Source: Herbiconiux oxytropis
Lineage (GTDB): Bacteria > Actinomycetota > Actinomycetes > Actinomycetales > Microbacteriaceae
Reading direction: 5' to 3'
DNA length: 64,000 bases
NCBI RefSeq assembly: GCF_024979315.1
Contig: NZ_JANLCK010000006.1
Coordinates: forward strand, 124,001-188,000
The notes under the pieces are model-generated. The model ran no database searches. It was not told the origin of the DNA and saw nothing but the letters and a program-made list of their open reading frames with translations. The position numbers and the translations under genes were made by a program. How positions within the stretch are numbered: position 1 is the stretch's first letter; each line of letters opens with the position of its first letter. Shown here piece after piece: positions 1 to 64,000 of the stretch.

Positions 1-239
1 CGCCCGGAGGACGCTCCGACGCCGAGCTGATCGAAGGTGATGACGTGGCGGGTTTTCGCGACCTGGTCGATGAGGCGTGGGTCCCAGTTGTCCAGGGTCG
101 CGGCCAGGTGCACGAAGAAGACCACGGGGATCGTTCCTCTTGGGCCGAGTTCGCGGTAGGCGAAGGTGTCGGCGCCGACGGAGACCGTCTTGGCGGGGGC
201 CTCCGCGTACGAGGTGATGACGGGTTCGGTGGCGCTCAT
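1..239 (-). CDS. alpha/beta hydrolase, N-terminal part (cut by left edge)
   Basis: Only about the first 79 codons are in the window; the rest lies beyond base 1. The ATG at 237-239 is preceded by an AGGAG site. The visible protein has the first strands of an alpha/beta hydrolase fold: FAYRELG, then PVVFFVHLAATLDNWDP, then HVITFDQLGVGASSG. This matches the family of small hydrolases and haloperoxidase-like enzymes that sit beside NADP-dependent oxidoreductases in actinobacteria. The catalytic residues are outside the window, so the reaction is unknown. It lies 61 bp downstream of the oxidoreductase on the same strand and is probably co-transcribed. A decayed relative of the same fold lies upstream of the oxidoreductase (1369-1731). 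Confidence 0.75.
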   Translation of the reverse strand, partial: MSATEPVITSYAEAPAKTVSVGADTFAYRELGPRGTIPVVFFVHLAATLDNWDPRLIDQVAKTRHVITFDQLGVGASSG

Positions 240-300
240 GAGAAATGCTCCTTGCTGGGTTCGGGTGCTGTGTGCGACAAGCGGATGGGGAGACCGGAGG

Positions 301-1308
301 TCACGCAGACTGGTCGGCGCCGATGATGACGGCCTTGCCGCGGATGCTGCTCGTGCCGAGGGAGGCCAGGGCGTGGGCGGTCTGGTCGAAGGGGAAGGTC
401 GCACTGACGACGGGGCGGATGACGCCGCGGTCGACGAGCTGGGTGATCTGACGCAGTTGATCGCCGGAAGCGTGCATGAGCAGGAACTCGTAGGACACGC
501 CGAGCTTCTCCGCAAGGGCGCGGATCCTGCGGCTGAGAGCCGTGATGGCCAGGCGCACGACCGGGTTCAGGCCGGCGGACTTCGCGAACGTGGGGGTGGG
601 TGGCCCGGAGATGCCGACGGCCTTTCCACCGCGCTTCAGGATCGTGAGGGACTTTGCGAGGTTGTCGCCACCGAGGGGGTCCAGGACGAAATCGTAGCCC
701 GAGAGTTCGGTCTCGAATTCCTGGGTGCGGTAGTCGATGACCACGTCGGCGCCGAGCTCGCGGGCGAAGTCCGCGTTCTTGCCCGATACGGTCGTCGCTA
801 CCTCGGCGCCGAGGTGCTTGGCGAGCTGGATCGCGATCGATCCGACTCCGCCCGCACCGGCGTGTATGAGCACCTTCTGACCGGCCTGCACGTTGCCCTT
901 CTCCACCAGGGCCTGCCACGCCGTCAGTGCCACCAGCGGCAGGGACGCGGCCTCCACGATGCTGATCGACGTCGGAGCCAGCGAGACGTCTGCTTCATCG
1001 ACAGCGATGCGTTCTGCGAACGTGCCGATGCGGTGATCCCGCGGCCTGGAGTAGACCCGGTCTCCGGCGACGAAGTGGGTGACCTTGGAACCTGTGCGGA
1101 TAACTGTGCCGGCCAGGTCGTGGCCGAGGGTGAGAGGGGTCTTGTACGGCAGGATCGCCTTGAACTCTCCCGCCCGGAGCCGCTCGTCGAGGTGGTTCAG
1201 CCCTGCGGCCTCCACCCGGATCAGGAGATCCCTGTCGCCGACCGCGGGCTCGGGGATCTCGGCCTCGTGGACGGGCTGCTTGTAGTTGTCGAACACGAAC
1301 GCTCGCAT
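301..1308 (-). CDS. NADP-dependent oxidoreductase (zinc-free MDR / quinone oxidoreductase type)
   Basis: This is a medium-chain reductase of 335 aa, starting MRAFVFDNYKQP. It has the GroES-like domain (residues about 10-130) with LGHDLAGTV, and the nucleotide-binding motif HAGAGGVGSIAIQLAK. No zinc ligands are seen, so it belongs with quinone oxidoreductase or enone reductase-like enzymes that use NADPH. The open frame continues upstream without a stop to 1731, but AAGGAGAGAGC sits just before the ATG at 1306-1308 and the upstream part is a different protein family, so 1308 is the start. It faces the TetR gene across two palindromes and is probably repressed by it. Substrate unknown. Confidence 0.88.
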   Translation of the reverse strand: MRAFVFDNYKQPVHEAEIPEPAVGDRDLLIRVEAAGLNHLDERLRAGEFKAILPYKTPLTLGHDLAGTVIRTGSKVTHFVAGDRVYSRPRDHRIGTFAERIAVDEADVSLAPTSISIVEAASLPLVALTAWQALVEKGNVQAGQKVLIHAGAGGVGSIAIQLAKHLGAEVATTVSGKNADFARELGADVVIDYRTQEFETELSGYDFVLDPLGGDNLAKSLTILKRGGKAVGISGPPTPTFAKSAGLNPVVRLAITALSRRIRALAEKLGVSYEFLLMHASGDQLRQITQLVDRGVIRPVVSATFPFDQTAHALASLGTSSIRGKAVIIGADQSA

Positions 1309-1368
1309 GATGCTCTCTCCTTGAATGTGGAAGGTTGTGGTCAGCGTTGCAGGAACGCGGTGACGGTC

Positions 1369-1731
1369 CATCCGGTCACGGTCGCCGTGCAGAATCAGCG
1401 TCGGAGCTGTGGACGACGCCCCGGTCGGTATCTGATGACCCCATCGGTTCACGGCGCGCAACTGGGCGCGGAAGACGCCAGGAGTGACGGGCTTGTCCCG
1501 GCCGGTGCGGCGCCGTTTCATCCGCACCAGATATGCCTTCGCGGCCCGACGGCCGGCAGGGGCTGTCATGCCCCCCGTCGACAGCCCGAGCAGGTCCACC
1601 TGGGAGAGGCCGAGCGTGTGGATCGCGGCGATCGCATCGGCCGCCATGTCCTCGAACCGGTCCCGCACCATTCCGGCGGATGCCCCCACACCGCGGTAGT
1701 CGAGGAGGATCACCCTCCGGTGCCCTGCCAT
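1369..1731 (-). pseudogene. alpha/beta hydrolase remnant, 5'-truncated and internally deleted
   Basis: The frame directly upstream of the oxidoreductase reads as pieces of an alpha/beta hydrolase. It begins in mid-fold with ILLDYRGVGASAG, continues through the nucleophile-elbow region LLGLSTGGMTA, then jumps near 1560 to a C-terminal segment (RRRTGRDKPVTPGVFRAQ) and the Asp strand TLILHGDRDRM near 1369. About 80 N-terminal residues, the cap domain and the C-terminal catalytic His are missing. The frame then runs without a stop into the oxidoreductase. Family resemblance to the hydrolase at the left edge suggests a duplicated gene that decayed on this side. Confidence 0.75.
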
Positions 1732-1794
1732 GATCGCACCTTCCTGATCTCACTGCCGATGGACATCGGGGCTCACCCTTGCTCAAGCGAGCAG

Positions 1795-1808
1795 ACTCAA
1801 TCTTGAGT
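1795..1808. promoter_or_regulatory. 14-bp palindromic operator candidate, copy 1
   Basis: The perfect inverted repeat ACTCAA-TC-TTGAGT lies in the divergent region between the oxidoreductase side and the TetR gene. It shares the pattern NCTCAWTCWTGAGT with the copy at 1843-1856. Two matching palindromes beside a divergent TetR gene are the usual arrangement for an autoregulating TetR repressor; that it binds here is inference. Confidence 0.6.
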
Positions 1809-1842
1809 GTCCTCAGATCAATTGTCAAGTAAGAGCGAGTAT

Positions 1843-1856
1843 GCTCATTCATGAGT
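1843..1856. promoter_or_regulatory. 14-bp palindromic operator candidate, copy 2
   Basis: GCTCAT-TC-ATGAGT: the 12-bp core CTCATTCATGAG is a perfect palindrome and the outermost pair is mismatched. It lies 31 bp before the TetR start and 34 bp after copy 1. The two copies differ only at the first base and at the W positions of NCTCAWTCWTGAGT. Confidence 0.6.
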
Positions 1857-1887
1857 CAACTCAGTATGCCAGCCAAGGGAGGCCCTT

Positions 1888-2517
1888 ATGGGCAGTGATC
1901 AGCCGGTTCCGGGACGGCGAGAACGCGCGAAGGAAGACAAGCGTCTCCGAATCATGTCTGTCGCTCGCACCCTGTTCGCCGAGTACGGCGTCGATGGCGT
2001 GACGACGCAACAGGTCGCTGACCGCGCCGATGTGGCGATCGGAACCCTGTACGCCTATGCCGGAACGAAAGCGGAACTGCTGATCATGGTGCAGAACGAT
2101 AAGTTCGCGGCCGCGATCCGTGACGGCCTCGCCGCGGCGACGGTGTCCGCCCGGAGGCAAGCGGACACCGTCGAGCAGGTGCTCGCACTTGTCTGGCCGG
2201 TGGTGGCCTGCATCCGGGAGCAGCCCGAGAATGGACGCACCTATCTGCACGAGCTGGTCTTCGGCGATCCGACCGAGCCGCACCGAGCAGGAGGGTTAGT
2301 CCTCGCAGTGCGGTTGGAGGAGGGGCTCTCTGCCGTCCTGGCACGCGACACTCGTCTCGGGGCGGCTGATGCGGTCACGCTCGCACGCGTCGTCACCGCG
2401 ATCGTGCACGTCACGACCGCCGCCACAGTCCACCTGGCAGACACGCCCTCTCAGATCCTCAGCCGCGTCCGCCGACAGGTCTCCGCGATCCTGGTCGCGC
2501 GCCCCGTGGCGGCCTGA
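1888..2517 (+). CDS. TetR/AcrR family transcriptional regulator
   Basis: This 209-aa protein has an N-terminal helix-turn-helix at residues about 20-65 ([39 protein letters not shown], shown here only as the class-defining region) followed by an all-helical ligand-binding domain. It starts at the ATG at 1888 with AAGGGAGG eight bases upstream. It is divergent from the oxidoreductase and downstream of two matching palindromes, so it probably represses the oxidoreductase-hydrolase unit and itself. The lpd gene follows 40 bp later and may be co-transcribed. The ligand cannot be told from sequence. Confidence 0.9.
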
Positions 2518-2557
2518 CCATCTGCGCGCGTCCCCGCTCTATCCGAAGGAGAACACC

Positions 2558-3964
2558 ATGAGCAGCACCAGCCACGTCGATGTCGTCGTCCTCGGAGCGG
2601 GCCCCGGTGGCTACGTCGCCGCGATCCGTGCCGCGCAGCTCGGAAAGAGCGTCGCCGTGATCGAGAAGCAGTACTGGGGAGGCGTGTGCCTGAATGTGGG
2701 TTGCATCCCCTCGAAAGCACTGCTGCGAAACGCGGAACTCGCCCACACCCTCACCCATCAAGCAGAGCTGTTCGGCATCCGGGGTGACGTGACGATGGAC
2801 TACGGCGCAGCATTCGACCGGTCCCGATCCGTCGCTGACGGACGGGTGAAAGGAGTTCACTTCCTGATGAAGAAGAACGCCATCACCGAGATCGACGGCC
2901 ACGGCAGCTTCACCGACACCCACACCATCACCGTCGCCCTCGCCAATGGGGGCACCGAGCTGGTGACCTTCGATGACGCGATCATCGCGACCGGCTCCAC
3001 CGTGCGCCTCGTGCCCGGAGTGGAACTGAGCGAGAACGTCGTCACCTACGAAGCCCAGATCCTCTCCCGGGATCTCCCCGACAGCATCGTCATCGTCGGC
3101 GCCGGAGCGATCGGGATGGAGTTCGCCTACGTGCTCGCCAACTACGGCGTCGCGGTCACGGTCATCGAATACCTCGACCGGGTACTTCCCAACGAGGACC
3201 GGGACGTCTCTAAGGAGATCGCCCGCCAGTACAAGAAACTCGGCATCAACCTCCTCACCTCCACCGCCGTCGGAACCGTCACCGATGACGGAGCGGGCGT
3301 CACAGTCACCTACACCCCGGCCGGTGGCGAGCAGGCCGCCCTCCGCACCGACAAAGTGCTCATGTCGGTCGGCTTCGCCCCCCGCACCGACGGATACGGG
3401 CTCGAGAACACCGGCGTTGCGCTCACCGCCCGCGGCGCCATCGACATCGACGACCGCATGCGCACCAACGTCCCCCACCTCTACGCCATCGGAGACGTGA
3501 CCGCGAAACTCCAACTCGCCCATGTCGCCGAAGCTCAAGGGATCGTCGCCGCCGAAACCATCGCCGGCGCGGACACTGTGCTGCTCGGCGACTATCGCAT
3601 GATGCCCCGGGCGACCTTCACCCAGCCCCAAGTCGCATCCTTCGGCCTCACCGAACAACAGGCCCGCGACGAAGGACACGACGTGAATATCGCGAAGTTC
3701 CCCTTCACCGCCAACGGGAAGGCACAAGGCCTGGGCGAACCCAGCGGGTTCATCAAGCTCATCGCCGACGCCGAGTACGGCGAACTGCTCGGCGCGCACC
3801 TGATCGGTGCGGACGTCGCCGAACTCCTCCCCGAACTGACCCTCGCCCAGAAATGGGACCTCACCGCCCACGAACTCGCCCGAAACGTGCACACCCACCC
3901 GACCCTCGGCGAAGCCCTCCAGGAGGGATTCCACGGCCTCACCGGCCACATGATCAACCTATGA
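2558..3964 (+). CDS. lpdA: dihydrolipoyl dehydrogenase (E3)
   Basis: This FAD flavoprotein of 468 aa re-oxidises dihydrolipoyl groups of 2-oxoacid dehydrogenase or glycine-cleavage complexes using NAD+. The FAD motif [17 protein letters not shown] is at residues about 12-28, the redox disulfide in [17 protein letters not shown] follows, a second [10 protein letters not shown] motif binds NAD near residue 185, and the C-terminal [10 protein letters not shown] supplies the catalytic His. The start at 2558 has AAGGAG upstream; a longer open frame to 2369 overlaps the TetR gene and is rejected. No E1 or E2 genes are adjacent, so it may be an extra E3 copy serving a remote complex. Confidence 0.93.
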
Positions 3965-3978
3965 TCACCGGTCCGCAG

Positions 3979-4054
3979 TCAGTGTCTGGACAGTCGCAGC
4001 ATGACCTTGCCGGTCGGCTGCTGGTGTCGGAGCAGAGCGTGCGGCACTGCTCCC
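3979..4054 (-). pseudogene. possible 3' remnant of an MDR dehydrogenase
   Basis: Between lpd and the enoyl-CoA hydratase the minus strand reads a short C-terminus-like segment, AVPHALLRHQQPTGKVMLRL, ending in a TGA at 3979-3981. The ending TGKVMLRL resembles the last strand of medium-chain dehydrogenases. Nothing upstream in the same frame is recognisable and there is a stop a short way before it. This is a weak call based on the tail only; it may be chance. Confidence 0.25.
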
Positions 4055-4138
4055 CATAGATCCCGCGAACCACAACATCACGGGCGTGAGCCTCGACGTG
4101 GCCGGCGGAGCGCCCCTCGCAGAAGGCTTCTCGAGCCT

Positions 4139-4921
4139 TCACCCTCGCCCCCAGGTGAAGGTGGGCTGTGATTTCTCGAGAAAGGCACGCCGACCCACGT
4201 TGCTGTCGAGGGCAGATGAAGGAGAACGGCTCCAATCCGCTTCTACGAAGGATGCGTCATCCCCGCGGGCTATCGCGTCGATCATGCGTTTCGAACCGAT
4301 GACGGAATACGCCGACCGGGATGCAATCCCCGCGCCGAGAACGCCTATTCGTTCATCCAGCGCGTCCTCGTTCACCACCTCGGTCACCAAACCCCACCTG
4401 TGCGCGGTCAAGGAGTCGATCAGATCTCCCGTGAGCAGGAGGTGCTTGGCTGCACCGACCCCGATGAGGTCTACGAGCGACTCCATCGTCTTGGCCGGGT
4501 ACAGCACCCCCAGTCGTGCGGCTGTCACGCCGAACCTCGCGCCTTCGGCGGCGATTCTGAGGTCGCATGCCACGGCGAGACCGACACCGGCTCCGATGCA
4601 GCTTCCGCGGACTGCGGCGATGGTCGAGCCGGGGAATCGGGCAAGGGCTGTGACTGCGTCGAGGAACGGAGAACCGATGTTGGCTTCCAGCACTGGGATG
4701 TCCAAGCCGGCCGAGAAGTGCTTGCCGTCGCCGGTGAGCACCATCACGGTGACGGAAGTATTGGCCGTGAGCAGAGTGGTCGCTTCGGTGAGGTCATTGA
4801 GGATGTCGCGGGTGAGGATGTTGTGTCGAGTCGGACCGGAGATGGTCACGGTCGCAATTGGGCCGGTCACCGCCATCGTCACCCCTCCGCGGGAGCCGGA
4901 TGTGTCGGGTTCAAGTCTCAT
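4139..4921 (-). CDS. enoyl-CoA hydratase/isomerase family protein
   Basis: This crotonase-fold enzyme of 260 aa is expected to hydrate or isomerise an acyl-CoA. The oxyanion-hole region HFSAGLDIPVLEA and the second motif RGSCIGAGVGLAVACDLRIAA are both present. The usual catalytic Glu position in the later helix reads FGVTAARLGVLYPAKTM, so the family member is divergent and hydratase activity is not assured. The first ATG (4921) is used; a second ATG at 4876 (MAVTGPIATVTI) would trim 15 residues. It is divergent from the HxlR gene, whose product may regulate it. Confidence 0.85.
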   Translation of the reverse strand: MRLEPDTSGSRGGVTMAVTGPIATVTISGPTRHNILTRDILNDLTEATTLLTANTSVTVMVLTGDGKHFSAGLDIPVLEANIGSPFLDAVTALARFPGSTIAAVRGSCIGAGVGLAVACDLRIAAEGARFGVTAARLGVLYPAKTMESLVDLIGVGAAKHLLLTGDLIDSLTAHRWGLVTEVVNEDALDERIGVLGAGIASRSAYSVIGSKRMIDAIARGDDASFVEADWSRSPSSALDSNVGRRAFLEKSQPTFTWGRG

Positions 4922-5006
4922 GGTCTACCTCCTGATCGAAGAAGAACGACGGCGATGCTTCCACCGATCGATAGCATTCCGTCGCCGTCGCCCGTAACAT
5001 CGCCTG

Positions 5007-5498
5007 ATGCATGAGCGCGTAGGTATCGATCTCTCCAACTGCCCCATCGGCCTCTCCTTGGACGTCCTCGGGCAGAAGTGGACTCTCTTGATCGTCAGGG
5101 AGGCACTCAACGGTGTTCGGCGATTCTCCGATTTCGAGGCCGTGCTCGGCTGTCCGAGGAACCTGCTCGCATCGCGACTCCGAATGCTCTGCGATCAGGG
5201 GATTCTTCGGACTGTGATCTACGAAGTCTTGGGGGAGCGTTCCCGCGCTCGGTACGAACTGACGGAAGCCGGCCGGGAATTGGCCCCGACCTTGATCGCG
5301 CTGTTCGATTGGGGCCTGAGGCACCGAGCATCGAGTCGGGGCCAACCAGCTCCGGCGCGGTGCCGTTGCGGTAGTCCTGTGCACGCGGTGATCGAGTGCG
5401 AGCACGGGCATCGCATCGACAACACGGATTCGCTGACGCTCCCGGAGTGGGGAGAGGTGTCCCGGGAGCGTCAGCTAGCGCCGTCTAGGGAACGATGA
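5007..5498 (+). CDS. HxlR family winged-helix regulator with C-terminal Cys/His cluster
   Basis: This 163-aa regulator contains the HxlR signature (CPIGLSLDVLGQKWTLLIVREAL, residues about 12-34) and a winged helix to residue about 100. The tail has a Cys/His-rich stretch, CRCGSPVHAVIECEHGH, that could bind metal, as in some HxlR relatives. A TAACAT box at 4995-5000 lies six bases before the ATG, suggesting a leaderless transcript. The gene is divergent from the enoyl-CoA hydratase and convergent with the alcohol dehydrogenase, overlapping its end by 14 bp. HxlR proteins commonly sense reactive aldehydes or quinones; the signal here is unknown. Confidence 0.88.
   Translation: MHERVGIDLSNCPIGLSLDVLGQKWTLLIVREALNGVRRFSDFEAVLGCPRNLLASRLRMLCDQGILRTVIYEVLGERSRARYELTEAGRELAPTLIALFDWGLRHRASSRGQPAPARCRCGSPVHAVIECEHGHRIDNTDSLTLPEWGEVSRERQLAPSRER
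5432..5475. terminator. 14-bp-stem hairpin inside the HxlR 3' end
   Basis: The arms at 5432-5445 and 5462-5475 are perfect reverse complements (14 bp, GC-rich) with a 16-base loop. There is no clear T tract. The hairpin lies within the last codons of the HxlR gene and just beyond the stop of the convergent alcohol dehydrogenase, so it most plausibly ends the dehydrogenase transcript. Confidence 0.65.
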
Positions 5499-6486
5499 CC
5501 AGACGCACGGGGTTGCCCTTCTTGCTCTGAAGGTGCTCGATCGCGTCTGTCACGTCGGTGAGTGGATAGTGGCCGGATATGGATTCAGAGAAGTCGAGGC
5601 GGTCGAGGGCGAGCAGGTCGAGGAGGTCGGGGACCGCCTCGGGTCCGCTGGCGTAGTGCCCGCGGATCTGTTGGCGCATGAAGAGCAGCATCCCGGGTGC
5701 CTCGAGCGTGAACGGCTGGGCGTTCGCTCCAACCCAGATCGTGCGCCCGAACGGTGCTGTCGCCTGCAGCAGCTCCAACTCGACGGCCGAGATGCCGACG
5801 AAATCGAAGGCGACGTTCACTCCGACGCCCTTAGTGAGGCGCTTGATCGTCTCGACGGCATTCTCAGCCCTCGGGTCGATCGCGTAGTCGGCGCCGAGGC
5901 GGAGCGCGCGTTCCCGGGCTTCGGGCAGCGGATCAACAGCGATGATCGGGGCTGCCCCCACGAAGCGGAGGATCTGGATCGCGTGTGTTCCCACCCCGCC
6001 GACGCCCCAGACGGCGACGGACTCACCGGCCTTCACCGCTGCCGTCTGGGTGATGGCCGCCCAGGGGGTGGACACCGCGTCGGGCACGATCGAGGCGACG
6101 TCGAATGGCAAGGAGTCGGGGATCTCCACCAGTGTGATCGCGGGAACGACGACGTACTCCGCCCAGCCGCCGTCGAAATCGACTCCGACGGTGTGCTCTC
6201 CGTCGGCTTGGTTGTGCAGGAGCGAGATGGCCACGCGGTCTCCTACGTTCCATCCTTCGACATCGCTTCCGATCGAGTCCACTTCTCCAGCGATCTCGTG
6301 ACCGAGGGTCAGTTCCCCGGTCTGGCGGTGCGGGCCTCTGAGGTGGCCACCTATCATATGGAGATCGGTGAGGCACACCCCGCAGGCTCTGACCTTCACC
6401 CGCACCCATCCCGGGTCAGGGTTCGGGACGGGGACGTCTTTGACGCCGAATTCTCCGGTGTCGAGGTTCAGTCGGGCAGCAAGCAT
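5485..6486 (-). CDS. zinc-type alcohol dehydrogenase lacking the structural-zinc lobe
   Basis: This MDR alcohol dehydrogenase of 333 aa oxidises alcohols with NAD(P)+. The catalytic zinc ligands are visible in ACGVCLTDLHMIGG (Cys) and LTLGHEIAGEV (GHE); the Rossmann motif is WGVGGVGTHAIQILR. The usual four-Cys structural-zinc lobe after GDRVAI is replaced by a short Cys-free segment (LLHNQADGEHTVGV). It lies 42 bp downstream of an esterase on the same strand, so the pair probably acts in sequence: ester hydrolysis, then alcohol oxidation. Confidence 0.9.
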   Translation of the reverse strand: MLAARLNLDTGEFGVKDVPVPNPDPGWVRVKVRACGVCLTDLHMIGGHLRGPHRQTGELTLGHEIAGEVDSIGSDVEGWNVGDRVAISLLHNQADGEHTVGVDFDGGWAEYVVVPAITLVEIPDSLPFDVASIVPDAVSTPWAAITQTAAVKAGESVAVWGVGGVGTHAIQILRFVGAAPIIAVDPLPEARERALRLGADYAIDPRAENAVETIKRLTKGVGVNVAFDFVGISAVELELLQATAPFGRTIWVGANAQPFTLEAPGMLLFMRQQIRGHYASGPEAVPDLLDLLALDRLDFSESISGHYPLTDVTDAIEHLQSKKGNPVRLVIVP

Positions 6487-6528
6487 CTGTCTGGTCTCTT
6501 TCGTGAGGAGGTCGTCTGGTCGGTGGGG

Positions 6529-7443
6529 TCAGAGTGCCAGGGTGGTGCGCACCCAGGTGGCGATCTGCTGGATGGCACGGTCGGTCTCTGGCACCCGGCC
6601 AGCAGCCCAGACGTAGGAGTGCTGCGCCCCGGCGACCGGAAGCGCCTCGACGCTGACTCCGGCCGCTTCCAGGCGCTCAGCGAGCTCTTCGTCCTCGCCG
6701 GCGAGGACTTCGTAGGTGCCCCATGACACGAGGGTGGGCGGAAGGCCGGACAGATCCGATGAGTTCAAGTTGATCTTGAGGTCATCGACCTGAGTGTCGG
6801 TGCCGCCGATCCAGGCCTCGCGGAAGAATTCGAGCAGTCCGCGGCTGAGCACCTTGTCAGTGCTTGCGTTGGATTCGATGGTCTCATTCGCGATGCCCAG
6901 ATCGGCCCACGGCGAGATCGACACGATGGCCCCGGGCAGTGACTTGCCGGCGTCGCGGCGGCGCAGAGCCACGGCTAGGGCGAGGAACCCGCCGATCGAG
7001 TGTCCGATGGTGACGATCTTCTCGGGCGGGTAGCCCTGCTCGATAAGCCAGTCGAACGCGGCCTCGACATCATCGACCTGGGCCGGGTACTTGTGCTCCG
7101 GCGCCCGACGGAAGTCGACGACCAGAATCGGGATGCCCACTGCCTTGGCGATGTGCCCGGCGAGCTTACGATCGACGAAAGCCGAGGTCACGACCGACCC
7201 TCCGGCGTGGGCGTGCAGGAGCACGAAGTCGGTGTTGGCTCCGAGGGGCTCCGCCCAGATTCCGAAGACTCCGTTCGCATTGACCTCCCGGTAGGTGACG
7301 CCCTCCGGCTCGGACGCTGCCTGATGCAGGTTCTCCGTGGCATTACGCCTGATATCCAGTTCTGAGGGTGCTCCTCCGGACTGCAGCAGGTTCTCAAAGG
7401 CAAGAGCCTCCGGACTCAACTCGACGGCATCGCTTGTGGACAC
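6529..7443 (-). CDS. alpha/beta hydrolase, HSL-type esterase
   Basis: This 304-aa protein is of the hormone-sensitive-lipase group. The HGG-like motif reads HAHAGGS, the conserved DFRRAPEHKYPA segment follows, and the nucleophile elbow is GHSIGG, where most HSL members have GDSAGG. Asp is expected in the LAGEDEELAERL region and His in AGAQHSYVW. It is probably a cytoplasmic carboxylesterase. It is the first gene of a two-gene unit with the alcohol dehydrogenase and faces the propionyl-CoA synthetase across a 281-bp regulatory region. Confidence 0.87.
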   Translation of the reverse strand: MSTSDAVELSPEALAFENLLQSGGAPSELDIRRNATENLHQAASEPEGVTYREVNANGVFGIWAEPLGANTDFVLLHAHAGGSVVTSAFVDRKLAGHIAKAVGIPILVVDFRRAPEHKYPAQVDDVEAAFDWLIEQGYPPEKIVTIGHSIGGFLALAVALRRRDAGKSLPGAIVSISPWADLGIANETIESNASTDKVLSRGLLEFFREAWIGGTDTQVDDLKINLNSSDLSGLPPTLVSWGTYEVLAGEDEELAERLEAAGVSVEALPVAGAQHSYVWAAGRVPETDRAIQQIATWVRTTLAL

Positions 7444-7545
7444 GTGGTCACCTCCATGTGACTTTTTCGCCCTCCTCCGCTACCGGACGCGAGGACGGTC
7501 CGTGATCAAGAAGGCGAGATATCGACAGCCGGTCCGACTGCTGGC

Positions 7546-7580
7546 GTTGACTGTATGGGCGGTCGGTTCACAAAGTCAAC
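7546..7580. promoter_or_regulatory. inverted repeat in the esterase/prpE divergent region
   Basis: GTTGACT (7546-7552) and AGTCAAC (7574-7580) are perfect inverted arms with a 21-base spacer. The left arm also contains a -35-like TTGACT. A role as operator or promoter is inference from position between divergent genes. Confidence 0.35.
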
Positions 7581-7618
7581 CGTGCCGGAAGGCCGCAGCG
7601 GGACTTCCCCGGCCCGGC

Positions 7619-7640
7619 ACCAACTTCCGGTGGTGACGGC
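7619..7640. promoter_or_regulatory. element shared with the LuxR/MFS intergenic region, copy 1
   Basis: About 20 bases with core CCAACTTYCGGTGGT followed by GACGGC are nearly identical to 11782-11805. The core contains CACC/GGTG inverted arms. Both copies lie in divergent intergenic regions of the island, upstream of a plus-strand catabolic or transport gene, so they may be sites for one regulator, the adjacent GAF-LuxR protein being the obvious candidate. Confidence 0.45.
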
Positions 7641-7724
7641 TCCGCGCCGGACCCGTTGTGATGGATCCAGCGGATCGCAGATGATCCGTCCGTGGTGCGC
7701 CACAAGTGTGCGAAGGGCTGGGAC

Positions 7725-9647
7725 ATGACCGACTCGATGGACCGATTCCATACGGAATGGCGGGCGAGCATCGACGACCGCGACAGCTTCTGGCTGGCGC
7801 AATCGCAACGTATCGACTGGACTCGGGCCCCGAAGTCGGCGCTCGAGAATGAAGGGGACTCGTGGTCGTGGTTTCCCGATGGTGAATTGAATCTGGCGTA
7901 TAACACGCTCGATCGACACGTCGAAGCCGGGCGTGGTGATGACGCTGCCGTGATCTTCGACTCGGCGATGACGGCGGAAACGCGCACCCGCACCTACCGT
8001 GAGCTCCGCGACGAGACCGCGGCATTCGCGGGTGCACTTCGCGCCCAGGGGGTGCGTCGAGGCGATCGCGTGATCATCTACATGCCGATGATCCCCGAGG
8101 CCGTCATCGCGATGCTGGCCTGTGCTCGGATCGGTGCGGTGCACTCCGTCGTCTTCGGTGGCTTCGCCGCGAACGAACTCGCGACCAGGATCGCCGATGC
8201 CGGGGCGCGGATCCTGGTTACGGCCTCGGGTGGACTGGAGCCCGGAAAGGTCGTCGACTACATCCCGCTGGTACGGGAAGCGCTGAGACTGAGTGCCGGG
8301 ACCGTCGACACGGTGATCGTCAAGCAGCGCGACGGCTTCCCGACCTCAATCACCGACCTGCCCTGGGGGCAGGGGGCGCAGTGGCTCGACTGGGCCGCGG
8401 TCGCACAGTCCGCTGCTCCTGCAGCCCCTGTCCCGGTGGCGGCGACCGATCCGCTCTACCTGCTCTACACCTCCGGGACCACAGGGAGCCCGAAGGGCAT
8501 CGTGCGGGACGGAGGAGGCTATGCGGTGGCGCTCGACTGGTCGATGAGGAACATCTACGGCGCCGGGCCGGGTGACGTGTTCTGGGCGGCGAGCGACGTG
8601 GGGTGGGTCGTCGGGCACTCTTACATCGTCTACGCACCGCTCCTCATCGGTGCCGCGACGGTGCTCTACGAGGGAAAGCCGGTCGGCACACCAGATGCGG
8701 GCGCATTCTGGCGTGTCATCGAGCAGCACCGGGTGAACATCATGTTCACTGCGCCCACAGCCATCCGGGCCATCCACAGGATCGATCCCGACCTCCGGCT
8801 CCTCACCCGCTACGACACCACCTCCCTGCGGGCCCTGTTCCTGGCCGGCGAGCGACTCGACCCGGAGACCTATCATTGGATCACCGACGGTCTGGCGGTC
8901 CCCGTCGTCGATCACTGGTGGCAGACCGAGACGGGCTGGGCGATCAGTGCGAATCCGGTCGGATTCGGGGCCCTCCCGCTGCGGGCAGGGTCGAGTACCG
9001 TGCCGATGGCGGGCTACGACGTGAGGATCCTGAACTCCAAGGGTCGCGAGGTCGCTGCGGGCAAGGAGGGCAACATCGCCCTTCGGCTGCCCTTGCCCCC
9101 CGGCACGCTGACAGGAGTCTGGGGCGGGCCGCATCGACTTCGGGACTCGTACCTCTCGGTGTTCCCCGGCTATTACGCAACCGGGGATTCCGGCTACCTC
9201 GATGAGGACGGCTACCTCTACGTCATGGGCAGGACCGATGATGTGATCAATGTAGCGGGACACCGGATCTCAACCGGGGCGTTGGAGGAGGTCCTCGCAC
9301 TGCATCAGGATGTGGCTGAGTGTGCAGTGGTCGGAGTGAAGGACTCGCTCAAGGGCCAACGGGCGATGGGCTTCGTCACGGTCAAATCCGGCCGGACTTT
9401 GAACGAGGAGGAGCTGCACGAGCAGCTGGTCGATCTCGTCCGCGCTCGGATCGGGCCGGTGGCGGCGTTCCGTGACGTCATGTTCGTCGACCGTCTGCCG
9501 AAGACCCGATCAGGCAAGATCCTGAGGAAGACGCTGCGTCAGATCATCGACGGAGAGCCCCACAAGGTGCCGGCCACCATCGAGGATGTCTCCGTCCTGG
9601 AACCCATCCTGGCGGCGGCCCGCGCCGCACGGAGCCCGGTCGCATGA
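7725..9647 (+). CDS. prpE: propionyl-CoA synthetase-type acyl-CoA ligase (AMP-forming)
   Basis: This ligase activates a short carboxylate with ATP and CoA, giving acyl-CoA, AMP and PPi. The P-loop-like motif LLYTSGTTGSPKGIVRDGG is followed by the AVALDWSMRNIY and DVGWVVGHSYIVY segments typical of PrpE rather than Acs. The TGDSGYLDEDGYLYVMGR hinge and the C-terminal acetylatable Lys in KTRSGKILRKTLR are present. I start at ATG 7725 (AAGGGCTGGGA upstream; 640 aa) rather than the GTG at 7692. The stop overlaps the adenylate kinase start by 4 bp. Propionate is the likely substrate but acetate or acrylate-sized acids are possible. Confidence 0.9.
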   Translation: MTDSMDRFHTEWRASIDDRDSFWLAQSQRIDWTRAPKSALENEGDSWSWFPDGELNLAYNTLDRHVEAGRGDDAAVIFDSAMTAETRTRTYRELRDETAAFAGALRAQGVRRGDRVIIYMPMIPEAVIAMLACARIGAVHSVVFGGFAANELATRIADAGARILVTASGGLEPGKVVDYIPLVREALRLSAGTVDTVIVKQRDGFPTSITDLPWGQGAQWLDWAAVAQSAAPAAPVPVAATDPLYLLYTSGTTGSPKGIVRDGGGYAVALDWSMRNIYGAGPGDVFWAASDVGWVVGHSYIVYAPLLIGAATVLYEGKPVGTPDAGAFWRVIEQHRVNIMFTAPTAIRAIHRIDPDLRLLTRYDTTSLRALFLAGERLDPETYHWITDGLAVPVVDHWWQTETGWAISANPVGFGALPLRAGSSTVPMAGYDVRILNSKGREVAAGKEGNIALRLPLPPGTLTGVWGGPHRLRDSYLSVFPGYYATGDSGYLDEDGYLYVMGRTDDVINVAGHRISTGALEEVLALHQDVAECAVVGVKDSLKGQRAMGFVTVKSGRTLNEEELHEQLVDLVRARIGPVAAFRDVMFVDRLPKTRSGKILRKTLRQIIDGEPHKVPATIEDVSVLEPILAAARAARSPVA

Positions 9648-10267
9648 CGACGGACCGGACGGTGGCTGCATCCTCCTCGACCAGGGACGACCGACGCCTC
9701 CGCATCGTGCTGATGGGTGCGCCCGGTTCGGGCAAGGGCACTCAGGGGCGTCTGCTGAGCCGGAAGCTCGGCGTTCCCACGATCTCGACGGGCGACCTCT
9801 TCCGCGATCATCTCCGGCGGCGCACGGAGCTCGGGGTGACCGTGGCCGGCTACCTCGATTCCGGTGAATTCGTGCCGGACGTCATCACCGACGCGATGGT
9901 GAGGGACCGGATCGGCCTCACGGACGCGGTGGGCGGGTTCATCCTCGACGGCTACCCCCGGACGCTCGCCCAGGTCGAGGCCCTGAACGGCTTCGTCGGC
10001 GAGCAACGAGGGTCCATCACCGCCGTGGTGGCCCTGGAGGTGGATCGCGCGACGTTGCTCGAGCGGATGCGCACACGGGCGCAGGCGGAGGCGAGGGCCG
10101 ATGACGACCCGGAGGTCGTGATCCGGAGACTGGAGATCTACGAGGCGGAGACCGCCCCCTTGATCGAGCACTACAGATCTTCGACCAGGGTCATCACGGT
10201 GGACGGCAGCCTCGAGCCGGCTCGACTCAGCGCGATGATCTCGTCACGTCTTCGCGCGCGGGAGTGA
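9644..10267 (+). CDS. adk: adenylate kinase
   Basis: This 207-aa protein converts AMP + ATP to 2 ADP. The P-loop GAPGSGKGTQ is at residues about 25-34 after a 20-residue N-terminal extension; the AMP-binding GDLFRDHLRR and DGYPRTLAQV motifs are present. The LID is short and has no zinc ligands, as in other actinobacterial Adk. The ATG overlaps the prpE stop in ATGA, so translation is coupled. The housekeeping adk normally lies in the ribosomal-protein region, so this is probably a second copy dedicated to removing AMP made by the ligase. Confidence 0.92.
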   Translation: MTTDRTVAASSSTRDDRRLRIVLMGAPGSGKGTQGRLLSRKLGVPTISTGDLFRDHLRRRTELGVTVAGYLDSGEFVPDVITDAMVRDRIGLTDAVGGFILDGYPRTLAQVEALNGFVGEQRGSITAVVALEVDRATLLERMRTRAQAEARADDDPEVVIRRLEIYEAETAPLIEHYRSSTRVITVDGSLEPARLSAMISSRLRARE

Positions 10268-10283
10268 GCCGCCTGGGCAGCGG

Positions 10284-10778
10284 TCAACGACCGCGACGGC
10301 GCAGGCGTCGGGCGAGATCCTCGATGTCGTCGGCGACCACGTCCCAGTCGCTCGTCGGTTCCAGGTCGAGCACCTGGCGGGAACCGTGTTCCCTGGGCCT
10401 CGCGATGAAGGTCGTCGCCAGGCCGCTCATCCGCGCCGCCTGGAGATCTTCGTTGTGGGCGGCGACGAGCATGACCTCTCCGGGGGGCAGCCCCAAGAGC
10501 TCGACGGTCTTCCGGTACGCCGCTGGATCGGGTTTGTAGGTGCGGGTGATGTCGGATCCGATGATCACATCCCACGGCAGCCTCCGGGACTTCGACATCT
10601 CGAGCAGAAGTGCCGTGTGCGCGTTCGACAGAGGCCCGATGATGTAGTCGGCCTTCAGCGCTCGCAGCCCGGGCACACTGTCCGGCCAGGGCGGTGGCCG
10701 ATGCCACGCGTGCACCAGCTCGACGATGTCAGTCACCCTCTGCATCGCGGGCTGGTAGAGGGCCCTCCAGCACGGCAC
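10284..10778 (-). pseudogene. 2-haloacid dehalogenase-like HAD remnant
   Basis: The minus-strand frame matches the later part of type II haloacid dehalogenases: HAWHRPPPWPDSVPGL, PLSNAHTALLLEMSK (motif II region), PWDVIIGSDITRTYKPDPAAY (motif III Lys) and GEVMLVAAHNEDL. The N-terminal third with the DxxGT nucleophile is absent, and the cap region between MQRV and DIVELV is deleted, leaving about 164 codons where family members have about 225-250. Without the nucleophile Asp it cannot be a working dehalogenase. It is squeezed between adk and the LuxR gene. Confidence 0.8.
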
Positions 10779-10813
10779 GGATCTCCTGCCCGGTCACGGG
10801 GCGGCATTCCCGG

Positions 10814-11731
10814 TCACAGGATGGCGTGATTGCGCCGTGCGATGGCCAGGGCCTCGAATCGGGTAGATGCGCCGAGCTTGCGCATCGCCTGGTTGAGGTA
10901 GCTCTTCACCGTCGATTCGGTCAGCCCGAGCGCGGCCGCTACGGCGGCATTCGTGTGCCCGAGCGCCACCTGGCTGAGAACATCCGATTCCCGCGCCGTC
11001 AGGAGGGTGGCTCCCGTCCGATCGTCGACGACGTCGGATTCCTCATCACTCTGCGCCATGCCGATGAGGCGACGTTCGATCGATTCGAGCTCGGAGCGCA
11101 TCGCGGAATCCTCGAGCTGGGCGCTGATCCGCCGCATCTCGGCATAGATGCTGCGCAGTTCCTCGGTCTGAGCAGACGAGAACGTCGTCGGCGGAACAGG
11201 GAGACGTGGTGCATTCGCGGGCTCGAGCCGCCCGGGTGGGTTCGGAGTCCGACCCCTCTCGACGGGGTGGGGGCGACTCTCCTCCAGCTTGACGGCGAGT
11301 TCCCTCGCCACCATCGAGGCCGGTTCGATCGACACTCCGCCGATCGTGGAATGCGAGCGGAGCCCCCCGTAGAGCACCCCCAGCACGTGACCTGAGGATA
11401 CGACGGGAATGGCCAGCAGAGTGGTGATCCCCTCGGCGAGCACCGCTCGGTCGTAGTCGTGAGTGATCGCCCGCGACGAGGCGTAGTTGGCGGTGAGTCT
11501 CGGTCGGGCCTCGGCGAGCACGCGCCCGCCCAGGCCGGACCCTTCAGACACGAGGAGGCCGCGGAGGGAGTCGCGCTCGTTGCCGATGAGTTGGGTGATG
11601 GTGATTCGTTGGTTGTGGGCGAAGCCACCGAACACCACGGGGAAACGGGTCAGCCTCGTCAGCTCTGTGAGGGACTGACGCATCAAGCGGTCGTCGGCCA
11701 GGCTCGCAGGGTGCGGGTTCATCGTGTGCAT
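10814..11731 (-). CDS. GAF domain LuxR-type transcriptional regulator
   Basis: This 305-aa protein has an N-terminal GAF sensor (residues about 20-150), a linker predicted coiled coil (SIYAEMRRISAQLEDSAM region) and a C-terminal LuxR HTH (LTARESDVLSQVALG ... ESTVKSYLNQAMRKLG). It resembles the GAF-LuxR activators found beside actinobacterial hydrocarbon, ketone and alcohol catabolic genes. It is divergent from the MFS-GMC-AcuI operon. A 19-bp palindrome lies 10 bp before its start, and an element shared with the prpE promoter lies further upstream. It probably senses a small organic ligand. Confidence 0.88.
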   Translation of the reverse strand: MHTMNPHPASLADDRLMRQSLTELTRLTRFPVVFGGFAHNQRITITQLIGNERDSLRGLLVSEGSGLGGRVLAEARPRLTANYASSRAITHDYDRAVLAEGITTLLAIPVVSSGHVLGVLYGGLRSHSTIGGVSIEPASMVARELAVKLEESRPHPVERGRTPNPPGRLEPANAPRLPVPPTTFSSAQTEELRSIYAEMRRISAQLEDSAMRSELESIERRLIGMAQSDEESDVVDDRTGATLLTARESDVLSQVALGHTNAAVAAALGLTESTVKSYLNQAMRKLGASTRFEALAIARRNHAIL

Positions 11732-11740
11732 CTCGTCGCT

Positions 11741-11759
11741 GAGTACATAATCCGTACTC
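11741..11759. promoter_or_regulatory. palindrome upstream of the GAF-LuxR gene
   Basis: GAGTAC (11741-11746), 7 bases, GTACTC (11754-11759): perfect 6-bp arms in an AT-rich patch just before the LuxR start. Likely an autoregulatory operator or promoter; inference only. Confidence 0.5.
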
Positions 11760-11781
11760 TAATACGCGCCGCCGTCCGGGG

Positions 11782-11805
11782 ACCCAACTTTCGGTGGTAG
11801 ACGGC
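11782..11805. promoter_or_regulatory. element shared with the esterase/prpE intergenic region, copy 2
   Basis: This is the second copy of the CCAACTTYCGGTGGT...GACGGC element, differing from 7619-7640 by one base in the core and a one-base insertion. It sits between the LuxR gene and the MFS start, 116 bp before the latter. Confidence 0.45.
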
Positions 11806-11921
11806 GCCGAACCGTGGCAGTTGGATGGGCGGCACCCGATCACGCCGTCGATGACGACGGCCGGTTGGCGCTCCAAGCGCCGGGCACCCCACCCTTCCCG
11901 AGACAGAGAGGTCTCCCTGCC

Positions 11922-13202
11922 ATGGTCACGATCCCGCCCCCTTCTGTTAGACGATCACCGAACCGCTGGTGGTTCGTCGTCACCGCCATGCTTGCTCTGA
12001 TCCTCGGCGCCGGCACCCTGAATGTTCTTTTCAACGTCGCCGCCGTGCCGATGATCGAGGAGTTCGGCTGGACCCTCGCGGACTTCACCAACGGGGCGTC
12101 CTTCGCCACCGTGGCTGCTGGCGTGAGCGCACTTATGGTCGGCATCCTCGTGTCGCGGTTCGGGCCACGGATCCCGACCGTGCCGATCTCGCTGGCGTTC
12201 GGTGGGGCCGTGATCCTGCTGGCGACAGCGAACGGAAGCGTGGCGTACTGGTGCGTTCTCTGCATCCTGCTCGGAGCCGTGGCCGGTGCCTCGACGCCTG
12301 TTGCCCACGTCACGGTCGTCACCGCGTGGTTCTCCGACCGGCGCGGAATCGCGCTGGGGCTCCTGGCGGTCGGCTCGGCCCTGGGCACCATCCTCATGCC
12401 GCCCATCGCCACGGCGATCGAAGCGACGTACGGATGGCGCGGGGTCTACATCGCGGTCGGGGCGCTGTGCGTGATCATTCCACCGGCGGTCTACGCGTTC
12501 GTCACACGCTTGCCGGCCGGAACGGTCATGCAGCAAGCAGCCGGGGCTGACGCTGCCGTGACCTCGAGCATCCGCTCGGTCACCCGTCTCCGACAGTTCT
12601 GGCTCCTGCTCGGCGGCATCCTGTTGGTGTCGACTGCGCTGTTCGGCCTGCTCAGCCAGGTGTTCCCCATCGCGGCGAGCCAGGGGTACGAGCCGGAGAC
12701 GGCCGCCCTGCTGCTCTCGTCACTGGCCGTCAGCTCCTTGGTCGTGCACGGGATCGTCGGTTTCCTGCTCGACCGTCTCTATGCGCCGGGAATCGCTGTC
12801 GTGCTCTTCGCGCTCGGAGGCGTCGGGACCGTCCTTCTGTTCACCTCGGCCACGCTTCCGTTGTCGTTCCTCGGCGCCATCCTGGTGGGGGTCGCCTTCG
12901 GCGCCGAAGGCGACGTGGCGTCCTACATCGTCGGCAGGTACTTCCCCCTCGGCGCCTACGCCCGAGTCGTGGGGCTGGTGTTCTTCGTGCTCACCATCGG
13001 CGGTGCCATCGGCATGTTCCTGATCGGACAGCTGTACGTCGCGACGGGCGGGTACACCGTGCCGATGACTGTGCTCACATCACTGGTCGGTGCAGGCATC
13101 GTCTGCTTCCTCTGTTTCGGCCGATACACCTTCCGCCTCGACGGGACCAAGGCGGACGAAGCCACCGAGAAGGAACCGTCTCTATCGCCGGCGGGGCTCT
13201 GA
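11922..13202 (+). CDS. MFS transporter, monocarboxylate/oxalate-type
   Basis: This membrane protein of 426 aa is predicted to have 12 segments. The first halves read NRWWFVVTAMLALILGAGT and a GWTLADFTNG loop typical of MCT/OFA-like MFS proteins, with the A-loop RFGPRIP and the later FLLDRLYAPG. It probably imports a carboxylate or related small acid into the cell. The ATG at 11922 follows CAGAGAGG; an upstream in-frame extension has no membrane or family signal. The GMC oxidase follows within a few bases, so uptake and oxidation are likely linked. Confidence 0.88.
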   Translation: MVTIPPPSVRRSPNRWWFVVTAMLALILGAGTLNVLFNVAAVPMIEEFGWTLADFTNGASFATVAAGVSALMVGILVSRFGPRIPTVPISLAFGGAVILLATANGSVAYWCVLCILLGAVAGASTPVAHVTVVTAWFSDRRGIALGLLAVGSALGTILMPPIATAIEATYGWRGVYIAVGALCVIIPPAVYAFVTRLPAGTVMQQAAGADAAVTSSIRSVTRLRQFWLLLGGILLVSTALFGLLSQVFPIAASQGYEPETAALLLSSLAVSSLVVHGIVGFLLDRLYAPGIAVVLFALGGVGTVLLFTSATLPLSFLGAILVGVAFGAEGDVASYIVGRYFPLGAYARVVGLVFFVLTIGGAIGMFLIGQLYVATGGYTVPMTVLTSLVGAGIVCFLCFGRYTFRLDGTKADEATEKEPSLSPAGL

Positions 13203-13255
13203 CCGTGGCCAGCTCCGATCACACCATCAACCAAGAGAGCGAGGAAGCCGACACG

Positions 13256-14905
13256 ATGCTCAGAGATGATACGCGCCGCTCCGGTGCAACTGAACACGAT
13301 TCCGTTCTCGATTTCGACTGGCTGATCGTCGGCTCGGGATTCGGCGGCAGCGTGGCCGCACTTCGGTTGGCGGAGAAGGGGTACCAGGTGGGGGTGATCG
13401 AACGGGGTCGCCGCTACGAAGACGACGAACTGCCGAGATCGGCCTCGGACACCGAGCGCTACTCCTGGAACCCCAAGAAGGGCCTCTACGGGATCATGCG
13501 ACCCGCGCTCTTCAGACACGTGGTGAGTGCGGCGCAGACCGGTGTGGGAGGAGGGAGCCTCATGTACGGGGGTGTCCTCTTCCGGCCGCAGCTGCCATTC
13601 TACGAGGATCCCCAATGGCACCGGCTGGGTCAGTGGGAACAGATCCTCGCGCCGCACTTCGCAACGGCCGAACGGATGCTGGGAGTGCGCACGGCCCCGT
13701 GGCAGTCCGCCACCATGGCGCTCACGAAAGAGGTGGCAGCGCACTTCGGGTCACCAGGCTCCTTCGCTCTCTCACCTACCGGTGTGTTCTTCGGAGAGCC
13801 GGGCAAGACCGTCCCCGACCCGTACTTCGGGGGAGAGGGGCCGGACCGCACGGGGTGCCGACGCTGCGGCGAGTGCATGGTGGGTTGCCATACCGGTGCC
13901 GCGAACCGCCTGACCAAGAACTACCTCTGGTTCGCCGAGAAGGGCGGGGCGAGCATCATGGCCGAGCAGGAAGTGATCGATGTGACTCCGCTTGGCGCAC
14001 CCGACGGCAGCGACGGCTATCGAATCACGACGGAAGCGCGCAGCCCCGGCCGGAACGGCGATCGTTCGTCCTACACCGCTCGCGGTGTCGTCTTCGCCGG
14101 GGGCGCCATCGCCACCAACGAACTGCTGGCCGATTGCAAGCACCGAGGTTCACTCGGGCTCATCAGCGATCGGCTCGGCGAGCTCGTGCGCACCAACAGC
14201 GAGACGGTCCTGAGTGTGCTCTTCCCGAAGGATCTCGACACCTGGCGCGATGTCACGGCGAGCAGCCGGGTCATCCTCGACCAGGATTCGCAGATCGAGT
14301 TCCTGACGCTTGGTCCCAACGCGGATGCGCAGCAGGCACTGTTCACCGTGCTCACTGGCGCGGGGAGCAGACCCCGACGGATAGCCCGGTGGCTTGGAGG
14401 AGCGATCCGGCATCCGCGTCGGCTGTGGTCGGTGCGACGGCAGACCGGTTGGAGCACGCGTACCCTGCAGATGCTCGTGATGCAGCCGCGTGACAACGCC
14501 CTCCGCTTTCGAGCCAAGAAGCGGCGAGGCGGCAACGGCTACCGACTGGTGAGCGAGAGTGACCCGGCCCGGCCCGCTCCCACCCACATCGAGATCGGAC
14601 ACCGGGTGGCGTCCTGGGTTGCCGAGCAGACCGGCGGCGTGGCGGAGAGCAGTATCTTCGAGGCGTTCTTCAACATCCCGCAGACTGCGCACATGCTGGG
14701 CGGTGCAGTGATCGGCGCCGACCCGTCCACAGGAGTGATCGACGAGCACCACCACGTGTTCGGCTACCGCAACCTGATCGTCTGCGATGCCTCAGCGCTC
14801 CCCGCCAATCCCGGTGTCAATCCCGCCCTCACCATCACAGCTCTTGCCGAACATGCGATGTCACACATCCCCGTTCGCCTCGAATCCGACCGGAAGGCAG
14901 CGTGA
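13256..14905 (+). CDS. GMC-type FAD oxidoreductase, cholesterol-oxidase-like
   Basis: This flavoenzyme has the FAD motif DWLIVGSGFGGSVAALRLA near residue 20, a GVGGGSLMYGG segment, a cysteine cluster CRRCGECMVGCHTGA typical of ChoD-like actinobacterial members, and the C-terminal NPGVNPALTITALAE flavin motif. It should oxidise an alcohol to a carbonyl. The ATG at 13256 follows GAGGAAG and gives 549 aa; a GTG at 13205, 3 bp after the MFS stop, would add 17 residues and cannot be excluded. No secretion signal is visible. It is co-transcribed with the MFS transporter and the AcuI-type reductase. A sterol substrate is not implied. Confidence 0.87.
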   Translation: MLRDDTRRSGATEHDSVLDFDWLIVGSGFGGSVAALRLAEKGYQVGVIERGRRYEDDELPRSASDTERYSWNPKKGLYGIMRPALFRHVVSAAQTGVGGGSLMYGGVLFRPQLPFYEDPQWHRLGQWEQILAPHFATAERMLGVRTAPWQSATMALTKEVAAHFGSPGSFALSPTGVFFGEPGKTVPDPYFGGEGPDRTGCRRCGECMVGCHTGAANRLTKNYLWFAEKGGASIMAEQEVIDVTPLGAPDGSDGYRITTEARSPGRNGDRSSYTARGVVFAGGAIATNELLADCKHRGSLGLISDRLGELVRTNSETVLSVLFPKDLDTWRDVTASSRVILDQDSQIEFLTLGPNADAQQALFTVLTGAGSRPRRIARWLGGAIRHPRRLWSVRRQTGWSTRTLQMLVMQPRDNALRFRAKKRRGGNGYRLVSESDPARPAPTHIEIGHRVASWVAEQTGGVAESSIFEAFFNIPQTAHMLGGAVIGADPSTGVIDEHHHVFGYRNLIVCDASALPANPGVNPALTITALAEHAMSHIPVRLESDRKAA

Positions 14906-15879
14906 TGCGCGCCATCGTCTCCCACAGTGAGAATCAACCCGCCCAGCTGAACGAGGTCGGTGAACCAGACCGGGAATCCGGAGACGTGCTCCTAGAGGTG
15001 ACGCACTCGAGTGTGAACTTTAAGGACGGCCTGGCATTAGCCGGGCGCGGCATCGTGCGCCGCTGGCCGACCGTGCTCGGCATCGACATTGTCGGGACGG
15101 TCGCCGAGTCTGCCTCGAACGCCTTCTCCGTCGGAGACAGGGTGACTCTCAACGGTGCGGGTGCCGGAGAAGTTCGTGACGGCGGCTTCGCGGAACGTGC
15201 CCGGGTCTCGTCAGAGTCGCTGATCCGCATTCCAGATTCGATCTCGTCGTCTCAAGCGGCCGCGATCGGCACGGCAGGATTCACCGCAACCATCGCCGTG
15301 CTCGCGCTGGCAGATCTCGGCGTGCTTCCGGACGGCGGTGACGTGCTGGTCACCGGAGCAGCAGGGGGGGTGGGGTCCCTTGCCATCAACCTGCTTTCCC
15401 GTCGTGGCTATCGCGTCGTGGCGTCGACCGGCCGGGCCGCCGAGCAGAGCGCCTTCCTGTCTTCGCTCGGCGCAGCGGAGGTCATCGATCGCTCGCAGTT
15501 CTCGGATCCCATCGCTCACCCGCTGCAACGGGAACGATGGGGCGCCGCTGTGGACTCGATCGGCTCCCACACCCTGGCGAACGTTCTTGCTCAGACACGC
15601 TACGGAGGAGTCGTCGTCAGCAACGGCATGGCGCAGGGGATCGACCTGCCGGCGACCGTGCTGCCCTTCATCCTTCGTGCGATCACACTGGTGGGCGCGA
15701 ACTCCGTCGATGCCCCACGTGGTCTGCGCGAGCGCGCGTGGGCGACGCTCGGTGATGAACTCGATCTTCAGGCGCTGGACTCATTGACGGCCGTCGTCGG
15801 CCTTGGCGACACCATCGCAATCGCCGACGAGATCCTCCACGGGCGCATCCGCGGGCGCACCGTCGTGCAGATCGCCTGA
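14905..15879 (+). CDS. acuI: acrylyl-CoA reductase AcuI / YhdH-type MDR
   Basis: This 324-aa protein has the AcuI/YhdH features: SSVNFKDGLALAGRG near residue 40, PTVLGIDIVGTV, DGGFAERARV, and the NADPH motif VTGAAGGVGSLAINLL. In the family it reduces acrylyl-CoA to propionyl-CoA with NADPH, detoxifying the electrophile. Start and upstream stop overlap in TGATG, so it is coupled to the GMC oxidase. Together with the propionyl-CoA synthetase nearby it suggests the island makes or handles C3 acyl-CoA. The annotation as AcuI is by family; other enoyl substrates are possible. Confidence 0.85.
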   Translation: MRAIVSHSENQPAQLNEVGEPDRESGDVLLEVTHSSVNFKDGLALAGRGIVRRWPTVLGIDIVGTVAESASNAFSVGDRVTLNGAGAGEVRDGGFAERARVSSESLIRIPDSISSSQAAAIGTAGFTATIAVLALADLGVLPDGGDVLVTGAAGGVGSLAINLLSRRGYRVVASTGRAAEQSAFLSSLGAAEVIDRSQFSDPIAHPLQRERWGAAVDSIGSHTLANVLAQTRYGGVVVSNGMAQGIDLPATVLPFILRAITLVGANSVDAPRGLRERAWATLGDELDLQALDSLTAVVGLGDTIAIADEILHGRIRGRTVVQIA

Positions 15880-15889
15880 GAAACAGAAG

Positions 15890-15980
15890 TCCGGCCGTCG
15901 CGTATGGCGACGGTTAGGTACCAGTCAACATGACGGCCGGACGCACCATCCGACGGCGAGGGGTTCGCCCGCTCGCCGTC
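15890..15980. terminator. cluster of inverted repeats after acuI
   Basis: A hairpin CCGTCGC-5-GCGACGG (15895-15913) is nested in a larger inverted repeat with 11-bp arms (15890-15900 and 15932-15942); the two cannot fully form together because they share 15895-15900. A third repeat with 9-bp arms follows (15952-15960 and 15972-15980). There is no T tract. They probably end the acuI transcript. The remainder of the 15881-16321 gap shows no convincing gene except the weak ORF listed next. Confidence 0.5.
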
Positions 15981-16101
15981 AGTAGAACGATCACGTGGCA
16001 GGCGGGAGCCACCGGGTGAGCATCGATTGGTCGGACGTGTGGATGCTCTTTGAGTGATTATCCAGCCGCCCCAGAACAGGCGCACCGTGCGCCGTAGTTG
16101 C

Positions 16102-16299
16102 TCATCCCGACAGTGGTTGGAGCGTGATCACGGAGTGGCATACTTTCCGCCCACTCGCATCCCTCGCCCTCCGCACGGCAAGCGCCCATCCGGCCCGGAA
16201 CGCCACCGCCGCGAGTCCGGCCACCACCGCGACTGCCCCGCCGAGCACCTCCCACCGCGCCTGGGAACTCACCCCTCCACGCCACCCCACGCCGCTCAC
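16102..16299 (-). CDS. possible 65-aa membrane peptide
   Basis: This GTG-started frame lies 22 bp downstream of the aldehyde dehydrogenase on the same strand. It has one plausible hydrophobic helix, VLGGAVAVVAGLAAVAF, followed by basic residues. There is no ribosome-binding site and no family is recognised, so it may be chance in GC-rich DNA. Confidence 0.22.
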   Translation of the reverse strand: MSGVGWRGGVSSQARWEVLGGAVAVVAGLAAVAFRAGWALAVRRARDASGRKVCHSVITLQPLSG

Positions 16300-16321
16300 C
16301 CCGAGGAGGCGGCAGCAGGAC

Positions 16322-17830
16322 CTACCGGCCCTGCCCCGCCCACATCTGCGCCCTGGGCGCTCCGAGGTCGATGTTGACGGACTTGGTGGCCGAGTACTCG
16401 TCGAGGGTCTGCTCCGCCGTCTCGCGGCCGAAGCCGCTGTCGCCCACGCCGCCCATGGGCATCCCGGCCGGCAGGTCGAACCACTTGTTCACCCACACCA
16501 TGCCCGCCTTGAGCGACCCGGCGATGGTGTGGGCGCGCGCGAGGTCCTGGGTCCAGACACCGGCCGCGAGCCCGTACCGGGTGCTGTTGGCGCGGCGCAC
16601 GGCGTCGGAGTAGTCGCTGAACCGCTCCGCCACCGTCACCGGACCGAACACCTCGTTGCGCGCGATCCGGGAGCTGCCGTCGTCGTCGGCGATCATGACG
16701 GGTGCTTGGAAGAAGCCCGGCCCCGAGGGCGCCGCTCCGCTCGTGAGGAACCCGACGCCGTCTTCCCGCGCCGTCGCCAGGTGCTCCTGCACGAGCGAGA
16801 GCTGGCGCGACGAGACGAGCGGCCCGAGCTCCGTGGCGGGATCCGTGGCGTCACCGAGCCGGATGGAGTCGGCCACCCGCACGAACTCGTGCACGAAGTC
16901 GTCGTAGATCCGCTCGTGCAGCAGCAGTCGCGACGAGGCGATGCAGGCCTCGCCGTTGGCCATGTAGATCCCGGTGAGAGCGTCGTGCACCGCACGGTCG
17001 AGATCCGCGTCCTCCGCCACGATCATCGCGCCCTTGCCGCCGAGCTCCATGAGCGCCGGGGTGAGCGCGAGGGCCGCGTTGCCGAGGATCAGGCGCGCCG
17101 TGGCCGGGCCCCCGGTGAAGGTGATCTTCGCCACGTCGAGGTGCGACGAGAGCGCCGCCCCAACGGCCCCGTGCCCGCACACCACGTTGACGACTCCCGG
17201 CTCGAGCAGATCCTCGATGAGCTTCAGGAACTCCAGCACGCTCGCGCTCGCGTACTCCGAGGGCTTCACCACCGCCGTGTTGCCCGCGGCCAGGATGGGC
17301 GCGAGCTTGTTGGCGAGCGTAATGAGCGGCGAGTTCCAGGGCAGGATGACGGCGATCACCCCGAGCGGCTCGCGCACGGTGTAGACCAGCGAGTGCGGAT
17401 CGGAGACGGGCACGTGGTCGCCGTGGTGGGCCCGGATGACACCCGCGAAGAACCGGAAGATGGCCGAGACGGTGGGGATGTCGCCCGCGAACGCCTCGCG
17501 GATGGGCCGCCCGTTCTCGGTGGCGAGCAGTGGCGCGAAGGCGGCGCCGTGCTGCTCGAAGCGGTCGGCGATGGCCAGCAGCACGAGCTGACGCTGCTCG
17601 GCCGAGGTGCGCGACCAGGCCGGGAAGGCCGCCTGAGCGGCGCGCACGGCGTCGTCGACATCGGCCGGTGAGCTCTCCGGCAGCACGGCCCAGGCCTCGC
17701 CGACACTCGGATCGATGGCGTCGAATCCGCCGGCCGCCGGCCGCCAGCGGCCCCCGATGAGGTTCTCGTAGTCGCCGTCGGCGCGGAAGGAATCGCGCCC
17801 GGAGGCGGGGGAGACGGGGGAGTCGATCAT
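16322..17830 (-). CDS. aldehyde dehydrogenase (NAD(P)+)
   Basis: This member of the aldehyde dehydrogenase superfamily (502 aa) oxidises an aldehyde to its acid. Landmarks are ILPWNSPLITLANKLAPILAAGN region (cofactor binding, shown as class marker), the general-base Glu in MELGGKGAMIV, and the catalytic Cys in NGEACIASSRL. The start ATG (17830) follows AGGAG at good spacing; the longer open frame to 18040 enters the LysR gene. It is divergent from the LysR gene, the classic arrangement for a LysR target. A second aldehyde dehydrogenase of a different subgroup is in the operon at 26979. Confidence 0.92.
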   Translation of the reverse strand: MIDSPVSPASGRDSFRADGDYENLIGGRWRPAAGGFDAIDPSVGEAWAVLPESSPADVDDAVRAAQAAFPAWSRTSAEQRQLVLLAIADRFEQHGAAFAPLLATENGRPIREAFAGDIPTVSAIFRFFAGVIRAHHGDHVPVSDPHSLVYTVREPLGVIAVILPWNSPLITLANKLAPILAAGNTAVVKPSEYASASVLEFLKLIEDLLEPGVVNVVCGHGAVGAALSSHLDVAKITFTGGPATARLILGNAALALTPALMELGGKGAMIVAEDADLDRAVHDALTGIYMANGEACIASSRLLLHERIYDDFVHEFVRVADSIRLGDATDPATELGPLVSSRQLSLVQEHLATAREDGVGFLTSGAAPSGPGFFQAPVMIADDDGSSRIARNEVFGPVTVAERFSDYSDAVRRANSTRYGLAAGVWTQDLARAHTIAGSLKAGMVWVNKWFDLPAGMPMGGVGDSGFGRETAEQTLDEYSATKSVNIDLGAPRAQMWAGQGR

Positions 17831-17931
17831 CGTGTGCAGCTCCTGTTCGGGGTGCCCGGTGACGCAGGCGACGTGCTCGTCGCGGCAGTTTGTCATGACT
17901 TCGCGTCGATCGTCAAGAAAAGCGAATGAAA

Positions 17932-17953
17932 GGGCCACGCCGTACTGTGGCCC
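17932..17953. promoter_or_regulatory. dyad over the LysR start region
   Basis: GGGCCAC (17932-17938) and GTGGCCC (17947-17953) are perfect 7-bp inverted arms ending one base before the LysR ATG. A TACTGT box at 17943-17948, six bases before the ATG, looks like the -10 of a leaderless transcript, so the dyad overlies the promoter. This suits autorepression by the LysR protein, but is inference. Confidence 0.5.
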
Positions 17954-17954
17954 C

Positions 17955-18947
17955 ATGGCATCGATCGTGAGCAGGCTACTCGACGGCCGGGTGCGGATGC
18001 GCCACTTCGTGCTCGTGCAGGCTGTGGCCGAGCACGGCACCCTGAGCGGGGCCGCCGCCGAGCTCGGCGTGACCCAGCCCTACGTCACCCGCAGCCTGCA
18101 GGAGCTCGAGGCCGCGATCGGCACGGTGCTCTTCGACCGCGGCCCCCGCGGCGTGACACCGACGCCCCAGGGCCAGATCTTCGTGGAGTACGCCGCCGCC
18201 GTGCTCAACACGATGCGTCAGGCGGGCGAGCGGCTCGACGACTTCGCCCTCGGCGCCTCGACGGGACTCGTGCGGGTGGGCGTCAACCTCGCGACCGTGC
18301 ACATGCTGCTGCCCGAGGCGATCCTGCGCTTCAAGGAGACCGCCTCGTGGGTGACGATCTCGCTCGTGGAGGAGTACCAGAACGCCCTCCGCGCCATGCT
18401 CAGCCGCAACGAGCTCGACATGCTCGTGGGCCGCATCCCCACCGAGCGCTCGAGCGAGAATCAGTACCTGCGGCTCTACGAGGATCCCCTCGTGCTGGCG
18501 GTGCGCAAGGAGCATCCGATGCTCGGCCGCGACGTCGGTGTGCCCGACCTGATGGACCTGCCCTGGATCGTGCCCGGGTACTCCTCGGTCTTCCGCAGCG
18601 AGATCGACGGGCTCTTCCTCGTGCACGGCCTCAGCCAGCCGAGGAACCTGATCGAGAGCTCGACCATCACGGCCACCCGGCCCATCCTCCGCCGCATCGA
18701 CGCCGTTGCCGTGCTGCCGCGCTCGCTCGTGCTCGCCGACCCCGCGCTCGCACCGCTCTCGGTGACCGTCGACACCGTGCCGCGGGAGATCGGGATCACG
18801 ATCCGCGGCGGTGCGGTGGAGGATCCGGTGCTGACCGACTTCATCGCCTGCGTGGTGACCGTGGCGCGCGAGCTCAGCGAGCAGCCGCAGTTGTCATCAG
18901 ATCGAAACCCCGCCGATGCTGCGGAAACATCCCCGAAACAATCTTGA
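17955..18947 (+). CDS. LysR family transcriptional regulator
   Basis: This 330-aa protein has an N-terminal HTH at residues about 15-75 (HGTLSGAAAELGVTQPYVTR) and a LysR substrate-binding domain to about 300 (LVRVGVNLATVHMLLPEA ... DMLVGRIPTE). The ATG 17955 is chosen because a TACTGT box lies six bases upstream. It sits between a divergent aldehyde dehydrogenase and the plus-strand monooxygenase operon, with a T-N11-A type palindrome (18965-18983) upstream of the latter, so it probably activates both in response to a pathway intermediate. Confidence 0.92.
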   Translation: MASIVSRLLDGRVRMRHFVLVQAVAEHGTLSGAAAELGVTQPYVTRSLQELEAAIGTVLFDRGPRGVTPTPQGQIFVEYAAAVLNTMRQAGERLDDFALGASTGLVRVGVNLATVHMLLPEAILRFKETASWVTISLVEEYQNALRAMLSRNELDMLVGRIPTERSSENQYLRLYEDPLVLAVRKEHPMLGRDVGVPDLMDLPWIVPGYSSVFRSEIDGLFLVHGLSQPRNLIESSTITATRPILRRIDAVAVLPRSLVLADPALAPLSVTVDTVPREIGITIRGGAVEDPVLTDFIACVVTVARELSEQPQLSSDRNPADAAETSPKQS

Positions 18948-18964
18948 CATAGCGCCGCACCGAG

Positions 18965-18983
18965 CTATGCCTAATCTGCATAG
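18965..18983. promoter_or_regulatory. LysR-type operator candidate
   Basis: CTATGC, 7 bases (CTAATCT), GCATAG: a perfect dyad that includes a T-N11-A LysR box. It is 55 bp upstream of the monooxygenase start and directly after the LysR gene. Confidence 0.6.
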
Positions 18984-18991
18984 TGTTCCCG

Positions 18992-19026
18992 TTTACGCAT
19001 TAGTCACCTCCCGGATCGGGCGTAAA
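18992..19026. promoter_or_regulatory. second dyad upstream of the monooxygenase gene
   Basis: TTTACGC (18992-18998) and GCGTAAA (19020-19026) are perfect arms 21 bases apart. The right arm overlaps a TAAAGAT -10-like box nine bases before the ATG at 19038. Confidence 0.4.
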
Positions 19027-19037
19027 GATTGCGTGTC

Positions 19038-20144
19038 ATGAAGCACTTGCGCTCTGGCGACACCGGCACCGACTTCCAGCTCGGCCTGTTCAGCGCGAAC
19101 TCCCCGGGCGGGCTCGCCATGACCAAGGCGCCCGAACGCTGGTCGGGCTCGTGGGACGACAACCGTGCACTCGCCGTGATGGCCGACGAGGCCGGGATCG
19201 ACTTCCTGCTCCCCATCGCGCGCTTCATCGGCTACGGCGGCGAGACCGACTTCCACGGCGAGATCCTCGACCCGCTCTCGTGGCAGGCCGGGCTCCTGGC
19301 CGCCACGGAGCGGATCGGCGTCTTCGCCACCGTGCACACGGCCTTCAACCACCCCGTGATCACCGCGAAGGCCCTCGCGACCAACTCGCAGATCGGCCAC
19401 GGCCGCGCGGGCATCAACATCGTGGCCGGGTGGAACCAGCCCGAGTACGAGGTCTTCGGCGTCGACCTGCCGAGCGAGCACGACGCCCGCTACGCCCTCG
19501 CCCAGGAGTGGTGGGACATCGTGCGCACCGTGCTCACCGCCGAGGAGCCCTTCGACTGGAACGGCGAGCACTACTCGCTGAAGCACGTCATCGGCAAGCC
19601 GAAGTCGTTCGGCGGGCTGCCCCCGGTGCTGAACGCCGGTTCGTCGACCCAGGGGCGCGAGTTCGCCGCCCGCAACGCCGACTACGTCTTCACCGTGGTG
19701 GGCGCTCCCGAGGACGGCGCCCCCATCGTGCAGTCGGTCACGGCGGATGCCAGGGCCCGCGGCCGTGACACCGGCGCGATCACCCTCACCCACGTGGTCT
19801 GCCGACCCACCGACGCCGAGGCGGAGGAGTTCCTGCACTACTACGCCGACGAGCAGGCCGACTGGGAGGGCATCGACAACGCGATGCGCCTGCAGGGCCT
19901 GCATGCGAAGACCTTCACCCCCGAGATGCTCGGCTCGTTCCGCAGCCGCTTCGCCGCGGGCTACGGCAGCGCGCCGCTGGTGGGCAGCCCGGACACCATC
20001 GCCGCCCTCATCCAGCGCTACGCCGACGCCGGATTCGCCGGCACCACGCTGAGCTTCATGAACTACCTCGACGAGCTGCCCTTCTTCGTCGAGGAGGTGC
20101 TGCCCCGGCTGGAGGGCCGCGGCATCCGGGGAGAGCGACGATGA
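19038..20144 (+). CDS. flavin-dependent monooxygenase, LLM class (RutA/SfnG-like)
   Basis: This luciferase-like protein of 368 aa uses reduced FMN and O2. The TIM-barrel features include DFLLPIARFIGYGG, IGVFATVHTAFNHP, GRAGINIVAGWNQPEYEVFG and VLNAGSSTQGREFA. These features resemble pyrimidine oxygenase RutA and the sulfone monooxygenase SfnG rather than coenzyme F420 enzymes. It needs an NAD(P)H:flavin reductase, and none is adjacent. It heads the operon and overlaps the hydrolase by 4 bp. A paralog with long stretches of identical sequence lies at 39716-40822. The substrate is unknown; the fold allows ring opening of heterocycles or C-S/C-N cleavage. Confidence 0.88.
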   Translation: MKHLRSGDTGTDFQLGLFSANSPGGLAMTKAPERWSGSWDDNRALAVMADEAGIDFLLPIARFIGYGGETDFHGEILDPLSWQAGLLAATERIGVFATVHTAFNHPVITAKALATNSQIGHGRAGINIVAGWNQPEYEVFGVDLPSEHDARYALAQEWWDIVRTVLTAEEPFDWNGEHYSLKHVIGKPKSFGGLPPVLNAGSSTQGREFAARNADYVFTVVGAPEDGAPIVQSVTADARARGRDTGAITLTHVVCRPTDAEAEEFLHYYADEQADWEGIDNAMRLQGLHAKTFTPEMLGSFRSRFAAGYGSAPLVGSPDTIAALIQRYADAGFAGTTLSFMNYLDELPFFVEEVLPRLEGRGIRGERR

Positions 20145-20992
20145 GCACCGGCCTGGGCACCGGCACGAGCACCGGTACCGGCACCGGCACCGTCCGGTAC
20201 GGCTACGCCGCCACCCCGCTCGGCCAGCTGCACTACGCCGAGGCGGGTGAGGGCCCCGCCCTTCTCCTTCTGCACCAGACCCCGCGCTCGCTCGATGAGT
20301 ACGCCGAACTGCTGCCCCTCGTGGCCACCGAGTACCGCGCCATCGCGATGGACATGTACGGCTTCGGCCAGAGCGCCAAGCCTGAGGGCCCGCAGAGCAT
20401 CGAGCAGTTCGCCGCGGGCGCGCTCGCACTGGCCGACGCCCTCGGCCTCGAGCGCTTCGCCGTGATGGGTCACCACACCGGTGCGGTCGTGGCCGTCGAG
20501 CTGGCGGCCGCCGCCCCGGATCGGGTGGACGCCGTCGTGCTCTCCTCGCCCGCCTACACGGATGCCGCCTACCGCGAGGCCCACGCGAACGGCCCGGGCG
20601 TCGACGAGGCCGAGACCGCCGCCGACGGGTCGCACCTCACCACGCTGTGGTCCCTCCGCGCTCCTTATTACCCGGGTGCACGGCCCGACCTCCTCGACCG
20701 CTTCATCCGCGACGCCCTCGCCCCCGGGGTCGTGCCCGCCGAGGGCCACCTCGCCTGCGCGCGCTACGCGATGGAGGAGCGGATAGGCCTCGTCACCGCG
20801 CCTGTGCTCGTCATCGGCGCCTCCGAGGATCCGTTCGCCCTGCCCGACGTGGCCAAGACCGCCGACGCCCTCGTGCACGCCGTGGTCGTGGAGACGGCCG
20901 TGATCGAGGGCGGCACCATCCCGCTTCTGGAGCACAAGAGCGGCGAGGTCGCCGCCGTGGTGCTGCCGTTCCTCGCCGGGAGCCGATCGTGA
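20141..20992 (+). CDS. alpha/beta hydrolase with atypical nucleophile elbow
   Basis: This 283-aa protein has an alpha/beta hydrolase fold: LLLLHQTPRSLDEYAELLP, AIAMDMYGFGQSAKP, and an elbow that reads MGHHTGAVVAVELA. The nucleophile position, normally Ser, Asp or Cys in G-x-Nu-x-G, is His here. The Asp strand PVLVIGASEDPFALPD and the late His (LLEHKSGE) are kept. It may be a non-serine enzyme, for example a cofactorless oxygenase/lyase-type member, or a binding protein. The N-terminus carries a Gly-Thr repeat (residues about 4-18). It is coupled to the flavin monooxygenase and to the ABC gene by 4-bp overlaps. Confidence 0.85.
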   Translation: MSTGLGTGTSTGTGTGTVRYGYAATPLGQLHYAEAGEGPALLLLHQTPRSLDEYAELLPLVATEYRAIAMDMYGFGQSAKPEGPQSIEQFAAGALALADALGLERFAVMGHHTGAVVAVELAAAAPDRVDAVVLSSPAYTDAAYREAHANGPGVDEAETAADGSHLTTLWSLRAPYYPGARPDLLDRFIRDALAPGVVPAEGHLACARYAMEERIGLVTAPVLVIGASEDPFALPDVAKTADALVHAVVVETAVIEGGTIPLLEHKSGEVAAVVLPFLAGSRS

Positions 20993-22581
20993 ACGCATCC
21001 GAGCCCGCCCTCATCCGGGTCGAGAACCTCGTCAAGCGCTTCCCCGGCGTCGTGGCCCTCGACGACGTGAGCCTCGAGATCCGTGCCGGGGAGGTGCTCG
21101 CGCTCACCGGCGAGAACGGATCGGGCAAGTCCACACTCTCGAAGATCGTCGGCGGCCTCTACCAGCCGGATGGCGGGCGCATCCTCGTCGACGGGGTCGA
21201 GCGTCGGCTCGCCAACCCGCACGCGGCCCTCGAGCACGGCATCGTGCTGATCAGCCAGGAGCTCACCCTCGCACCCACCCTCACGGTGGCCGAGAACGTG
21301 CTGCTCGGCCGCCTTCCCCGCCGCGGCGGCGCGGTCGACTGGCCCGAGACCCGGCGCCGGGCGGCAGAGGTGCTCGCCGAGCTCGGCGTGCACATCGATG
21401 TGGAGCGCCGGGTCGACTCGCTGAGCGTGGAGCTGCAGCAGGAGGTCGAGATCGCCCGCGCCATCTCCACCCGCGCGCGCCTGCTCATCCTCGACGAGGC
21501 CACGAGCTCGCTCTCGGAGGGTGCCACCCTCCGGCTGCTCGACATCGTGGCCGGTCTCTCGGCGCGCGGCGTGGCGGTGCTCATGATCACGCACCGCATG
21601 CCCGAGATCTACGCGAGCTGCTCGCGAGCGGTCGTGCTCCGCGACGGCGCGCTCGCGGGCGAGGCCCCGCTTCCGGCCACCGCCGAGCACGAGCTCGTGC
21701 GCATGATGGTGGGCCGCGAGCTGCTCGACTACTACGGCAGCCGCGTGGCCGCGCCCGCGGGCGTCGTGCTCGAGGTCGAGGGGCTGCACACCGCCGACGG
21801 CGCCCTGCAGCCCGTGGCCTTCGAGGTGCGTGCGGGCGAAGTGCTGGGCGTGGCCGGACTCGTCGGATCGGGCAAGGCCGAACTGGCCATGGCCCTCGGC
21901 GGCGCCATCCCGGCGCGCGGCGACGTGCGGGTGGGCGGCAGGCCGCTGCGCCTCGGCAGCCCCCGGCGCGCGATCGCGGCCGGCATCGGCTACGTGCCGG
22001 ACGACCGCCGCCGCGAGGCCCTGTTGCCGCCGCGGAGCGTGGCCGAGAACATCAGCTTCGCCTGGCTCGGCACGATCACCCGGTTCGGCTTCGTGCGGGT
22101 CGCTGCCGAGCGCCGCGACGTCGCGAAGGTGGTCGCCGACTACGGCGTGAAGACCTCCTCGCTCGACAAGCGCATCACGCTGCTCTCGGGCGGCAACCAG
22201 CAGAAGGCCATCCTCGGCCGCACCTTCGCGCGAGGCTGCCCGGTCTACGTGCTCAACGAACCCACCCGCGGCGTCGACGTCGGCTCGAAGAGCGCGATCT
22301 ACGGCTACATCCAGGCCCTCGCCGAGAAGGGCGCCGCCGTGGTGCTGATCTCCTCCGAGCTGCCCGAGCTGATCGGTCTCTCGGATCGCGTGGCCGTGTT
22401 CCATCACGGCGGCATCCGCGCCGTCGTCTCGGGCGACGACCTCACCGAGGAGGTGCTCGGGGCCTACGCCGTGAGCGGCACCCGGCCGGGCGACCACCCC
22501 TCCGTGGTCATCTCCACCGACACCCCCACCAGCGCAGACACCCCCACCAGCGCCGTCGCCGGCGCGGGAAGGACACGATGA
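20989..22581 (+). CDS. ribose-type ABC importer, tandem ATPase
   Basis: This 530-aa ATPase has two ABC domains, as in RbsA/MglA (CUT2 class). Domain 1 has Walker A GENGSGKST and a Walker B LLILDEATSSLSEGA; domain 2 has GLVGSGKAEL, the signature LSGGNQQKAILGR and NEPTRGVDVGSK. It energises uptake of a sugar-like or other polar substrate with the permease at 22578 and binding protein at 25871. The GTG start overlaps the hydrolase stop by 4 bp. The C-terminus ends in a short TDTPTSADTPTSA repeat just before the coupled permease start. Confidence 0.92.
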   Translation: MNASEPALIRVENLVKRFPGVVALDDVSLEIRAGEVLALTGENGSGKSTLSKIVGGLYQPDGGRILVDGVERRLANPHAALEHGIVLISQELTLAPTLTVAENVLLGRLPRRGGAVDWPETRRRAAEVLAELGVHIDVERRVDSLSVELQQEVEIARAISTRARLLILDEATSSLSEGATLRLLDIVAGLSARGVAVLMITHRMPEIYASCSRAVVLRDGALAGEAPLPATAEHELVRMMVGRELLDYYGSRVAAPAGVVLEVEGLHTADGALQPVAFEVRAGEVLGVAGLVGSGKAELAMALGGAIPARGDVRVGGRPLRLGSPRRAIAAGIGYVPDDRRREALLPPRSVAENISFAWLGTITRFGFVRVAAERRDVAKVVADYGVKTSSLDKRITLLSGGNQQKAILGRTFARGCPVYVLNEPTRGVDVGSKSAIYGYIQALAEKGAAVVLISSELPELIGLSDRVAVFHHGGIRAVVSGDDLTEEVLGAYAVSGTRPGDHPSVVISTDTPTSADTPTSAVAGAGRTR

Positions 22582-23615
22582 ACCAGTCCACAGCGGAGCG
22601 CACCGACGTGAAGGCGGCGCCCCCGGCCCGCCGTCCGGTGCTCTCGCGCATCGCGGCCGCCACCGGCCCTGCCACCGGCGCGATCGCGGGCATCGTCATC
22701 CTCACGGTCATCCTCGCCCTCACCCAGCCGGTGTTCCTCACCTGGGGCAACATCACGAACCTCGTGGGCGCCAACAGCGTCACGCTCGTGCTCGCCCTCG
22801 GCGCCACCTTCGTGCTGCTCGCGGGTGGCCTCGACCTCTCGATCGTGGCCGCGAGCGCCGCCACCGGCATGGTGTTCGGCCTCATGCTGCAGAGCGGAGC
22901 CGACGCCCTCCCGGCCATCGCCGTCACGCTCCTCGCGGGCCTGGTCTTCGGACTGCTCAACGGCGTGCTCACGAGCTACGCGCGGATCCCGTTCCTCGTG
23001 GTGACCCTCGGCACCGCCTCGCTCTTCGCGAGCATCGCCCTGCTGCTTAACGACGGAAAGACCATCAACGTCTTCGACTTCCCCGGCTTCGCCTTCGTGA
23101 ACGACTTCGTGCTGGGGCAGGCGTTCGGGATCCCCTTCATCCTCATGTTCGACATCGTGCTCGTGGTCATCACCGCGGTGGTGCTCCGCTACACCAAGTT
23201 CGGCCGCGGCATCTACGCCGTGGGCTCCAACGCCGAGGCGGCGCGGCTGAACGGCATCAACGTGCGGCTCACGACGATGCTCGTCTACGTGATCGTGGGC
23301 TTCACCGCCGCGCTCGCCTCGCTCGTGCAGGTGGGCCGGCTCGCCGGGGCGGCCCCGACCTTCGACGCCACGCTGCTGCTGACGGTCATCGCCGCCGTGC
23401 TGATCGGCGGCACCGCCTACACCGGTGGCGAGGGCGGCGTGGGCGGCACGGTGCTCGGTGTTCTCTTCCTCGGCGTGATCCAGAACGGGCTGACGCTCAC
23501 GAGCGTCTCCTCCTTCTGGCGGGGCGCGGTCAACGGGATCGTGCTCATCCTCGCCGTCGCGCTGGGAGTGGCGCGACAGTACGGCTGGCTGCGATTCGGG
23601 CGGAAAGGACGATGA
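22578..23615 (+). CDS. ribose-type ABC importer, permease
   Basis: This membrane protein of 345 aa is of the BPD_transp_2 family, with about 8-10 hydrophobic segments. Family features include ITNLVGANSVTLVLALGATFVLLAGGLDLS (class marker region), YTKFGRGIYAVGSNAEAARLNGI and the GGTAYTGGEGGVGGT loop. It forms the channel with the ATPase upstream; coupling is through ATGA overlaps on both sides. The GMC oxidase gene is inserted between this gene and the binding protein, linking import to oxidation. Confidence 0.92.
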   Translation: MNQSTAERTDVKAAPPARRPVLSRIAAATGPATGAIAGIVILTVILALTQPVFLTWGNITNLVGANSVTLVLALGATFVLLAGGLDLSIVAASAATGMVFGLMLQSGADALPAIAVTLLAGLVFGLLNGVLTSYARIPFLVVTLGTASLFASIALLLNDGKTINVFDFPGFAFVNDFVLGQAFGIPFILMFDIVLVVITAVVLRYTKFGRGIYAVGSNAEAARLNGINVRLTTMLVYVIVGFTAALASLVQVGRLAGAAPTFDATLLLTVIAAVLIGGTAYTGGEGGVGGTVLGVLFLGVIQNGLTLTSVSSFWRGAVNGIVLILAVALGVARQYGWLRFGRKGR

Positions 23616-25729
23616 CGATGACCGACACGCACACCCTCACCCAGAACGACCACACCCACGGCAGTGCCACTCATGGCGCCGGTCGGGAGCTGCAGGACGA
23701 GATCGTCAGGGCGGTCTGCGACGCCCTGCTGCCCGCGCTCGAGCCCCCGGCCGACGCGCTCGGCGACCCCGTGCTCGAGGCCTACTACCGCGACGGCGCC
23801 GTCGCGCGAGGCATCGACGTGGCCGTGGCCGCCGCGGTGCCGACCCTCGACGCGACGCTCCGCCGCGCGATCGCGGGACTCGCCGAGCACCTCGAGGCGA
23901 CCGGATTCCTCGAAGCGGATGCCGACCCCGAGTCGGGGGAGCGGGTCGCGATGCTGCGCGCGGCCGGCGACGCGTCGCTCGCCCACCGCAACGCGGTCCG
24001 CCAGCTCAAGAGCATGGCGATGGGCACCTTCGTCAACGCGGTCGACGAGACCGGCACGAACCCCGTCTGGCCCGCCCTCGGCTACGGCCCGCTCACCTAC
24101 CGTCCGGCCACACCGGGCGAGACGCCCAAGAACCTCCGGGTCGAGACGCCGAAGGCGGGTGACGAGGTCGTGCTCACCGCCGACGTGGTCGTGGTGGGCT
24201 CGGGTGCCGGTGGCGGCGTGATCGCCGCTCGCGCCGCGGGGGCCGGCCTCTCGGTCGTCGTGCTCGACGCCGGTCCGCACGTGGTCGACGCCAAGCGCAC
24301 CCAGCACGGCGCCGAGGGCGGACCGCTCTTCCTCGGCCGCGGTGGCCTGTTCTCCGAGACCGGGCAGATGGGCATCCTCGCCGGCTCGGCCGTGGGAGGC
24401 GGCACCCTCATCAACTCGATGGTGAGCCTGCGGCCGCCGCAGAAGATCCGCGAGCTGTGGGCGAGTGAGGGCCTCGAGGGCCTCGACGGCCCGGAGTTCG
24501 ACGTGCACCTCGACCGGGTCTGGAGCCGCCTCGGCGTGAACACCGAGGCCTCGCATCACAACGCGAACACCCGCGCCATGATCACGGGCCTCGCCGAGCT
24601 CGGCTACGCCCACGAGCGGCTGCCGCGCAACTTCGTGGCCGACGGCGTGAGCGAGTTCTGCCCGTTCTGCGCCGAGGGCTGCACGCACCAGCAGGGCTAT
24701 CGCGCCTCGACCGTGGTGACCTACCTCGACGACGCCGTCGCTTCGGGGGCCCGCGTGTTCGCCGGGGCCTGGGTCGACCGGGTGCTCGCGGCCGACGGCC
24801 GGGCAGCCGGCGTGGTCGGCACCATCGAGACCGCCGACGGCCCCCGTCCGCTCCGCGTGGACGCCCCCACGGTGGTCGTGGCCGCCGGCGGCATCGAGTC
24901 GCCGGCGCTCCTGCTGCGCTCGGGCATCGGCGGACCGGCCGTGGGGCGGAACCTGCGCCTGCACCCGGCCTGGATCGTGACCGGCGTCTACGACGAGGCC
25001 ATCGAGGCCTGGCACGGCCAGATCCAGTCGGCCGTGAGCTTCGACCTCACCGAGGTGGTCGACGGCGAGGGGTTCCTGGTGGAGTCGCTCTCGCTCAACA
25101 TCGGCAGCTGGGCGGGGCTCAGTCCCCTCGCCGAAGGGCGCACCGCTCGCGACCGGATGCGCTCCTTCGACCGCTACGCCACCTGGCACGGCGTGGCGCA
25201 CGACCACGGCGCCGGCCGGATCGTGCTCGACGACGAGGGCCGTGCGGCCCTGATCTGGGATCTCGACGACGACATCGACTACCGCGTGGGCGTGCGCGCG
25301 CACCAGGAGCTCGCCCGCATGCACCGGGCCGCGGGCGCGAAGGAGATCTTCACCTTCCTCTGGCGCGACCTGCGCTGGCGCGACGGAGAGGACTTCGAGG
25401 CGTTCCTCGAGGCGCTCGCCGCGGAGCCGCCGCGCGACCACCTCGCGATGTCGGCCCATCAGATGGGCTCGTGCCGGCTCGGCTCGGACCCGGCCGTCTC
25501 GGTGGCCGACGGCCGCGGGCAGCTGCACGACGTGGCCGGGGTGTGGATCGGCGACGCCTCGGCGCTGCCGACCGCTCCGGGGGTGAACCCGATGATCACC
25601 GTCATGGCGGTCGCCGAGCGCACCGCGGAGGCGCTCGTCGCCGCAGCCGCTCCCGCCGTGACCGCTCCCGCCGTGACCGCTCCCGCCGCGACCGCCCCCG
25701 CCCGCACCTCGCCTCGAGAGGCAGACTGA
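23612..25729 (+). CDS. long GMC-family alcohol oxidase
   Basis: This flavoprotein of 705 aa resembles long-chain fatty alcohol oxidases: a helical N-terminal domain (residues about 20-175), the FAD motif VVVVGSGAGGGVIAARAAGAG, GSAVGGGTLINSM, a Cys cluster CPFCAEGC, and C-terminal HQMGSCRLGSDP with NPMITVMAVAER. It should oxidise an alcohol to an aldehyde with O2 or another acceptor. It overlaps the permease by 4 bp. The C-terminus is an Ala/Pro/Thr/Val repeat coded by three 15-bp units. The aldehyde dehydrogenase at 26979 is a likely partner. Confidence 0.88.
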   Translation: MTMTDTHTLTQNDHTHGSATHGAGRELQDEIVRAVCDALLPALEPPADALGDPVLEAYYRDGAVARGIDVAVAAAVPTLDATLRRAIAGLAEHLEATGFLEADADPESGERVAMLRAAGDASLAHRNAVRQLKSMAMGTFVNAVDETGTNPVWPALGYGPLTYRPATPGETPKNLRVETPKAGDEVVLTADVVVVGSGAGGGVIAARAAGAGLSVVVLDAGPHVVDAKRTQHGAEGGPLFLGRGGLFSETGQMGILAGSAVGGGTLINSMVSLRPPQKIRELWASEGLEGLDGPEFDVHLDRVWSRLGVNTEASHHNANTRAMITGLAELGYAHERLPRNFVADGVSEFCPFCAEGCTHQQGYRASTVVTYLDDAVASGARVFAGAWVDRVLAADGRAAGVVGTIETADGPRPLRVDAPTVVVAAGGIESPALLLRSGIGGPAVGRNLRLHPAWIVTGVYDEAIEAWHGQIQSAVSFDLTEVVDGEGFLVESLSLNIGSWAGLSPLAEGRTARDRMRSFDRYATWHGVAHDHGAGRIVLDDEGRAALIWDLDDDIDYRVGVRAHQELARMHRAAGAKEIFTFLWRDLRWRDGEDFEAFLEALAAEPPRDHLAMSAHQMGSCRLGSDPAVSVADGRGQLHDVAGVWIGDASALPTAPGVNPMITVMAVAERTAEALVAAAAPAVTAPAVTAPAATAPARTSPREAD
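25649..25693 (+). repeat. three 15-bp tandem units at the GMC oxidase 3' end
   Basis: Three direct copies of a 15-bp unit (GCTCCCGCCGTGACC, third copy with one change) code an APAVT-type tail. The unit length is a multiple of three, so copy changes would not shift frame. Confidence 0.8.
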
Positions 25730-25772
25730 CCCCGGCCGGCCCGCTCCCCGCCCCTCCCCACCAGCCCCTCCT

Positions 25773-25798
25773 CGGGCTCCCGTGCATCCGCACGCCCG
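25773..25798. promoter_or_regulatory. bulged hairpin between GMC oxidase and binding-protein genes
   Basis: CGGGC, a TCCC bulge, GTGC, loop ATCC, GCAC, GCCCG form a compact stem; outer 8-bp arms at 25768-25775 and 25807-25814 offer a competing fold. It lies in the only sizeable gap (141 bp) of the operon and may partly terminate upstream message or protect the abundant binding-protein message. Confidence 0.45.
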
Positions 25799-25870
25799 AA
25801 AACAGGCCGAGGAGCCCCCGCATCACCCCGAAAGCACCAATCAACACATCCTGAAGAGAGGTCGTTCGAC

Positions 25871-26884
25871 ATGAAGTCCAAGACACCCGTGGCCATCGCG
25901 GCGCTGATCCCCGCAGCCCTCCTGCTCGCCGCCTGCAGCGGCGGCACCACCGATGCGGAAGGCGGCGGCGACGACTCCGGCGCCTGGAGCCTCGGCTACT
26001 CCACGCCGGTCGGCGCGCAGCCCGGCCAGCAGCAGATCGCCGAGACCATCGGGGCGGCCACCACCGAGCTCGGCTGGAGCAACGAGATCCTCGACGCCAA
26101 CCTCTCGGTCGACAAGCAGGTCTCCGACGTGCAGACCATGCTGCAGCTCGGCGTGAACGCGATCGGACTGTGGGCGCTCGACTCGAACGCCCTGCGGAGC
26201 GCCTACGCCCAGGCCGCCAGCCAGGACGTCAAGCTCATCGGCCTCAACAGCGAGGCCGAGGAGTTCGACGGCACCGTCTCGTGGCAGACCCACGTGTGCC
26301 TCGACGGCGGGCCGAGCGACCAGACCGCCGAGTACATCGCCTCGGCGAAGCCAGACGCCGAGGTGATCGTGATCGGCGGGCCGCCCGTCGCCTCGATCAC
26401 CGCCACGGTCGAGTGCTTCACCGAAGCGGCTGAGGCTGCGGGCATCACGATCGTGAACCAGACCGACAACACCGCCGACGACAGCGCGACCGCGGCCTCG
26501 ATCGTCTCCGACCTGCTGCTGCAGTACCCGGACGTCGACGCGATCTGGTCGTACAACGACGCTTCGGCACTCGGCGCCTCCTCGGCCATCACGCAGGCCG
26601 GCGGCACCATCTACGACGGCTCGAACGACGGCGTCATCACGATCGGCATCAACGGCGACGCGGATGCCATCCAGGCCGTCGAGCAGGGCCGCCTCACGGG
26701 CACCTGGGACCCGAACCCGCCGGCCACCGGCTGGGCGATGGTGAAGGCCGCCGAGCTGCTGAAGGACGGCGAGGCCGCCGACCTGATCGTGGAGGCCACG
26801 TTCTGGACGGCCGAGAACCTGGCCGACTACGTCGCTCCCGAGGATCGGGTCTACACGCTCGACACGATCCCGCTGGTCGAGTAG
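25871..26884 (+). CDS. ABC importer substrate-binding lipoprotein (periplasmic-binding type I)
   Basis: This 337-aa lipoprotein has a signal peptide with lipobox LLAAC at residues about 18-22, so it is exported and anchored outside the membrane. The mature part has the type I sugar-binding fold (PF13407-like), with alternating motifs such as QPGQQQIAETI, DVQTMLQLGVNAIGLWAL and VITIGINGDADAIQAVEQG. It delivers substrate to the ATPase/permease pair upstream. A good GAAGAGAGG site precedes the ATG. A short GC hairpin follows the stop. Confidence 0.92.
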   Translation: MKSKTPVAIAALIPAALLLAACSGGTTDAEGGGDDSGAWSLGYSTPVGAQPGQQQIAETIGAATTELGWSNEILDANLSVDKQVSDVQTMLQLGVNAIGLWALDSNALRSAYAQAASQDVKLIGLNSEAEEFDGTVSWQTHVCLDGGPSDQTAEYIASAKPDAEVIVIGGPPVASITATVECFTEAAEAAGITIVNQTDNTADDSATAASIVSDLLLQYPDVDAIWSYNDASALGASSAITQAGGTIYDGSNDGVITIGINGDADAIQAVEQGRLTGTWDPNPPATGWAMVKAAELLKDGEAADLIVEATFWTAENLADYVAPEDRVYTLDTIPLVE

Positions 26885-26889
26885 CGATC

Positions 26890-26912
26890 GCCGCGCGACC
26901 CGGCAGCGCGGC
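26890..26912 (+). terminator. hairpin after the binding-protein gene
   Basis: GCCGCGC (26890-26896), 9-base loop, GCGCGGC (26906-26912), starting 5 bases after the stop codon. With no T tract it may be a partial terminator or a 3' stabilising stem. Confidence 0.5.
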
Positions 26913-26925
26913 ATCCCAGCACCAC

Positions 26926-26957
26926 CGATCCACAGATCCACCGATCCACCGATCCAC
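26926..26957 (+). repeat. 8-bp tandem repeat in the aldehyde dehydrogenase leader
   Basis: Four copies of CGATCCAC (one reading AGATCCAC) run head to tail between the hairpin and the AAGAAAGG ribosome-binding region of the gene at 26979. The length is not a multiple of three and the stretch is noncoding. Confidence 0.8.
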
Positions 26958-26978
26958 CTGAAGAAAGGCGACGACGGC

Positions 26979-28427
26979 ATGAGCGCACCCACCCGGCTCC
27001 TGATCGGCGGCCGATGGGCCGACGCGAGCGACGGAGGCACGAGGGAGACCCTCGACCCCGCCTCCGGACTCGTGATCGGCACGGCGGCCGAGGCCACTCG
27101 TGACGACGTCGACGAAGCGGTCCGTGCCGCGCGGGAGGCCTTCCGGTCTCCCGCGTGGCGCGGCCTCACCCCGGATGCCAGGGGCCGGCTGCTCTGGCGC
27201 GTCGCCGAGCTGATCGAGCGCGACGCCGACGAGCTCGCCGCCCTCGAGGTCGCCGACTCCGGCCAGCCCATCGGCATGGCCCGCGACGTCAACGTGCCGC
27301 TCGGCGCCCAGGTCTTCCGCTACTACGCGGGCTACGCCACGAAGCTGGAGGGGAAGACCTCGCAGGTCTCCATCCCCGGCCAGCTCACCTACACGCTGCG
27401 GGAGCCGATCGGCGTCACCGCGCTCATCACGCCCTGGAACGTGCCCTTCGCCATCGCGGCATGGAAGCTCGCGCCGGCCCTCGCCACCGGCAACGTCGCC
27501 ATCCTGAAGCCGGCCGAGCAGACCCCGCTCTCGACGGTGCGGCTCGCCGAGCTGTGCGAGGAGGCCGGCCTGCCTCCCGGTGTCGTGAGCCTTCTGACCG
27601 GCGGACCCGAGGTGGGCAAGGCCCTCGTGGCGCACCGCGGCGTGGGCAAGGTCTCGTTCACCGGATCGACCGAGGTGGGGCAGGAGATCGTGCGCTCCGC
27701 GGCCGGCAACCTCAAGCGGGTCTCGCTCGAGCTCGGCGGCAAGGCGCCGAGCATCGTCGCGGCCGACGCCGACATCGACGCCGCCGTGCAGGGCAACCTG
27801 CAGGGCGCGGCCTTCAACTCGGGACAGGCCTGCGGTGCCTACACGCGCTTCTACGTGCACGAGTCCCGGCTGGCGGAGTTCTCGGAGAAGATCGCCGCAG
27901 CCGCCGAGAGGCTCGTGATCGGCCCGGGCAGCGACCCCGACACCGTGCTCGGCCCGCTCATCTCGGAGGAGCAGCTCGAGAAGGTGCACACCGCGGTCCA
28001 GGCAGCGGTCGCCGGAGGGGCGACCCTCCTCACCGGCGGATCGCGCGCCGACGGCGCCCTCGCCTCCGGCTGCTTCTACCGCCCCACCGTGCTCACCGGA
28101 GTGACCGACGACATGGCGGTGGCGCGCGACGAACTCTTCGGGCCCGTCATCCCGATCTTCGGTTTCACCGACCTCGACGAGGCGATCGAGCGCGCCAACG
28201 ATTCCGACTACGGTCTCGCGAGCGTGGTGTGGACGAGCGATCTCCGCACCGCCCACCGGGTGGGGGCCGAGGTGCGGGCCGGCACCGTGTTCGTCAACCA
28301 GCTGCCCCTCATCGACCCCGCTGCCCCGTGGGGTGGCATCGGCCTGAGCGGCTGGGGCCGCGAGATGGGCTCCTACGCCATCGACGCCTTCACGGAGACG
28401 AAGAGCGTCTTCGTCAACCTCATCTGA
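26979..28427 (+). CDS. aldehyde dehydrogenase (NAD(P)+)
   Basis: This 482-aa aldehyde dehydrogenase has TPWNVPFAIAAWKLAPALATGN (cofactor region), FTGSTEVGQEI, the general-base Glu in LELGGKAPSIV, and the catalytic Cys in NSGQACGAYTRF. It converts an aldehyde, probably the product of the GMC oxidase in the same operon, to the acid for the CoA ligase at 30021. The ATG follows AAGAAAGG. It differs clearly from the aldehyde dehydrogenase at 16322, so the two may act on different intermediates. Confidence 0.92.
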   Translation: MSAPTRLLIGGRWADASDGGTRETLDPASGLVIGTAAEATRDDVDEAVRAAREAFRSPAWRGLTPDARGRLLWRVAELIERDADELAALEVADSGQPIGMARDVNVPLGAQVFRYYAGYATKLEGKTSQVSIPGQLTYTLREPIGVTALITPWNVPFAIAAWKLAPALATGNVAILKPAEQTPLSTVRLAELCEEAGLPPGVVSLLTGGPEVGKALVAHRGVGKVSFTGSTEVGQEIVRSAAGNLKRVSLELGGKAPSIVAADADIDAAVQGNLQGAAFNSGQACGAYTRFYVHESRLAEFSEKIAAAAERLVIGPGSDPDTVLGPLISEEQLEKVHTAVQAAVAGGATLLTGGSRADGALASGCFYRPTVLTGVTDDMAVARDELFGPVIPIFGFTDLDEAIERANDSDYGLASVVWTSDLRTAHRVGAEVRAGTVFVNQLPLIDPAAPWGGIGLSGWGREMGSYAIDAFTETKSVFVNLI

Positions 28428-28444
28428 GGGCGGACGGACCGCAC

Positions 28445-29608
28445 ATGCTCGATTCCGCATACATCGTCGGCGCCGCCGAGACTCCGTACACCCGGCATCC
28501 TGAACCCGGCGTCAGCACCTCTGGTCTGCTCGTGCAGGCCGCCCGCGAGGCCGTCGCCACGGCAGGGCTCCGCTGGTCAGACGTCGACGGCCTCGGGGTG
28601 TCGAGCTTCACGCTCGGCCCCGACCACGCCGTCGACCTCGCCTGGCGTGCGGGCCTGGGCCCCCTGAGCTGGCTCATGGAGGACACCAACGGTGGCGCGA
28701 GCGCCTTGAACATGCTGCAGCACGCCGAGCTCGCCATCCGCTCGGGACAGGCCTCGACGATCGTGCTCGTCTCGGGCGACCGGATGGACGCGGCCGCGTT
28801 CCGGATGCTCGTGGAGCACTACAACCGCGCGACCGAGGAGCACCTCGCGCCGCTGCCGATCACGGGCCCGAACGCGCTGTTCGCGCTCCTCACCCAGCGG
28901 CAGATGACGGCGCTCGGGCTCTCGCGGCGCGACTACGGGCACATCATCACCGCGCAGCGGGAGTGGGCGGGGCTCAACCCGGGCGCCGTGTACCGTGCGC
29001 CGCTCAGCCTGGAGGAGTACCTCGACGCACCGCTCGTGGCGCCGCCGCTCGGGAGGTACGACTGCGTGCCCCCGGTGAGCGGGGCGGATGCCATCGTGCT
29101 GACCGCCGGCCCGGCCACAGCCGGAATCGGCGGGTCCGGCCGTGCCGTGCGGGTGCTCGCGGTGGAGACGACCATCGGGATCGACGACCAGGATGCCGAC
29201 GGGCTCACCACCGGACTCGTGCAGGCAGCGCCGCGCGCCTGGGAGCGCTCCGGACTCGGGGCCTCGGACATGGACGTGTTGAGCGTCTACGACGACTATC
29301 CCGCCATGGCGCTCGCGCAGCTCATCGACCTCGGCGCGATCGCCGCCGAGGACGCCCAGCGCGACCTGGCCGAGCGGATCGGCACCCGGCGTCTGCCCGT
29401 GAACACGGCGGGCGGCCAGCTCTCGGCCGGGCAGGCGGGAGCCGCCGCCGGCATGCACGGCGTGGTCGAGACCTACCGCCAGCTCGCCGGCATCGCGGGG
29501 GAGCGGCAGGTCGCGGACGCGCGCTTCGGGGTCGTGACCGGGTACGGCATGGTGCTGTACCGATACGGGGCCTGCGCGAACGTGGCGGTCCTGGAGGGCG
29601 TGCGATGA
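28445..29608 (+). CDS. thiolase-fold protein without the thiolase cysteine (SCP-x/Ltp2-like)
   Basis: This 387-aa protein of the SCP-x/lipid-transfer thiolase group starts MLDSAYIVGAAETPYTR and ends with the NTAGGQLSAGQAGAAAG glycine-rich region. The nucleophile position of real thiolases (Cys in a CxSG-like motif) reads DTNGGASALNML, with no Cys, so Claisen thiolysis is unlikely. The gene overlaps a DUF35 gene by 4 bp. In steroid side-chain degradation, the cysteine-free Ltp2 works with a DUF35 domain as an aldolase; a similar role here is inference. Confidence 0.85.
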   Translation: MLDSAYIVGAAETPYTRHPEPGVSTSGLLVQAAREAVATAGLRWSDVDGLGVSSFTLGPDHAVDLAWRAGLGPLSWLMEDTNGGASALNMLQHAELAIRSGQASTIVLVSGDRMDAAAFRMLVEHYNRATEEHLAPLPITGPNALFALLTQRQMTALGLSRRDYGHIITAQREWAGLNPGAVYRAPLSLEEYLDAPLVAPPLGRYDCVPPVSGADAIVLTAGPATAGIGGSGRAVRVLAVETTIGIDDQDADGLTTGLVQAAPRAWERSGLGASDMDVLSVYDDYPAMALAQLIDLGAIAAEDAQRDLAERIGTRRLPVNTAGGQLSAGQAGAAAGMHGVVETYRQLAGIAGERQVADARFGVVTGYGMVLYRYGACANVAVLEGVR

Positions 29609-30024
29609 GCGGCCCCGCCTTCTTCCAGCGGTGCACCTCGTGCTCGGCCGTCTCGTTTCCGCCCCGGCTCGCCTGCCGGGCGTGCGGTGGGGCGGCGTTC
29701 GAGCAGATCGAGGCCGGGCCCGGTGTCGTGGAGGAGGTCACGGAGCTCCCCGGCGGCCTCCGCATCGCCTCGGTGCGGGCCCGCGGCGTGCTCGTGGTCT
29801 GCTCGACGCCCTCGGCGGTCGAGGCCGGCGCCTCCGTGGCTCTCGTCGACTCACCGCCCGGCCCGGGCGACTCCCCAGCAGCCGCCGCAGTCGCCTCCGC
29901 CCCAGACACCGCCCCCACCGCCAGCATGACCGCCCAGGCGGTCCACCTCCCGGGCTCCGCCCGCGCGGAGCCCGCCGCACTCTTCACCACCACCGCTCAC
30001 ATCGAGAACGAGGGAACCCCATGA
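29605..30024 (+). CDS. DUF35 OB-fold / zinc-ribbon protein
   Basis: This 139-aa protein has the rubredoxin-like zinc ribbon CTSC-x(12)-CRAC at residues about 10-28, followed by an OB-fold acyl-CoA-associated domain (PGVVEEVTELPGGLRIASVR). The middle and tail are Ala/Pro-rich and longer than the minimal domain. DUF35 proteins bind a thiolase-fold partner and shape its active site; the partner here is the coupled gene at 28445. It also overlaps the CoA-ligase start by 4 bp. Confidence 0.87.
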   Translation: MSGPAFFQRCTSCSAVSFPPRLACRACGGAAFEQIEAGPGVVEEVTELPGGLRIASVRARGVLVVCSTPSAVEAGASVALVDSPPGPGDSPAAAAVASAPDTAPTASMTAQAVHLPGSARAEPAALFTTTAHIENEGTP

Positions 30025-31613
30025 CCCGCATCCCCCAACTGGACCGCCCGCTCGCCGACTGCACCATCCCGGCCATGCTCCAGCGCCGGGCCGACGAGAT
30101 GCCCGACGACCTGCTGCTGAGGTCCGGCAGCGAATCGCGCACGGGTGCCGAGCAGCTGCGCGTGGTGCGCGGGTTCGGCGGGGTGCTCGCCGACGCGGGT
30201 GTGGGCGTGGGCGACCGGGTGGCGATGCTCTCGGGCAACCGGCTGGAGCTGCTCGACATGATCCTCGCCGCCGCCTGGGTCGGGGCCGTCGCCGTGCCCC
30301 TCAACCCCGCCCTCACGCCGCCGCAGCTCCGGCATGCGCTGCTCAACAGCGGTGCGCGCCTGCTGCTCGCCGACGACCAGGGGCTCGCCGGATTCGCCAG
30401 GCTCGACGACCCGGTCGCGGTCGAGCGGGTGCTGAGCTTCGAGGCGCCCGCCGTCGCTGGAGCGAGTGTGCTGTCGCTGCCCGTCGAGCCCATCCCGGCC
30501 GTCTCGCGCGAGGTGGAGGCCGCCGCCGTCGCACCCTCCGACATCGCCGCCATCCTCTACACCTCAGGCACCACCGGGCCCTCGAAGGGCGTGCTCTGCC
30601 CGCACGCGCAGTTCTACTGGTGGGGCCGCAACCAGACGCTGCACATGCGCTTCACCCGCGACGACGTGCTCTTCACCACGCTGCCGCTGTTCCACACCAA
30701 CGCCCTCAACGCCTTCATCCAGGCGGTGGTGTCTGGCGCGTCGTTCGTGGTGGCGCGCCGGTTCTCGGCAAGCCGCTTCTGGGGCGAGGCCGCCGAGTGC
30801 GGAGCCACGTTCACGTTCCTGCTCGGGGCGATGGTGGGCATCCTGCTCAACCGGCCCGAGAGCGAGTACGTGCCGCACACCGTGCGGGCGGCCCTCGCGC
30901 CCGCCACGCCCGCGCGCATGCTGCCGGAGTTCAAGGAGCGGTTCGGGGTGAACCTCGTCGACGCCTTCGGCTCGACCGAGACCAACCTCGCGATCGCGGT
31001 GCCGGTCGACGAGCTGCGCCCGGGCTACCTCGGCGTCTCGGTGCCGGGCTTCGACAACCGGGTGATCGATCCGGAGAACGGCGAGCCGCTGCCCGACGGC
31101 GTGCCGGGCGAGCTGCTCATCCGGAGCGACCAGCCCTACGCGCTCGCCCGCGGCTACTTCGGCATGCCGAACGAGACGGTGAAGGCGTGGGACGACCTCT
31201 GGTTCCACACGGGTGACCGCGTGGTGCGGGAGGAGGACGGCTGGTTCCGCTTCCTCGACCGCATCAAGGACATCATCCGGCGGAGGGGCGAGAACATCTC
31301 GTCGGTCGAGGTCGAGTCGACCGTGCTGCAGCATCCGGGCGTCGCGGCCGTCGCGGCATACGCGGTGCCGTCCGAGCTCGGCGAGGAGGAGGTGCAGGTC
31401 TCGGTCGAGGTCAAGGCGGGGGTGGAGCTCGATCCGCGGGAGCTGATCGAGTTCGTCGAGCCGCACCTGCCGCCGTTCGCGGTGCCGCGCTTCATCGTGT
31501 TCGAGCATGACCTGCCCCGCACCGCCAACGGCAAGGTCAGCAAGGCCGAGCTCCGCAAGCGCGGCGCCGCGGTCGACCGCTGGGACCGCGAGTCGGAGAC
31601 GGCCGACCGATGA
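30021..31613 (+). CDS. AMP-dependent acyl-CoA ligase
   Basis: This ANL-superfamily ligase of 530 aa has the ATP motif LYTSGTTGPSKGVLCPH, the A5-type DAFGSTETNLAI, the hinge FHTGDRVVREEDGWFRFLDR and the C-terminal catalytic Lys in PRTANGKVSKAELRKR. It forms an acyl-AMP and then acyl-CoA. The placement after the aldehyde dehydrogenase and thiolase-like genes suggests it activates the acid made in the operon. Start and stop overlap neighbours by 4 bp. Confidence 0.92.
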   Translation: MTRIPQLDRPLADCTIPAMLQRRADEMPDDLLLRSGSESRTGAEQLRVVRGFGGVLADAGVGVGDRVAMLSGNRLELLDMILAAAWVGAVAVPLNPALTPPQLRHALLNSGARLLLADDQGLAGFARLDDPVAVERVLSFEAPAVAGASVLSLPVEPIPAVSREVEAAAVAPSDIAAILYTSGTTGPSKGVLCPHAQFYWWGRNQTLHMRFTRDDVLFTTLPLFHTNALNAFIQAVVSGASFVVARRFSASRFWGEAAECGATFTFLLGAMVGILLNRPESEYVPHTVRAALAPATPARMLPEFKERFGVNLVDAFGSTETNLAIAVPVDELRPGYLGVSVPGFDNRVIDPENGEPLPDGVPGELLIRSDQPYALARGYFGMPNETVKAWDDLWFHTGDRVVREEDGWFRFLDRIKDIIRRRGENISSVEVESTVLQHPGVAAVAAYAVPSELGEEEVQVSVEVKAGVELDPRELIEFVEPHLPPFAVPRFIVFEHDLPRTANGKVSKAELRKRGAAVDRWDRESETADR

Positions 31614-33076
31614 GCGAGTCGTCGGCCCTGCTCGCGCTCGACGCCACCGGGCAGGCAGAGGCGGTGCGCAGCGGGCTCGTGACCGCCCGGGAGCTGCTCT
31701 CGCTGTCGCTCGCGCGCATCGAGGAGGCGGATGCCGCGGTGAACGCGGTCGTGTTCGTCGACGAGGATGCGGCGGAGCGCGCGGGAGCCCCTGCCGGAGC
31801 CGGCTCTGAGGCTGCCCCGTTCGCCGGGGTGCCGATCCTGCTGAAGGATCTCGGTGCGGCCGCGGTGGGGCATCCGGATCACCAGGGGAGCGTCGCGCGG
31901 AAAGACGCGGGCTGCAGCTTCGACCACGACTCGGCCGTCGTGCGGCGGCTTCGCGCGGGCGGCTTCGTGCCGATCGGCCGCACCAACTCGGCCGAGTTCG
32001 GGCTGCACTCCGAGACCAGGAACCTCGCCTACGGGCTCACCCGCAACCCCTGGGACGTGAGCCGGTCGGCGGGCGGTTCCTCGGGCGGCTCGGCGGCCGC
32101 GGTGGCGGCGGGCATGACGGCGCTCGCGCAGGGCACCGACGGGGGTGGATCGCTGCGCAACCCGGCGGCGCACTGTGGGCTCGTGGCGCTCAAGGTGAGC
32201 CGCGGCACCATCAGCGGGGCGCCCGGCGGGGAGTCGCTGTACGGGATCTCGCAGACCGGGGTGCTCACGCGGTCGGTGCGGGATGCGCGGGCCGTGCTCG
32301 CGCTGCTGGCCGGCCGGGAGCCGGGAGACGCCGTGGTGTCGCCGGGGCTCGTGCGCGGGGGACCGTCTGCCGGCGCGGCGCTCGGAGCTGCTCACGAGGC
32401 GGCGCACGGCGCTGCTGCGCGGCCGCTCCGCATCGGGGTGCTCGACCACGATCCGGGCGGGGTCTACGACGTCTCGCCCGAGATCCGCTCGGCCGTGCTC
32501 GAGACGGCCGGCCTGCTCGAAGGGCTCGGGCACGTCGTGGAGCCCGCCTGGCCCGCGGCGATGTTCGTCGACGACTTCGCCGAGCGGTGGTTCGCCGCGC
32601 TCCTGCCGTTCGCGAAGGTCGCGAGGGATCGCGCGGCTGCAGCGGCGGAAGCAGCCGGGGCGACGGCGCGGTTCGATCCGATCACCGAGCACTGGGCCGC
32701 GCTCGCGGCCTCGCAGACCTCGGCGGAGCACGTGGAGGCGATGGGCTGGTTCGACGGGTTCCGGCGGCGCGTGCAGTCCTGGTGGCAGGAGTTCGACGTG
32801 CTGCTGTGCCCGGTGCTCCCGCTGCAGCCCCAGCCGGCCGGCCAGTTCGCCGACGGTGCCGACGGCATCGCGGAGTCCATCCGCATCCTGCGCTTCACGC
32901 CGCAGGCCAACATGACGGGCCTGCCGGCGGTGAGCGTGCCGGCGGGGTTCGCGGGTGGTGTGCCGGTGGGGGTGCAGCTCGTGGGGGCCTACGGTGCCGA
33001 CCTGCAGCTGCTCGATCTCGCGGAGTCGCTCGAGGAGGCGCGGCCGTGGCGCACCTCGGTGCTCGCGCCGGCTTAG
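31610..33076 (+). CDS. amidase-signature family amidohydrolase
   Basis: This 488-aa protein has the amidase signature. The catalytic Lys is in PILLKDLGAA, and the cis-Ser and nucleophile Ser are in the SAGGSSGGSAAAVAAGM ... GTDGGGSLRNPAA regions. The usual GGSIRxPA is read GGSLRNPA. It cleaves a carboxamide or similar bond, releasing an amine or ammonia, and suggests a nitrogen-containing substrate for the operon. It is the last gene of the coupled series (4-bp overlap with the ligase). Confidence 0.9.
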   Translation: MSESSALLALDATGQAEAVRSGLVTARELLSLSLARIEEADAAVNAVVFVDEDAAERAGAPAGAGSEAAPFAGVPILLKDLGAAAVGHPDHQGSVARKDAGCSFDHDSAVVRRLRAGGFVPIGRTNSAEFGLHSETRNLAYGLTRNPWDVSRSAGGSSGGSAAAVAAGMTALAQGTDGGGSLRNPAAHCGLVALKVSRGTISGAPGGESLYGISQTGVLTRSVRDARAVLALLAGREPGDAVVSPGLVRGGPSAGAALGAAHEAAHGAAARPLRIGVLDHDPGGVYDVSPEIRSAVLETAGLLEGLGHVVEPAWPAAMFVDDFAERWFAALLPFAKVARDRAAAAAEAAGATARFDPITEHWAALAASQTSAEHVEAMGWFDGFRRRVQSWWQEFDVLLCPVLPLQPQPAGQFADGADGIAESIRILRFTPQANMTGLPAVSVPAGFAGGVPVGVQLVGAYGADLQLLDLAESLEEARPWRTSVLAPA

Positions 33077-33207
33077 CGGTACCGACCTGGCTCACCGGCG
33101 CGAGCTGTGCCGCGCACGGGGGCTGTCGTGGCCACACGGCCGGCGGTTAGAGTCGGCGAGGGCGGTGCGAGGGCTGAATCGACCATCCGCTCAGAGACGA
33201 GTGCCCC

Positions 33208-34764
33208 GTGACCGAATCGACCGTCCCCCCGACCGACGCCGAGACCGACGTCCTGATCGCCGGCGCAGGTCCCGTGGGCCTCGTGCTCGCCATCGAGCTC
33301 GCCCGGCGCGGCGTCGCCGTGCGCATCGTCGACACGCTGCCCTCGCCCACCACCGAGTCGCGCGCGATCGTGGTGCACTCGCGGTCGCTCGACCACGTCG
33401 AGATGCTGGGATCGCTGCCGGCGCTGCTCGAGAAGTCGCGGGTGGCTCGCGGCATGGCGATGCACGACGGCGACACGACCGTGGCTGAGGTCTCGTTCGA
33501 GGGCATCCGGGCCGTGCACCCCTTCTCGGCCGCCATCGCCCAGACCGACACCGAGTCGCTGCTCGCCGAGCGGTTGCAGCAGCTCGGCGTGAGCGTCGAG
33601 CGGTCCACGGCCCTGAGCGGTTTCGCCCAGGATGCGGACGGTGTCGACGCCGAGCTGACGGGCGCCGACGGTCGGACGCGCCGGCTGCGAGCCCGCTATC
33701 TGGTGGGCACCGACGGCGCCCGCAGCACGGTGCGCCACGGCATGGGGCAGCGCCTCGAGGGTTCGTTCGCGGGCGAGGACTTCTTGCTGGGCGACGTCGA
33801 GGGCGAGCACCACTACGACGACTCGCAGTTCCACACGTTCTTCTCACCGGGCACCGGCACGGGTTTGCTGTTCCCCCTGCTGGGTGAGCGTGTCCGGGTG
33901 TTCGCCCAGCTCGAGCCAGGCATCGATCCCGATCGCCCGGTCACCGTCGAGTGGTTGCAGCAGGCGCTGGATGAGCGCGGCATCCGACTGCGCATCCACG
34001 AGGCGCACTGGCTCACCCGCGTCACGCTCAAGCACGGTCAGGTGCCGCGCTATCGCGACGGCCGCGTGTTCCTCGCGGGCGATGCGGCGCACATCCACAG
34101 TCCGGCCGGGGGCCTCGGCATGAACACGGGCATGCAGGATGCGACCAACCTCGGTTGGAAGCTCGCCCAGGCCCTGCGGGCCGGCGACACGGCGGGGCTG
34201 CTCGACAGCTACCACGCCGAGCGGCACCCTGTCGCCGCCGATGTGATCTCGTTCACCACCCGGCTCTCGGCGGCCGGCACGCTGACGAACCCGGTGGCGC
34301 AGCACGCCCGCAACGTGCTCATGCACCTCGGTCTCGGCATCCCGGCGGTGGCCGAGAAGATGGTCGACCGCGTGGAGCAGCAGAACGTGGCCTACCGGCG
34401 CAGCCCGATCGTCGGCGGCCAGGGCGGGGTGCTGAAGCCGGGCGACTACCTGCACCTCGCCGACACCGTCGTGGCGGAGGCCCTCGCTCGGCACCCGGGC
34501 CACCTCGCCATCCTCCTGCCGGGCCGCAACTCGGCGTCGCCCGCGCCGCTGCCGAACTGGATCGAGGAGCTCGCCGTCAGCGAGCGCGACGCGGATGCCC
34601 TCCGGCGATCGGCCGGCCTGCCCCACGGCGGCCTCGTGATCGTGCGCCCCGACGGCTATGTGGGCCACATCGACGCTGATCCCGCGGCCGGCCTCCGCGA
34701 CTACGCCCGGCGGCTGTCAGCGGTCGGCGGGGAGGAGGCCGCGTTCCAGCATGCGATCGGCTGA
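33208..34764 (+). CDS. FAD-dependent aromatic hydroxylase (PheA/TfdB type)
   Basis: This class A flavoprotein monooxygenase of 518 aa has the FAD motif DVLIAGAGPVGLVLAIELARRG (class marker), the DG region VGTDGARSTVRHGMG, and GDAAHIHSPAGGLGMNTGMQDA, then a C-terminal thioredoxin-like domain as in phenol hydroxylases. It hydroxylates an aromatic or quinone-like compound with NAD(P)H and O2. It starts with GTG 131 bp after the amidase, so it may have its own promoter while belonging to the same gene set. Confidence 0.9.
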   Translation: MTESTVPPTDAETDVLIAGAGPVGLVLAIELARRGVAVRIVDTLPSPTTESRAIVVHSRSLDHVEMLGSLPALLEKSRVARGMAMHDGDTTVAEVSFEGIRAVHPFSAAIAQTDTESLLAERLQQLGVSVERSTALSGFAQDADGVDAELTGADGRTRRLRARYLVGTDGARSTVRHGMGQRLEGSFAGEDFLLGDVEGEHHYDDSQFHTFFSPGTGTGLLFPLLGERVRVFAQLEPGIDPDRPVTVEWLQQALDERGIRLRIHEAHWLTRVTLKHGQVPRYRDGRVFLAGDAAHIHSPAGGLGMNTGMQDATNLGWKLAQALRAGDTAGLLDSYHAERHPVAADVISFTTRLSAAGTLTNPVAQHARNVLMHLGLGIPAVAEKMVDRVEQQNVAYRRSPIVGGQGGVLKPGDYLHLADTVVAEALARHPGHLAILLPGRNSASPAPLPNWIEELAVSERDADALRRSAGLPHGGLVIVRPDGYVGHIDADPAAGLRDYARRLSAVGGEEAAFQHAIG

Positions 34765-34927
34765 GGCGATCGCGTCCTTCACGAATCGCTCGGTGAGGGC
34801 GTCGTTCGAGGGCGACAGCCTGGTCGCATCGTCGGCCGGGGAGTTCCCCGGGAGCCCGCAGCCATTCGCGTTCTCCTTCGACGTGGACGGCGATCTCGTC
34901 AAGGGCCTGTCCATCGATCCGGCCTGA
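34751..34927 (+). pseudogene. NTF2-like (SnoaL) C-terminal remnant
   Basis: The 58-codon frame overlapping the hydroxylase end reads SVRASFEGDSLVASSAGEFP then PFAFSFDVDGDLVKGL, which resembles the last two strands of SnoaL/NTF2-like proteins. The first two-thirds of the domain are absent. It is probably a truncated gene left after rearrangement rather than a functional peptide. Confidence 0.5.
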
Positions 34928-34958
34928 TCGCGGGGGCTGATGCCAGGGCGCGGTTCGA

Positions 34959-35333
34959 TCACGGGGCTGGGCGTGAGAAGAGATTGACGAGGTTGCCGTC
35001 AGGGTCGCGGAAGAGGGTGGACCTGTTGCCCCACGGCATGGTTGTCGGCGGCAGAGCGACGTCGTCCAGCACGTCGTGGAGGCGTGCGAATTCGGCGTCG
35101 ACGTCTGTGACGAGGAATTCGATGATGATCGAGTTGTTGCTAGCCGGCTGTGGCGCGCTGTCGCCGAGCATGGCGACCGTCGCCGTGCTCGCTATCGCCA
35201 AGGTGCCCGAGGTCGTTCGGAGTTCGGCGAACACCGGAGAGGGCCGCGTGGCCGTGACTCCCGTCACCGCCTCGTAGAAGCGGGTGAGCCGGTCGACGTC
35301 GCGGGTGATGATGCGGAGTGAGGCGAGGTCCAT
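34959..35333 (-). CDS. VOC (glyoxalase-fold) protein
   Basis: This 124-aa single-domain VOC protein starts MDLASLRIITRDVDRLTRFY and has the typical ending LFRDPDGNLVNLF. Possible metal ligands are few, so enzyme or binding function cannot be told. It lies 75 bp downstream of the WYL regulator on the same strand and may be co-transcribed and controlled by it. A short dyad (CGACA...TGTCG) lies in the gap. Confidence 0.85.
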   Translation of the reverse strand: MDLASLRIITRDVDRLTRFYEAVTGVTATRPSPVFAELRTTSGTLAIASTATVAMLGDSAPQPASNNSIIIEFLVTDVDAEFARLHDVLDDVALPPTTMPWGNRSTLFRDPDGNLVNLFSRPAP

Positions 35334-35408
35334 GTCTTCCTTCCAGCCGCGCCATCCGGCCCGACCTCATCATTTTCGGGGCCCCGAGCGACAACGTCGT
35401 GTCGGTGT

Positions 35409-36116
35409 TTACGCCGTATCGGGGCCCAGCCCGACCGCTTGTAGCCGTCCCTCGACGATGCCGAGATCCTCCGCCCGGAGCGTCCGACGCGGTGCTCGCT
35501 CGATCAGAGGCTCTGCGTGCACGATCCGGTCCCCCCGGAACGCGCGAAGACCATCGCGGAGCCGACACCATGCGATCAGGTACCAGTCGTCACCCTTGCC
35601 GACGAACCCCATCGGTTCGACGTCCCGCTCGGTCGCGCCGCCCTCGCGGTCGGTGTAGGAGATGCGAAGAACCTGTCCGGTTCGCAAGGCTGCATCCAGA
35701 CCACGAGGTGCACTGGTGGGCTTCTCGTCGCCGAGCAGATGGATGCGCGCAGCCAGGTCGGCCGTCTCTCTCAGTCTGCGATCGTCGGTGACGGCGACGA
35801 CCTTGCGAAGGGCCGACGTCGCCGAATCACGGAACGGGCTCGTAGCCAGCGCGCCTAGTGCAACCATCACGGTGAGAGCTTCATCGACCGTGAACCCGAG
35901 GGGCGAGAGGGTGTGTGCCGTGTCCAGGCAATAGCCACCGGTGCGACCGGGTTCGGCCCAGATCGGCACTCCACCCTGCTGCAGCGCCGACAAGTCTCGC
36001 TCGATGGTTCGCGAACTGACGCCGAACCGGTCGGCAAGCCACCGGGCGCTTCTCGGTCGTGGTGCCACGGCCCGCAGCTCCTCCACGAGTGCGTAGAGCC
36101 TGTCGGTGCGAGTCAT
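35409..36116 (-). CDS. WYL-domain (YafY-type) transcriptional regulator
   Basis: This 235-aa protein has an N-terminal HTH_11 winged helix (ARWLADRFGVSSRTIERDLSAL) and a WYL-type domain beginning about residue 145, with GKGDDWYLIAWCRLRDGLRAFRGDRI as the core (named as a class marker). WYL regulators sense nucleic-acid fragments or small ligands. It is divergent from the Asp23 cluster and likely in one transcript with the VOC gene. Confidence 0.9.
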   Translation of the reverse strand: MTRTDRLYALVEELRAVAPRPRSARWLADRFGVSSRTIERDLSALQQGGVPIWAEPGRTGGYCLDTAHTLSPLGFTVDEALTVMVALGALATSPFRDSATSALRKVVAVTDDRRLRETADLAARIHLLGDEKPTSAPRGLDAALRTGQVLRISYTDREGGATERDVEPMGFVGKGDDWYLIAWCRLRDGLRAFRGDRIVHAEPLIERAPRRTLRAEDLGIVEGRLQAVGLGPDTA

Positions 36117-36354
36117 ACCCCGACCCTAGTTCCGCGGATCGAGGTGATGCCCGTCAGCCGGTCGGCCAGGGGGCGGTTGCGGTACCGGTCCTCCCGCGAA
36201 CTACCTAGTTCTTCAGCGTCGGGCAATCCTCTTCGAGTTCGGCTGCGAAATCCATCCAGCTGAGACCGTGACGAATCACCCGTTCGTCGCGTCTCATCTT
36301 CGTAACCACGTAGCACCCCGGATCCCACCGGGGACGACCCGAAGGAGAAACACC

Positions 36355-36804
36355 ATGGCCACCCCCACCACTCCCGCACCCTCGGCTGTGAACACCCCCA
36401 CCAACACCCCCACCGGCGCTCAGACCGGTCTGGGCAAGACCATCATCAACGACGGCGTGGTGGCGAAGGTCGCCGGCATCGCCGCTCGTGAGACCCGCGG
36501 CGTGCACGCTCTCGGGGGTGGAGCCGCTCGCGCGTTCGGCGCCATCCGCGAAGCCGTCGCCGGCACCGACCAGGGTCAGGGCATCAGCGTCGAGGTCGGC
36601 GAGACCCAGGTAGCTGTCGACGTCACCATCGTCGCCGAGTACCCCGCCTCGCTGCAGGAGATCGCCGATGGCGTGCGATCGAACATCATCCGCGCCGTCG
36701 AGTCCATCGTCGGACTCGAGGTGACCGAGGTCAACGTGACCGTCAACGACGTGCACCTGCCCTCCGACGACAAGGACGAGGCTGCCGAGGCGCGAGTCCA
36801 GTGA
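36355..36804 (+). CDS. Asp23/Gls24 family envelope stress protein
   Basis: This 149-aa protein has a low-complexity Thr/Pro start and the Asp23 domain from residue about 25 (LGKTIINDGVVAKVAGIAARETRGV ... DVTIVAEYPASLQEIADGVRSNI). In Gram-positive bacteria Asp23 is a membrane-associated protein recruited by AmaP under alkaline or envelope stress. The ATG 36355 follows GAAGGAG. It starts an ATGA/GTGA-coupled cluster with a second Asp23-like gene and AmaP-like anchors. The 238-bp gap upstream, shared with the divergent WYL gene, has no clear gene. Confidence 0.9.
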   Translation: MATPTTPAPSAVNTPTNTPTGAQTGLGKTIINDGVVAKVAGIAARETRGVHALGGGAARAFGAIREAVAGTDQGQGISVEVGETQVAVDVTIVAEYPASLQEIADGVRSNIIRAVESIVGLEVTEVNVTVNDVHLPSDDKDEAAEARVQ

Positions 36805-36998
36805 CCTCCTCAGCCACCCGCACCGGAATCCTGATCGGCGCCGTGCTGGCGCTGACCTGGGTCATCGTCGGCTTCTGGGCGTTCTTCTTCGTCGCGATCG
36901 CCATGGCGGTCGGTGCCGTGATCGGCCGCATCGTCGAGGGCAAGCTCGACGTCTCGGCCCTGGTCGGGGCGTTCGGCGGAAAGCGCTCCTCGTCATGA
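36801..36998 (+). CDS. DUF2273-type small membrane protein
   Basis: This 65-aa protein has two hydrophobic segments (GILIGAVLALTWVIVGFWAF and FVAIAMAVGAVIGRIVEG). It is the size and pattern of DUF2273 proteins always found in Asp23 clusters. The GTG overlaps the upstream stop by 4 bp and its own stop overlaps the next gene. Confidence 0.85.
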   Translation: MTSSATRTGILIGAVLALTWVIVGFWAFFFVAIAMAVGAVIGRIVEGKLDVSALVGAFGGKRSSS

Positions 36999-37399
36999 CG
37001 CCCGCCGCGACCACCGTCGCGGCCCGCCCCGTCACCGCATCCGGCGCCGCGCCGGCCCGCGGCCGCAACCGCATCACCTCGAAGGCCCTCCACCGGGTCG
37101 TCGCAGCGGTCACGGCCGAGGCTCTCGGCGTGAAGGCGTCCCGGGTGGGCGTGGATCTGGCCGATGAGGAGGGCCTGCTCGTCCTCACGGTGTCCACTCC
37201 CATCCGGGTCGTGTCACTAGCCCGGGTGCGGGAGGGCGCCGACGTCGTGGGCCGTTCCGGCGGCTCCGTCATCGACCGGGCCGCCCGCGCGCAGGAGACG
37301 ATCCGCGGCCGCGTCAACGAGATCACGGGCTCGGCCATCGGCCGGGTCACCGTCCGGCTCTCCGGAGCCGACATCAAACGAGAGGAGCGTGTTCGATGA
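36995..37399 (+). CDS. second Asp23/Gls24-like protein
   Basis: This 134-aa protein with an Asp23-like core (SKALHRVVAAVTAEALGVKAS ... NEITGSAIGRVTVRLSG) lacks membrane segments. It may bind the first Asp23 protein or the anchors. It is translationally coupled on both sides. Confidence 0.75.
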   Translation: MTPAATTVAARPVTASGAAPARGRNRITSKALHRVVAAVTAEALGVKASRVGVDLADEEGLLVLTVSTPIRVVSLARVREGADVVGRSGGSVIDRAARAQETIRGRVNEITGSAIGRVTVRLSGADIKREERVR

Positions 37400-38061
37400 G
37401 CACCGCACTCACCGACCCGGTGGCGGATGCGCGCCCCGCGTCGTCCGCGACCACTCCGACGGCCCCGTCGTCGGGCGGGTTCACCCCACCCCGAGGCGTC
37501 TATCGGCGCATCGCGCGGCGGGAGACCCACTCACCGCGATCGATGCCCGCGATCGTGCTGGCGGTGGCGCTCATCCTGGTGCTCGCCTGGATCGGCACCG
37601 AGATCGTGATCGACCTGCTCGGGGCGCCGGCACTCCTGGTGGCGCCGGTCGACATGTTCACCTCCGCGGTGAACCTCGTCGAGGCGCCGGCGGGCATCGT
37701 GGCGGCCGCGGGCATCGTGGTCGCCGTGATCGGACTCGCGCTCGTGGTCGTGGCGGTCTCGCCAGGGCGGCGGGCACGGCATCTGATCCAGTCGTCGCGC
37801 ACCGTGGTCGTCGTCGACAACGAGGTGATCGCCTCGGCTCTGGCCAGACACGCCTCGCTGGCCGGCGACGTCGACCCCGATAACGCCACCGTGTCGGTCT
37901 CGCACCGGCGGGCCGACGTGCAGCTCACGCCCACCTCAGGCATCCCGGTCGATCCGGCTGTGGTGAAAGAGGACGTGGCGCGGCAGCTCGAGTCCTACGG
38001 CCTGAAGCCGGGCGTCGGTGCCCGGGTGCGGGTCGCTCAGACCGGAAGGATCGGCGCATGA
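37396..38061 (+). CDS. DUF6286-type membrane protein of the Asp23 cluster
   Basis: This 221-aa protein has two membrane segments (PAIVLAVALILVLAWIGTEI and GIVAAAGIVVAVIGLALVVV) followed by a cytoplasmic Asp23-like beta domain (RTVVVVDNEVIASALARHA). This layout suits a membrane anchor for Asp23. Coupled by 4-bp overlaps to its neighbours. Confidence 0.8.
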   Translation: MSTALTDPVADARPASSATTPTAPSSGGFTPPRGVYRRIARRETHSPRSMPAIVLAVALILVLAWIGTEIVIDLLGAPALLVAPVDMFTSAVNLVEAPAGIVAAAGIVVAVIGLALVVVAVSPGRRARHLIQSSRTVVVVDNEVIASALARHASLAGDVDPDNATVSVSHRRADVQLTPTSGIPVDPAVVKEDVARQLESYGLKPGVGARVRVAQTGRIGA

Positions 38062-38663
38062 ACAGCACCAACCGAGCCACGAACCGTCTCCTGATCCTCG
38101 TCGTCGGGCTGCTGCTGCTCGTCGTGGGCGCGGCGGCTGCGGCTGCCGTGCTCATCCCCGTGGTGCGCGACACCTGGAAGGATGCGACCGGCCAGGTCAC
38201 CGCTCAGGTGTCCGCGTGGCTGCAGCAGACGCAGCTCGGCGACACCGGGGTGAGCTGGATCATGCCGACGCTCCTCGTGCTCGCCGTGATCGCGGTGATC
38301 GTGCTGATCGCCTTCATCGCCCGACAGGGTCGCGGCCGCACCGGCATCGCCCTGCGGGAGCGGACGAGCGATCACGGCACCACGGTCGTCGAGTCCGACG
38401 TCGTCGAGCACGCGCTGCGGGATGCGATCGACGGGCGATCCGAGTTCGTCGCCTCCCACGTCAGCGCGTACCGAGTGAAGAGCACTCCGGTGCTGAAGAT
38501 CTCAGTCACCTGTCGACGTGGTGTCTCGCCGAAGGATGCCGCCCTCATCGTCGAAGAAGCCGTGCGCTCCCTCGACGTGCTCCTCGGCCGCTCGCTGCCC
38601 GCCCTGGTGCAGATCAGCGGTGGCTTCCGGGCCCGCGTCAGCTCCACCACCCGGTTGCAGTAG
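38058..38663 (+). CDS. amaP: AmaP-like alkaline shock membrane anchor
   Basis: This 201-aa protein has an N-terminal helix (LLILVVGLLLLVVGAAA), a second helix (LLVLAVIAVIVLIAFIARQ) and a soluble Asp23-like C-terminus (TTVVESDVVEHALRDAI ... VEEAVRSLDVLLG). This is the AmaP plan: a hairpin in the membrane and a cytoplasmic partner domain for Asp23. Confidence 0.8.
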   Translation: MNSTNRATNRLLILVVGLLLLVVGAAAAAAVLIPVVRDTWKDATGQVTAQVSAWLQQTQLGDTGVSWIMPTLLVLAVIAVIVLIAFIARQGRGRTGIALRERTSDHGTTVVESDVVEHALRDAIDGRSEFVASHVSAYRVKSTPVLKISVTCRRGVSPKDAALIVEEAVRSLDVLLGRSLPALVQISGGFRARVSSTTRLQ

Positions 38664-38702
38664 CTGCTGCCATCGGGTCGCACGAGAAAGGAGAGCATCA
38701 TC

Positions 38703-38822
38703 ATGTCGAAACCAGTCGCTTGGATCGTCGCGATCGCATTCGGAGTCACCGGATACGTCCTCGGCACCAGAACCCAAGCCACGAAGGACACCGCGAAGCG
38801 GATCGCCCGGAAACGCCACTGA
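38703..38822 (+). CDS. 39-aa membrane micro-protein (YtxH-like)
   Basis: ATG 38703 with AAAGGAGAG upstream opens a 39-codon frame: a helix (VAWIVAIAFGVTGYVLG) and a basic tail ending KRIARKRH. The strong ribosome-binding site, exact placement between AmaP and CsbD genes, and sensible topology support a real gene. Similar one-helix YtxH-like peptides accompany CsbD genes in relatives. Confidence 0.7.
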   Translation: MSKPVAWIVAIAFGVTGYVLGTRTQATKDTAKRIARKRH

Positions 38823-38887
38823 CCCACCCGGCGTCCACACCCGTTGACGCTGATCCCCACCGAACACCACTACGAAAGGAGCTCACC

Positions 38888-39061
38888 ATGAGCGCTGCAG
38901 ACAAGATCAAGAACGCCGCCGAAGACCTCGCCGGCAAGGCCAAGGAAGCCGTCGGAAACATCACCGACAACGACAAGCTCGTCGCCGAGGGCAAAGCCGA
39001 CCAGACCAAGGCCGATGTGAAGAAGGCCGGCGAGAACGTCAAGGACGCCTTCAAGAGCTGA
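38888..39061 (+). CDS. CsbD family stress protein
   Basis: This 57-aa hydrophilic protein (DKIKNAAEDLAGKAKEAVGN ... KADVKKAGENVKDAFKS) matches the CsbD family, abundant under general stress. It has a GAAAGGAG ribosome-binding site. Function in the family is not established. Confidence 0.92.
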   Translation: MSAADKIKNAAEDLAGKAKEAVGNITDNDKLVAEGKADQTKADVKKAGENVKDAFKS

Positions 39062-39151
39062 CCCTCTCCGAACCCGTGGCCGTCGCTCCGCACTCCGGTG
39101 CGACGGCCACCCGTTCTGAACCCCATCACCGATCGAACGACGGGACGCACC

Positions 39152-39280
39152 ATGACCACGAACACCCCCGCAGAGCACCAGGTCGTCCCGTTCGACCTCA
39201 CCAAGATCCCGCACCCCACCGATCCGGCCACCGTGCACGGCCCGTTCGACCCCCGACCCGAATTCGGCATGGCGTCGTGA
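39152..39280 (+). CDS. 42-aa hypothetical protein
   Basis: This small hydrophilic frame (MTTNTPAEHQVVPFDLTK ... PDPRPEFGMAS-like end) starts at 39152 and overlaps the next membrane-protein gene by 4 bp (GTGA), which supports translation. Family not recognised. There is no strong Shine-Dalgarno site. Confidence 0.5.
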   Translation: MTTNTPAEHQVVPFDLTKIPHPTDPATVHGPFDPRPEFGMAS

Positions 39281-39663
39281 GGTATCGCAGGTCCCGCCCT
39301 CGTGCGGTCTGGGCGGCGTTCATCACCTCCACGACGATCTGCCTGCTGGTCGTGAGCGGCGTGCTCCTGCCGATCCTCGGTCTCATCGCGGCTGCGGACG
39401 GCGGTACCGCGGGCGCCCTGAACGTGCCCGTCGGGCAGATCGCCGCCGCCATCCTGATCGGGTATCTGCTCGCGCTGGTGCTCCTCGCGCTGTGCTTCCG
39501 CGTGCGGAACGGTGCAGTGGCCTGGGTTCTCGGGGTCGCCGCGGTCATCTCGAGTCTGCTGGTCTCGGTCTGGCCGCTCGTCATCACCGCGATCGCCGGC
39601 ACCGACCAGGCGCGAGAGATCCTCCCGACGATCCAGCGCATTCTCGATCAGCTCACCGGCTGA
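39277..39663 (+). CDS. small multi-pass membrane protein
   Basis: This 128-aa protein has three to four hydrophobic segments (TTICLLVVSGVLLPILGLIAA, AAAILIGYLLALVLLALCF, WVLGVAAVISSLLVSVWPLV). The GTG at 39277 is coupled to the 42-aa frame before it; an upstream open frame to 39076 has no family sign. It ends the Asp23/CsbD cluster. No function is known to me. Confidence 0.7.
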   Translation: MRYRRSRPRAVWAAFITSTTICLLVVSGVLLPILGLIAAADGGTAGALNVPVGQIAAAILIGYLLALVLLALCFRVRNGAVAWVLGVAAVISSLLVSVWPLVITAIAGTDQAREILPTIQRILDQLTG

Positions 39664-39715
39664 GCGGTTCCGGCCCCTCAGGTCGGTCCTGCGAACTGCC
39701 GCTTCTGCCCGGGCG

Positions 39716-40822
39716 TCAGCGCGGGAGGCGGATGCCCTTGCGCTCCAGCCGCGGGATGACCTCCGCCGCGAAGTCGCCGAGCTCGGCGGTGTAGTTCAAG
39801 AACGACAGCGTCATCCCTGCGAACCCGGCCTCGGCGTAGCGCGCGATCTCGTCGGCCACATCGTCGGGCGAGCCCACGAGCGGCACGCTGCCGTGCCCGG
39901 CGGCGAAGCGCCCGCGGAACATCTCGAGCATCTCGGGCGTGAACGACTGCGCGTGCAGGCCCTGCAGGCGCATGAGGTTGTCCACCGCGTCCCAGTCGGC
40001 GTTCTCGTCGGCGTAGTAGTGCAGGTACTCCTCGGCCTCGGCGCGCGTGGGCCGGCAGACCACGTGACCGAGCGTGAACACACCCACATCGCGTCCATGG
40101 TCGGCCTGACCGGCCGCCTTGATCGACTGCACGATGCCGGCGCCGTCCTCGGGCCCGCCCACCACGGTGAAGGCGTAGTCGGCATTGCGGGCGGCGAAGT
40201 CGCGGCCCTGCTTCGACGATCCGGCGTTCAGCACGGGCAGGCTCCCGCCCTGCGGCTTCGGCCACCCCTCGAGGTGCTGCGACTGGAAGTACTCGCCGTT
40301 CCAGTCGAAGGGCTCCTCCGACTGCCAGAGGGTGCGGATGAGGTCCCACCACTCCTGCGCGCGGGCGTAGCGGGCGTCGTGGTCGGTGGGCAGCTCGATG
40401 CCGAAGGTCTCGTACTCGGGCTGGTTCCAGCCGGCGACGATGTTCAGGCCCGCGCGGCCCTTCCCGATCTGCGAGGCGGTGGCGAGGGCCTTCGCCACCA
40501 CGATGGGGTGGTTGAAGGCCGTGTGCACGGTGGCGAACACGCTGATCTTCTCGGTGATGGCGAGCAGCCCGGCCTGCCAGGCGATCGGATCGAGCACCGA
40601 GCCGTGGAAGTTGGTGCCGCCGCCGTAGCCGATCCAGCGCGCGATCGGCAGCAGGAAGTCGATTCCCACCTCGTCGGCCAGCCGGCCGAGCGCCATGTTG
40701 TCGTCCCAGCTGCCGGACCACCGCTCGGGCACGGTGGTGACCGCGAGCCCCGAGGAGCAGTTGGGGCTGAAGAGCCCGAGCTTGAAGTCGGGAACGGCGA
40801 GAGAACCTACGATGTTCGTCAT
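39716..40822 (-). CDS. flavin-dependent monooxygenase, LLM class (paralog)
   Basis: This 368-aa protein is the same length as the enzyme at 19038, with which it shares long identical blocks (ATVHTAFNHP, NIVAGWNQPEYE, FDWNGEY/H, LNAGSS-QGR-FAARNADY). It should use the same FMN chemistry on a related substrate. It lies 76 bp downstream of PaaX on the same strand. The gap is AT-rich, with a 5-bp dyad (TTCCG/CGGAA), and probably holds its promoter. Confidence 0.88.
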   Translation of the reverse strand: MTNIVGSLAVPDFKLGLFSPNCSSGLAVTTVPERWSGSWDDNMALGRLADEVGIDFLLPIARWIGYGGGTNFHGSVLDPIAWQAGLLAITEKISVFATVHTAFNHPIVVAKALATASQIGKGRAGLNIVAGWNQPEYETFGIELPTDHDARYARAQEWWDLIRTLWQSEEPFDWNGEYFQSQHLEGWPKPQGGSLPVLNAGSSKQGRDFAARNADYAFTVVGGPEDGAGIVQSIKAAGQADHGRDVGVFTLGHVVCRPTRAEAEEYLHYYADENADWDAVDNLMRLQGLHAQSFTPEMLEMFRGRFAAGHGSVPLVGSPDDVADEIARYAEAGFAGMTLSFLNYTAELGDFAAEVIPRLERKGIRLPR

Positions 40823-40898
40823 GCACTCAAAGTAGGGGCAGCAGGATGCCGGTGGCGAGCGATTCCGAAGGTTTTACATCCCGGAAATATATCGATCG

Positions 40899-41762
40899 TC
40901 AGGTGTCGGTGACAGACGTGGACGGCCAGTGCGAGGCCGCGTGCGCGAGGGCACGGCCCTCGAGGAGAGTCACCATGCGCTCGAACAGCACACCGGCGGC
41001 CGGCGCGGACCAGTCGTCGCCGAGGATCTCACGGGGCAGCCCGGGATCCCGGAACGGGAGCTTGCGCCATTGGTTGATGACCGTGACGTAGGTCACGAAG
41101 GCGTCTTCACCGTCGATCGATCCCGAGGCCTCGAGGGCCTCGGCGCGCTCGAGGTGGTCGTCGATGAAGTCGCGGTAGCGCTGGTCGATCTCCGGCAGGT
41201 CCCAACCGTTGCGCAGCAGCTCGTCGAGCTCCTGGCCGCCCGCGTAGTCGCCCACGAACACCGCCGATTGGCCGGTGAGGTCGAGTTCCTCGATGGCCCG
41301 CTTGGCCGCGTCGAGCATGCGGGCCGGCGCGATCCAGACCCCGGATCCGATGTTGCCGAAGCCGAGCGCCGCGAGGTGCGCCCGCAGCTTGTGCCGCTTG
41401 GCCCTGGCCGACTCGGGTACCGAGAAGTTCACCACACACCAGCCGTCGTCGAGGTTGGCGGCCTGCCTCGCGTGCCAGACGATCTCGTCGCCGGCCGCGA
41501 GCGACTCGAGGGCGAGATCGGTGAGCAGATAGCCCTTCGCCCTCGAGCGCGCCTCGGGCACGAGCCAGCCGCGCTGCTTGAGCCGGAAGATCGCCGTGCG
41601 CACGCTCGACTCGTCGAGCCCGCACTGCCCCATCAGCTCGACGGCGCCCGCGATGGGCATCCAGTTGCCCATCCTGCGCACGATCGAGCCCAGGAAGCCC
41701 ACCAGGATGGTGCGGGACGCGCGTGCCGCCGAGGTGCCGGGCGACTGGCTGATATCGGTCAT
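40899..41762 (-). CDS. PaaX family transcriptional repressor
   Basis: This 287-aa protein has an N-terminal winged helix (residues about 20-85; ESSVRTAIFRLKQRGWLVPEARS) and a C-terminal PaaX domain (GFGNIGSGVWIAPARM ... FRDPGLPREILGDDW). PaaX proteins repress aromatic-acid genes and release DNA on binding a CoA thioester. Its nearest likely targets are the monooxygenase downstream and possibly the thiolase/CoA-transferase genes. The ATG 41762 is chosen; 41774 is an alternative. Confidence 0.87.
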   Translation of the reverse strand: MTDISQSPGTSAARASRTILVGFLGSIVRRMGNWMPIAGAVELMGQCGLDESSVRTAIFRLKQRGWLVPEARSRAKGYLLTDLALESLAAGDEIVWHARQAANLDDGWCVVNFSVPESARAKRHKLRAHLAALGFGNIGSGVWIAPARMLDAAKRAIEELDLTGQSAVFVGDYAGGQELDELLRNGWDLPEIDQRYRDFIDDHLERAEALEASGSIDGEDAFVTYVTVINQWRKLPFRDPGLPREILGDDWSAPAAGVLFERMVTLLEGRALAHAASHWPSTSVTDT

Positions 41763-41882
41763 CGCCCCCATCATGCCAGGCGCAGGGCCGGTCGGGGTGC
41801 TCGCCGCGGGCCCGGTGCGCACAGCCGGGCCGCGGCGTTTCCCCAGGCGACTCGCGGCGCCGACTGCCACCCTGGATCGACC

Positions 41883-42431
41883 ATGAGCACCTTCGCCCTC
41901 AACCTCGCGTTCGCCGCGGTTCTCGCCGTGACCTCGATGGCCGGCCTGGCGCTCGCACTGGTGCCGCGCCGGCGTGTGGAGGTCGGGGGATCGCGGCGTG
42001 GGCAGGTGCCGGGCGTCGTCGCGACCGCGGCCGTGCTGCTCATGCTCGTCTGGGGTGTGTCGGTGGCCTACATGACCCTCCGCACCGGAACCGGCCTCGG
42101 CGTGCGGCTCAATCTCCTGCCGCTCCTGTTCGACGGTCGGGGATCCGCCGTCGATGCCGTGCTCAACGTGTTCGTCTTCGTACCGCTGGGGCTCCTGGCG
42201 GCGGCCGCGGGCCTGCGGTTCCGCGCTCTGCTGCCCGGTGCGCTCGCGGTCACGCTCTCGATCGAGATCACCCAGTACGTCATGGATGCCGGTCGCACGG
42301 CCGACGTCAACGACCTCATCACCAACACGGCGGGCGCGTGTCTCGGCTGGGCGATCGGCGCACTCGTCCTCCGGGCCCGGCGGCCCGCGTCGCCGCACCC
42401 GGCCCTGGCGTCGGCGGGCGCCGGCGCCTAG
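41883..42431 (+). CDS. VanZ family membrane protein
   Basis: This 182-aa protein has about five hydrophobic segments and the VanZ core (LNLLPLLFDG ... VLNVFVFVPLGLLAA ... IEITQYVMDAGRTADVNDLITNTAG, class marker). VanZ-like proteins are linked to low-level glycopeptide resistance in some species, but most are of unknown role. It is divergent from PaaX and convergent with the thiolase. Confidence 0.88.
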   Translation: MSTFALNLAFAAVLAVTSMAGLALALVPRRRVEVGGSRRGQVPGVVATAAVLLMLVWGVSVAYMTLRTGTGLGVRLNLLPLLFDGRGSAVDAVLNVFVFVPLGLLAAAAGLRFRALLPGALAVTLSIEITQYVMDAGRTADVNDLITNTAGACLGWAIGALVLRARRPASPHPALASAGAGA

Positions 42432-42486
42432 ATCCGCCCCGGCCCCACCCGATCCCGCCCGCCTGCGAGGCCTGGATCCTATCCGC

Positions 42487-43683
42487 CTAGAGCGCCTCGA
42501 GCACCACCGCCGAGCCCTGGCCGCCACCGCCGCAGATGCCCGCGGCGCCGAGCGCTCCGGGGCCGGCCGCGGCGAGTCGGCGGGCCAGCGTGCCCACGAT
42601 CCGGGTGCCTGAGGCGCCGATGGGGTGGCCGAGTGCGATCGCCCCGCCGTGTGCGTTCACGATCGCGTCGTCGACCCCGAGCGCCCGGGTCGAGTGCACG
42701 GCCACGGCCGCGAAGGCCTCGTTGATCTCGACGGCCGCGAGCTCGCCGGTGCTTCGGCCGGCCTTGGCCAGGGCTGCGGTGATCGCGTTCGCCGGCTGGG
42801 CGTGCAGTGACACGTCGGGCCCGGCCACGAAGGCATGCGCGAGCACCCGGGTGAGCGGATGCGCCGCGCGGGCCGCGGCCAGCTCCTCGCTCATGAGCAC
42901 GATCGCGGCGGCGCCGTCGGTGATCTGGGACGAGTTGCCGGCCGTGATCGTGCCGGCACCGCCAGCACCAGCGCCGCCAGAACCACCGAAGGCCGGCCTC
43001 AGCGCGCCGAGCGACTCGGGCGTGGTGTCGGCCCGCAGTCCGTCGTCGTCGGAGACGACCGTCGGCCCGCGTCGGCCCGGCACCTCGAAGGCGGCGATCT
43101 CGCCGGCCTGGAACTCCAGCGACCCGGCCAGCCGGGTGTGCGAGGCGGCCGCCCAGGCGTCCTGCTCCTCGCGCGTCAGCCCGAGCGGGGCGTTGAACGA
43201 CTCGGTGGAGGCGCCCATGGAGCGCTTCTCGAACGCATCCGTCAGCCCGTCGTGCTCGAGGGTGTCGAGCAGCTCGATCGAGCCGTAGCGCCGGCCCGCT
43301 CGCGAGCCCGGCCAGGCGTGCGGAGCGAGCGACATCGACTCCTGGCCCACGGCCACCACGATCTGCGCCTCGCCCGAAGCGATGAGTCGCGCCGCCTGCA
43401 CGACGGCCTCGGTGCCGGAGAGGCACACGGCGTTGAGGGTGATGGCGGGCACGTCGAGCGGGATCCCGGCGCCCGCTGCCGACTGGCGTGCGGGGTTCTG
43501 GCCGGCGCCACCCTGCAGCACCTGTCCGCCCACCACCTGGTCGACCTCGCCCGGCGCGACTCCGGCCCGCTCGAGCGCCGCCGCGATGGCATGAGCCCCG
43601 AGCGCGGTCGCGGGCACCTCGGCGAACCGCCCCGCGAACTTCACGAACGGCGTGCGCGCATACCCCACGACCACGGCGCTCAT
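42487..43683 (-). CDS. acetyl-CoA acetyltransferase / 3-oxoacyl-CoA thiolase
   Basis: This 398-aa thiolase has a full active site: nucleophile Cys in [32 protein letters not shown] and the C-terminal [11 protein letters not shown]. It cleaves a 3-oxoacyl-CoA with CoA, or condenses acetyl-CoA. Its middle contains a Gly/Ala-rich insert ([12 protein letters not shown]). It overlaps the upstream CoA-transferase beta gene by 4 bp, giving a complete beta-keto acid activation and cleavage module. Confidence 0.92.
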
Positions 43684-44417
43684 GCCCGCACCCCCGCAGC
43701 AGCCCCGGCACCCGCATCGGCGCCGGCACCCGCAGCAGCCCCGGCACCCGCGCCGGCCGCGATCACGGCCGCGAGCTCGGCGTCGAGCTCCACCTCGAAG
43801 GCAGCGCCCGTCGTCGCCCGCAGCTCCTCCTCCGTCACCCCGGGAGCGAGGGCCCGCAGCCGCAGCGAGCCCTCGACCACGTCGAACACGGCGAGGTCGC
43901 TGATGATCCGGTCGACCACCCCGGCTCCCGTGAGCGGCAGGTCGCACGAGGCCACGATCTTCGGTGTGCCGTCTTTCGCGACGTGCTCGGTGACCACGAT
44001 CACGCGCGGGGTGCCCGCCACGAGGTCCATCGCCCCGCCCATGCCCTTCACGAGCTTGCCGGGGATGGTCCAGTTGGCGAGGTCGCCGTTGCCCGCCACC
44101 TGCAGCGCCCCGAGCACGGCCTTGGCCACGTGCCCGCCCCGGATCATGCCGAACGACGTGGCCGAGTCGAAGTAGCTGCCGCCGGGCAAGAGCGTCACCG
44201 TCTGCTTGCCGGCGTTGATGAGATCCGCATCCTCGTCGCCCTCGAACGGGAACGGGCCCATGCCGAGCAGCCCGTTCTCGCTCTGCAGCGTCACCCGCAC
44301 GCCCGGTGGCAGGTGGTTGGCCACGAGGGTCGGGATCCCGATCCCGAGGTTCACGTACTCGCCGTCGCGGAGCTCGGAGGCGGCGATGGCCGCCATGTCG
44401 TCTCGGGTCCAGGGCAT
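43680..44417 (-). CDS. scoB: 3-oxoacid CoA-transferase, subunit B
   Basis: This 245-aa protein contains the SENG motif with the catalytic Glu ([14 protein letters not shown]) and GGAMDLVAG. With subunit A it moves CoA from a donor such as succinyl-CoA to a 3-oxoacid. The ATG 44417 has AAGGAGAG upstream. The C-terminus is a long Ala/Gly repeat encoded partly by two exact 20-bp direct repeats. Substrate (acetoacetate or 3-oxoadipate) cannot be settled from sequence alone. Confidence 0.9.
43696..43751 (-). repeat. 20-bp direct repeats coding the scoB tail
   Basis: Two identical 20-bp units (43696-43715 and 43732-43751) with a related spacer encode the Ala/Gly-rich end of subunit B, directly before its coupled junction with the thiolase. 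Confidence 0.75.
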
Positions 44418-44517
44418 GGTCTCTCCTTCAGGGTCGTTCTCGGCGGACGACGCCACTCCTCGTGAGAGGTGGCGGCGCAGACGCCTCGGATGCTGCGAGG
44501 GTTGGCGAACTCCGCGC

Positions 44518-45234
44518 TCACACGGCGGCGGAGACCGCCCGGGGCCGCACGGTGCGCTGCTCGATGTCCTTCACGCGGGGGGCGGCCTGCACGAGTCGCT
44601 GCACGAAGATGCCGGGCGTCACCACGGTGTCGGGGTCGAGGAACCCGTCCTCCTCCACCACCTCGGCCTCCACCACGGTCAGTCGCCCTGCGGTCGCCAC
44701 GAGCGGATTGAAGTTCCGCGCCGTGTGCCGGAACACGAGGTTGCCCTCGAGGTCGGCCCGGTAGGCGTGCACGAGGGCCACGTCGGCCACGATCCCGCGC
44801 TCGAGCACGTAGGTCTCGCCGTCGAACTCCTCGAGCGGCTTGCCCTCGGCCACGGGCGTGCCCACGCCGGTGCGGGTGTAGAAGCCCGCGATGCCGGCAC
44901 CGCCCGCGCGCAGTCGCTCGGCGAGCGTGCCCTGCGGCACGAACTCCACCTCGAGCTGACCGTCGAGGTACTGCTGGGCGAACAGCTTGTTCTCACCCAC
45001 GTACGAGGCCACGACCTTCCGCACCTGCCGGTTCTCGAGCAGCAGTCCGAGGCCCTTGCCGTCGACGCCCATGTTGTTCGACACGATCGTGAGGTCGCGT
45101 GCTCCGGTGTCGCGGAGCGCCTCGATCAGGTCGCTCGGGTTGCCGCTCAGCCCGAACCCGCCCACGGCCACGGTCGCTCCGTCGGTGATGGTCTCGTGCA
45201 GCGCCGCCTCGGCGTCCGGCCACAGTTTCGACAT
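44518..45234 (-). CDS. scoA: 3-oxoacid CoA-transferase, subunit A
   Basis: This 238-aa protein has the typical [22 protein letters not shown] and [17 protein letters not shown] segments, and [18 protein letters not shown]. It is the first gene of the scoA-scoB-thiolase operon. A GGGAG site precedes the ATG at 45234. It faces an IclR-type regulator gene. Confidence 0.92.
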
Positions 45235-45375
45235 GCGCACTCCCTCGTGATCGCCGTCCACCACGTGGGCGAACGGATGCGGTGAGGTCGACGCTATGCG
45301 GCCACGCGAGGCCGGTCAACGTCCATCTGCCAGGCTTCTCGGTAGCTGAGCATCTGGATCCGGTATGGTCACAAT

Positions 45376-46230
45376 GTGGACAAGTCGCCGTCCGAACCTC
45401 ATGCTCCCGCCCGCGCGCGGCTGCCCGCCGCCGCCCGCGGTGCGGTGCGCGCTCCCGTGCCGGGCGCCCAGCTCGTGTCGAGGATTGGGCTCGTGCTGCG
45501 CACCGTGTCCGAGCATCCGGAGGGCATCTCCTCCACCGCCCTCGCGCACGCCACAGGCCTCACCCGGCCCACCGCCCACCGCCTGCTCACCTCGCTCGCA
45601 GCGGAGGGCTTCGTCGACCACGACCGGCCCGCCGGCCGCTGGCTGCTCGGCCCGGAGCTGTACCTCCTCGGCTCCCTCGCCGCCGACCGCTACGACATCA
45701 CGGCGCTCGCCCGCCAGAGCGTCGAGCTCCTGGCGCGGGAGACGGGTGAGAGCGCCTTCCTCTCGGCCAGGCGGGGCACCGAGACCGTGTGCCTCCTCCG
45801 CGAGGAGGGCAGCTTCCCGCTGCGGTCGTTCGTGCTGGCGGAGGGGGTGCGCTTCCCGCTCGGCGTCGCGTCGGCGGGCCTGGCGATCCTCTCCTACCTG
45901 CCCGAGGAGGAGGCCGACGCCTACCTCGCCGATCACGCCGTCGCCCTCGAGGCGCGCTGGGGGAGCGCCCACGCCGAGCCCGCCCTGCGCGAGCGCATGG
46001 CGACCACTCGCGAGACGGGCTACGCCGTCAATCCGGCGCTCATCCTCGAGGGCAGCTGGGGAATGGGCGCGGCGGTCTTCGATGCCGCGGGCCGCCCCGC
46101 CTGGGCGCTCAGCCTCACGGGGGTCGAGTCCCGCTACCGGCCCGACCGCCGCCCCGAACTCGGCCGCCTCCTCCTCGCCGAGGCCCACGCACTCACCAAG
46201 CGTCTCACCACCACACCGCGCGGCTTCTAG
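45376..46230 (+). CDS. IclR family transcriptional regulator
   Basis: This 284-aa protein has an N-terminal winged helix (residues about 35-90: GISSTALAHATGLTRPTAHRLLTSL, class marker) and the IclR effector domain. A TATGGT box at 45364-45369, six bases before the GTG, suggests a leaderless message. It is divergent from scoAB-thiolase, the usual place for a PcaR/IclR-type regulator of beta-keto acid genes. Confidence 0.9.
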   Translation: MDKSPSEPHAPARARLPAAARGAVRAPVPGAQLVSRIGLVLRTVSEHPEGISSTALAHATGLTRPTAHRLLTSLAAEGFVDHDRPAGRWLLGPELYLLGSLAADRYDITALARQSVELLARETGESAFLSARRGTETVCLLREEGSFPLRSFVLAEGVRFPLGVASAGLAILSYLPEEEADAYLADHAVALEARWGSAHAEPALRERMATTRETGYAVNPALILEGSWGMGAAVFDAAGRPAWALSLTGVESRYRPDRRPELGRLLLAEAHALTKRLTTTPRGF

Positions 46231-46240
46231 AATCGCGTGC

Positions 46241-47065
46241 ATGCCCGTCATCCGGATCGAGGACCTCAGCGACCCGCGGCTGGCCGACTACGCCCACGCC
46301 ACCGACGTGGCGCTCAAGAACTCCCACCGCACCGACGCCGGCCGCGAGCACGGCCTCTACCTCGCCGAGTCGCTCCTCGTGCTCGAGCGCGCCCTCCGCG
46401 CCGGCCACGTGCCGCGCTCGGTGCTCGCCCTCGGTGCCTCCGAGCCCGAGGCCACCGCAGCGCTCGCCGCGGCCGGTCACCCCGAGGTTCCCGTCTTCGT
46501 CGGCCCGGGCGCCCTCCTCGCCGAGCTCACCGGCTACCTCCTGCACCGCGGCCTCATCGCCTCGATGCGCCGCCCACCCCTGCCCGACCCCGCCGAGCTC
46601 ATCCGCCACGCCCGCCGCGTCGTCGTGCTCGAGAACGTCGTCGACCCCACCAACGTGGGCGCCATCTTCCGCTCGGCCGGGGCCATCGGTGCCGATGCGG
46701 TGCTCGTGACGCCCCGCTGCAGCGACCCGTTCTACCGCCGCGCCATCCGAGTGAGCATGGGAACCGTGCTGCAGGTGCCCTGGACCCGCGCCCCCGAGTG
46801 GCCGGCCCTCGCCCCGCTCCTCCGTGAGCACGGCTTCCACACCGCCGCGCTCGCCCTCACCCCGGATGCCGTGAGCCTCCGCGACTTCGAGCGCGCGCTC
46901 CCCGAGCGGGTCGCCCTCGTGCTCGGCGCCGAGGGCGAGGGCCTCACCGCCGAGGCGATCGCCGCCGCCGACACCGTCGTGCAGATCCCGATGCTGCACG
47001 GCATCGACTCCCTCAACGTCGCCGCCGCGAGCGCGGTCGCCCTGTGGGCGGTCTCGGCGAGCTGA
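46241..47065 (+). CDS. TrmH/SpoU family RNA 2'-O-methyltransferase
   Basis: This 274-aa protein has the SPOUT knot motifs: VVVLENVVDPTNVGAIFRSAGA, ALVLGAEGEGLTAEAI and VQIPMLHGIDSLNVAAASAVAL. It transfers methyl from SAM to a ribose in rRNA or tRNA. A TAGAAT box at 46228-46233 overlaps the IclR stop codon and lies seven bases before the ATG, so it probably has its own leaderless transcript. Confidence 0.92.
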   Translation: MPVIRIEDLSDPRLADYAHATDVALKNSHRTDAGREHGLYLAESLLVLERALRAGHVPRSVLALGASEPEATAALAAAGHPEVPVFVGPGALLAELTGYLLHRGLIASMRRPPLPDPAELIRHARRVVVLENVVDPTNVGAIFRSAGAIGADAVLVTPRCSDPFYRRAIRVSMGTVLQVPWTRAPEWPALAPLLREHGFHTAALALTPDAVSLRDFERALPERVALVLGAEGEGLTAEAIAAADTVVQIPMLHGIDSLNVAAASAVALWAVSAS

Positions 47066-47095
47066 GCCGCATTCCGTGCATGTCTCACCCGCGGC

Positions 47096-47554
47096 TCACT
47101 CCTCGCCGATGTCCTCGTTCCAGAGCTCGGGTTCGGCGGCGATGAACTCCGTCATGAGCTCCACGCACTCCTCCGAGTCGACCACCGTGACCTCGACACC
47201 CCGCTCCCGCAGGTAGTCCTCGCCGCCGTAGAAGGTGCGGTTCTCGCCGATGATCACCCGCGGGATCCCGTAGAGCAGGATCGCGCCCGTGCACATGTCG
47301 CACGGCGACAGCGTGGTCACCATCGTCGCCCGCGCGTAGACGGAGGCCGGGAGGCGCCCCGCGTTGGCGAGGCAGTCCGTCTCGCCGTGCAGGATGGGGG
47401 AGTCTCGCTGCACCCGCTTGTTGAAGCCCACGGCGAGCACCTCGCCGTCGACCACGAGGGCGGCACCGATCGGGATCCCGCCCGTGGCCCGCCCCTCCCT
47501 GGCCGCCTCGATCGCGTGCGCGAGCAGCGCGGTGTCGGTCGAGATGTCTGTCAT
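47096..47554 (-). CDS. nucleobase deaminase (cytosine/guanine deaminase fold)
   Basis: This 152-aa protein has the zinc site HGETD and PCDMCTGA of CDA-superfamily deaminases. The size and the C-terminal TEFIAAEPELWNEDIGEE resemble the yeast-type cytosine deaminase family (isoguanine or guanine are also possible). It is at the end of a nucleoside-type ABC operon, consistent with deaminating the imported base. Confidence 0.88.
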   Translation of the reverse strand: MTDISTDTALLAHAIEAAREGRATGGIPIGAALVVDGEVLAVGFNKRVQRDSPILHGETDCLANAGRLPASVYARATMVTTLSPCDMCTGAILLYGIPRVIIGENRTFYGGEDYLRERGVEVTVVDSEECVELMTEFIAAEPELWNEDIGEE

Positions 47555-47607
47555 GGTCGTTCTCCTGTTCGTTCCTGGTCTGTCCTGGAGTTCATCTAGG
47601 CCCTCGC

Positions 47608-48507
47608 TCACGCTCGCCGATACGGCGTGAGGTACGCCCCCGGATACCGCACCTTCCGGCCCCACACGGCCAGAGCCGCGATCACCACGAGATACGGGAA
47701 CGCGATCAGCAGCTCGTTCGGCACCCCGCTGAACATCGGCGTGATCGCGAGCTGCAGCTGCAGCGCATCCGTGAACCCGAACAGCAGGGCGCCCGCGACG
47801 ACGGGCCACACCTTCCAGCGCCCGAAGATCACGAGCGCGATGCAGATCCAGCCTCGGCCGGAGACGATGTCGAGCGTGAAGCTGCCGAGCAGCGAGAGGG
47901 TGAGGAACGATCCGCCGACGGCCATCAGCGCGCTGCCGAGCATGAGCGCCGCGTAGCGGGTGCGGGCCACCGGGATGCCGGCGGCGTCGGCCGCCTCGGG
48001 GTTCTCGCCCACGGCGTGCAGCCGCAGCCCGAACCCGGTGGAGCGCAGCACCCACCACAGCACGGGAGCGAGCACGAGGAACGCCACGAAGGTCATGGGG
48101 TACTGGGCGAGCACCCCGAGCCCCGGGAACCACCGTTCGAACGACGCGGCCGCCTGCTGCGTGCCGGTGGCGAAGAGCAGCCGGTTGGTGAAGTCGCACG
48201 CGGCCACGAGCAGCAGCGTGGTGCCGATGCCCGCGACGTGCTGGTTCACGCCGAGCGTCACGGTGAGCAGCCCCATCAGGGCGCCGGCCGCGAGCCCCGC
48301 CACCACGGCGGTGCCGAGCCCGAGGTACGGGTTGCCCGTGGTCACGGCCGTGAGGAAGCCCACGAAGGCCCCGGCGTACATCGTGCCCTCGATGCCGAGG
48401 TTGAGGATGCCGGCGCGCTCGTTGATGAGAGCGCCGAGCGCGGCCCAGACGAGCGGCGTGGCGATCGTGAGGGTGGCGGCGAGCACTGCGAGAAGAGGGA
48501 AGTCCAT
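47608..48507 (-). CDS. nucleoside-type ABC permease 2
   Basis: This 299-aa membrane protein of the BPD_transp_2 group (NupQ/YufQ-like) has INERAGILNLGIEGTMYAG, typical of nucleoside and BMP-associated permeases. Paired with the permease at 48507 and the ATPase at 49595. Confidence 0.9.
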   Translation of the reverse strand: MDFPLLAVLAATLTIATPLVWAALGALINERAGILNLGIEGTMYAGAFVGFLTAVTTGNPYLGLGTAVVAGLAAGALMGLLTVTLGVNQHVAGIGTTLLLVAACDFTNRLLFATGTQQAAASFERWFPGLGVLAQYPMTFVAFLVLAPVLWWVLRSTGFGLRLHAVGENPEAADAAGIPVARTRYAALMLGSALMAVGGSFLTLSLLGSFTLDIVSGRGWICIALVIFGRWKVWPVVAGALLFGFTDALQLQLAITPMFSGVPNELLIAFPYLVVIAALAVWGRKVRYPGAYLTPYRRA

Positions 48508-49598
48508 CAGGCGTCCTTCCGTTCGGCCGTGCTGCGTCTTCGCACGAACGGCCGCCGCAGCACCACCCGATACCTGCGCGCCGCGAGCAGCGCGACCACG
48601 GCGAGCAGCAGCGTCGAGCTCACGATCGCTCCCATCTGCGTGGGCAGCTGCAGCGCGATCGAGGCGTTCTGCGCCCCCACCGCGATGTCGCCGAGCAGCA
48701 GCGACACGAGCAGCACGCCGCCCGCGGTCAGTGCGCCGAGCGTCGCGACCACGACCCCCGTGTAGCCGTAGCCGTTCGAGATGCTCGCGGTGAGCTGATG
48801 CTGCACGCCGAGCACCTGCACGGCCCCGCCGAGTCCGGCGAGAGCGCCCGAGACGAGCGCCGACCGGAACTGCAGCGTGGTCACCCGGATGCCGGAGAAC
48901 CGCGCGGCGCCCGGCGACTGACCGGCCGCCCGCAGCCGCAGCCCGAGCGGCGTGAACGACATCACCACGAACACCACGACCACGAGCGCGAGTCCGATCA
49001 CGAAGCCCCAGTGCACCCGCGATCCCTCTGCCAGGGTCGGCAGCGTGTAGCCGGCGCCGTAGCGGTCGGAGTCGGGGAAGCCCGTCTCCGAGTTCCGCCA
49101 CGGCCCGTTGAGCAGCCCCTGCACGAGCAGCAGCGCCACGGGGTTCAGCAGCAGCGTGGTCACGACCTCGTCGATGTGGGCCCGCCGCTTGAGGAACGCG
49201 GGGAGGAACCCCCAGATCAGCCCGCCGAGGGCTCCGGATGCCGCGGCGAGCGGCAGGGCGAGCACGGCCGGCAGGCCGGGAAGGTAGAGGCCGGGGATCG
49301 TCGCGGCGATCGCGCCCGCCAGGAACTGCCCCTCGGCCCCGATGTTGAAGTAGCCCACCCGGAATGCCACGGCGACCGCGAGGCCCGTGAACAGCAGAGG
49401 TGTGGCGGCCAGCAGCACGTCGCCGATGCCGCCGGGGGTCGTGAGCGGGTTGATCGTGTAGCGCTGGTAGGCGGCCACGGGGTTGGCGCCGGCGAGCCGG
49501 ATCGGCCCGGCCGTGAGCAGCAGGGTCAGCACGACGGCGCCCAGCACGGCCGCGGGAGCGAGCCAGCGCGATTCGCCGGCCCGGAGCAGGATCTTCAC
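48507..49598 (-). CDS. nucleoside-type ABC permease 1
   Basis: This 363-aa membrane protein (NupP/YufP-like) has VAFRVGYFNIGAEGQFLAGA and HIDEVVTTLLLNPVALLLV. The GTG start at 49598 overlaps the ATPase stop by 4 bp; a longer frame to 49814 lies within the ATPase gene and is rejected. It shares one base with the next permease start. Confidence 0.9.
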   Translation of the reverse strand: MKILLRAGESRWLAPAAVLGAVVLTLLLTAGPIRLAGANPVAAYQRYTINPLTTPGGIGDVLLAATPLLFTGLAVAVAFRVGYFNIGAEGQFLAGAIAATIPGLYLPGLPAVLALPLAAASGALGGLIWGFLPAFLKRRAHIDEVVTTLLLNPVALLLVQGLLNGPWRNSETGFPDSDRYGAGYTLPTLAEGSRVHWGFVIGLALVVVVFVVMSFTPLGLRLRAAGQSPGAARFSGIRVTTLQFRSALVSGALAGLGGAVQVLGVQHQLTASISNGYGYTGVVVATLGALTAGGVLLVSLLLGDIAVGAQNASIALQLPTQMGAIVSSTLLLAVVALLAARRYRVVLRRPFVRRRSTAERKDA

Positions 49599-51187
49599 GA
49601 GTGCGCCCCCGCCCCGGCGGTCATGCCGGTCATCAGCAGACCGAGCTCCTCGCGCGAGGTCCCTGCCGCGAGCACCTCGCCCACGATGCGGCCCGAGACC
49701 ATCACCACGATCCGGTCGCAGAGGCCGAGCAGTTCGTCGAGGTCCTCCGAGATCACGAGCACTCCTGCCCCGCGCTCCCGGAGCGCGCGCAGCTGCGAAT
49801 AGACGTACTCGCACGCGCCCACGTCGAGTCCGCGCGTGGGCTGCGAGGCCACGAGGGCTTTCGGCTCCCGCGCGATGGCCCGCGCCAGCAGCACCTTCTG
49901 CATGTTGCCGCCCGACAGGCTCCGGATGGGGTCACCCGGCTTCGCGCGGATGTCGAACCTCTCCATCAGTCCGGCCACGTGCTCCTTGATGCGCCGGCGG
50001 CTGGTGAACGGGCCGGTGCGGAACCGGTCGAGATCCTCGAGCACGAGGTTCTGCTCCACGCTGAGGTTCAGCACCACGCTGCCGCGGCGATCCTCGGTGA
50101 GCCGGCCGAGCCCCGCGCGCAGCCGCTTCGTCACGTCGAGGCGGGTGATGTCGGCGCCGTCCACGCGCACGGCGCCGGAGGAGGCCGGGGTCATTCCGCA
50201 GAGCACCGAGACGAGCTCGGTCTGCCCGTTGCCGGAGACCCCCGCGACGCCCACGATCTCGCCGGCGTGCACGGTGAGCGAGACCTCGTCGAGCAGCGGC
50301 TTCCCGGTGCCCGCGAGGGTGATCCGGTCGATGTCGAGCACGCCGGATCGCGAGACCTGCGCCACCGGCTGCTCCACCCCGGCGCCCGGCACCTCGAGCC
50401 CCACGGCGGTCGCGAGCGCCTCAGCCTCGACGGTGTCCGCGGCGGACCCCGCTTCCGGTTCCGTCACCCGGTCCGCCGAGCCCACCATCATGGCCGCGAT
50501 CTGCGCCGGCACGAGCCCCTCGGCCGGCACGTCGGCCACGATCCGACCCCGCCGCAGGATGCTCACGCGGTCCGCGATCTCCACCACCTCGTGCAGCTTG
50601 TGCGAGATGAAGATCACACCCATGCCGTCGGCCGTCAGCCGCCGGATCGACTCGAACAGCACGGCGACGTCCTGGGGCACGAGCACCGCGGTCGGCTCGT
50701 CGAGGATGAGCAGGCGGCAGTCGTGGAAGAGCGCCTTCACGATCTCCACCCGCTGCCGCTCGCCCACCGAGAGCGTGCCCACGACCGCATCCGGTTCGAT
50801 CGCCACACCGATTCGCGCCGCCGCCTCGAGCACCTTCGTCTTCGCGGCGGAGCGGTTGACGCGGCCGAGGCCCGAGCCCGCGAGCATGAGGTTCTCGGTC
50901 ACCGTCATGGTGTCCACGAGCGAGAACTCCTGGGTGACCATGCCGATGCCGGCGGCCATCGCATCGGCGGGCCCGTGCATCCGGATCTCGGTGCCGTCGA
51001 CGAGGATCGACCCCGAGTCGGCCTGGCTCAGACCGTAGAGGATGCGCGTGAGGGTCGACTTGCCGGCCCCGTTCTCGCCGAGCAGAGCGAGCACCTCGCC
51101 CGGGAGCACCCGGAGGTCGATCGAGTCGTTCGCCACCACCGCCCCGAAGGTCTTGGTGATGCCGCGGAGCTCGGCGAGCGGGCCCAT
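49595..51187 (-). CDS. nucleoside-type ABC importer, tandem ATPase
   Basis: This 530-aa protein has two ABC domains. Domain 1: GENGAGKSTLTRILYG and LLILDEPTAVLVPQD. Domain 2: GVSGNGQTELVSVL and LSGGNMQKVLLARAI, with VASQPTRGLDVGA where Glu is replaced by Gln, as usual in the second site of this family. It energises uptake with the two permeases and the BMP lipoprotein. Confidence 0.92.
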   Translation of the reverse strand: MGPLAELRGITKTFGAVVANDSIDLRVLPGEVLALLGENGAGKSTLTRILYGLSQADSGSILVDGTEIRMHGPADAMAAGIGMVTQEFSLVDTMTVTENLMLAGSGLGRVNRSAAKTKVLEAAARIGVAIEPDAVVGTLSVGERQRVEIVKALFHDCRLLILDEPTAVLVPQDVAVLFESIRRLTADGMGVIFISHKLHEVVEIADRVSILRRGRIVADVPAEGLVPAQIAAMMVGSADRVTEPEAGSAADTVEAEALATAVGLEVPGAGVEQPVAQVSRSGVLDIDRITLAGTGKPLLDEVSLTVHAGEIVGVAGVSGNGQTELVSVLCGMTPASSGAVRVDGADITRLDVTKRLRAGLGRLTEDRRGSVVLNLSVEQNLVLEDLDRFRTGPFTSRRRIKEHVAGLMERFDIRAKPGDPIRSLSGGNMQKVLLARAIAREPKALVASQPTRGLDVGACEYVYSQLRALRERGAGVLVISEDLDELLGLCDRIVVMVSGRIVGEVLAAGTSREELGLLMTGMTAGAGAHS

Positions 51188-51189
51188 CC

Positions 51190-52314
51190 CTACTCGCCCA
51201 CGGTGGTGGAGCCGGCGGGCGCCTCCTCGTCGACGGGCGTCTCGAACTCGCCGGCGAGGATCTCCGCCTGGCGGGCCTCCACCGACGAGATCAGGTCGGC
51301 CGGCACCTCGAAGGCGGTCTCGGTGTTGAACGGGGCGAGTGACGATCCGCCGTTGATCATGAAGGAGAACTCCCCGAGGTTCGCGGCCTCGTAGCTGCCG
51401 TCCTCCACCGACTCCACGATCGCCTCGACGGTGGGCCGCATGTCCCAGAGCAGCGAGCTCACGACGTGCTCGGGCGCCTCGGCCTGCTGGTCGACCATCA
51501 TGCCGAACACGGGCAGTCCGTTCTCCTCAGCGGCCGCGATCACGCCCGCCCGCTCGGCGAACAGCACGTCGGCGCCTCCCGCGATGGCGGCCTCGGCGGC
51601 CTGCTTGGCGGTGGCCGGGTCGAAGAACGAGTTGATGAACGACACCGTCACGGTCGCCGACGAGTTCGTCTCCTGCGCGCCTGCGATGAACGCGTTCACG
51701 ATGCGGTTGACCTCGGGGATCGGCATGGCCGCGACGACGCCGATGGTGCCGGACTCGGTGAGACCGCCCGCGGTCATGCCCGCGAGGTAGGCGGGGTCCT
51801 GCATCCAGTTGTCGAAGACGCTGAAGTTCGGTGCCTGCTCCTCGCCCCCCGAGCCGAAGGCGAAGGCGATGTCGGGGAAGTCGGCGGCCACGGCGCGCAC
51901 GGCGTCCTCGGCGGCGAAGGCGTCGCCGATGATGATGTCGGGCTCCTGGTTGGCGATGATGTCGCGCAGTCCGCTCTCCATCTCGTCGGCCGTGGCGAGG
52001 TTGTCGACGTGCTGGTACTCGATCAGGCCGTCCTCGGCCGCGCTCTCGAGGGCGGCGTGGATGGCGCCGTCCCAGGGCTCCTCGAGGGGCGTCGCGAACG
52101 CGCCGAACACCAGCGGGAGGCCGGATTCCCCGCCGTCGGCGCCGGTCGAGGCCTCCTCGCCCGTGGTGCCGCCGCACGCGGCGACGGTCACGAGCACAGC
52201 GCACGCGAGAGCGAGGGAAGCCACGCCACGGCCCAGGCGCCGAAAAGAGGAAGAGTATGAGGAGGAGGTGGCGGATCGGGTGGGCATGCTGCGGGGGCGG
52301 AAACCGTGGATCAT
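51190..52314 (-). CDS. BMP-family nucleoside-binding lipoprotein
   Basis: This 374-aa lipoprotein has a signal peptide and lipobox (VTVAACGG, Cys at about residue 47) and the BMP (basic membrane protein) fold, with PLVFGAFATPLEEPWDGAI and SFINSFFDPATAKQAAEAAIAGG (class marker). BMP proteins bind nucleosides or purines. It heads the operon and faces PucR, so purine or purine-derived ligands are likely. Confidence 0.9.
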   Translation of the reverse strand: MIHGFRPRSMPTRSATSSSYSSSFRRLGRGVASLALACAVLVTVAACGGTTGEEASTGADGGESGLPLVFGAFATPLEEPWDGAIHAALESAAEDGLIEYQHVDNLATADEMESGLRDIIANQEPDIIIGDAFAAEDAVRAVAADFPDIAFAFGSGGEEQAPNFSVFDNWMQDPAYLAGMTAGGLTESGTIGVVAAMPIPEVNRIVNAFIAGAQETNSSATVTVSFINSFFDPATAKQAAEAAIAGGADVLFAERAGVIAAAEENGLPVFGMMVDQQAEAPEHVVSSLLWDMRPTVEAIVESVEDGSYEAANLGEFSFMINGGSSLAPFNTETAFEVPADLISSVEARQAEILAGEFETPVDEEAPAGSTTVGE

Positions 52315-52420
52315 CGGGTGCCTCTCGGAATCATCGGTGGATGCGGTGCGGGGAATCCTTCGAGACTAGGGGCCGCTGGATCGACTCACCCAGGGGCAGA
52401 ACGTCATTTCACGGCCGTAA

Positions 52421-52443
52421 ACACCGGACAGTCTGTACGGTGT
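52421..52443. promoter_or_regulatory. PucR operator candidate
   Basis: ACACCG (52421-52426), 11 bases, CGGTGT (52438-52443): a perfect dyad lying over a TACGGT -10-like box (52436-52441) of PucR, in the region shared with the divergent BMP operon. Suggests autoregulation; inference. Confidence 0.5.
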
Positions 52444-52448
52444 GAACC

Positions 52449-54047
52449 ATGCCCTTCACCGTGGCCGACCTGCTCGACCTCCCTTCGCTCCGCCGGGCCA
52501 GGCCCGAGGTCGTGAGCGGATCGGCGGCCATCGCGGCGCAGCCGGTGCGCTGGGTGCACACGAGTGAGATCTTCGAGATCGCACCGCTCTTGAAGGGCGG
52601 CGAGGTGCTCCTCACCACGGGTCTCGGCCTCGTGGCCGTGTCACCGGATGCGCGGCGCAGCTACATCGCCGACCTCGCGCGGGTGGGCGTCGCCGCCCTC
52701 GTGCTCGAGCTCGGGCGCACGTTTCCCGAGGTGCCCGCCGAGGTCGTCGCCGAGGCGGCCAGGGTGGGGCTGCCGCTCGTGCTGCTGCACGGCGTGGTGC
52801 CCTTCATCGAGGTCACCGAGGCGGCCCACTCCCGCATCCTCGGCGGCGAGCTCGCCGAACTGCAGGCTGCGGCCGCCGTGCGCGAGCAGCTGCTCGCGGC
52901 GCTCGCCGAGAACCGGGGTCTCGCCGCCTTCATCGGCGCCGTGAGCGAGGCGGCCGGGTGCCCTGCCGGGCTCACCACGACCGCCGGCGAGCTCGTGGCC
53001 GGTGCCGAGCGCACACCGGACCCGGCCGGCGGCGGTGGCGGCGAGCAGGGCCGGATGCCGTTCGACCCGCACACCGCAGTCGTCACCGTGGGTGGCGAGG
53101 CATGGGGGAGTCTCTCGCTGCACCCTGCGCCGGCACCGGAGCCGGGGTCGCCAGGGGCCGCGACGCTCCGTGCCGTGCTCGAGGTGGCGGTGCCGCTCGT
53201 GGCGGTGGAGGTGTCCCGTTCAGGCGGCGCTCCGGTCAGCCGCCATCAGGCGGGCGCCGACCTGCTCCGCGACATGGTCACGGGCCGCTACGTCTCCACG
53301 GGCGAGCTCGCCTCCCGTGCGGTGGGAGCCGGGCTCGTGGTGCGTCCCGGCCAGAAGGCGATCGCGATCTGCGTGCATCCGAGGGCCGCCCGCACGAGCG
53401 CGTCGAGCGTCGTGATCGCGGCGAGGGCGGTGGCCCCCCGGGTCTACGGTGCAGCGCTCGTGGCCGAGCACGAGGGCGACGTGCTGATCGGGGTGAGCAC
53501 GCTCCCGCGCGAGCTCCGCCGCACGCTCGCGCGGTTCGCCGAGGAGCTCGAGGGCGAGCTCCGCTCGACCGTCGGCGGCGGTGTGATCGTGAGCGCCGGC
53601 AGCCCGGTCGACGACGTGCCCGCTCTCGTCAGCGTCTTCCCGAGCGCCCGCGAGACGGCGGCGCTCGCCGCGCGCCTCACCCCATCGGCCACCGTGGTGC
53701 TGGCCGCCGACTTCGCGCTCTACCAGCTGCTCGTCTCGCTCGTCGACGACGAGGCGCTCGAGAGCTTCGTCACCGGCCAGCTCGGAGCGCTCCTCGCGCA
53801 CGACGCACGCACGGGAGCAGGGCTCGTGATGACCCTCGACACCTACCTGGGCTCCGGCCTGTCGAAGACCCGCACGGCCGAGACGCTCGGCATCCGGCGG
53901 CAGACCCTCTACGGGCGGCTCGAGCGGATCGCGTCGCTGCTCGGCGGGCTCGATCTCGACAACCGGGAGCGCCGCACCGCCCTCGACCTCGCGCTCGTGA
54001 GCTGGCGGCTCCGGCTCGCCGCCGCGCAACCGGCCCTCCTGCCCTGA
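52449..54047 (+). CDS. pucR: PucR family purine catabolism regulator
   Basis: This 532-aa protein has an N-terminal PucR ligand-binding domain (VADLLDLPSLRRARPEVVSG ... GGEVLLTTGLGL), a GGDEF-like middle and a C-terminal PucR HTH_30 (TLDTYLGSGLSKTRTAETLGIRRQTLYGRLERI, class marker). PucR controls purine-utilisation genes in Bacillus. Its divergent placement to the BMP/ABC/deaminase operon supports the same role. It is probably leaderless, as the -10-like box lies seven bases before the ATG. Confidence 0.9.
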   Translation: MPFTVADLLDLPSLRRARPEVVSGSAAIAAQPVRWVHTSEIFEIAPLLKGGEVLLTTGLGLVAVSPDARRSYIADLARVGVAALVLELGRTFPEVPAEVVAEAARVGLPLVLLHGVVPFIEVTEAAHSRILGGELAELQAAAAVREQLLAALAENRGLAAFIGAVSEAAGCPAGLTTTAGELVAGAERTPDPAGGGGGEQGRMPFDPHTAVVTVGGEAWGSLSLHPAPAPEPGSPGAATLRAVLEVAVPLVAVEVSRSGGAPVSRHQAGADLLRDMVTGRYVSTGELASRAVGAGLVVRPGQKAIAICVHPRAARTSASSVVIAARAVAPRVYGAALVAEHEGDVLIGVSTLPRELRRTLARFAEELEGELRSTVGGGVIVSAGSPVDDVPALVSVFPSARETAALAARLTPSATVVLAADFALYQLLVSLVDDEALESFVTGQLGALLAHDARTGAGLVMTLDTYLGSGLSKTRTAETLGIRRQTLYGRLERIASLLGGLDLDNRERRTALDLALVSWRLRLAAAQPALLP

Positions 54048-54069
54048 CGCTCGTGCCGGGAGGTGTGCG

Positions 54070-55005
54070 TCAGAGTCCGTCGAGGTAGCGCAACAGGATG
54101 CCTTCGCGCAGCGCCCACGGCGACACCTCGAGCTCCTCCACGTCGAAGAGCTTCATGGCCGAGTGCAGCACCACGGCCCCCGCCACGATCTGGAAGGTTC
54201 GGTCGGCGGTGATGCCGGGCAGCGCTTGGCGCGCCTCCGCGGGCATCTGCCCGAGGCGTGGGATCCAGTCCTTCAGCTCGGAGCGCCGGAGCGTCACCCT
54301 GTCCTCCCCGCCGGAGGGGTTCGGCCTGCTCGAGCCCGCCAGCCGGGCGAGCGAGCGGATGGTCTTCGAGGAGCCGACCACGTGCGAGTAGGCCGGCTGC
54401 GCGGCGAACAGCGGCAGCGCACCCGCCCGCATGACGGCGCGCGAGTGCGCGCGCAGCTCGAGCATCTGCGCAGGGCTGGGCGGGTCGTCGGGGAAGAACT
54501 GCACGGTCGTGCGGCCGGCGCCGAGGGGCAGCGAGACGGCGACGTCGGGGAACTCGTCCGACCCCGCCGCGATCTCGAGCGAGCCGCCGCCGATGTCGAA
54601 GAGCAGGATGTTGCCCGACGACCAGCCGTACCAGCGGCGGATGGCGAGGAAGGTCAGCCGCCCCTCGTCCTCGCCCGTCAGCACCCGCAGGGTCACGCCG
54701 GTGGCCTCGGCGATGTGCGCGAGCACGGCCTCGCCGTTGGCGGCCTCCCGGAGCGCCGAGGTGGCCATCGGCAGCAGCTCGTCGATGCCCTCCCGCTGCG
54801 CCACCTCGGTGGCGGCCGAGATCGCGGCCACGATGGCGGCCACGCCCTCGTCGCTGATCGAGCCGTCGGGCTCGAGGTAGCGCATGAGCCGCAGCACCGA
54901 CTTGTGCGACGCCATCGGCACGGGCCGAGCCCCCGGATGCGCGTCGACCACGATCAGATGGACGGTGTTGGAACCTACGTCGAGCACTCCGAGTCTCACG
55001 CCCAC
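54070..55005 (-). CDS. Ppx/GppA family phosphatase
   Basis: This 311-aa protein of the exopolyphosphatase / guanosine pentaphosphate phosphohydrolase family starts VGVRLGVLDVGSNTVHLIVVD with the nucleotide-binding GSNT motif, and has LLFDIGGGSLEIAAG. It degrades polyphosphate or pppGpp. I use the GTG at 55005; 54999 is equally good. The C-terminal domain is short, as in the actinobacterial Ppx1 type. Confidence 0.88.
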   Translation of the reverse strand: MGVRLGVLDVGSNTVHLIVVDAHPGARPVPMASHKSVLRLMRYLEPDGSISDEGVAAIVAAISAATEVAQREGIDELLPMATSALREAANGEAVLAHIAEATGVTLRVLTGEDEGRLTFLAIRRWYGWSSGNILLFDIGGGSLEIAAGSDEFPDVAVSLPLGAGRTTVQFFPDDPPSPAQMLELRAHSRAVMRAGALPLFAAQPAYSHVVGSSKTIRSLARLAGSSRPNPSGGEDRVTLRRSELKDWIPRLGQMPAEARQALPGITADRTFQIVAGAVVLHSAMKLFDVEELEVSPWALREGILLRYLDGL

Positions 55006-55039
55006 GACCCTAGCGGAGGGCGCGCCGTAGACTGGACGG

Positions 55040-55486
55040 GTGCCAGTGAACCCCGACCTCATCGACCACGAGTTCGAGAAGACCTCCCCCTACCTGGTCG
55101 GCCGCGAGAAGGTGCGTGAGTTCTCCCGTGCCGTCTTCGCCTCGAACCCGGTGCACCTGAGCGTCGAGGCGGCCAGGAACGCCGGCTACCCCGACCTCGT
55201 GGCGCCCCCCACCTTCGCCATCGTGGTGCAGCAGCTCACCCTCGACCAGCTCTTCGCGGTGGAGGACGCCGGCATCGAGCTCACCCACGTGGTGCACGGG
55301 TCGCAGCAGTTCGGCTACTCCCGCCCCATCGTGGCGGGCGACGAGCTCACCGCGCAGCTCCGCGTGACGAGCATCAAGACCCTCGGCGGCAACGCGATGG
55401 TCACGGCCGAGACCGCCGTGCACGACATCGACGGCGAGCACGTCGTGACCGCCACCTCCACCCTCGTCGTCAGGGGAGACGCATGA
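55040..55486 (+). CDS. HadA-like FAS1-type dehydratase domain protein
   Basis: This 148-aa hot-dog protein (VGREKVREFSRAVFASNPVHL ... HGSQQFGYSRPIVAGDEL) is the HadA-like half of an R-specific enoyl-ACP/CoA dehydratase. A TAGACT box at 55028-55033, six bases before the GTG, suggests a leaderless start. Coupled to the HadB-like gene; the pair sits beside murB in many actinobacteria. Confidence 0.85.
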   Translation: MPVNPDLIDHEFEKTSPYLVGREKVREFSRAVFASNPVHLSVEAARNAGYPDLVAPPTFAIVVQQLTLDQLFAVEDAGIELTHVVHGSQQFGYSRPIVAGDELTAQLRVTSIKTLGGNAMVTAETAVHDIDGEHVVTATSTLVVRGDA

Positions 55487-55977
55487 CCGCCGCTCACGAA
55501 GACCTCGGCCTGAGCCCCGCCGGCTCCGAGGATCACGGCGCCGATCCGCACGCCGGCCTCGAGATCGTGCACGAGTACGAGGTGGGCGACATCGTGGCCG
55601 AGGCCACCTACCCGCTCACCCGCGAGTCGCTCGTGCGCTACGCGGGTGCCTCCGGCGACTTCAACGCCATCCACTACCGCGACGACATCGCGGCCGAGGT
55701 GGGCCTGCCCGGCGTGCTCGCGCACGGCATGCTCACGATGGGCCTCGCCATCCAGCCGGTCGTCGACTGGCTCGGCGACCCCGCGCTCGTGGCCGACTAC
55801 CAGGTGCGCTTCACGCGACCGGTCGTGGTCGACCCGGTCGCCGGGGCCGAGATCACGGTCGAGGCGAAGATCGCCCAGCTCGACGAGGAGGCCGGCACCG
55901 CGCGCGTCGACCTCACGGTCTCGGTGGAGGGCGCGACGGTGCTCGGCAAGGCGCAGGTGCGCGTCACGCTGCCATGA
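55483..55977 (+). CDS. HadB-like MaoC dehydratase
   Basis: This 164-aa MaoC hot-dog protein has the catalytic Asp/His segment GASGDFNAIHYRDDIAAEVGLPGVLAHGM (named as a class marker). With HadA it dehydrates 3-hydroxyacyl thioesters in fatty-acid elongation. It overlaps both neighbours by 4 bp. Confidence 0.88.
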   Translation: MTAAHEDLGLSPAGSEDHGADPHAGLEIVHEYEVGDIVAEATYPLTRESLVRYAGASGDFNAIHYRDDIAAEVGLPGVLAHGMLTMGLAIQPVVDWLGDPALVADYQVRFTRPVVVDPVAGAEITVEAKIAQLDEEAGTARVDLTVSVEGATVLGKAQVRVTLP

Positions 55978-57200
55978 GCGGCCCGACCCAGTCCGGCCCG
56001 ATCGAGCCTGGCGCCCCCGAGTCCGACGCGCCGCTCGCCGGCTTCACCACCCTCCGGGTCGGCGGCCCGGCCACCCGCCTCGTCACGGCCACCACCGAGC
56101 CGGGGCTCCTCGAGCTCGCGCGCGAGACCTGGGCCGAGGGCGGCGACTGGTTCGTGCTGGGCGGCGGCTCCAACGTGGTGGTGGGCGACGACGGCTTCGA
56201 CGGCACGGTCATCCGCATCGCCACCCGCGGCATCGCTCAGCTCCCCGCGCCGGAGGGCCTCGTGCGCCTCCGCGTGCAGGCGGGCGAGCCGTGGGACGAC
56301 CTCGTGCGGCACACCGTCGAGCGCGGCCTGAGCGGCATCGAGGCGCTCTCGGGCATCCCCGGTTGCACCGGCGCCGCGCCCATCCAGAACATCGGCGCTT
56401 ACGGCCAGGAGGTCTCCTCCGCCATCGTCTCGCTCGACTTCCTCGACGAGATCACGGGCGAGGTGCGTCGCATGCCCCTCGACGAGCTCGAGCTGTCGTA
56501 CCGCTCGAGCGTCTTCAAGCGCGGCCTCCGCGGCATCGTGCTCTCGGTCACCTTCGAGCTGCAGGATGCCGCGGGCGGGCTGAGCGCACCCGTCGCCTAC
56601 GCGCAGCTCGCGACCACGCTCGGCGTGGAGGTGGGCGGGCGACTGCCCATCCGCGACGTGCGTGACGCCGTGCTCGGCCTCCGGGCCTCGAAGGGCATGG
56701 TGCTCGACCCCGGCGATCCCGACTCGTTCAGCGCGGGCTCGTTCTTCACCAATCCCATCGTCACCGAGAACTTCGCCCGCACGCTGCCCGCCTCGGCCCC
56801 GCGATGGCAGGTCGAGCCCGAGGAGCCCGCCGTCGTCATCCCGCTCGACGGCGCCGCGGAGCTCGCCGACCTCTCGGGGGCGGATGCGGGCACGGGCGTC
56901 TCGCTCGACGGCGACCGGCTGCCCCTCGACGAGCGCGATCGACTCCGCGAGTACCACGTCAAGCTCAGCGCCGCGTGGCTCATCGAGCACGCCGGCATCC
57001 GCAAGGGCTTCGCGCTGCCCGGCTCCACGGCCGCGATCTCGTCGAAGCACACCCTCGCCCTCGTCAACACGGCGGCGGGGCGCGGCGGGGGCAGGGCCGC
57101 CGACATCGCCGAGCTCGCCCGCTACGTGCAGGGCCGGGTGCTCGCCGAGTTCGGCGTGCTGCTCCAGCCCGAGCCGGTGTTCCTCGCCCACGAGCTGTGA
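55974..57200 (+). CDS. murB: UDP-N-acetylenolpyruvoylglucosamine reductase
   Basis: This 408-aa flavoprotein performs the second step of peptidoglycan precursor synthesis. Features are the FAD-binding LGGGSNVVVGDDGFDG, IPGCTGAAPIQNIGAYGQEV, the GSFFTNPIV serine motif, and the late KHTLALVNTAAG. It follows HadAB with a 4-bp overlap; the 30-residue N-terminal extension is variable. This is the clearest core gene in the window. Confidence 0.95.
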   Translation: MSGPTQSGPIEPGAPESDAPLAGFTTLRVGGPATRLVTATTEPGLLELARETWAEGGDWFVLGGGSNVVVGDDGFDGTVIRIATRGIAQLPAPEGLVRLRVQAGEPWDDLVRHTVERGLSGIEALSGIPGCTGAAPIQNIGAYGQEVSSAIVSLDFLDEITGEVRRMPLDELELSYRSSVFKRGLRGIVLSVTFELQDAAGGLSAPVAYAQLATTLGVEVGGRLPIRDVRDAVLGLRASKGMVLDPGDPDSFSAGSFFTNPIVTENFARTLPASAPRWQVEPEEPAVVIPLDGAAELADLSGADAGTGVSLDGDRLPLDERDRLREYHVKLSAAWLIEHAGIRKGFALPGSTAAISSKHTLALVNTAAGRGGGRAADIAELARYVQGRVLAEFGVLLQPEPVFLAHEL

Positions 57201-57240
57201 CCCTCTGAACCACCCCTTGCGCGCACCCGCGCCATCCGGC

Positions 57241-57261
57241 AATGTGTACATCGTTCACATT
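57241..57261. promoter_or_regulatory. 21-bp operator candidate before the ABC exporter
   Basis: AATGTG (57241-57246), 9 bases, CACATT (57256-57261): a perfect 6-bp dyad 43 bp before the TTG start. The form resembles PadR/TetR-type operators that control drug-exporter genes, but no regulator gene is adjacent. Confidence 0.5.
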
Positions 57262-57303
57262 CCTGCTCGTGCACTCGCCTGAGCACATTTCTGAGGAGAC
57301 CGG

Positions 57304-58302
57304 TTGATCCACGCACGAGGGCTCGCGCGCACCTTCGAGGGGCGAGGCCGGGGCAAGGCCAAAGAGGAGGTGAAGGCCGTCGCTGGCGTCGACATCGATG
57401 TGGCGGAGGGCGAGATCGTGGGCTTCCTCGGCCCGAACGGCGCGGGCAAGACCACGACGCTCCGCATGCTCACCACGCTGCTGAAGCCCACGGCCGGCAG
57501 CGCCACGGTGGCCGGATTCGACGTGGCGACCCAGTCGCAGCAGGTGCGCCGGAGCATCGGCTACGTCTCGCAGAGCGGATCGACCTCGCCAGAGGCGCGC
57601 GCCGGCGAGGAGGTCATGGACCACGGCATGCTCTACGGCATCAGCCAGAAGCAGGCCGAGAGCCGCGGCCGCGAACTCTTCGAGCAGCTCGACCTCGAAG
57701 GCCTCTGGGAGCGCAAGCCCCAGGCCATGTCGGGCGGCCAGCGCCGCCGCCTCGACATCGCGATGGGCCTCGTGCACGACCCCACTCTGGTCTTCCTCGA
57801 CGAGCCCACCACGGGCCTGGATCCGCAGGCCCGCGCCAACCTCTGGACCCACATCAGCGACCTCCGCACGAGGCGCGGCGCCACGATCTTCCTCACCACC
57901 CACTACCTCGACGAGGCGGATGCGCTCTGCGACCGCATCCTCGTGATCGACCACGGCTCGATCGTGGCGAGCGACACTCCGGATGCGCTGAAGCGGCAGG
58001 TGGCGGGCGACCTCGTCTCGCTCGTGGTGGCCGACGCGTCGAAGGCGGCCGCGGCGGCCGAGCTGCTCGGCCGCATCGCCGACACCGAGGTGGAGGTGAC
58101 CGCTGCTCAAGCCGGGACCGGCGCGCAGGCGGGGGCGGGCGTGAGCGCTCGCGTGCGCGGCGCCGGCCATGAGGTCGCGGGCCTCATCCGCGGCCTCGAC
58201 GCCGCGGGCATCGACCTCGACTCGATCGAGGTTCGCCGCCCCACCCTCGACGACGTCTTCCTCGACCTCACCGGTCGTTCCCTTCGCGAGCAAGGAGCCT
58301 GA
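57304..58302 (+). CDS. daunorubicin-resistance-type ABC ATPase
   Basis: This 332-aa ATPase has Walker A GPNGAGKTTTL, signature MSGGQRRRLDIAMG, Walker B LVFLDEPTTGLDPQA and the switch His in FLTTHYLDEAD. The DrrA-type C-terminal RRPTLDDVFLDLTG is present. It starts with TTG after GAGGAG. Coupled with the ABC-2 permease 3 bp later, it forms an exporter of drugs or lipids. Confidence 0.92.
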   Translation: MIHARGLARTFEGRGRGKAKEEVKAVAGVDIDVAEGEIVGFLGPNGAGKTTTLRMLTTLLKPTAGSATVAGFDVATQSQQVRRSIGYVSQSGSTSPEARAGEEVMDHGMLYGISQKQAESRGRELFEQLDLEGLWERKPQAMSGGQRRRLDIAMGLVHDPTLVFLDEPTTGLDPQARANLWTHISDLRTRRGATIFLTTHYLDEADALCDRILVIDHGSIVASDTPDALKRQVAGDLVSLVVADASKAAAAAELLGRIADTEVEVTAAQAGTGAQAGAGVSARVRGAGHEVAGLIRGLDAAGIDLDSIEVRRPTLDDVFLDLTGRSLREQGA

Positions 58303-58305
58303 CCC

Positions 58306-59058
58306 GTGTTCTGGAGAGAGACCTCCATCGTCTTCCGCCGTCAGCTCCGGATGGCGCTGCGGAACCCCGCCTGGGTCATCATCGGGCTCGTGCAGCCCAT
58401 CCTCTACCTGTGCCTGTTCGGCCCCCTGCTCGAGCCGCTGGCCGGCACCCTCGGAGCCGAGAACGCCTACACGCTCTTCGTGCCAGGCCTCCTCGTGCAG
58501 CTCGGGCTCTTCGGCGCGCTGTTCGCAGGTTTCGGGCTCATCGCCGAGTGGCGTGCGGGCGTGATCGAGGCCGAGCGCGTGACGCCGGCCAGCCGCACCG
58601 CCCTGCTGCTCGGGCGCATCCTGCGCGACGTGCTGCAGCTGTTCGTGCAGGGCCTCGTGCTCATCGGGCTGGCGTTCCTGTTCGGCCTCACCGGATCGCT
58701 GCCGGGCATGGCGCTCGGTCTCGTGCTCACGGTGCTCCTCGGCGCCGCGTGCGCCGCGGCGTCGAACGCGCTCGCCCTCACCACGAAGAGCGAAGACGTC
58801 ATGGCGCCCGTGATCAACAGCGTCGCCCTGCCCGTGCTGCTGCTCTCGGGCATCCTGCTGCCCATGACCATCGGCCCGCAGTGGCTGCAGGTGGTGAGCG
58901 ACTTCATGCCCACGAAGTACATCGTGAACGCCATCCGCGAGCTGTTCACGGGCGACTTCTGGACGATCACGACCATGTGGGGGGTCGTCTGGACCCTCGT
59001 GCTCTTCGCCGCGGGGCTCTGGGTGGGCACCCGCACGTTCCGGCGCGAGAACGCCTAG
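58306..59058 (+). CDS. ABC-2 type permease (DrrB-like)
   Basis: This 250-aa membrane protein has six hydrophobic segments (VIIGLVQPILYLCLFGPLL ... SVALPVLLLSGILLPM). It is the partner of the preceding ATPase. It begins with GTG 3 bp after the ATPase stop. Convergent with the response regulator. Confidence 0.9.
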   Translation: MFWRETSIVFRRQLRMALRNPAWVIIGLVQPILYLCLFGPLLEPLAGTLGAENAYTLFVPGLLVQLGLFGALFAGFGLIAEWRAGVIEAERVTPASRTALLLGRILRDVLQLFVQGLVLIGLAFLFGLTGSLPGMALGLVLTVLLGAACAAASNALALTTKSEDVMAPVINSVALPVLLLSGILLPMTIGPQWLQVVSDFMPTKYIVNAIRELFTGDFWTITTMWGVVWTLVLFAAGLWVGTRTFRRENA

Positions 59059-59087
59059 CGACGCGGCCGGCCGGCGCCGCCTGCGCC

Positions 59088-59729
59088 TCAGATCAGCCGA
59101 AGCTCCATCGCCTTCGTCACGGCGCGGGTGCGGTCGGAGACCTCGAGCTTCTCGAAGATGTGCTGCAGGTGCGTCTTCACGGTCGCCTCACCGATGAACA
59201 GGGCCCGGCCGATCTCGGGATTGCTGCGGCCCGCCGCCACCTGCGTGAGCACCTGGAGCTCGCGGGCGCTGAGCGAGGGCCGGCTCGCGGGCGCACTGCG
59301 CATCCGCTCGACGAGCTTCGTGGCGATCGAGGGGGCCAGCACGGTGTGGCCGGCCGCGACCGAGCGCACTCCGGCGAGGATCTCCTCCTCGGGCGCGGCC
59401 TTCAGCAAGTAGCCGCTCGCACCGGCCTCGATCGACTCGAGGATGTTCTCGTCGGTCTCGTAGGTCGTGAGCACGAGCACCCGGATGCCGGGATCGCGCT
59501 CGATGATGCGGGCGGTCGCCTGCTCGCCGCCGAGGCCCGGCAGCCGAAGGTCCATGAGCACGACATCGGGTCGGAGCTCGGCCGCGCGCTCGATGGCCGT
59601 GAGGCCGTCGGCGGCCTCGCCCGCCACCTCGATGCCGTCGGCGCTCTCGAGCAGCGCCACGATGCCGCTGCGCACGATCGGATGGTCGTCGACCACCAGC
59701 ACCCGGATGCTCTCGGTGCCGTCAGTCAT
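59088..59729 (-). CDS. NarL-type response regulator
   Basis: This 213-aa protein has a receiver domain with the acidic pair and phospho-Asp (VDDHP, VLMDLRLPGLGG) and a C-terminal LuxR HTH (LSARELQVLTQVAAG ... EATVKTHLQHIFEKL). It is coupled to the histidine kinase (4-bp overlap) and probably controls the ABC exporter upstream. Confidence 0.92.
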   Translation of the reverse strand: MTDGTESIRVLVVDDHPIVRSGIVALLESADGIEVAGEAADGLTAIERAAELRPDVVLMDLRLPGLGGEQATARIIERDPGIRVLVLTTYETDENILESIEAGASGYLLKAAPEEEILAGVRSVAAGHTVLAPSIATKLVERMRSAPASRPSLSARELQVLTQVAAGRSNPEIGRALFIGEATVKTHLQHIFEKLEVSDRTRAVTKAMELRLI

Positions 59730-60916
59730 GTCCCGCTCTCTTCCTGTCGTGCTGGCTCCGCGGCGGCGATGGCCGCCACCAGTACGGTGCCACCGCCCAC
59801 GACTCCCGCCACCTTCAGGGTGCCGCCCACGAGGGCGAGCCGCTGCCGCATCCCTTCGAGCCCGAAGCCGCTCGAGGGGGGCACGTCGTCGCCGAGCCCC
59901 CGGCCGTCGTCCTGCACGGTGAGGACGAGCTGCCGATCGCCGCCCGAGCCCGTGTGCACGAGGGTGAGCCGCGCGTGCTCCGCGCGGGAGTGCTTCCGCA
60001 CGTTGGCGAGAGCCTCCTGGGCCGAGCGCAGCAGCACGACCTCGTGGTCGCGGGGGAGCGGCCCCACCTCCTCGAAGCGCGTGGCGATCCGGATGCGGGT
60101 CTCCCGCTCGAAGGCCGTCACGAGCCGGTCGAGCGCGTTCGCAAGACCGCCGTCGACGGGCACGGGGGCGCTCGCGGCCACCAGGGACCTGGTCTCGGTC
60201 AGGGCCTCGCGCGCCACCTCCTCGATGAGTTCGAAGTCGGCTCGCACCGCAGGGCCGGCGCGCTTCCGACCGCGCTGTGCGAGCATCACCACGCTCGTGA
60301 GGTTCTGGGCGATCGTGTCGTGCAGATCGAGGGCGAGCCGTTCGCGCTCGGCTCCCGCCCCCGCCTCGCGGTGCAGGGCGGCCAGTTGGTCCTGCGCCGC
60401 GGTGAGCTCGGCCAGGAGCCGGGTGTTCTCGTCGCCCTTCCGCAGCGCGAGCGTGAACCAGACCCCGATCCCCACACCCAGCCCGAGCGAGACGCCCTCG
60501 ATCACCACCGCCTGCATGAGCGCGTCGATCCCCCCGCCGAAGCTCACGAAGAAGCCGAGCGCGGTGCCGACGGACAGCACGGCGCAGGCCACGATGGGCC
60601 TGCCCAGCCGCGGGCTCGGCACGAGCAGCCAGAGCAGCGGGAACCCGATGCACTGCAGCACGGCCATGTTGGGGGAGAACGCGGTGCCGACGGCGATGGT
60701 CACGACGAGGGTGGCCGCGAGCGGTAGGCGCCAGCGCTTTTCGTCGAGACCGCGCCGGCCCACTGCTGCGTAGAACACGGCGAAGGCCGCGAGCAGGCTG
60801 AGGGCGGCCGGCTTCATCCATGGTTCGGCGGTCGCCGTCACCGCCACGAGAGCGCCCACGAGGAACACGGCACCGAGGACAACGACGTGCCACCACCGGT
60901 TCCCGCTCACCCGCAC
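59726..60916 (-). CDS. NarL-family sensor histidine kinase
   Basis: This protein of about 396 aa has five or six N-terminal membrane helices, a HisKA_3 domain with the phospho-His in LALDLHDTIAQNLTSVVML, and a HATPase end (DDGRGLGDDV). The GTG at 60916 follows GGGAGG; an ATG at 61021 would overlap the exporter permease by 22 bp and add a non-hydrophobic 35-residue lead, so it is less likely. It probably senses cell-envelope stress in the LiaS manner. Confidence 0.87.
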   Translation of the reverse strand: MRVSGNRWWHVVVLGAVFLVGALVAVTATAEPWMKPAALSLLAAFAVFYAAVGRRGLDEKRWRLPLAATLVVTIAVGTAFSPNMAVLQCIGFPLLWLLVPSPRLGRPIVACAVLSVGTALGFFVSFGGGIDALMQAVVIEGVSLGLGVGIGVWFTLALRKGDENTRLLAELTAAQDQLAALHREAGAGAERERLALDLHDTIAQNLTSVVMLAQRGRKRAGPAVRADFELIEEVAREALTETRSLVAASAPVPVDGGLANALDRLVTAFERETRIRIATRFEEVGPLPRDHEVVLLRSAQEALANVRKHSRAEHARLTLVHTGSGGDRQLVLTVQDDGRGLGDDVPPSSGFGLEGMRQRLALVGGTLKVAGVVGGGTVLVAAIAAAEPARQEESGT

Positions 60917-60999
60917 CGCCCCCGATCCTCCCGCCCCATCATGCCCCTCGCGGCCCGTCGCCACGCGGCCGGTCTGTCGCCACGCGCCCGGCCCGGCGC

Positions 61000-61875
61000 T
61001 CAGGTGTCCTTCCGGATCCATCGGAACGTCACCTTGCAGACGACCAGCCCCGCCACGAGCCAGATGCCGAGCACGATCGCCACGAGCGGCAGGTTCCACT
61101 CCCCGCCGGGCTCCGCCACGGCGAACGACTCCGGCAGGAGGGCTGCCCGCATGCCCTGTGCGATCCACTTGAGCGGGAACACGCTCGCGATCGCCTGCAG
61201 CCACCCGGGCAGCATCGTGAAGCTCAGGAAGACGCCCGAGATGAACTGCAGCACGATCAGCGGCGGGATGATCACGGCGGTCGCGCTCTTGCCGCTGCGG
61301 GGCAGTCGCGAGATGGCGATGCCGAGCACCGCGGCGGTCACGATGCCCACGAGGTACACCCAGGCGAAGGTGAACCAGCTGGCCGGATCGGTCGGCAGAT
61401 CGACCCCGAAGGCCAGCTGGGCGAGCAGCAGCAGGAGCGCGACCTGCGCGAGCGAGGTCACGAACACCTGGCCGAGCTTGCCGATGAAGTACGACAACAC
61501 CGGAAGGGGAGTGCCCGCGAGGCGCTTCAGCGTGCCGTCTCCGCGCTCCATCGCGATGTCGACCCCGAGGTTCTGCACCCCGCTCAGCAGGATGCCGGCG
61601 GCGATCATGCCGGGCAGGTAGTACGCGGCCTGCGAGATGCCGCCGGTGCCGTCGGGGCCCGCGCCCACCTCGCCGAGCGAGCCGAAGGCCACCGAGAAGA
61701 TGCTCAGCAGCACGACCGGGAAGAGGAAGGTGAAGAAGACGGTGTCTCCGGCGCGGAAGTACAGGCGCGTCTCGTAGGCGATGCGCGCAAGACCGAGGCG
61801 GAGGGTGCGGCCGGGGCCGAAGCGCCGGGCGGGTGGAGCGCCGGCGGGGAGGGCGGCGAGATCGCGGGCGGTCAT
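61000..61875 (-). CDS. ABC-2 type permease
   Basis: This 291-aa membrane protein has six hydrophobic segments (TVFFTFLFPVVLLSIFSVAFG ... YLPGMIAAGILLSGVQ). It is coupled to the ATPase upstream and followed by the two-component genes, giving an exporter-sensor set typical of antibiotic or lipid stress responses. Confidence 0.9.
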   Translation of the reverse strand: MTARDLAALPAGAPPARRFGPGRTLRLGLARIAYETRLYFRAGDTVFFTFLFPVVLLSIFSVAFGSLGEVGAGPDGTGGISQAAYYLPGMIAAGILLSGVQNLGVDIAMERGDGTLKRLAGTPLPVLSYFIGKLGQVFVTSLAQVALLLLLAQLAFGVDLPTDPASWFTFAWVYLVGIVTAAVLGIAISRLPRSGKSATAVIIPPLIVLQFISGVFLSFTMLPGWLQAIASVFPLKWIAQGMRAALLPESFAVAEPGGEWNLPLVAIVLGIWLVAGLVVCKVTFRWIRKDT

Positions 61876-62741
61876 GCTGCGGCCTCCTCTCGTGCCTCGG
61901 CGGCTTCGACGAGCCCGAGGTAGACGTCCTCCAGGGAAGGGCGGATGACCTCGAGCTCGGCGAGCTCGCCGAACTCGGCGGTGAGCCGGCTCACGAGCGC
62001 GGCGGGCTCCTCGGTGCGCTCCTCGTGCCGCCCTGTCGCGCTCCGCCAGCGCACGATCGGGATGCGGGCATCCGCCGGCCCCAGTTCGTTCACGGCCCCC
62101 ATGTCGATGAGCCGGCCGCCCGCGATCACGGCCGCGCGGTCGCTCAGCTGCGCGGCCTCGTCGAGATAGTGGGTGGTGAGCACGATGGTCGTGCCCTCGC
62201 GCGAGAGCGAGCGGATGAGCTCCCAGAACTGCCGACGGGCCTCGGGGTCGAAGCCCGTCGTGGGCTCGTCGAGGAACAGCACCTCCGGCCGCCCGATGAT
62301 CCCGAGCGCCACGTCGACGCGCCGCCGCTGCCCGCCCGAGAGCGCCTTGATACGGGTCCCGGCCTTCTCCTCGAGCCCCACGGCGGCGATCACCTCGGCG
62401 ACATCGCGCGGCTGCGGGTACAGGCTCGCGAAGTGGGCGAGCTGCTCCCGCACGGTGACGTTGCCGCTCTCACCGGTCTGCTGCAGCACGATGCCGAGCC
62501 TCGCCTTCCACTCGAGCGTGGCGCGACGCGGGTCGACCCCCAGCACCGTCACCTCGCCTCCCGAGCGGTCGCGGTAGCCCTCGAGGATCTCGACCGTCGT
62601 GCTCTTGCCCGCGCCGTTCGGGCCGAGCAGCGCGAAGGTCTCGCCGTGGGCGATCTCGAAGCTCACGCCGTCGACGGCCGTGAAGCCCCCGTATCGCTTG
62701 TGGAGGTCATGGACCGAGATGGCGGGGGAGGTGCTGGACAT
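61872..62741 (-). CDS. ABC-2 exporter ATPase
   Basis: This 289-aa ATPase has Walker A GPNGAGKSTTVEILEGY, signature LSGGQRRRVDVALG, Walker B LFLDEPTTGFDPEA and the switch His in LTTHYLDEAAQL. It is the first gene of the exporter and two-component operon. The ATG at 62741 is used; the longer frame to 62849 has no family signal. Confidence 0.92.
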   Translation of the reverse strand: MSSTSPAISVHDLHKRYGGFTAVDGVSFEIAHGETFALLGPNGAGKSTTVEILEGYRDRSGGEVTVLGVDPRRATLEWKARLGIVLQQTGESGNVTVREQLAHFASLYPQPRDVAEVIAAVGLEEKAGTRIKALSGGQRRRVDVALGIIGRPEVLFLDEPTTGFDPEARRQFWELIRSLSREGTTIVLTTHYLDEAAQLSDRAAVIAGGRLIDMGAVNELGPADARIPIVRWRSATGRHEERTEEPAALVSRLTAEFGELAELEVIRPSLEDVYLGLVEAAEAREEAAA

Positions 62742-62870
62742 GGCTCCATGCTCGCGGCTCGGCGGCCGACGCGCCAGCGGGCGGGTGGAGGAGGGCTCCA
62801 TCCCCCGATCGGGGGAGACGACCGTGAACACCATCTGATGTATCCTCAACTATCACGGAGGGTGGATGCG

Positions 62871-63659
62871 ATGAGCCTGTTCGAGAGGGTGGGGCGCCGG
62901 CAGACCGAGGTGCCCGCGCTGCACGTGGCCGTCGACATGGGGGAGGGCCCGGTCGTCGTGCTCCTGCACGGCATCGCATCGTCGTCGGCGAGCTGGCGCC
63001 ACCTCGTGCCCCTCGTCTCACCGCTCTACCGCGTGATCGCGATCGACCTCCTCGGCTTCGGCGGGTCGCGCGCCGGCGAGCACATCCGCTTCACCCTCGA
63101 CGAGCACGTGGAGGCGCTGCACAAGACCCTGCGGGCGTTGCACCTGCGGGGCCGCTTCACCCTCGTGGGGCACAGCCTGGGTGCGCTCGTGTCGGCGCGC
63201 TATGCCGCCGTGCACCACCGCCAGGTCGCGCACCTCGTGCTCGTGGCGCCACCGGTCTACCCGCACCGCCGCTACCTCGACGCCCTCGGTCACCGGATGC
63301 GCGTGGGCGGCTACCTCTGGTTCTACCGGTTCGTGCGCGACAACCGGCTCACGATCGTGAACAACGCGGGGCGCTTCTCGAGGTGGATGCCGGGCGGCGC
63401 CCTCGCGATCGACGACGCCTCGTGGCAGGCCTTCTCCCGCTCGCTCGAGCACTGCATCGAGGTGCAGACCACCACCACCGATCTCGCGCAGGTGCGCGCA
63501 CCCGTGGATGTCGTGTGGGGGTCGCGCGACCAGGTGATCGTGCCAGGCAGCCTCGAGCGGTTCGGCTCGATGCACCACGTGACCCTGCACGAGATCGCGC
63601 GGGCCGATCACCTGCTGAGGCTGCCGGTGTCCCGCGAGGTGGCGCGGCTGCTGCGCTGA
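62871..63659 (+). CDS. alpha/beta hydrolase
   Basis: This 262-aa protein has HGIASSSASWRHLVP, the nucleophile elbow GHSLGALVSARYAA, an Asp in WGSRDQVIVPG and the final His in ARADHLLRL. It is a serine hydrolase of unknown substrate. ACGGAGGG precedes the ATG at 62871. Its 3' end overlaps the convergent right-edge gene by 52 bp. Confidence 0.87.
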   Translation: MSLFERVGRRQTEVPALHVAVDMGEGPVVVLLHGIASSSASWRHLVPLVSPLYRVIAIDLLGFGGSRAGEHIRFTLDEHVEALHKTLRALHLRGRFTLVGHSLGALVSARYAAVHHRQVAHLVLVAPPVYPHRRYLDALGHRMRVGGYLWFYRFVRDNRLTIVNNAGRFSRWMPGGALAIDDASWQAFSRSLEHCIEVQTTTTDLAQVRAPVDVVWGSRDQVIVPGSLERFGSMHHVTLHEIARADHLLRLPVSREVARLLR

Positions 63660-64000
63660 TCGGGCGCTGCTCCGAGGACTGCTTCGCGCGCGGCATCCGG
63701 CCCCGCTTCGGGTGTCGCATCCGGCGCGGCGCCCGGGGCGGGCACGAAGCGGAACCAGGCCCAGACGGCCGCGGTGAGCACCGCGAACGCGGCGAATCCC
63801 GCGAGCCACGGCACGAGTGCGCCGCCCACCTCGTTCCAGGCCTCCGGCACCGGAAGGAGCACCAGGCCGAACACGAGGGCGACACCGCTCCAGCAGAGCG
63901 CCCACAGCCGCTTGGAGTGCTCGAACACGGCGCGCCCGTCGAGGAACCTCACCGGCAGCAGAGACACCACGGGCCCGCTGAGCGCCCCCACCGTGACGGC
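63608..64000 (-). CDS. membrane protein, C-terminal part (cut by right edge)
   Basis: The frame is open to the window edge (VTVGALSGPVVSLLPVRFLDG region at the border), so the start lies beyond 64000. Two hydrophobic segments and an Ala/Pro-rich tail are seen. The LLPVRFLDG motif faintly resembles the second half of M50 zinc metalloproteases, but this is not firm. It overlaps the hydrolase on the other strand. Confidence 0.6.
   Translation of the reverse strand, partial: AVTVGALSGPVVSLLPVRFLDGRAVFEHSKRLWALCWSGVALVFGLVLLPVPEAWNEVGGALVPWLAGFAAFAVLTAAVWAWFRFVPAPGAAPDATPEAGPDAAREAVLGAAPDQRSSRATSRDTGSLSR

Follow-up and report, generated by a model that had tools for sequence, protein, structure and literature searches.

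The closest described counterpart of the operon presented here is the iad auxin-degradation locus. An excerpt of PMC12633357 gives C10H9NO4, C8H7NO2, C8H7NO3 and C7H7NO as iad intermediates, along with anthranilate, and iadF to iadI as needed genes, and the published intermediates fit a retro-aldol step followed by a reduction. Isatin and DOAA both figure in the accessible part of PMC8383072, and Actinobacteria as a phylum have already been reported to have some auxin-degradation loci (PMC9613470, excerpt). In the thiolase-fold aldolases the general acid is Tyr344 in Ltp2 and Cys304 in Sal, according to a portion of PMC12329534, and an isatin-hydrolase motif, HxG[T/A]HxDxPxH, is given in part of PMC6117287.

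Results

The locus analysed lies in a 64,000-nt stretch (the window) of Herbiconiux oxytropis contig NZ_JANLCK010000006.1, and all coordinates are positions in this window. Using the open reading frame list and family profile searches, it was found that positions 19038-33076 contain eleven plus-strand genes (A to K, Table 1), of the families that an earlier note on this DNA had given, with a LysR gene in front as described there. At seven of the ten junctions, the number previously claimed, neighbouring genes overlap by 4 bp (ATGA or GTGA); the remaining three are gaps of 141 bp (5' of the binding protein gene F), 94 bp (5' of the ALDH gene G) and 17 bp (5' of the thiolase-fold gene H). The operon starts 90 bp after the end of the LysR gene, the product of which is 42% identical to the LysR preceding the cyclase-ThDP genes of R. 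erythropolis pLRE138 and 38% identical to the Nonomuraea counterpart. No second copy of the candidate operator was found at up to two mismatches in the window and four other stretches of the same contig, including those around the isatin module. The MAG nzgw89 (G004) has the same eleven genes in identical order; the arrangement is therefore conserved.

Table 1. Features of the locus, with window coordinates and the evidence for each assignment
Feature	Position	Strand	Evidence
ALDH0, aldehyde dehydrogenase, divergent from LysR (start picked by eye inside ORF 16322-18040)	16322..17830	-	ALDH models; GEAC and ELGGK
LysR-type regulator	17955..18947	+	Pfam HTH_1 and LysR_substrate
Inverted repeat CTATGC-N7-GCATAG, candidate LysR operator	18965..18983		Identical in 3/3 Herbiconiux sequences compared
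A, luciferase-like flavin monooxygenase (LLM), RutA/SfnG kin	19038..20144	+	PF00296; PDB RutA and SfnG, E ~1e-34
B, alpha/beta hydrolase fold, His at nucleophile elbow (GHHTG)	20141..20992	+	Abhydrolase_1
C, ribose/arabinose-type ABC importer ATPase, two ABC domains	20989..22581	+	Family profile matches
D, ABC importer permease	22578..23615	+	BPD_transp_2; 43% relative in genome G167
E, GMC-family FAD alcohol oxidase/dehydrogenase	23612..25729	+	GMC_oxred_N and _C; HQMGSCRLG at 616, GVNPM at 657
F, importer substrate-binding lipoprotein	25871..26884	+	Peripla_BP_4; lipobox-like start by eye
G, aldehyde dehydrogenase	26979..28427	+	Aldedh, E 1e-170; GQAC at 282
H, thiolase-fold protein, predicted retro-aldolase, Tyr282 in YDDY	28445..29608	+	Best PDB match 6ok1, E 2e-26; motif alignments
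I, DUF35 partner	29605..30024	+	zf-ChsH2; zinc ribbon CxxC-x10-CxxC
J, AMP-forming CoA ligase, PRK06155-like	30021..31613	+	701.5 bits, slightly below cut-off 722
K, amidase-signature hydrolase	31610..33076	+	PF01425; GGSSGGS at 155, LLKD at 77
LLM2, paralogue of A, 71%	39716..40822	-	Sequence comparison
PaaX-type regulator adjoining LLM2, upstream end approximate	40902..41714	-	PaaX domains in C-terminal half of ORF 40902-42431

The thiolase-fold protein H had been called cysteine-free, which is incorrect, since Cys207 and Cys377 are present. No Cys occurs in residues 1-206, the part in which the nucleophile of a thiolase would presumably fall. In the alignment with Ltp2 and Sal, the catalytic Tyr of their YDxF/Y motif is kept as Tyr282, Asp284 occupies the position of the CtSal catalytic Cys304, and Gln330 that of Ltp2 Tyr344, where CtSal has Gln352. 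The general-acid residue of Ltp2 or Sal is thus not matched in H. Its YDDY motif is that of IadG, compared to YDHF or YDCY in the steroid aldolases. The DUF35 partner with a C4 zinc site that accompanies Ltp2/Sal aldolases appears, from its sequence, to be provided by I. An AF2 model of H was discarded (pLDDT 30.6). The difference between C10H9NO4 and isatin (C8H5NO2) corresponds to acetic acid. With a YDDY site that lacks thiolase cysteines, a DUF35 partner and this mass balance, a retro-aldol step is a clear alternative that can be tested. We propose that H-I is a CoA-dependent retro-aldolase converting dioxindole-3-acetyl-CoA to isatin and acetyl-CoA, a reaction consistent with the published iad intermediates. 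In the literature searched, no assay of any YDDY protein was found, and the titles and abstract beginnings of open-licence papers yielded no aldolase assignment for IadG.

H was compared with IadG using a Roseibium aggregatum plasmid, on which the H relative is identified as IadG of the iad operon by gene order; this sequence, and not Variovorax IadG, is the reference used. The next-but-one gene after it encodes a protein 96% identical to crystallised isatin hydrolase A. H is 37% identical to Roseibium IadG and has the same YDDY motif (YDDYP in Roseibium). J is 31% identical to Roseibium IadF and 43% to an Agrobacterium PRK06155-type ligase. DUF35 is fused to an SDR in a Shinella IadH-like protein, whereas I is DUF35 alone, and the Shinella fusion had no match at E 1e-5 in the window and four stretches of the same genome. 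A Rieske oxygenase alpha subunit (PF00848) was not found in the Herbiconiux genome (98% complete), whereas 4 of 14 control genomes gave matches.

The same contig, about 53 kb from the operon, encodes an isatin module. Its isatin-hydrolase-type cyclase matched isatin hydrolases of the PDB with E-values of 4e-73 to 2e-65, is 45% identical to Roseibium IadI, and contains HIGTHIDAPVH, which aligns with the isatin-hydrolase motif; a ThDP enzyme is also encoded. In nzgw89 the module is continuous with the operon on one contig, with ALDH0 between the two. Strong matches to H, LLM and the cyclase were found in the same 3 of 16 genomes of the genus. Relatives of the H-I-J core adjoin isatin-hydrolase-type genes in several bacteria, and therefore the gene set is not an orphan. 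Among 36 plasmid records with an IadG-type thiolase, an isatin-hydrolase-type cyclase was present in all 20 that were listed. Of six records with an H relative of more than 50% identity, only three list a cyclase on the same replicon. Genome G167 has H relatives (57-59%) and a J relative (45%) but gave no isatin-hydrolase match at E 1e-50, and in G394 a J relative (52-53%) was found but no match to H at E 1e-35. The island also contains a salicylyl-CoA-hydroxylase-type fusion. No isatin cluster like that of Herbiconiux was found in titles and abstract beginnings of open-licence literature. The claim that no named pathway has this gene set holds for the full set but not for the core: iad-type loci and related clusters also have a CoA ligase, thiolase fold and DUF35 close to genes for isatin hydrolase, a ThDP enzyme and an ALDH. 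ALDH G is 43-46% identical to the ALDHs of the Nonomuraea and Shinella clusters, and 30% to the R. erythropolis one.

The AF2 model of A (pLDDT 84.5) gave SfnG and RutA as top Foldseek matches, and Thr98, Asn127, Leu58 and Val129 align to the RutA O2-pocket residues Thr105, Asn134, Leu65 and Val136. The label RutA/SfnG-type is therefore right as to nearest kin, but A scored 152.4 bits against the RutA model (cut-off 498.3) and was likewise far under the SfnG cut-off. The hydrolase B is indeed odd, as previously noted: its GHHTG aligns with the epoxide-hydrolase GHDWG and is present in all five sequences aligned. LLM2 in nzgw89 lies directly after the amidase gene, in convergent orientation. 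At seven other loci (L012-L018) the LLM was paired with the cyclase in three, and no H or ThDP gene was within reach; an LLM therefore need not share the route of H.

Several candidates were rejected. That A oxidises isatin to isatoic anhydride in a Baeyer-Villiger reaction, with B acting next, is chemically possible; its one support is that the two genes are paired, and B lacks a Ser nucleophile. A Streptomyces LLM adjoining a B relative gave no match to A and was 23-25% identical to two other sequences compared. The Rhodococcus skatole ska cluster begins, in the available part of PMC13101512, with a flavoprotein of group E (styrene-monooxygenase-type) rather than an LLM. The HsaA-type monooxygenase of the island is just 24% identical to Caballeronia ACAD-type ones. 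For pyridoxine degradation, the pyridoxine 4-oxidase match of E was weak (E 1e-6) and the downstream block scored under the cut-offs of the 'B6' importer models.

Discussion

With moderate confidence, we take the operon to encode the upper steps of an island that breaks down an indole-3-acyl compound by way of isatin, the most likely substrate being indole-3-acetic acid (auxin) or one of its derivatives, with a J-H-I route to isatin. Gene order and context support the earlier view that the genes form a coupled catabolic operon whose substrate contains nitrogen. Gene content, motifs, linkage and co-occurrence are observations, whereas the substrate, the individual reactions in Herbiconiux and the functions of A to F and K are inferred. 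LLM A would oxygenate an indole-derived carbonyl compound, replacing the iad Rieske oxygenase. J would form the CoA thioester of a 3-hydroxy-2-oxindole-3-acetate-type beta-hydroxy acid, which H and I would cleave to isatin and acetyl-CoA by a retro-aldol reaction, not thiolysis, with Tyr282 as base. The same-contig isatin hydrolase and ThDP decarboxylase, followed by G or ALDH0, would then yield anthranilate from isatin, with isatinate and 2-aminobenzaldehyde as intermediates. Alcohol, amide or conjugated forms may enter by means of the GMC oxidase, amidase, hydrolase and importer. In favour of this reading are the same-contig isatin module and its continuity with the operon in nzgw89, the joint occurrence of H, A and the cyclase in the genus, the comparable R. 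erythropolis, Nonomuraea and Roseibium clusters, the plasmid records with both thiolase and cyclase, the Shinella DUF35-SDR fusion, the published iad intermediates and the Rieske alpha subunit not found in the genome. Weighing against it are the 53 kb or so between operon and isatin module in Herbiconiux, the lack of a second operator copy in the stretches scanned, the cyclase in just three of six records with a close H relative, the gene content of G167 and G394, the lack of a DUF35-SDR gene in the operon and the loci L012-L018.

It is unlikely, but worth serious consideration, that the isatin route serves another indole (skatole, indole, tryptophol or another 3-substituted one), with H-I acting on another beta-hydroxyacyl-CoA and auxin not being the physiological substrate. 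Alcohols, aldehydes and amides would be fitting substrates for the GMC oxidase, the two ALDHs and the amidase; G167 groups ligase, binding protein, amidase and importer genes with the start of a nitrilase-type gene; and cyclase-ThDP pairs without strong H or LLM matches occur in other Actinobacteria. However, a retro-aldol reaction to isatin requires a two-carbon acid at C3, which is present in IAA, and H relatives are located in iad-type loci.

It is improbable that a RutA-like enzyme opens a distinct route, with no link to indoles, for a modified sugar or polar N-heterocycle. The O2 pocket kept in A and the ribose-type importer agree with it, and the importer family, which is as first described, is the one basis for the polar or modified-sugar substrate of the earlier note. 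Against this stand the low RutA score, the continuity of the isatin module with the operon in nzgw89 and the H-J homologues in isatin-type clusters.

Still less probable is steroid or terpenoid side-chain catabolism, in which H-I would be an Ltp2/ChsH2-type aldolase for a cyclic beta-hydroxyacyl-CoA acting alongside the island HsaA-type monooxygenase. Such a role would suit the best PDB match of H and the match of the island ACAD-type monooxygenase to the HsaA model, but that score is 203.9 against a cut-off of 450. The YDDY motif is not a steroid-type motif, the nearest relatives of H belong to isatin/anthranilate-type clusters, and the isatin hydrolase, ThDP enzyme and salicylyl-CoA-hydroxylase-type fusion of the island are, to our knowledge, no steroid genes. 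It is very improbable that H is a plain SCP2-type thiolase or a lipid-transfer protein without catalytic activity, as its NCBIfam names (such as acetyl-CoA acetyltransferase and lipid-transfer protein; all below cut-off) would have it; against this stand the Cys-free first 206 residues, the Asp at the CtSal Cys304 position, the conserved YDDY, the DUF35 partner and an aldolase as nearest solved relative.

If the auxin-type reading is true, Herbiconiux is a further genus with isatin-route breakdown of indole acids, and one that uses another oxygenase. The predicted C-C-cutting enzyme suggests a mechanism for a step that is poorly understood in the bacterial degradation of auxin, and YDDY with DUF35 offers a sequence mark for finding retro-aldol chemistry. 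A bolder version, which we put forward tentatively and think rather unlikely, is that YDDY thiolase-fold proteins with DUF35, including IadG, form a new clade of CoA-dependent retro-aldolases on non-steroid substrates; that the island represents a third aerobic route of the auxin type, whose first oxygenase is a RutA-type flavin-N5 enzyme (LLM A or LLM2) instead of the Rieske (iad) or IacA-type (iac) one; and that a Ser-less alpha/beta protein takes part in oxindole chemistry.

Compared with known systems, A has the fold and O2-pocket residues of RutA and SfnG but only about 27% identity to them, and its gene context differs. In the Sphingobium AntQ-1 type II Baeyer-Villiger pair (PMC9836352, excerpt) an LLM adjoins an alpha/beta hydrolase, as in A-B; B differs by its elbow His, and the LLM compared with A (38%) is another AntQ-1 plasmid LLM, not the one of PMC9836352. 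H-I shares the thiolase fold, DUF35 partner and catalytic Tyr with the aldolases TcLtp2-ChsH2 and CtSal-Shy, which differ in motif and act on steroids. The clusters of R. erythropolis R138 pLRE138 and Nonomuraea gerenzanensis have LysR, cyclase, ThDP enzyme, thiolase fold (62-64% identical to H), DUF35, ligase and ALDH in common with Herbiconiux, but a different ABC importer and, in the stretches fetched, no LLM or GMC relative; 3-hydroxyanthranilate dioxygenase genes follow. With the iad locus (Variovorax; order seen in Roseibium), Herbiconiux shares the CoA ligase, YDDY thiolase-fold protein, DUF35 and isatin hydrolase, with anthranilate as the expected product. The operon is not iad itself, because no Rieske alpha was found in the genome, in contrast to IadDE; it has no DUF35-SDR protein like IadH; its regulator is LysR, not MarR; and the LLM, odd hydrolase, GMC oxidase, amidase, ribose-type importer and ThDP enzyme are additional, with the isatin module located outside the operon.

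Organization and conservation of the operon

The earlier note described eleven plus-strand genes with seven 4-bp overlaps, and all were found at the positions that it gave, with gaps of 141, 94 and 17 bp at the remaining junctions. The window corresponds to C29:124001-188000 of genome G000. The closest named records to the window were those of two Herbiconiux MAGs, nzgw89 (G004) and nzgw90 (G008). G004 contains the complete eleven-gene set in the same order, and the stretches of G008 that were seen contain the same genes in two pieces, one running from A into the beginning of C and the other from the end of D to K. This conservation of gene order in related genomes argues against a chance arrangement; the operon is real. 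A FAD_binding_3 monooxygenase gene directly downstream is shared with G008, and no counterpart was found at the equivalent place in G004.

Features of the Herbiconiux contig (C29) and of comparison loci
Feature	Location	Strand	Content
Operon	window 19038-33076	+	A flavin monooxygenase, B alpha/beta hydrolase, C ABC ATPase, D permease, E GMC oxidase, F binding lipoprotein, G ALDH, H thiolase fold, I DUF35, J CoA ligase, K amidase
FAD_binding_3 monooxygenase	window 33208-34764		
Second block	window 39716-52314	mainly -	LLM2 (paralogue of A), PaaX, CoA-transferase subunits, deaminase-domain protein, BMP-type importer
IclR gene	within the second block	+	
Isatin-hydrolase-type cyclase	C29:75389-76168		Best of four PF04199 matches in the genome
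Caballeronia Sq4a ALDH	L031:13610-15048		Beside thiolase; two overlapping tblastn pieces, no listed CDS; looks frameshifted
trpC-annotated gene	L031:20456-21241		Within isatin/anthranilate-type cluster
trpC-annotated gene	L084:29068-29859		Within isatin/anthranilate-type cluster

A putative isatin module on the same contig

The C29 cyclase has 56 to 62% identity to those of Rhodococcus, Nonomuraea and genome G174 and 41 to 51% to five others compared; its matches to isatin hydrolases in the PDB had E values of 4e-73 to 2e-65, and it contains the motif HIGTHIDAPVH. It adjoins a ThDP enzyme gene (58-60% identity to the Rhodococcus and Nonomuraea ThDP enzymes), and the neighbors in this island encode a PaaK-like ligase, FAH, an HsaA-type monooxygenase (below cut-off), a CrtI-like protein, a Peripla_BP_6 binding protein with importer genes, and a salicylyl-CoA 5-hydroxylase/oxidoreductase fusion (1110 bits versus a cut-off of 1078).

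About 53 kb separate the island from the operon in this genome (G000). One G004 contig is collinear first with C29 from 66 to 87 kb and, about 0.8 kb farther on, with 16.3-33 kb of the window, and so island and operon are continuous there. Window positions 1-16300 are the right end of the ~53 kb stretch, which is absent at that place in G004, and the GC content of the left 16.3 kb is 0.659, versus 0.721 for 16.3-34.8 kb. The island-operon spacing differs on one G008 contig. Among 16 genomes of the genus, A (E 1e-60), the cyclase (E 1e-40) and H (E 1e-200) were each confined to G000, G004 and G008, which are closely related, and therefore this co-occurrence counts as a single event or a few. 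In all seven cyclase-bearing genomes among 60 relatives, and in 3/3 further loci, the cyclase gene is immediately adjoined by a ThDP relative (the match in G049 being partial); thus, the lower module occurs without this operon.

H and I as a predicted retro-aldolase

The nearest solved structure to H by sequence was 6ok1 (E 2e-26), taken to be the steroid aldolase TcLtp2 because its chain has YDHF with Tyr294 plus Tyr344, matching the TcLtp2 residues in PMC12329534, which also gives Tyr302 and Cys304 (YDCY) for CtSal. H retains the tyrosine (Tyr282), but its motif is YDDY, and Gln330 stands at the position of TcLtp2 Tyr344. H had been called cysteine-free, which was incorrect: it has cysteines at 207 and 377 and no others. 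The DUF35 partner I carries CxxC-x10-CxxC. From these residue patterns, H-I is predicted to be a retro-aldolase and not a thiolase.

YDDY is common to H and its relatives in the two sister MAGs, R. erythropolis, Nonomuraea, two Caballeronia, B. multivorans, Shinella, G174, Roseibium, Agrobacterium and G167, and is absent from five weaker matches in relatives (L004-L008). In a draw of 396 genomes from the phylum, seven had an H match at E 1e-35, three with YDDY and four with YDCY, YDAF, YDSF or YDCF. Isatin hydrolase (E 1e-50) was found in 2/3 of the YDDY genomes versus 1/4 of the others, in the latter case on another contig, numbers too few to weigh.

Neighborhoods of H, I and J in other bacteria

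On R. erythropolis pLRE138 the order is LysR, cyclase, ThDP enzyme, ABC importer, thiolase (62% to H), zinc-ribbon (DUF35) protein, ligase (52% to J) and ALDH. The Nonomuraea cluster has the same order, with a thiolase 64% identical to H; its cyclase and ThDP enzyme were called by Pfam, its thiolase, ligase and ALDH by tblastn, and its DUF35 protein and importer from ORF starts. Agrobacterium pusense pR76 has ThDP enzyme (55% to that of Herbiconiux), thiolase, SDR, cyclase, trpC, MarR, ligase (43% to J) and amidase (31% to K); Shinella has ligase, thiolase, a DUF35-SDR fusion and cyclase; and B. multivorans has ligase, transporter, thiolase and a DUF35-like ORF, with indolepyruvate oxidoreductase subunits and a cyclase farther along. 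The trpC genes in such clusters perhaps recycle anthranilate to tryptophan.

The J relative in G394 (52-53%) occurs without an H match at E 1e-35. In G167, relatives of J (45%), the binding protein (31%), amidase (31%), ABC ATPase (42%) and permease (43%) lie together with the start of a nitrilase-type gene, a grouping that supports counting import and amide handling among the functions of the gene set. The G167 H relative (57%) is on a separate contig, and isatin hydrolase was not found in this genome at E 1e-50, which makes it the clearest case against isatin as obligatory.

Hydrolase B has His in place of the nucleophile across all five sequences aligned. Its Shinella relative lies ~23 kb from the plasmid's iadFGHI-like genes and adjoins ALDH, racemase and organic hydroperoxide resistance genes; those of Rhodococcus YL-1 and Streptomyces have other gene contexts.

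The flavin monooxygenase A

The solved structures nearest to A were RutA and SfnG (~27% identity on the predicted fold). Thr98, Asn127, Leu58 and Val129 of A align with RutA Thr105, Asn134, Leu65 and Val136, the roles of which are described in PMC7662398 and PMC10005588; among 15 aligned sequences the first two and Val129 are invariant and Leu58 is nearly so. This conservation is suggestive of flavin-N5 chemistry like that of RutA, with a carbonyl compound as the substrate. Ten flavin reductase matches were found in the genome, none on the operon's contig.

Seven loci of 9-21 kb (L012-L018) encode luciferase-like monooxygenases (LLMs) 61-64% identical to A, probably from freshwater or soil bacteria, judged from record names. 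They contain a PaaX relative (6/7), a CrtI-like gene (4/7), cyclase (3/7), FAH (3/7) and the salicylyl-CoA-hydroxylase-type fusion (2/7); two have a distant AMP ligase (26-27% to J), and H and the ThDP enzyme were found in none. L012, L016 and L017 combine LLM, cyclase and CrtI-like genes with no ThDP relative within reach, and here the LLM might stand in for the ThDP enzyme. Four LLM loci at 43-46% (L019-L021, L023) had no cyclase, PaaX, CrtI-like gene, FAH or fusion; one has an amidase relative.

A proposed route and its relation to iad

PMC12633357 (a preprint) lists, for the auxin-degradation locus iad, the genes iadC (reductase), iadDE (Rieske oxygenase), iadF (acyl-CoA synthase), iadG (annotated ketothiolase), iadH (dehydrogenase), iadI (annotated kynurenine formamidase) and iadJ (dehydrogenase). 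It reports the intermediates C10H9NO4 (dioxindole-3-acetate) and then C8H7NO2, with C8H7NO3 and C7H7NO en route to anthranilate, and less anthranilate upon deletion of iadF, iadG, iadH or iadI. Because C10H9NO4 differs from isatin (C8H5NO2) by acetic acid, CoA activation followed by retro-aldol cleavage would yield isatin and acetyl-CoA. Reduction of isatin by the SDR portion of IadH would then account for C8H7NO2, and C8H7NO3 and C7H7NO fit isatinate and 2-aminobenzaldehyde, consistent with isatin hydrolase, a ThDP decarboxylase and ALDH.

Herbiconiux encodes proteins for such a route in J, H and I, together with the isatin-hydrolase-type cyclase, the ThDP enzyme and ALDHs. The Rieske alpha subunit (PF00848) was not found in this 98% complete genome (4/14 control genomes were positive), and candidates for making the beta-hydroxy acid would be A, LLM2 or the HsaA-type monooxygenase. 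We lean modestly toward an indole/isatin route with a retro-aldolase, and are less sure of auxin itself as the substrate.

Roseibium has the order MarR, reductase, Rieske alpha and beta, AMP-binding protein, thiolase, SDR, cyclase and SDR, which is the iad order as we read it in PMC12633357. Its cyclase differs at 10/257 positions from crystallized isatin hydrolase A (5nnb), for which PMC6117287 reports activity. Among 72,556 plasmid records, 36 had an IadG-type thiolase (E 1e-80) and 78 an isatin-hydrolase-type cyclase (E 1e-30); all 20 of the thiolase records listed were among the 60 cyclase records listed. Many are from the same genera (Roseibium/Labrenzia, Sulfitobacter), leaving about six independent genera. 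For H relatives above 50% identity, 3/6 records had the cyclase on the same record, among those 60 listed, and in Caballeronia SBC1 the listed cyclase is on a different plasmid from the H relative. The statement that no named pathway has this gene set holds for the full set: the core is of a known kind, an iad-like isatin route, and it is the combination that is new.
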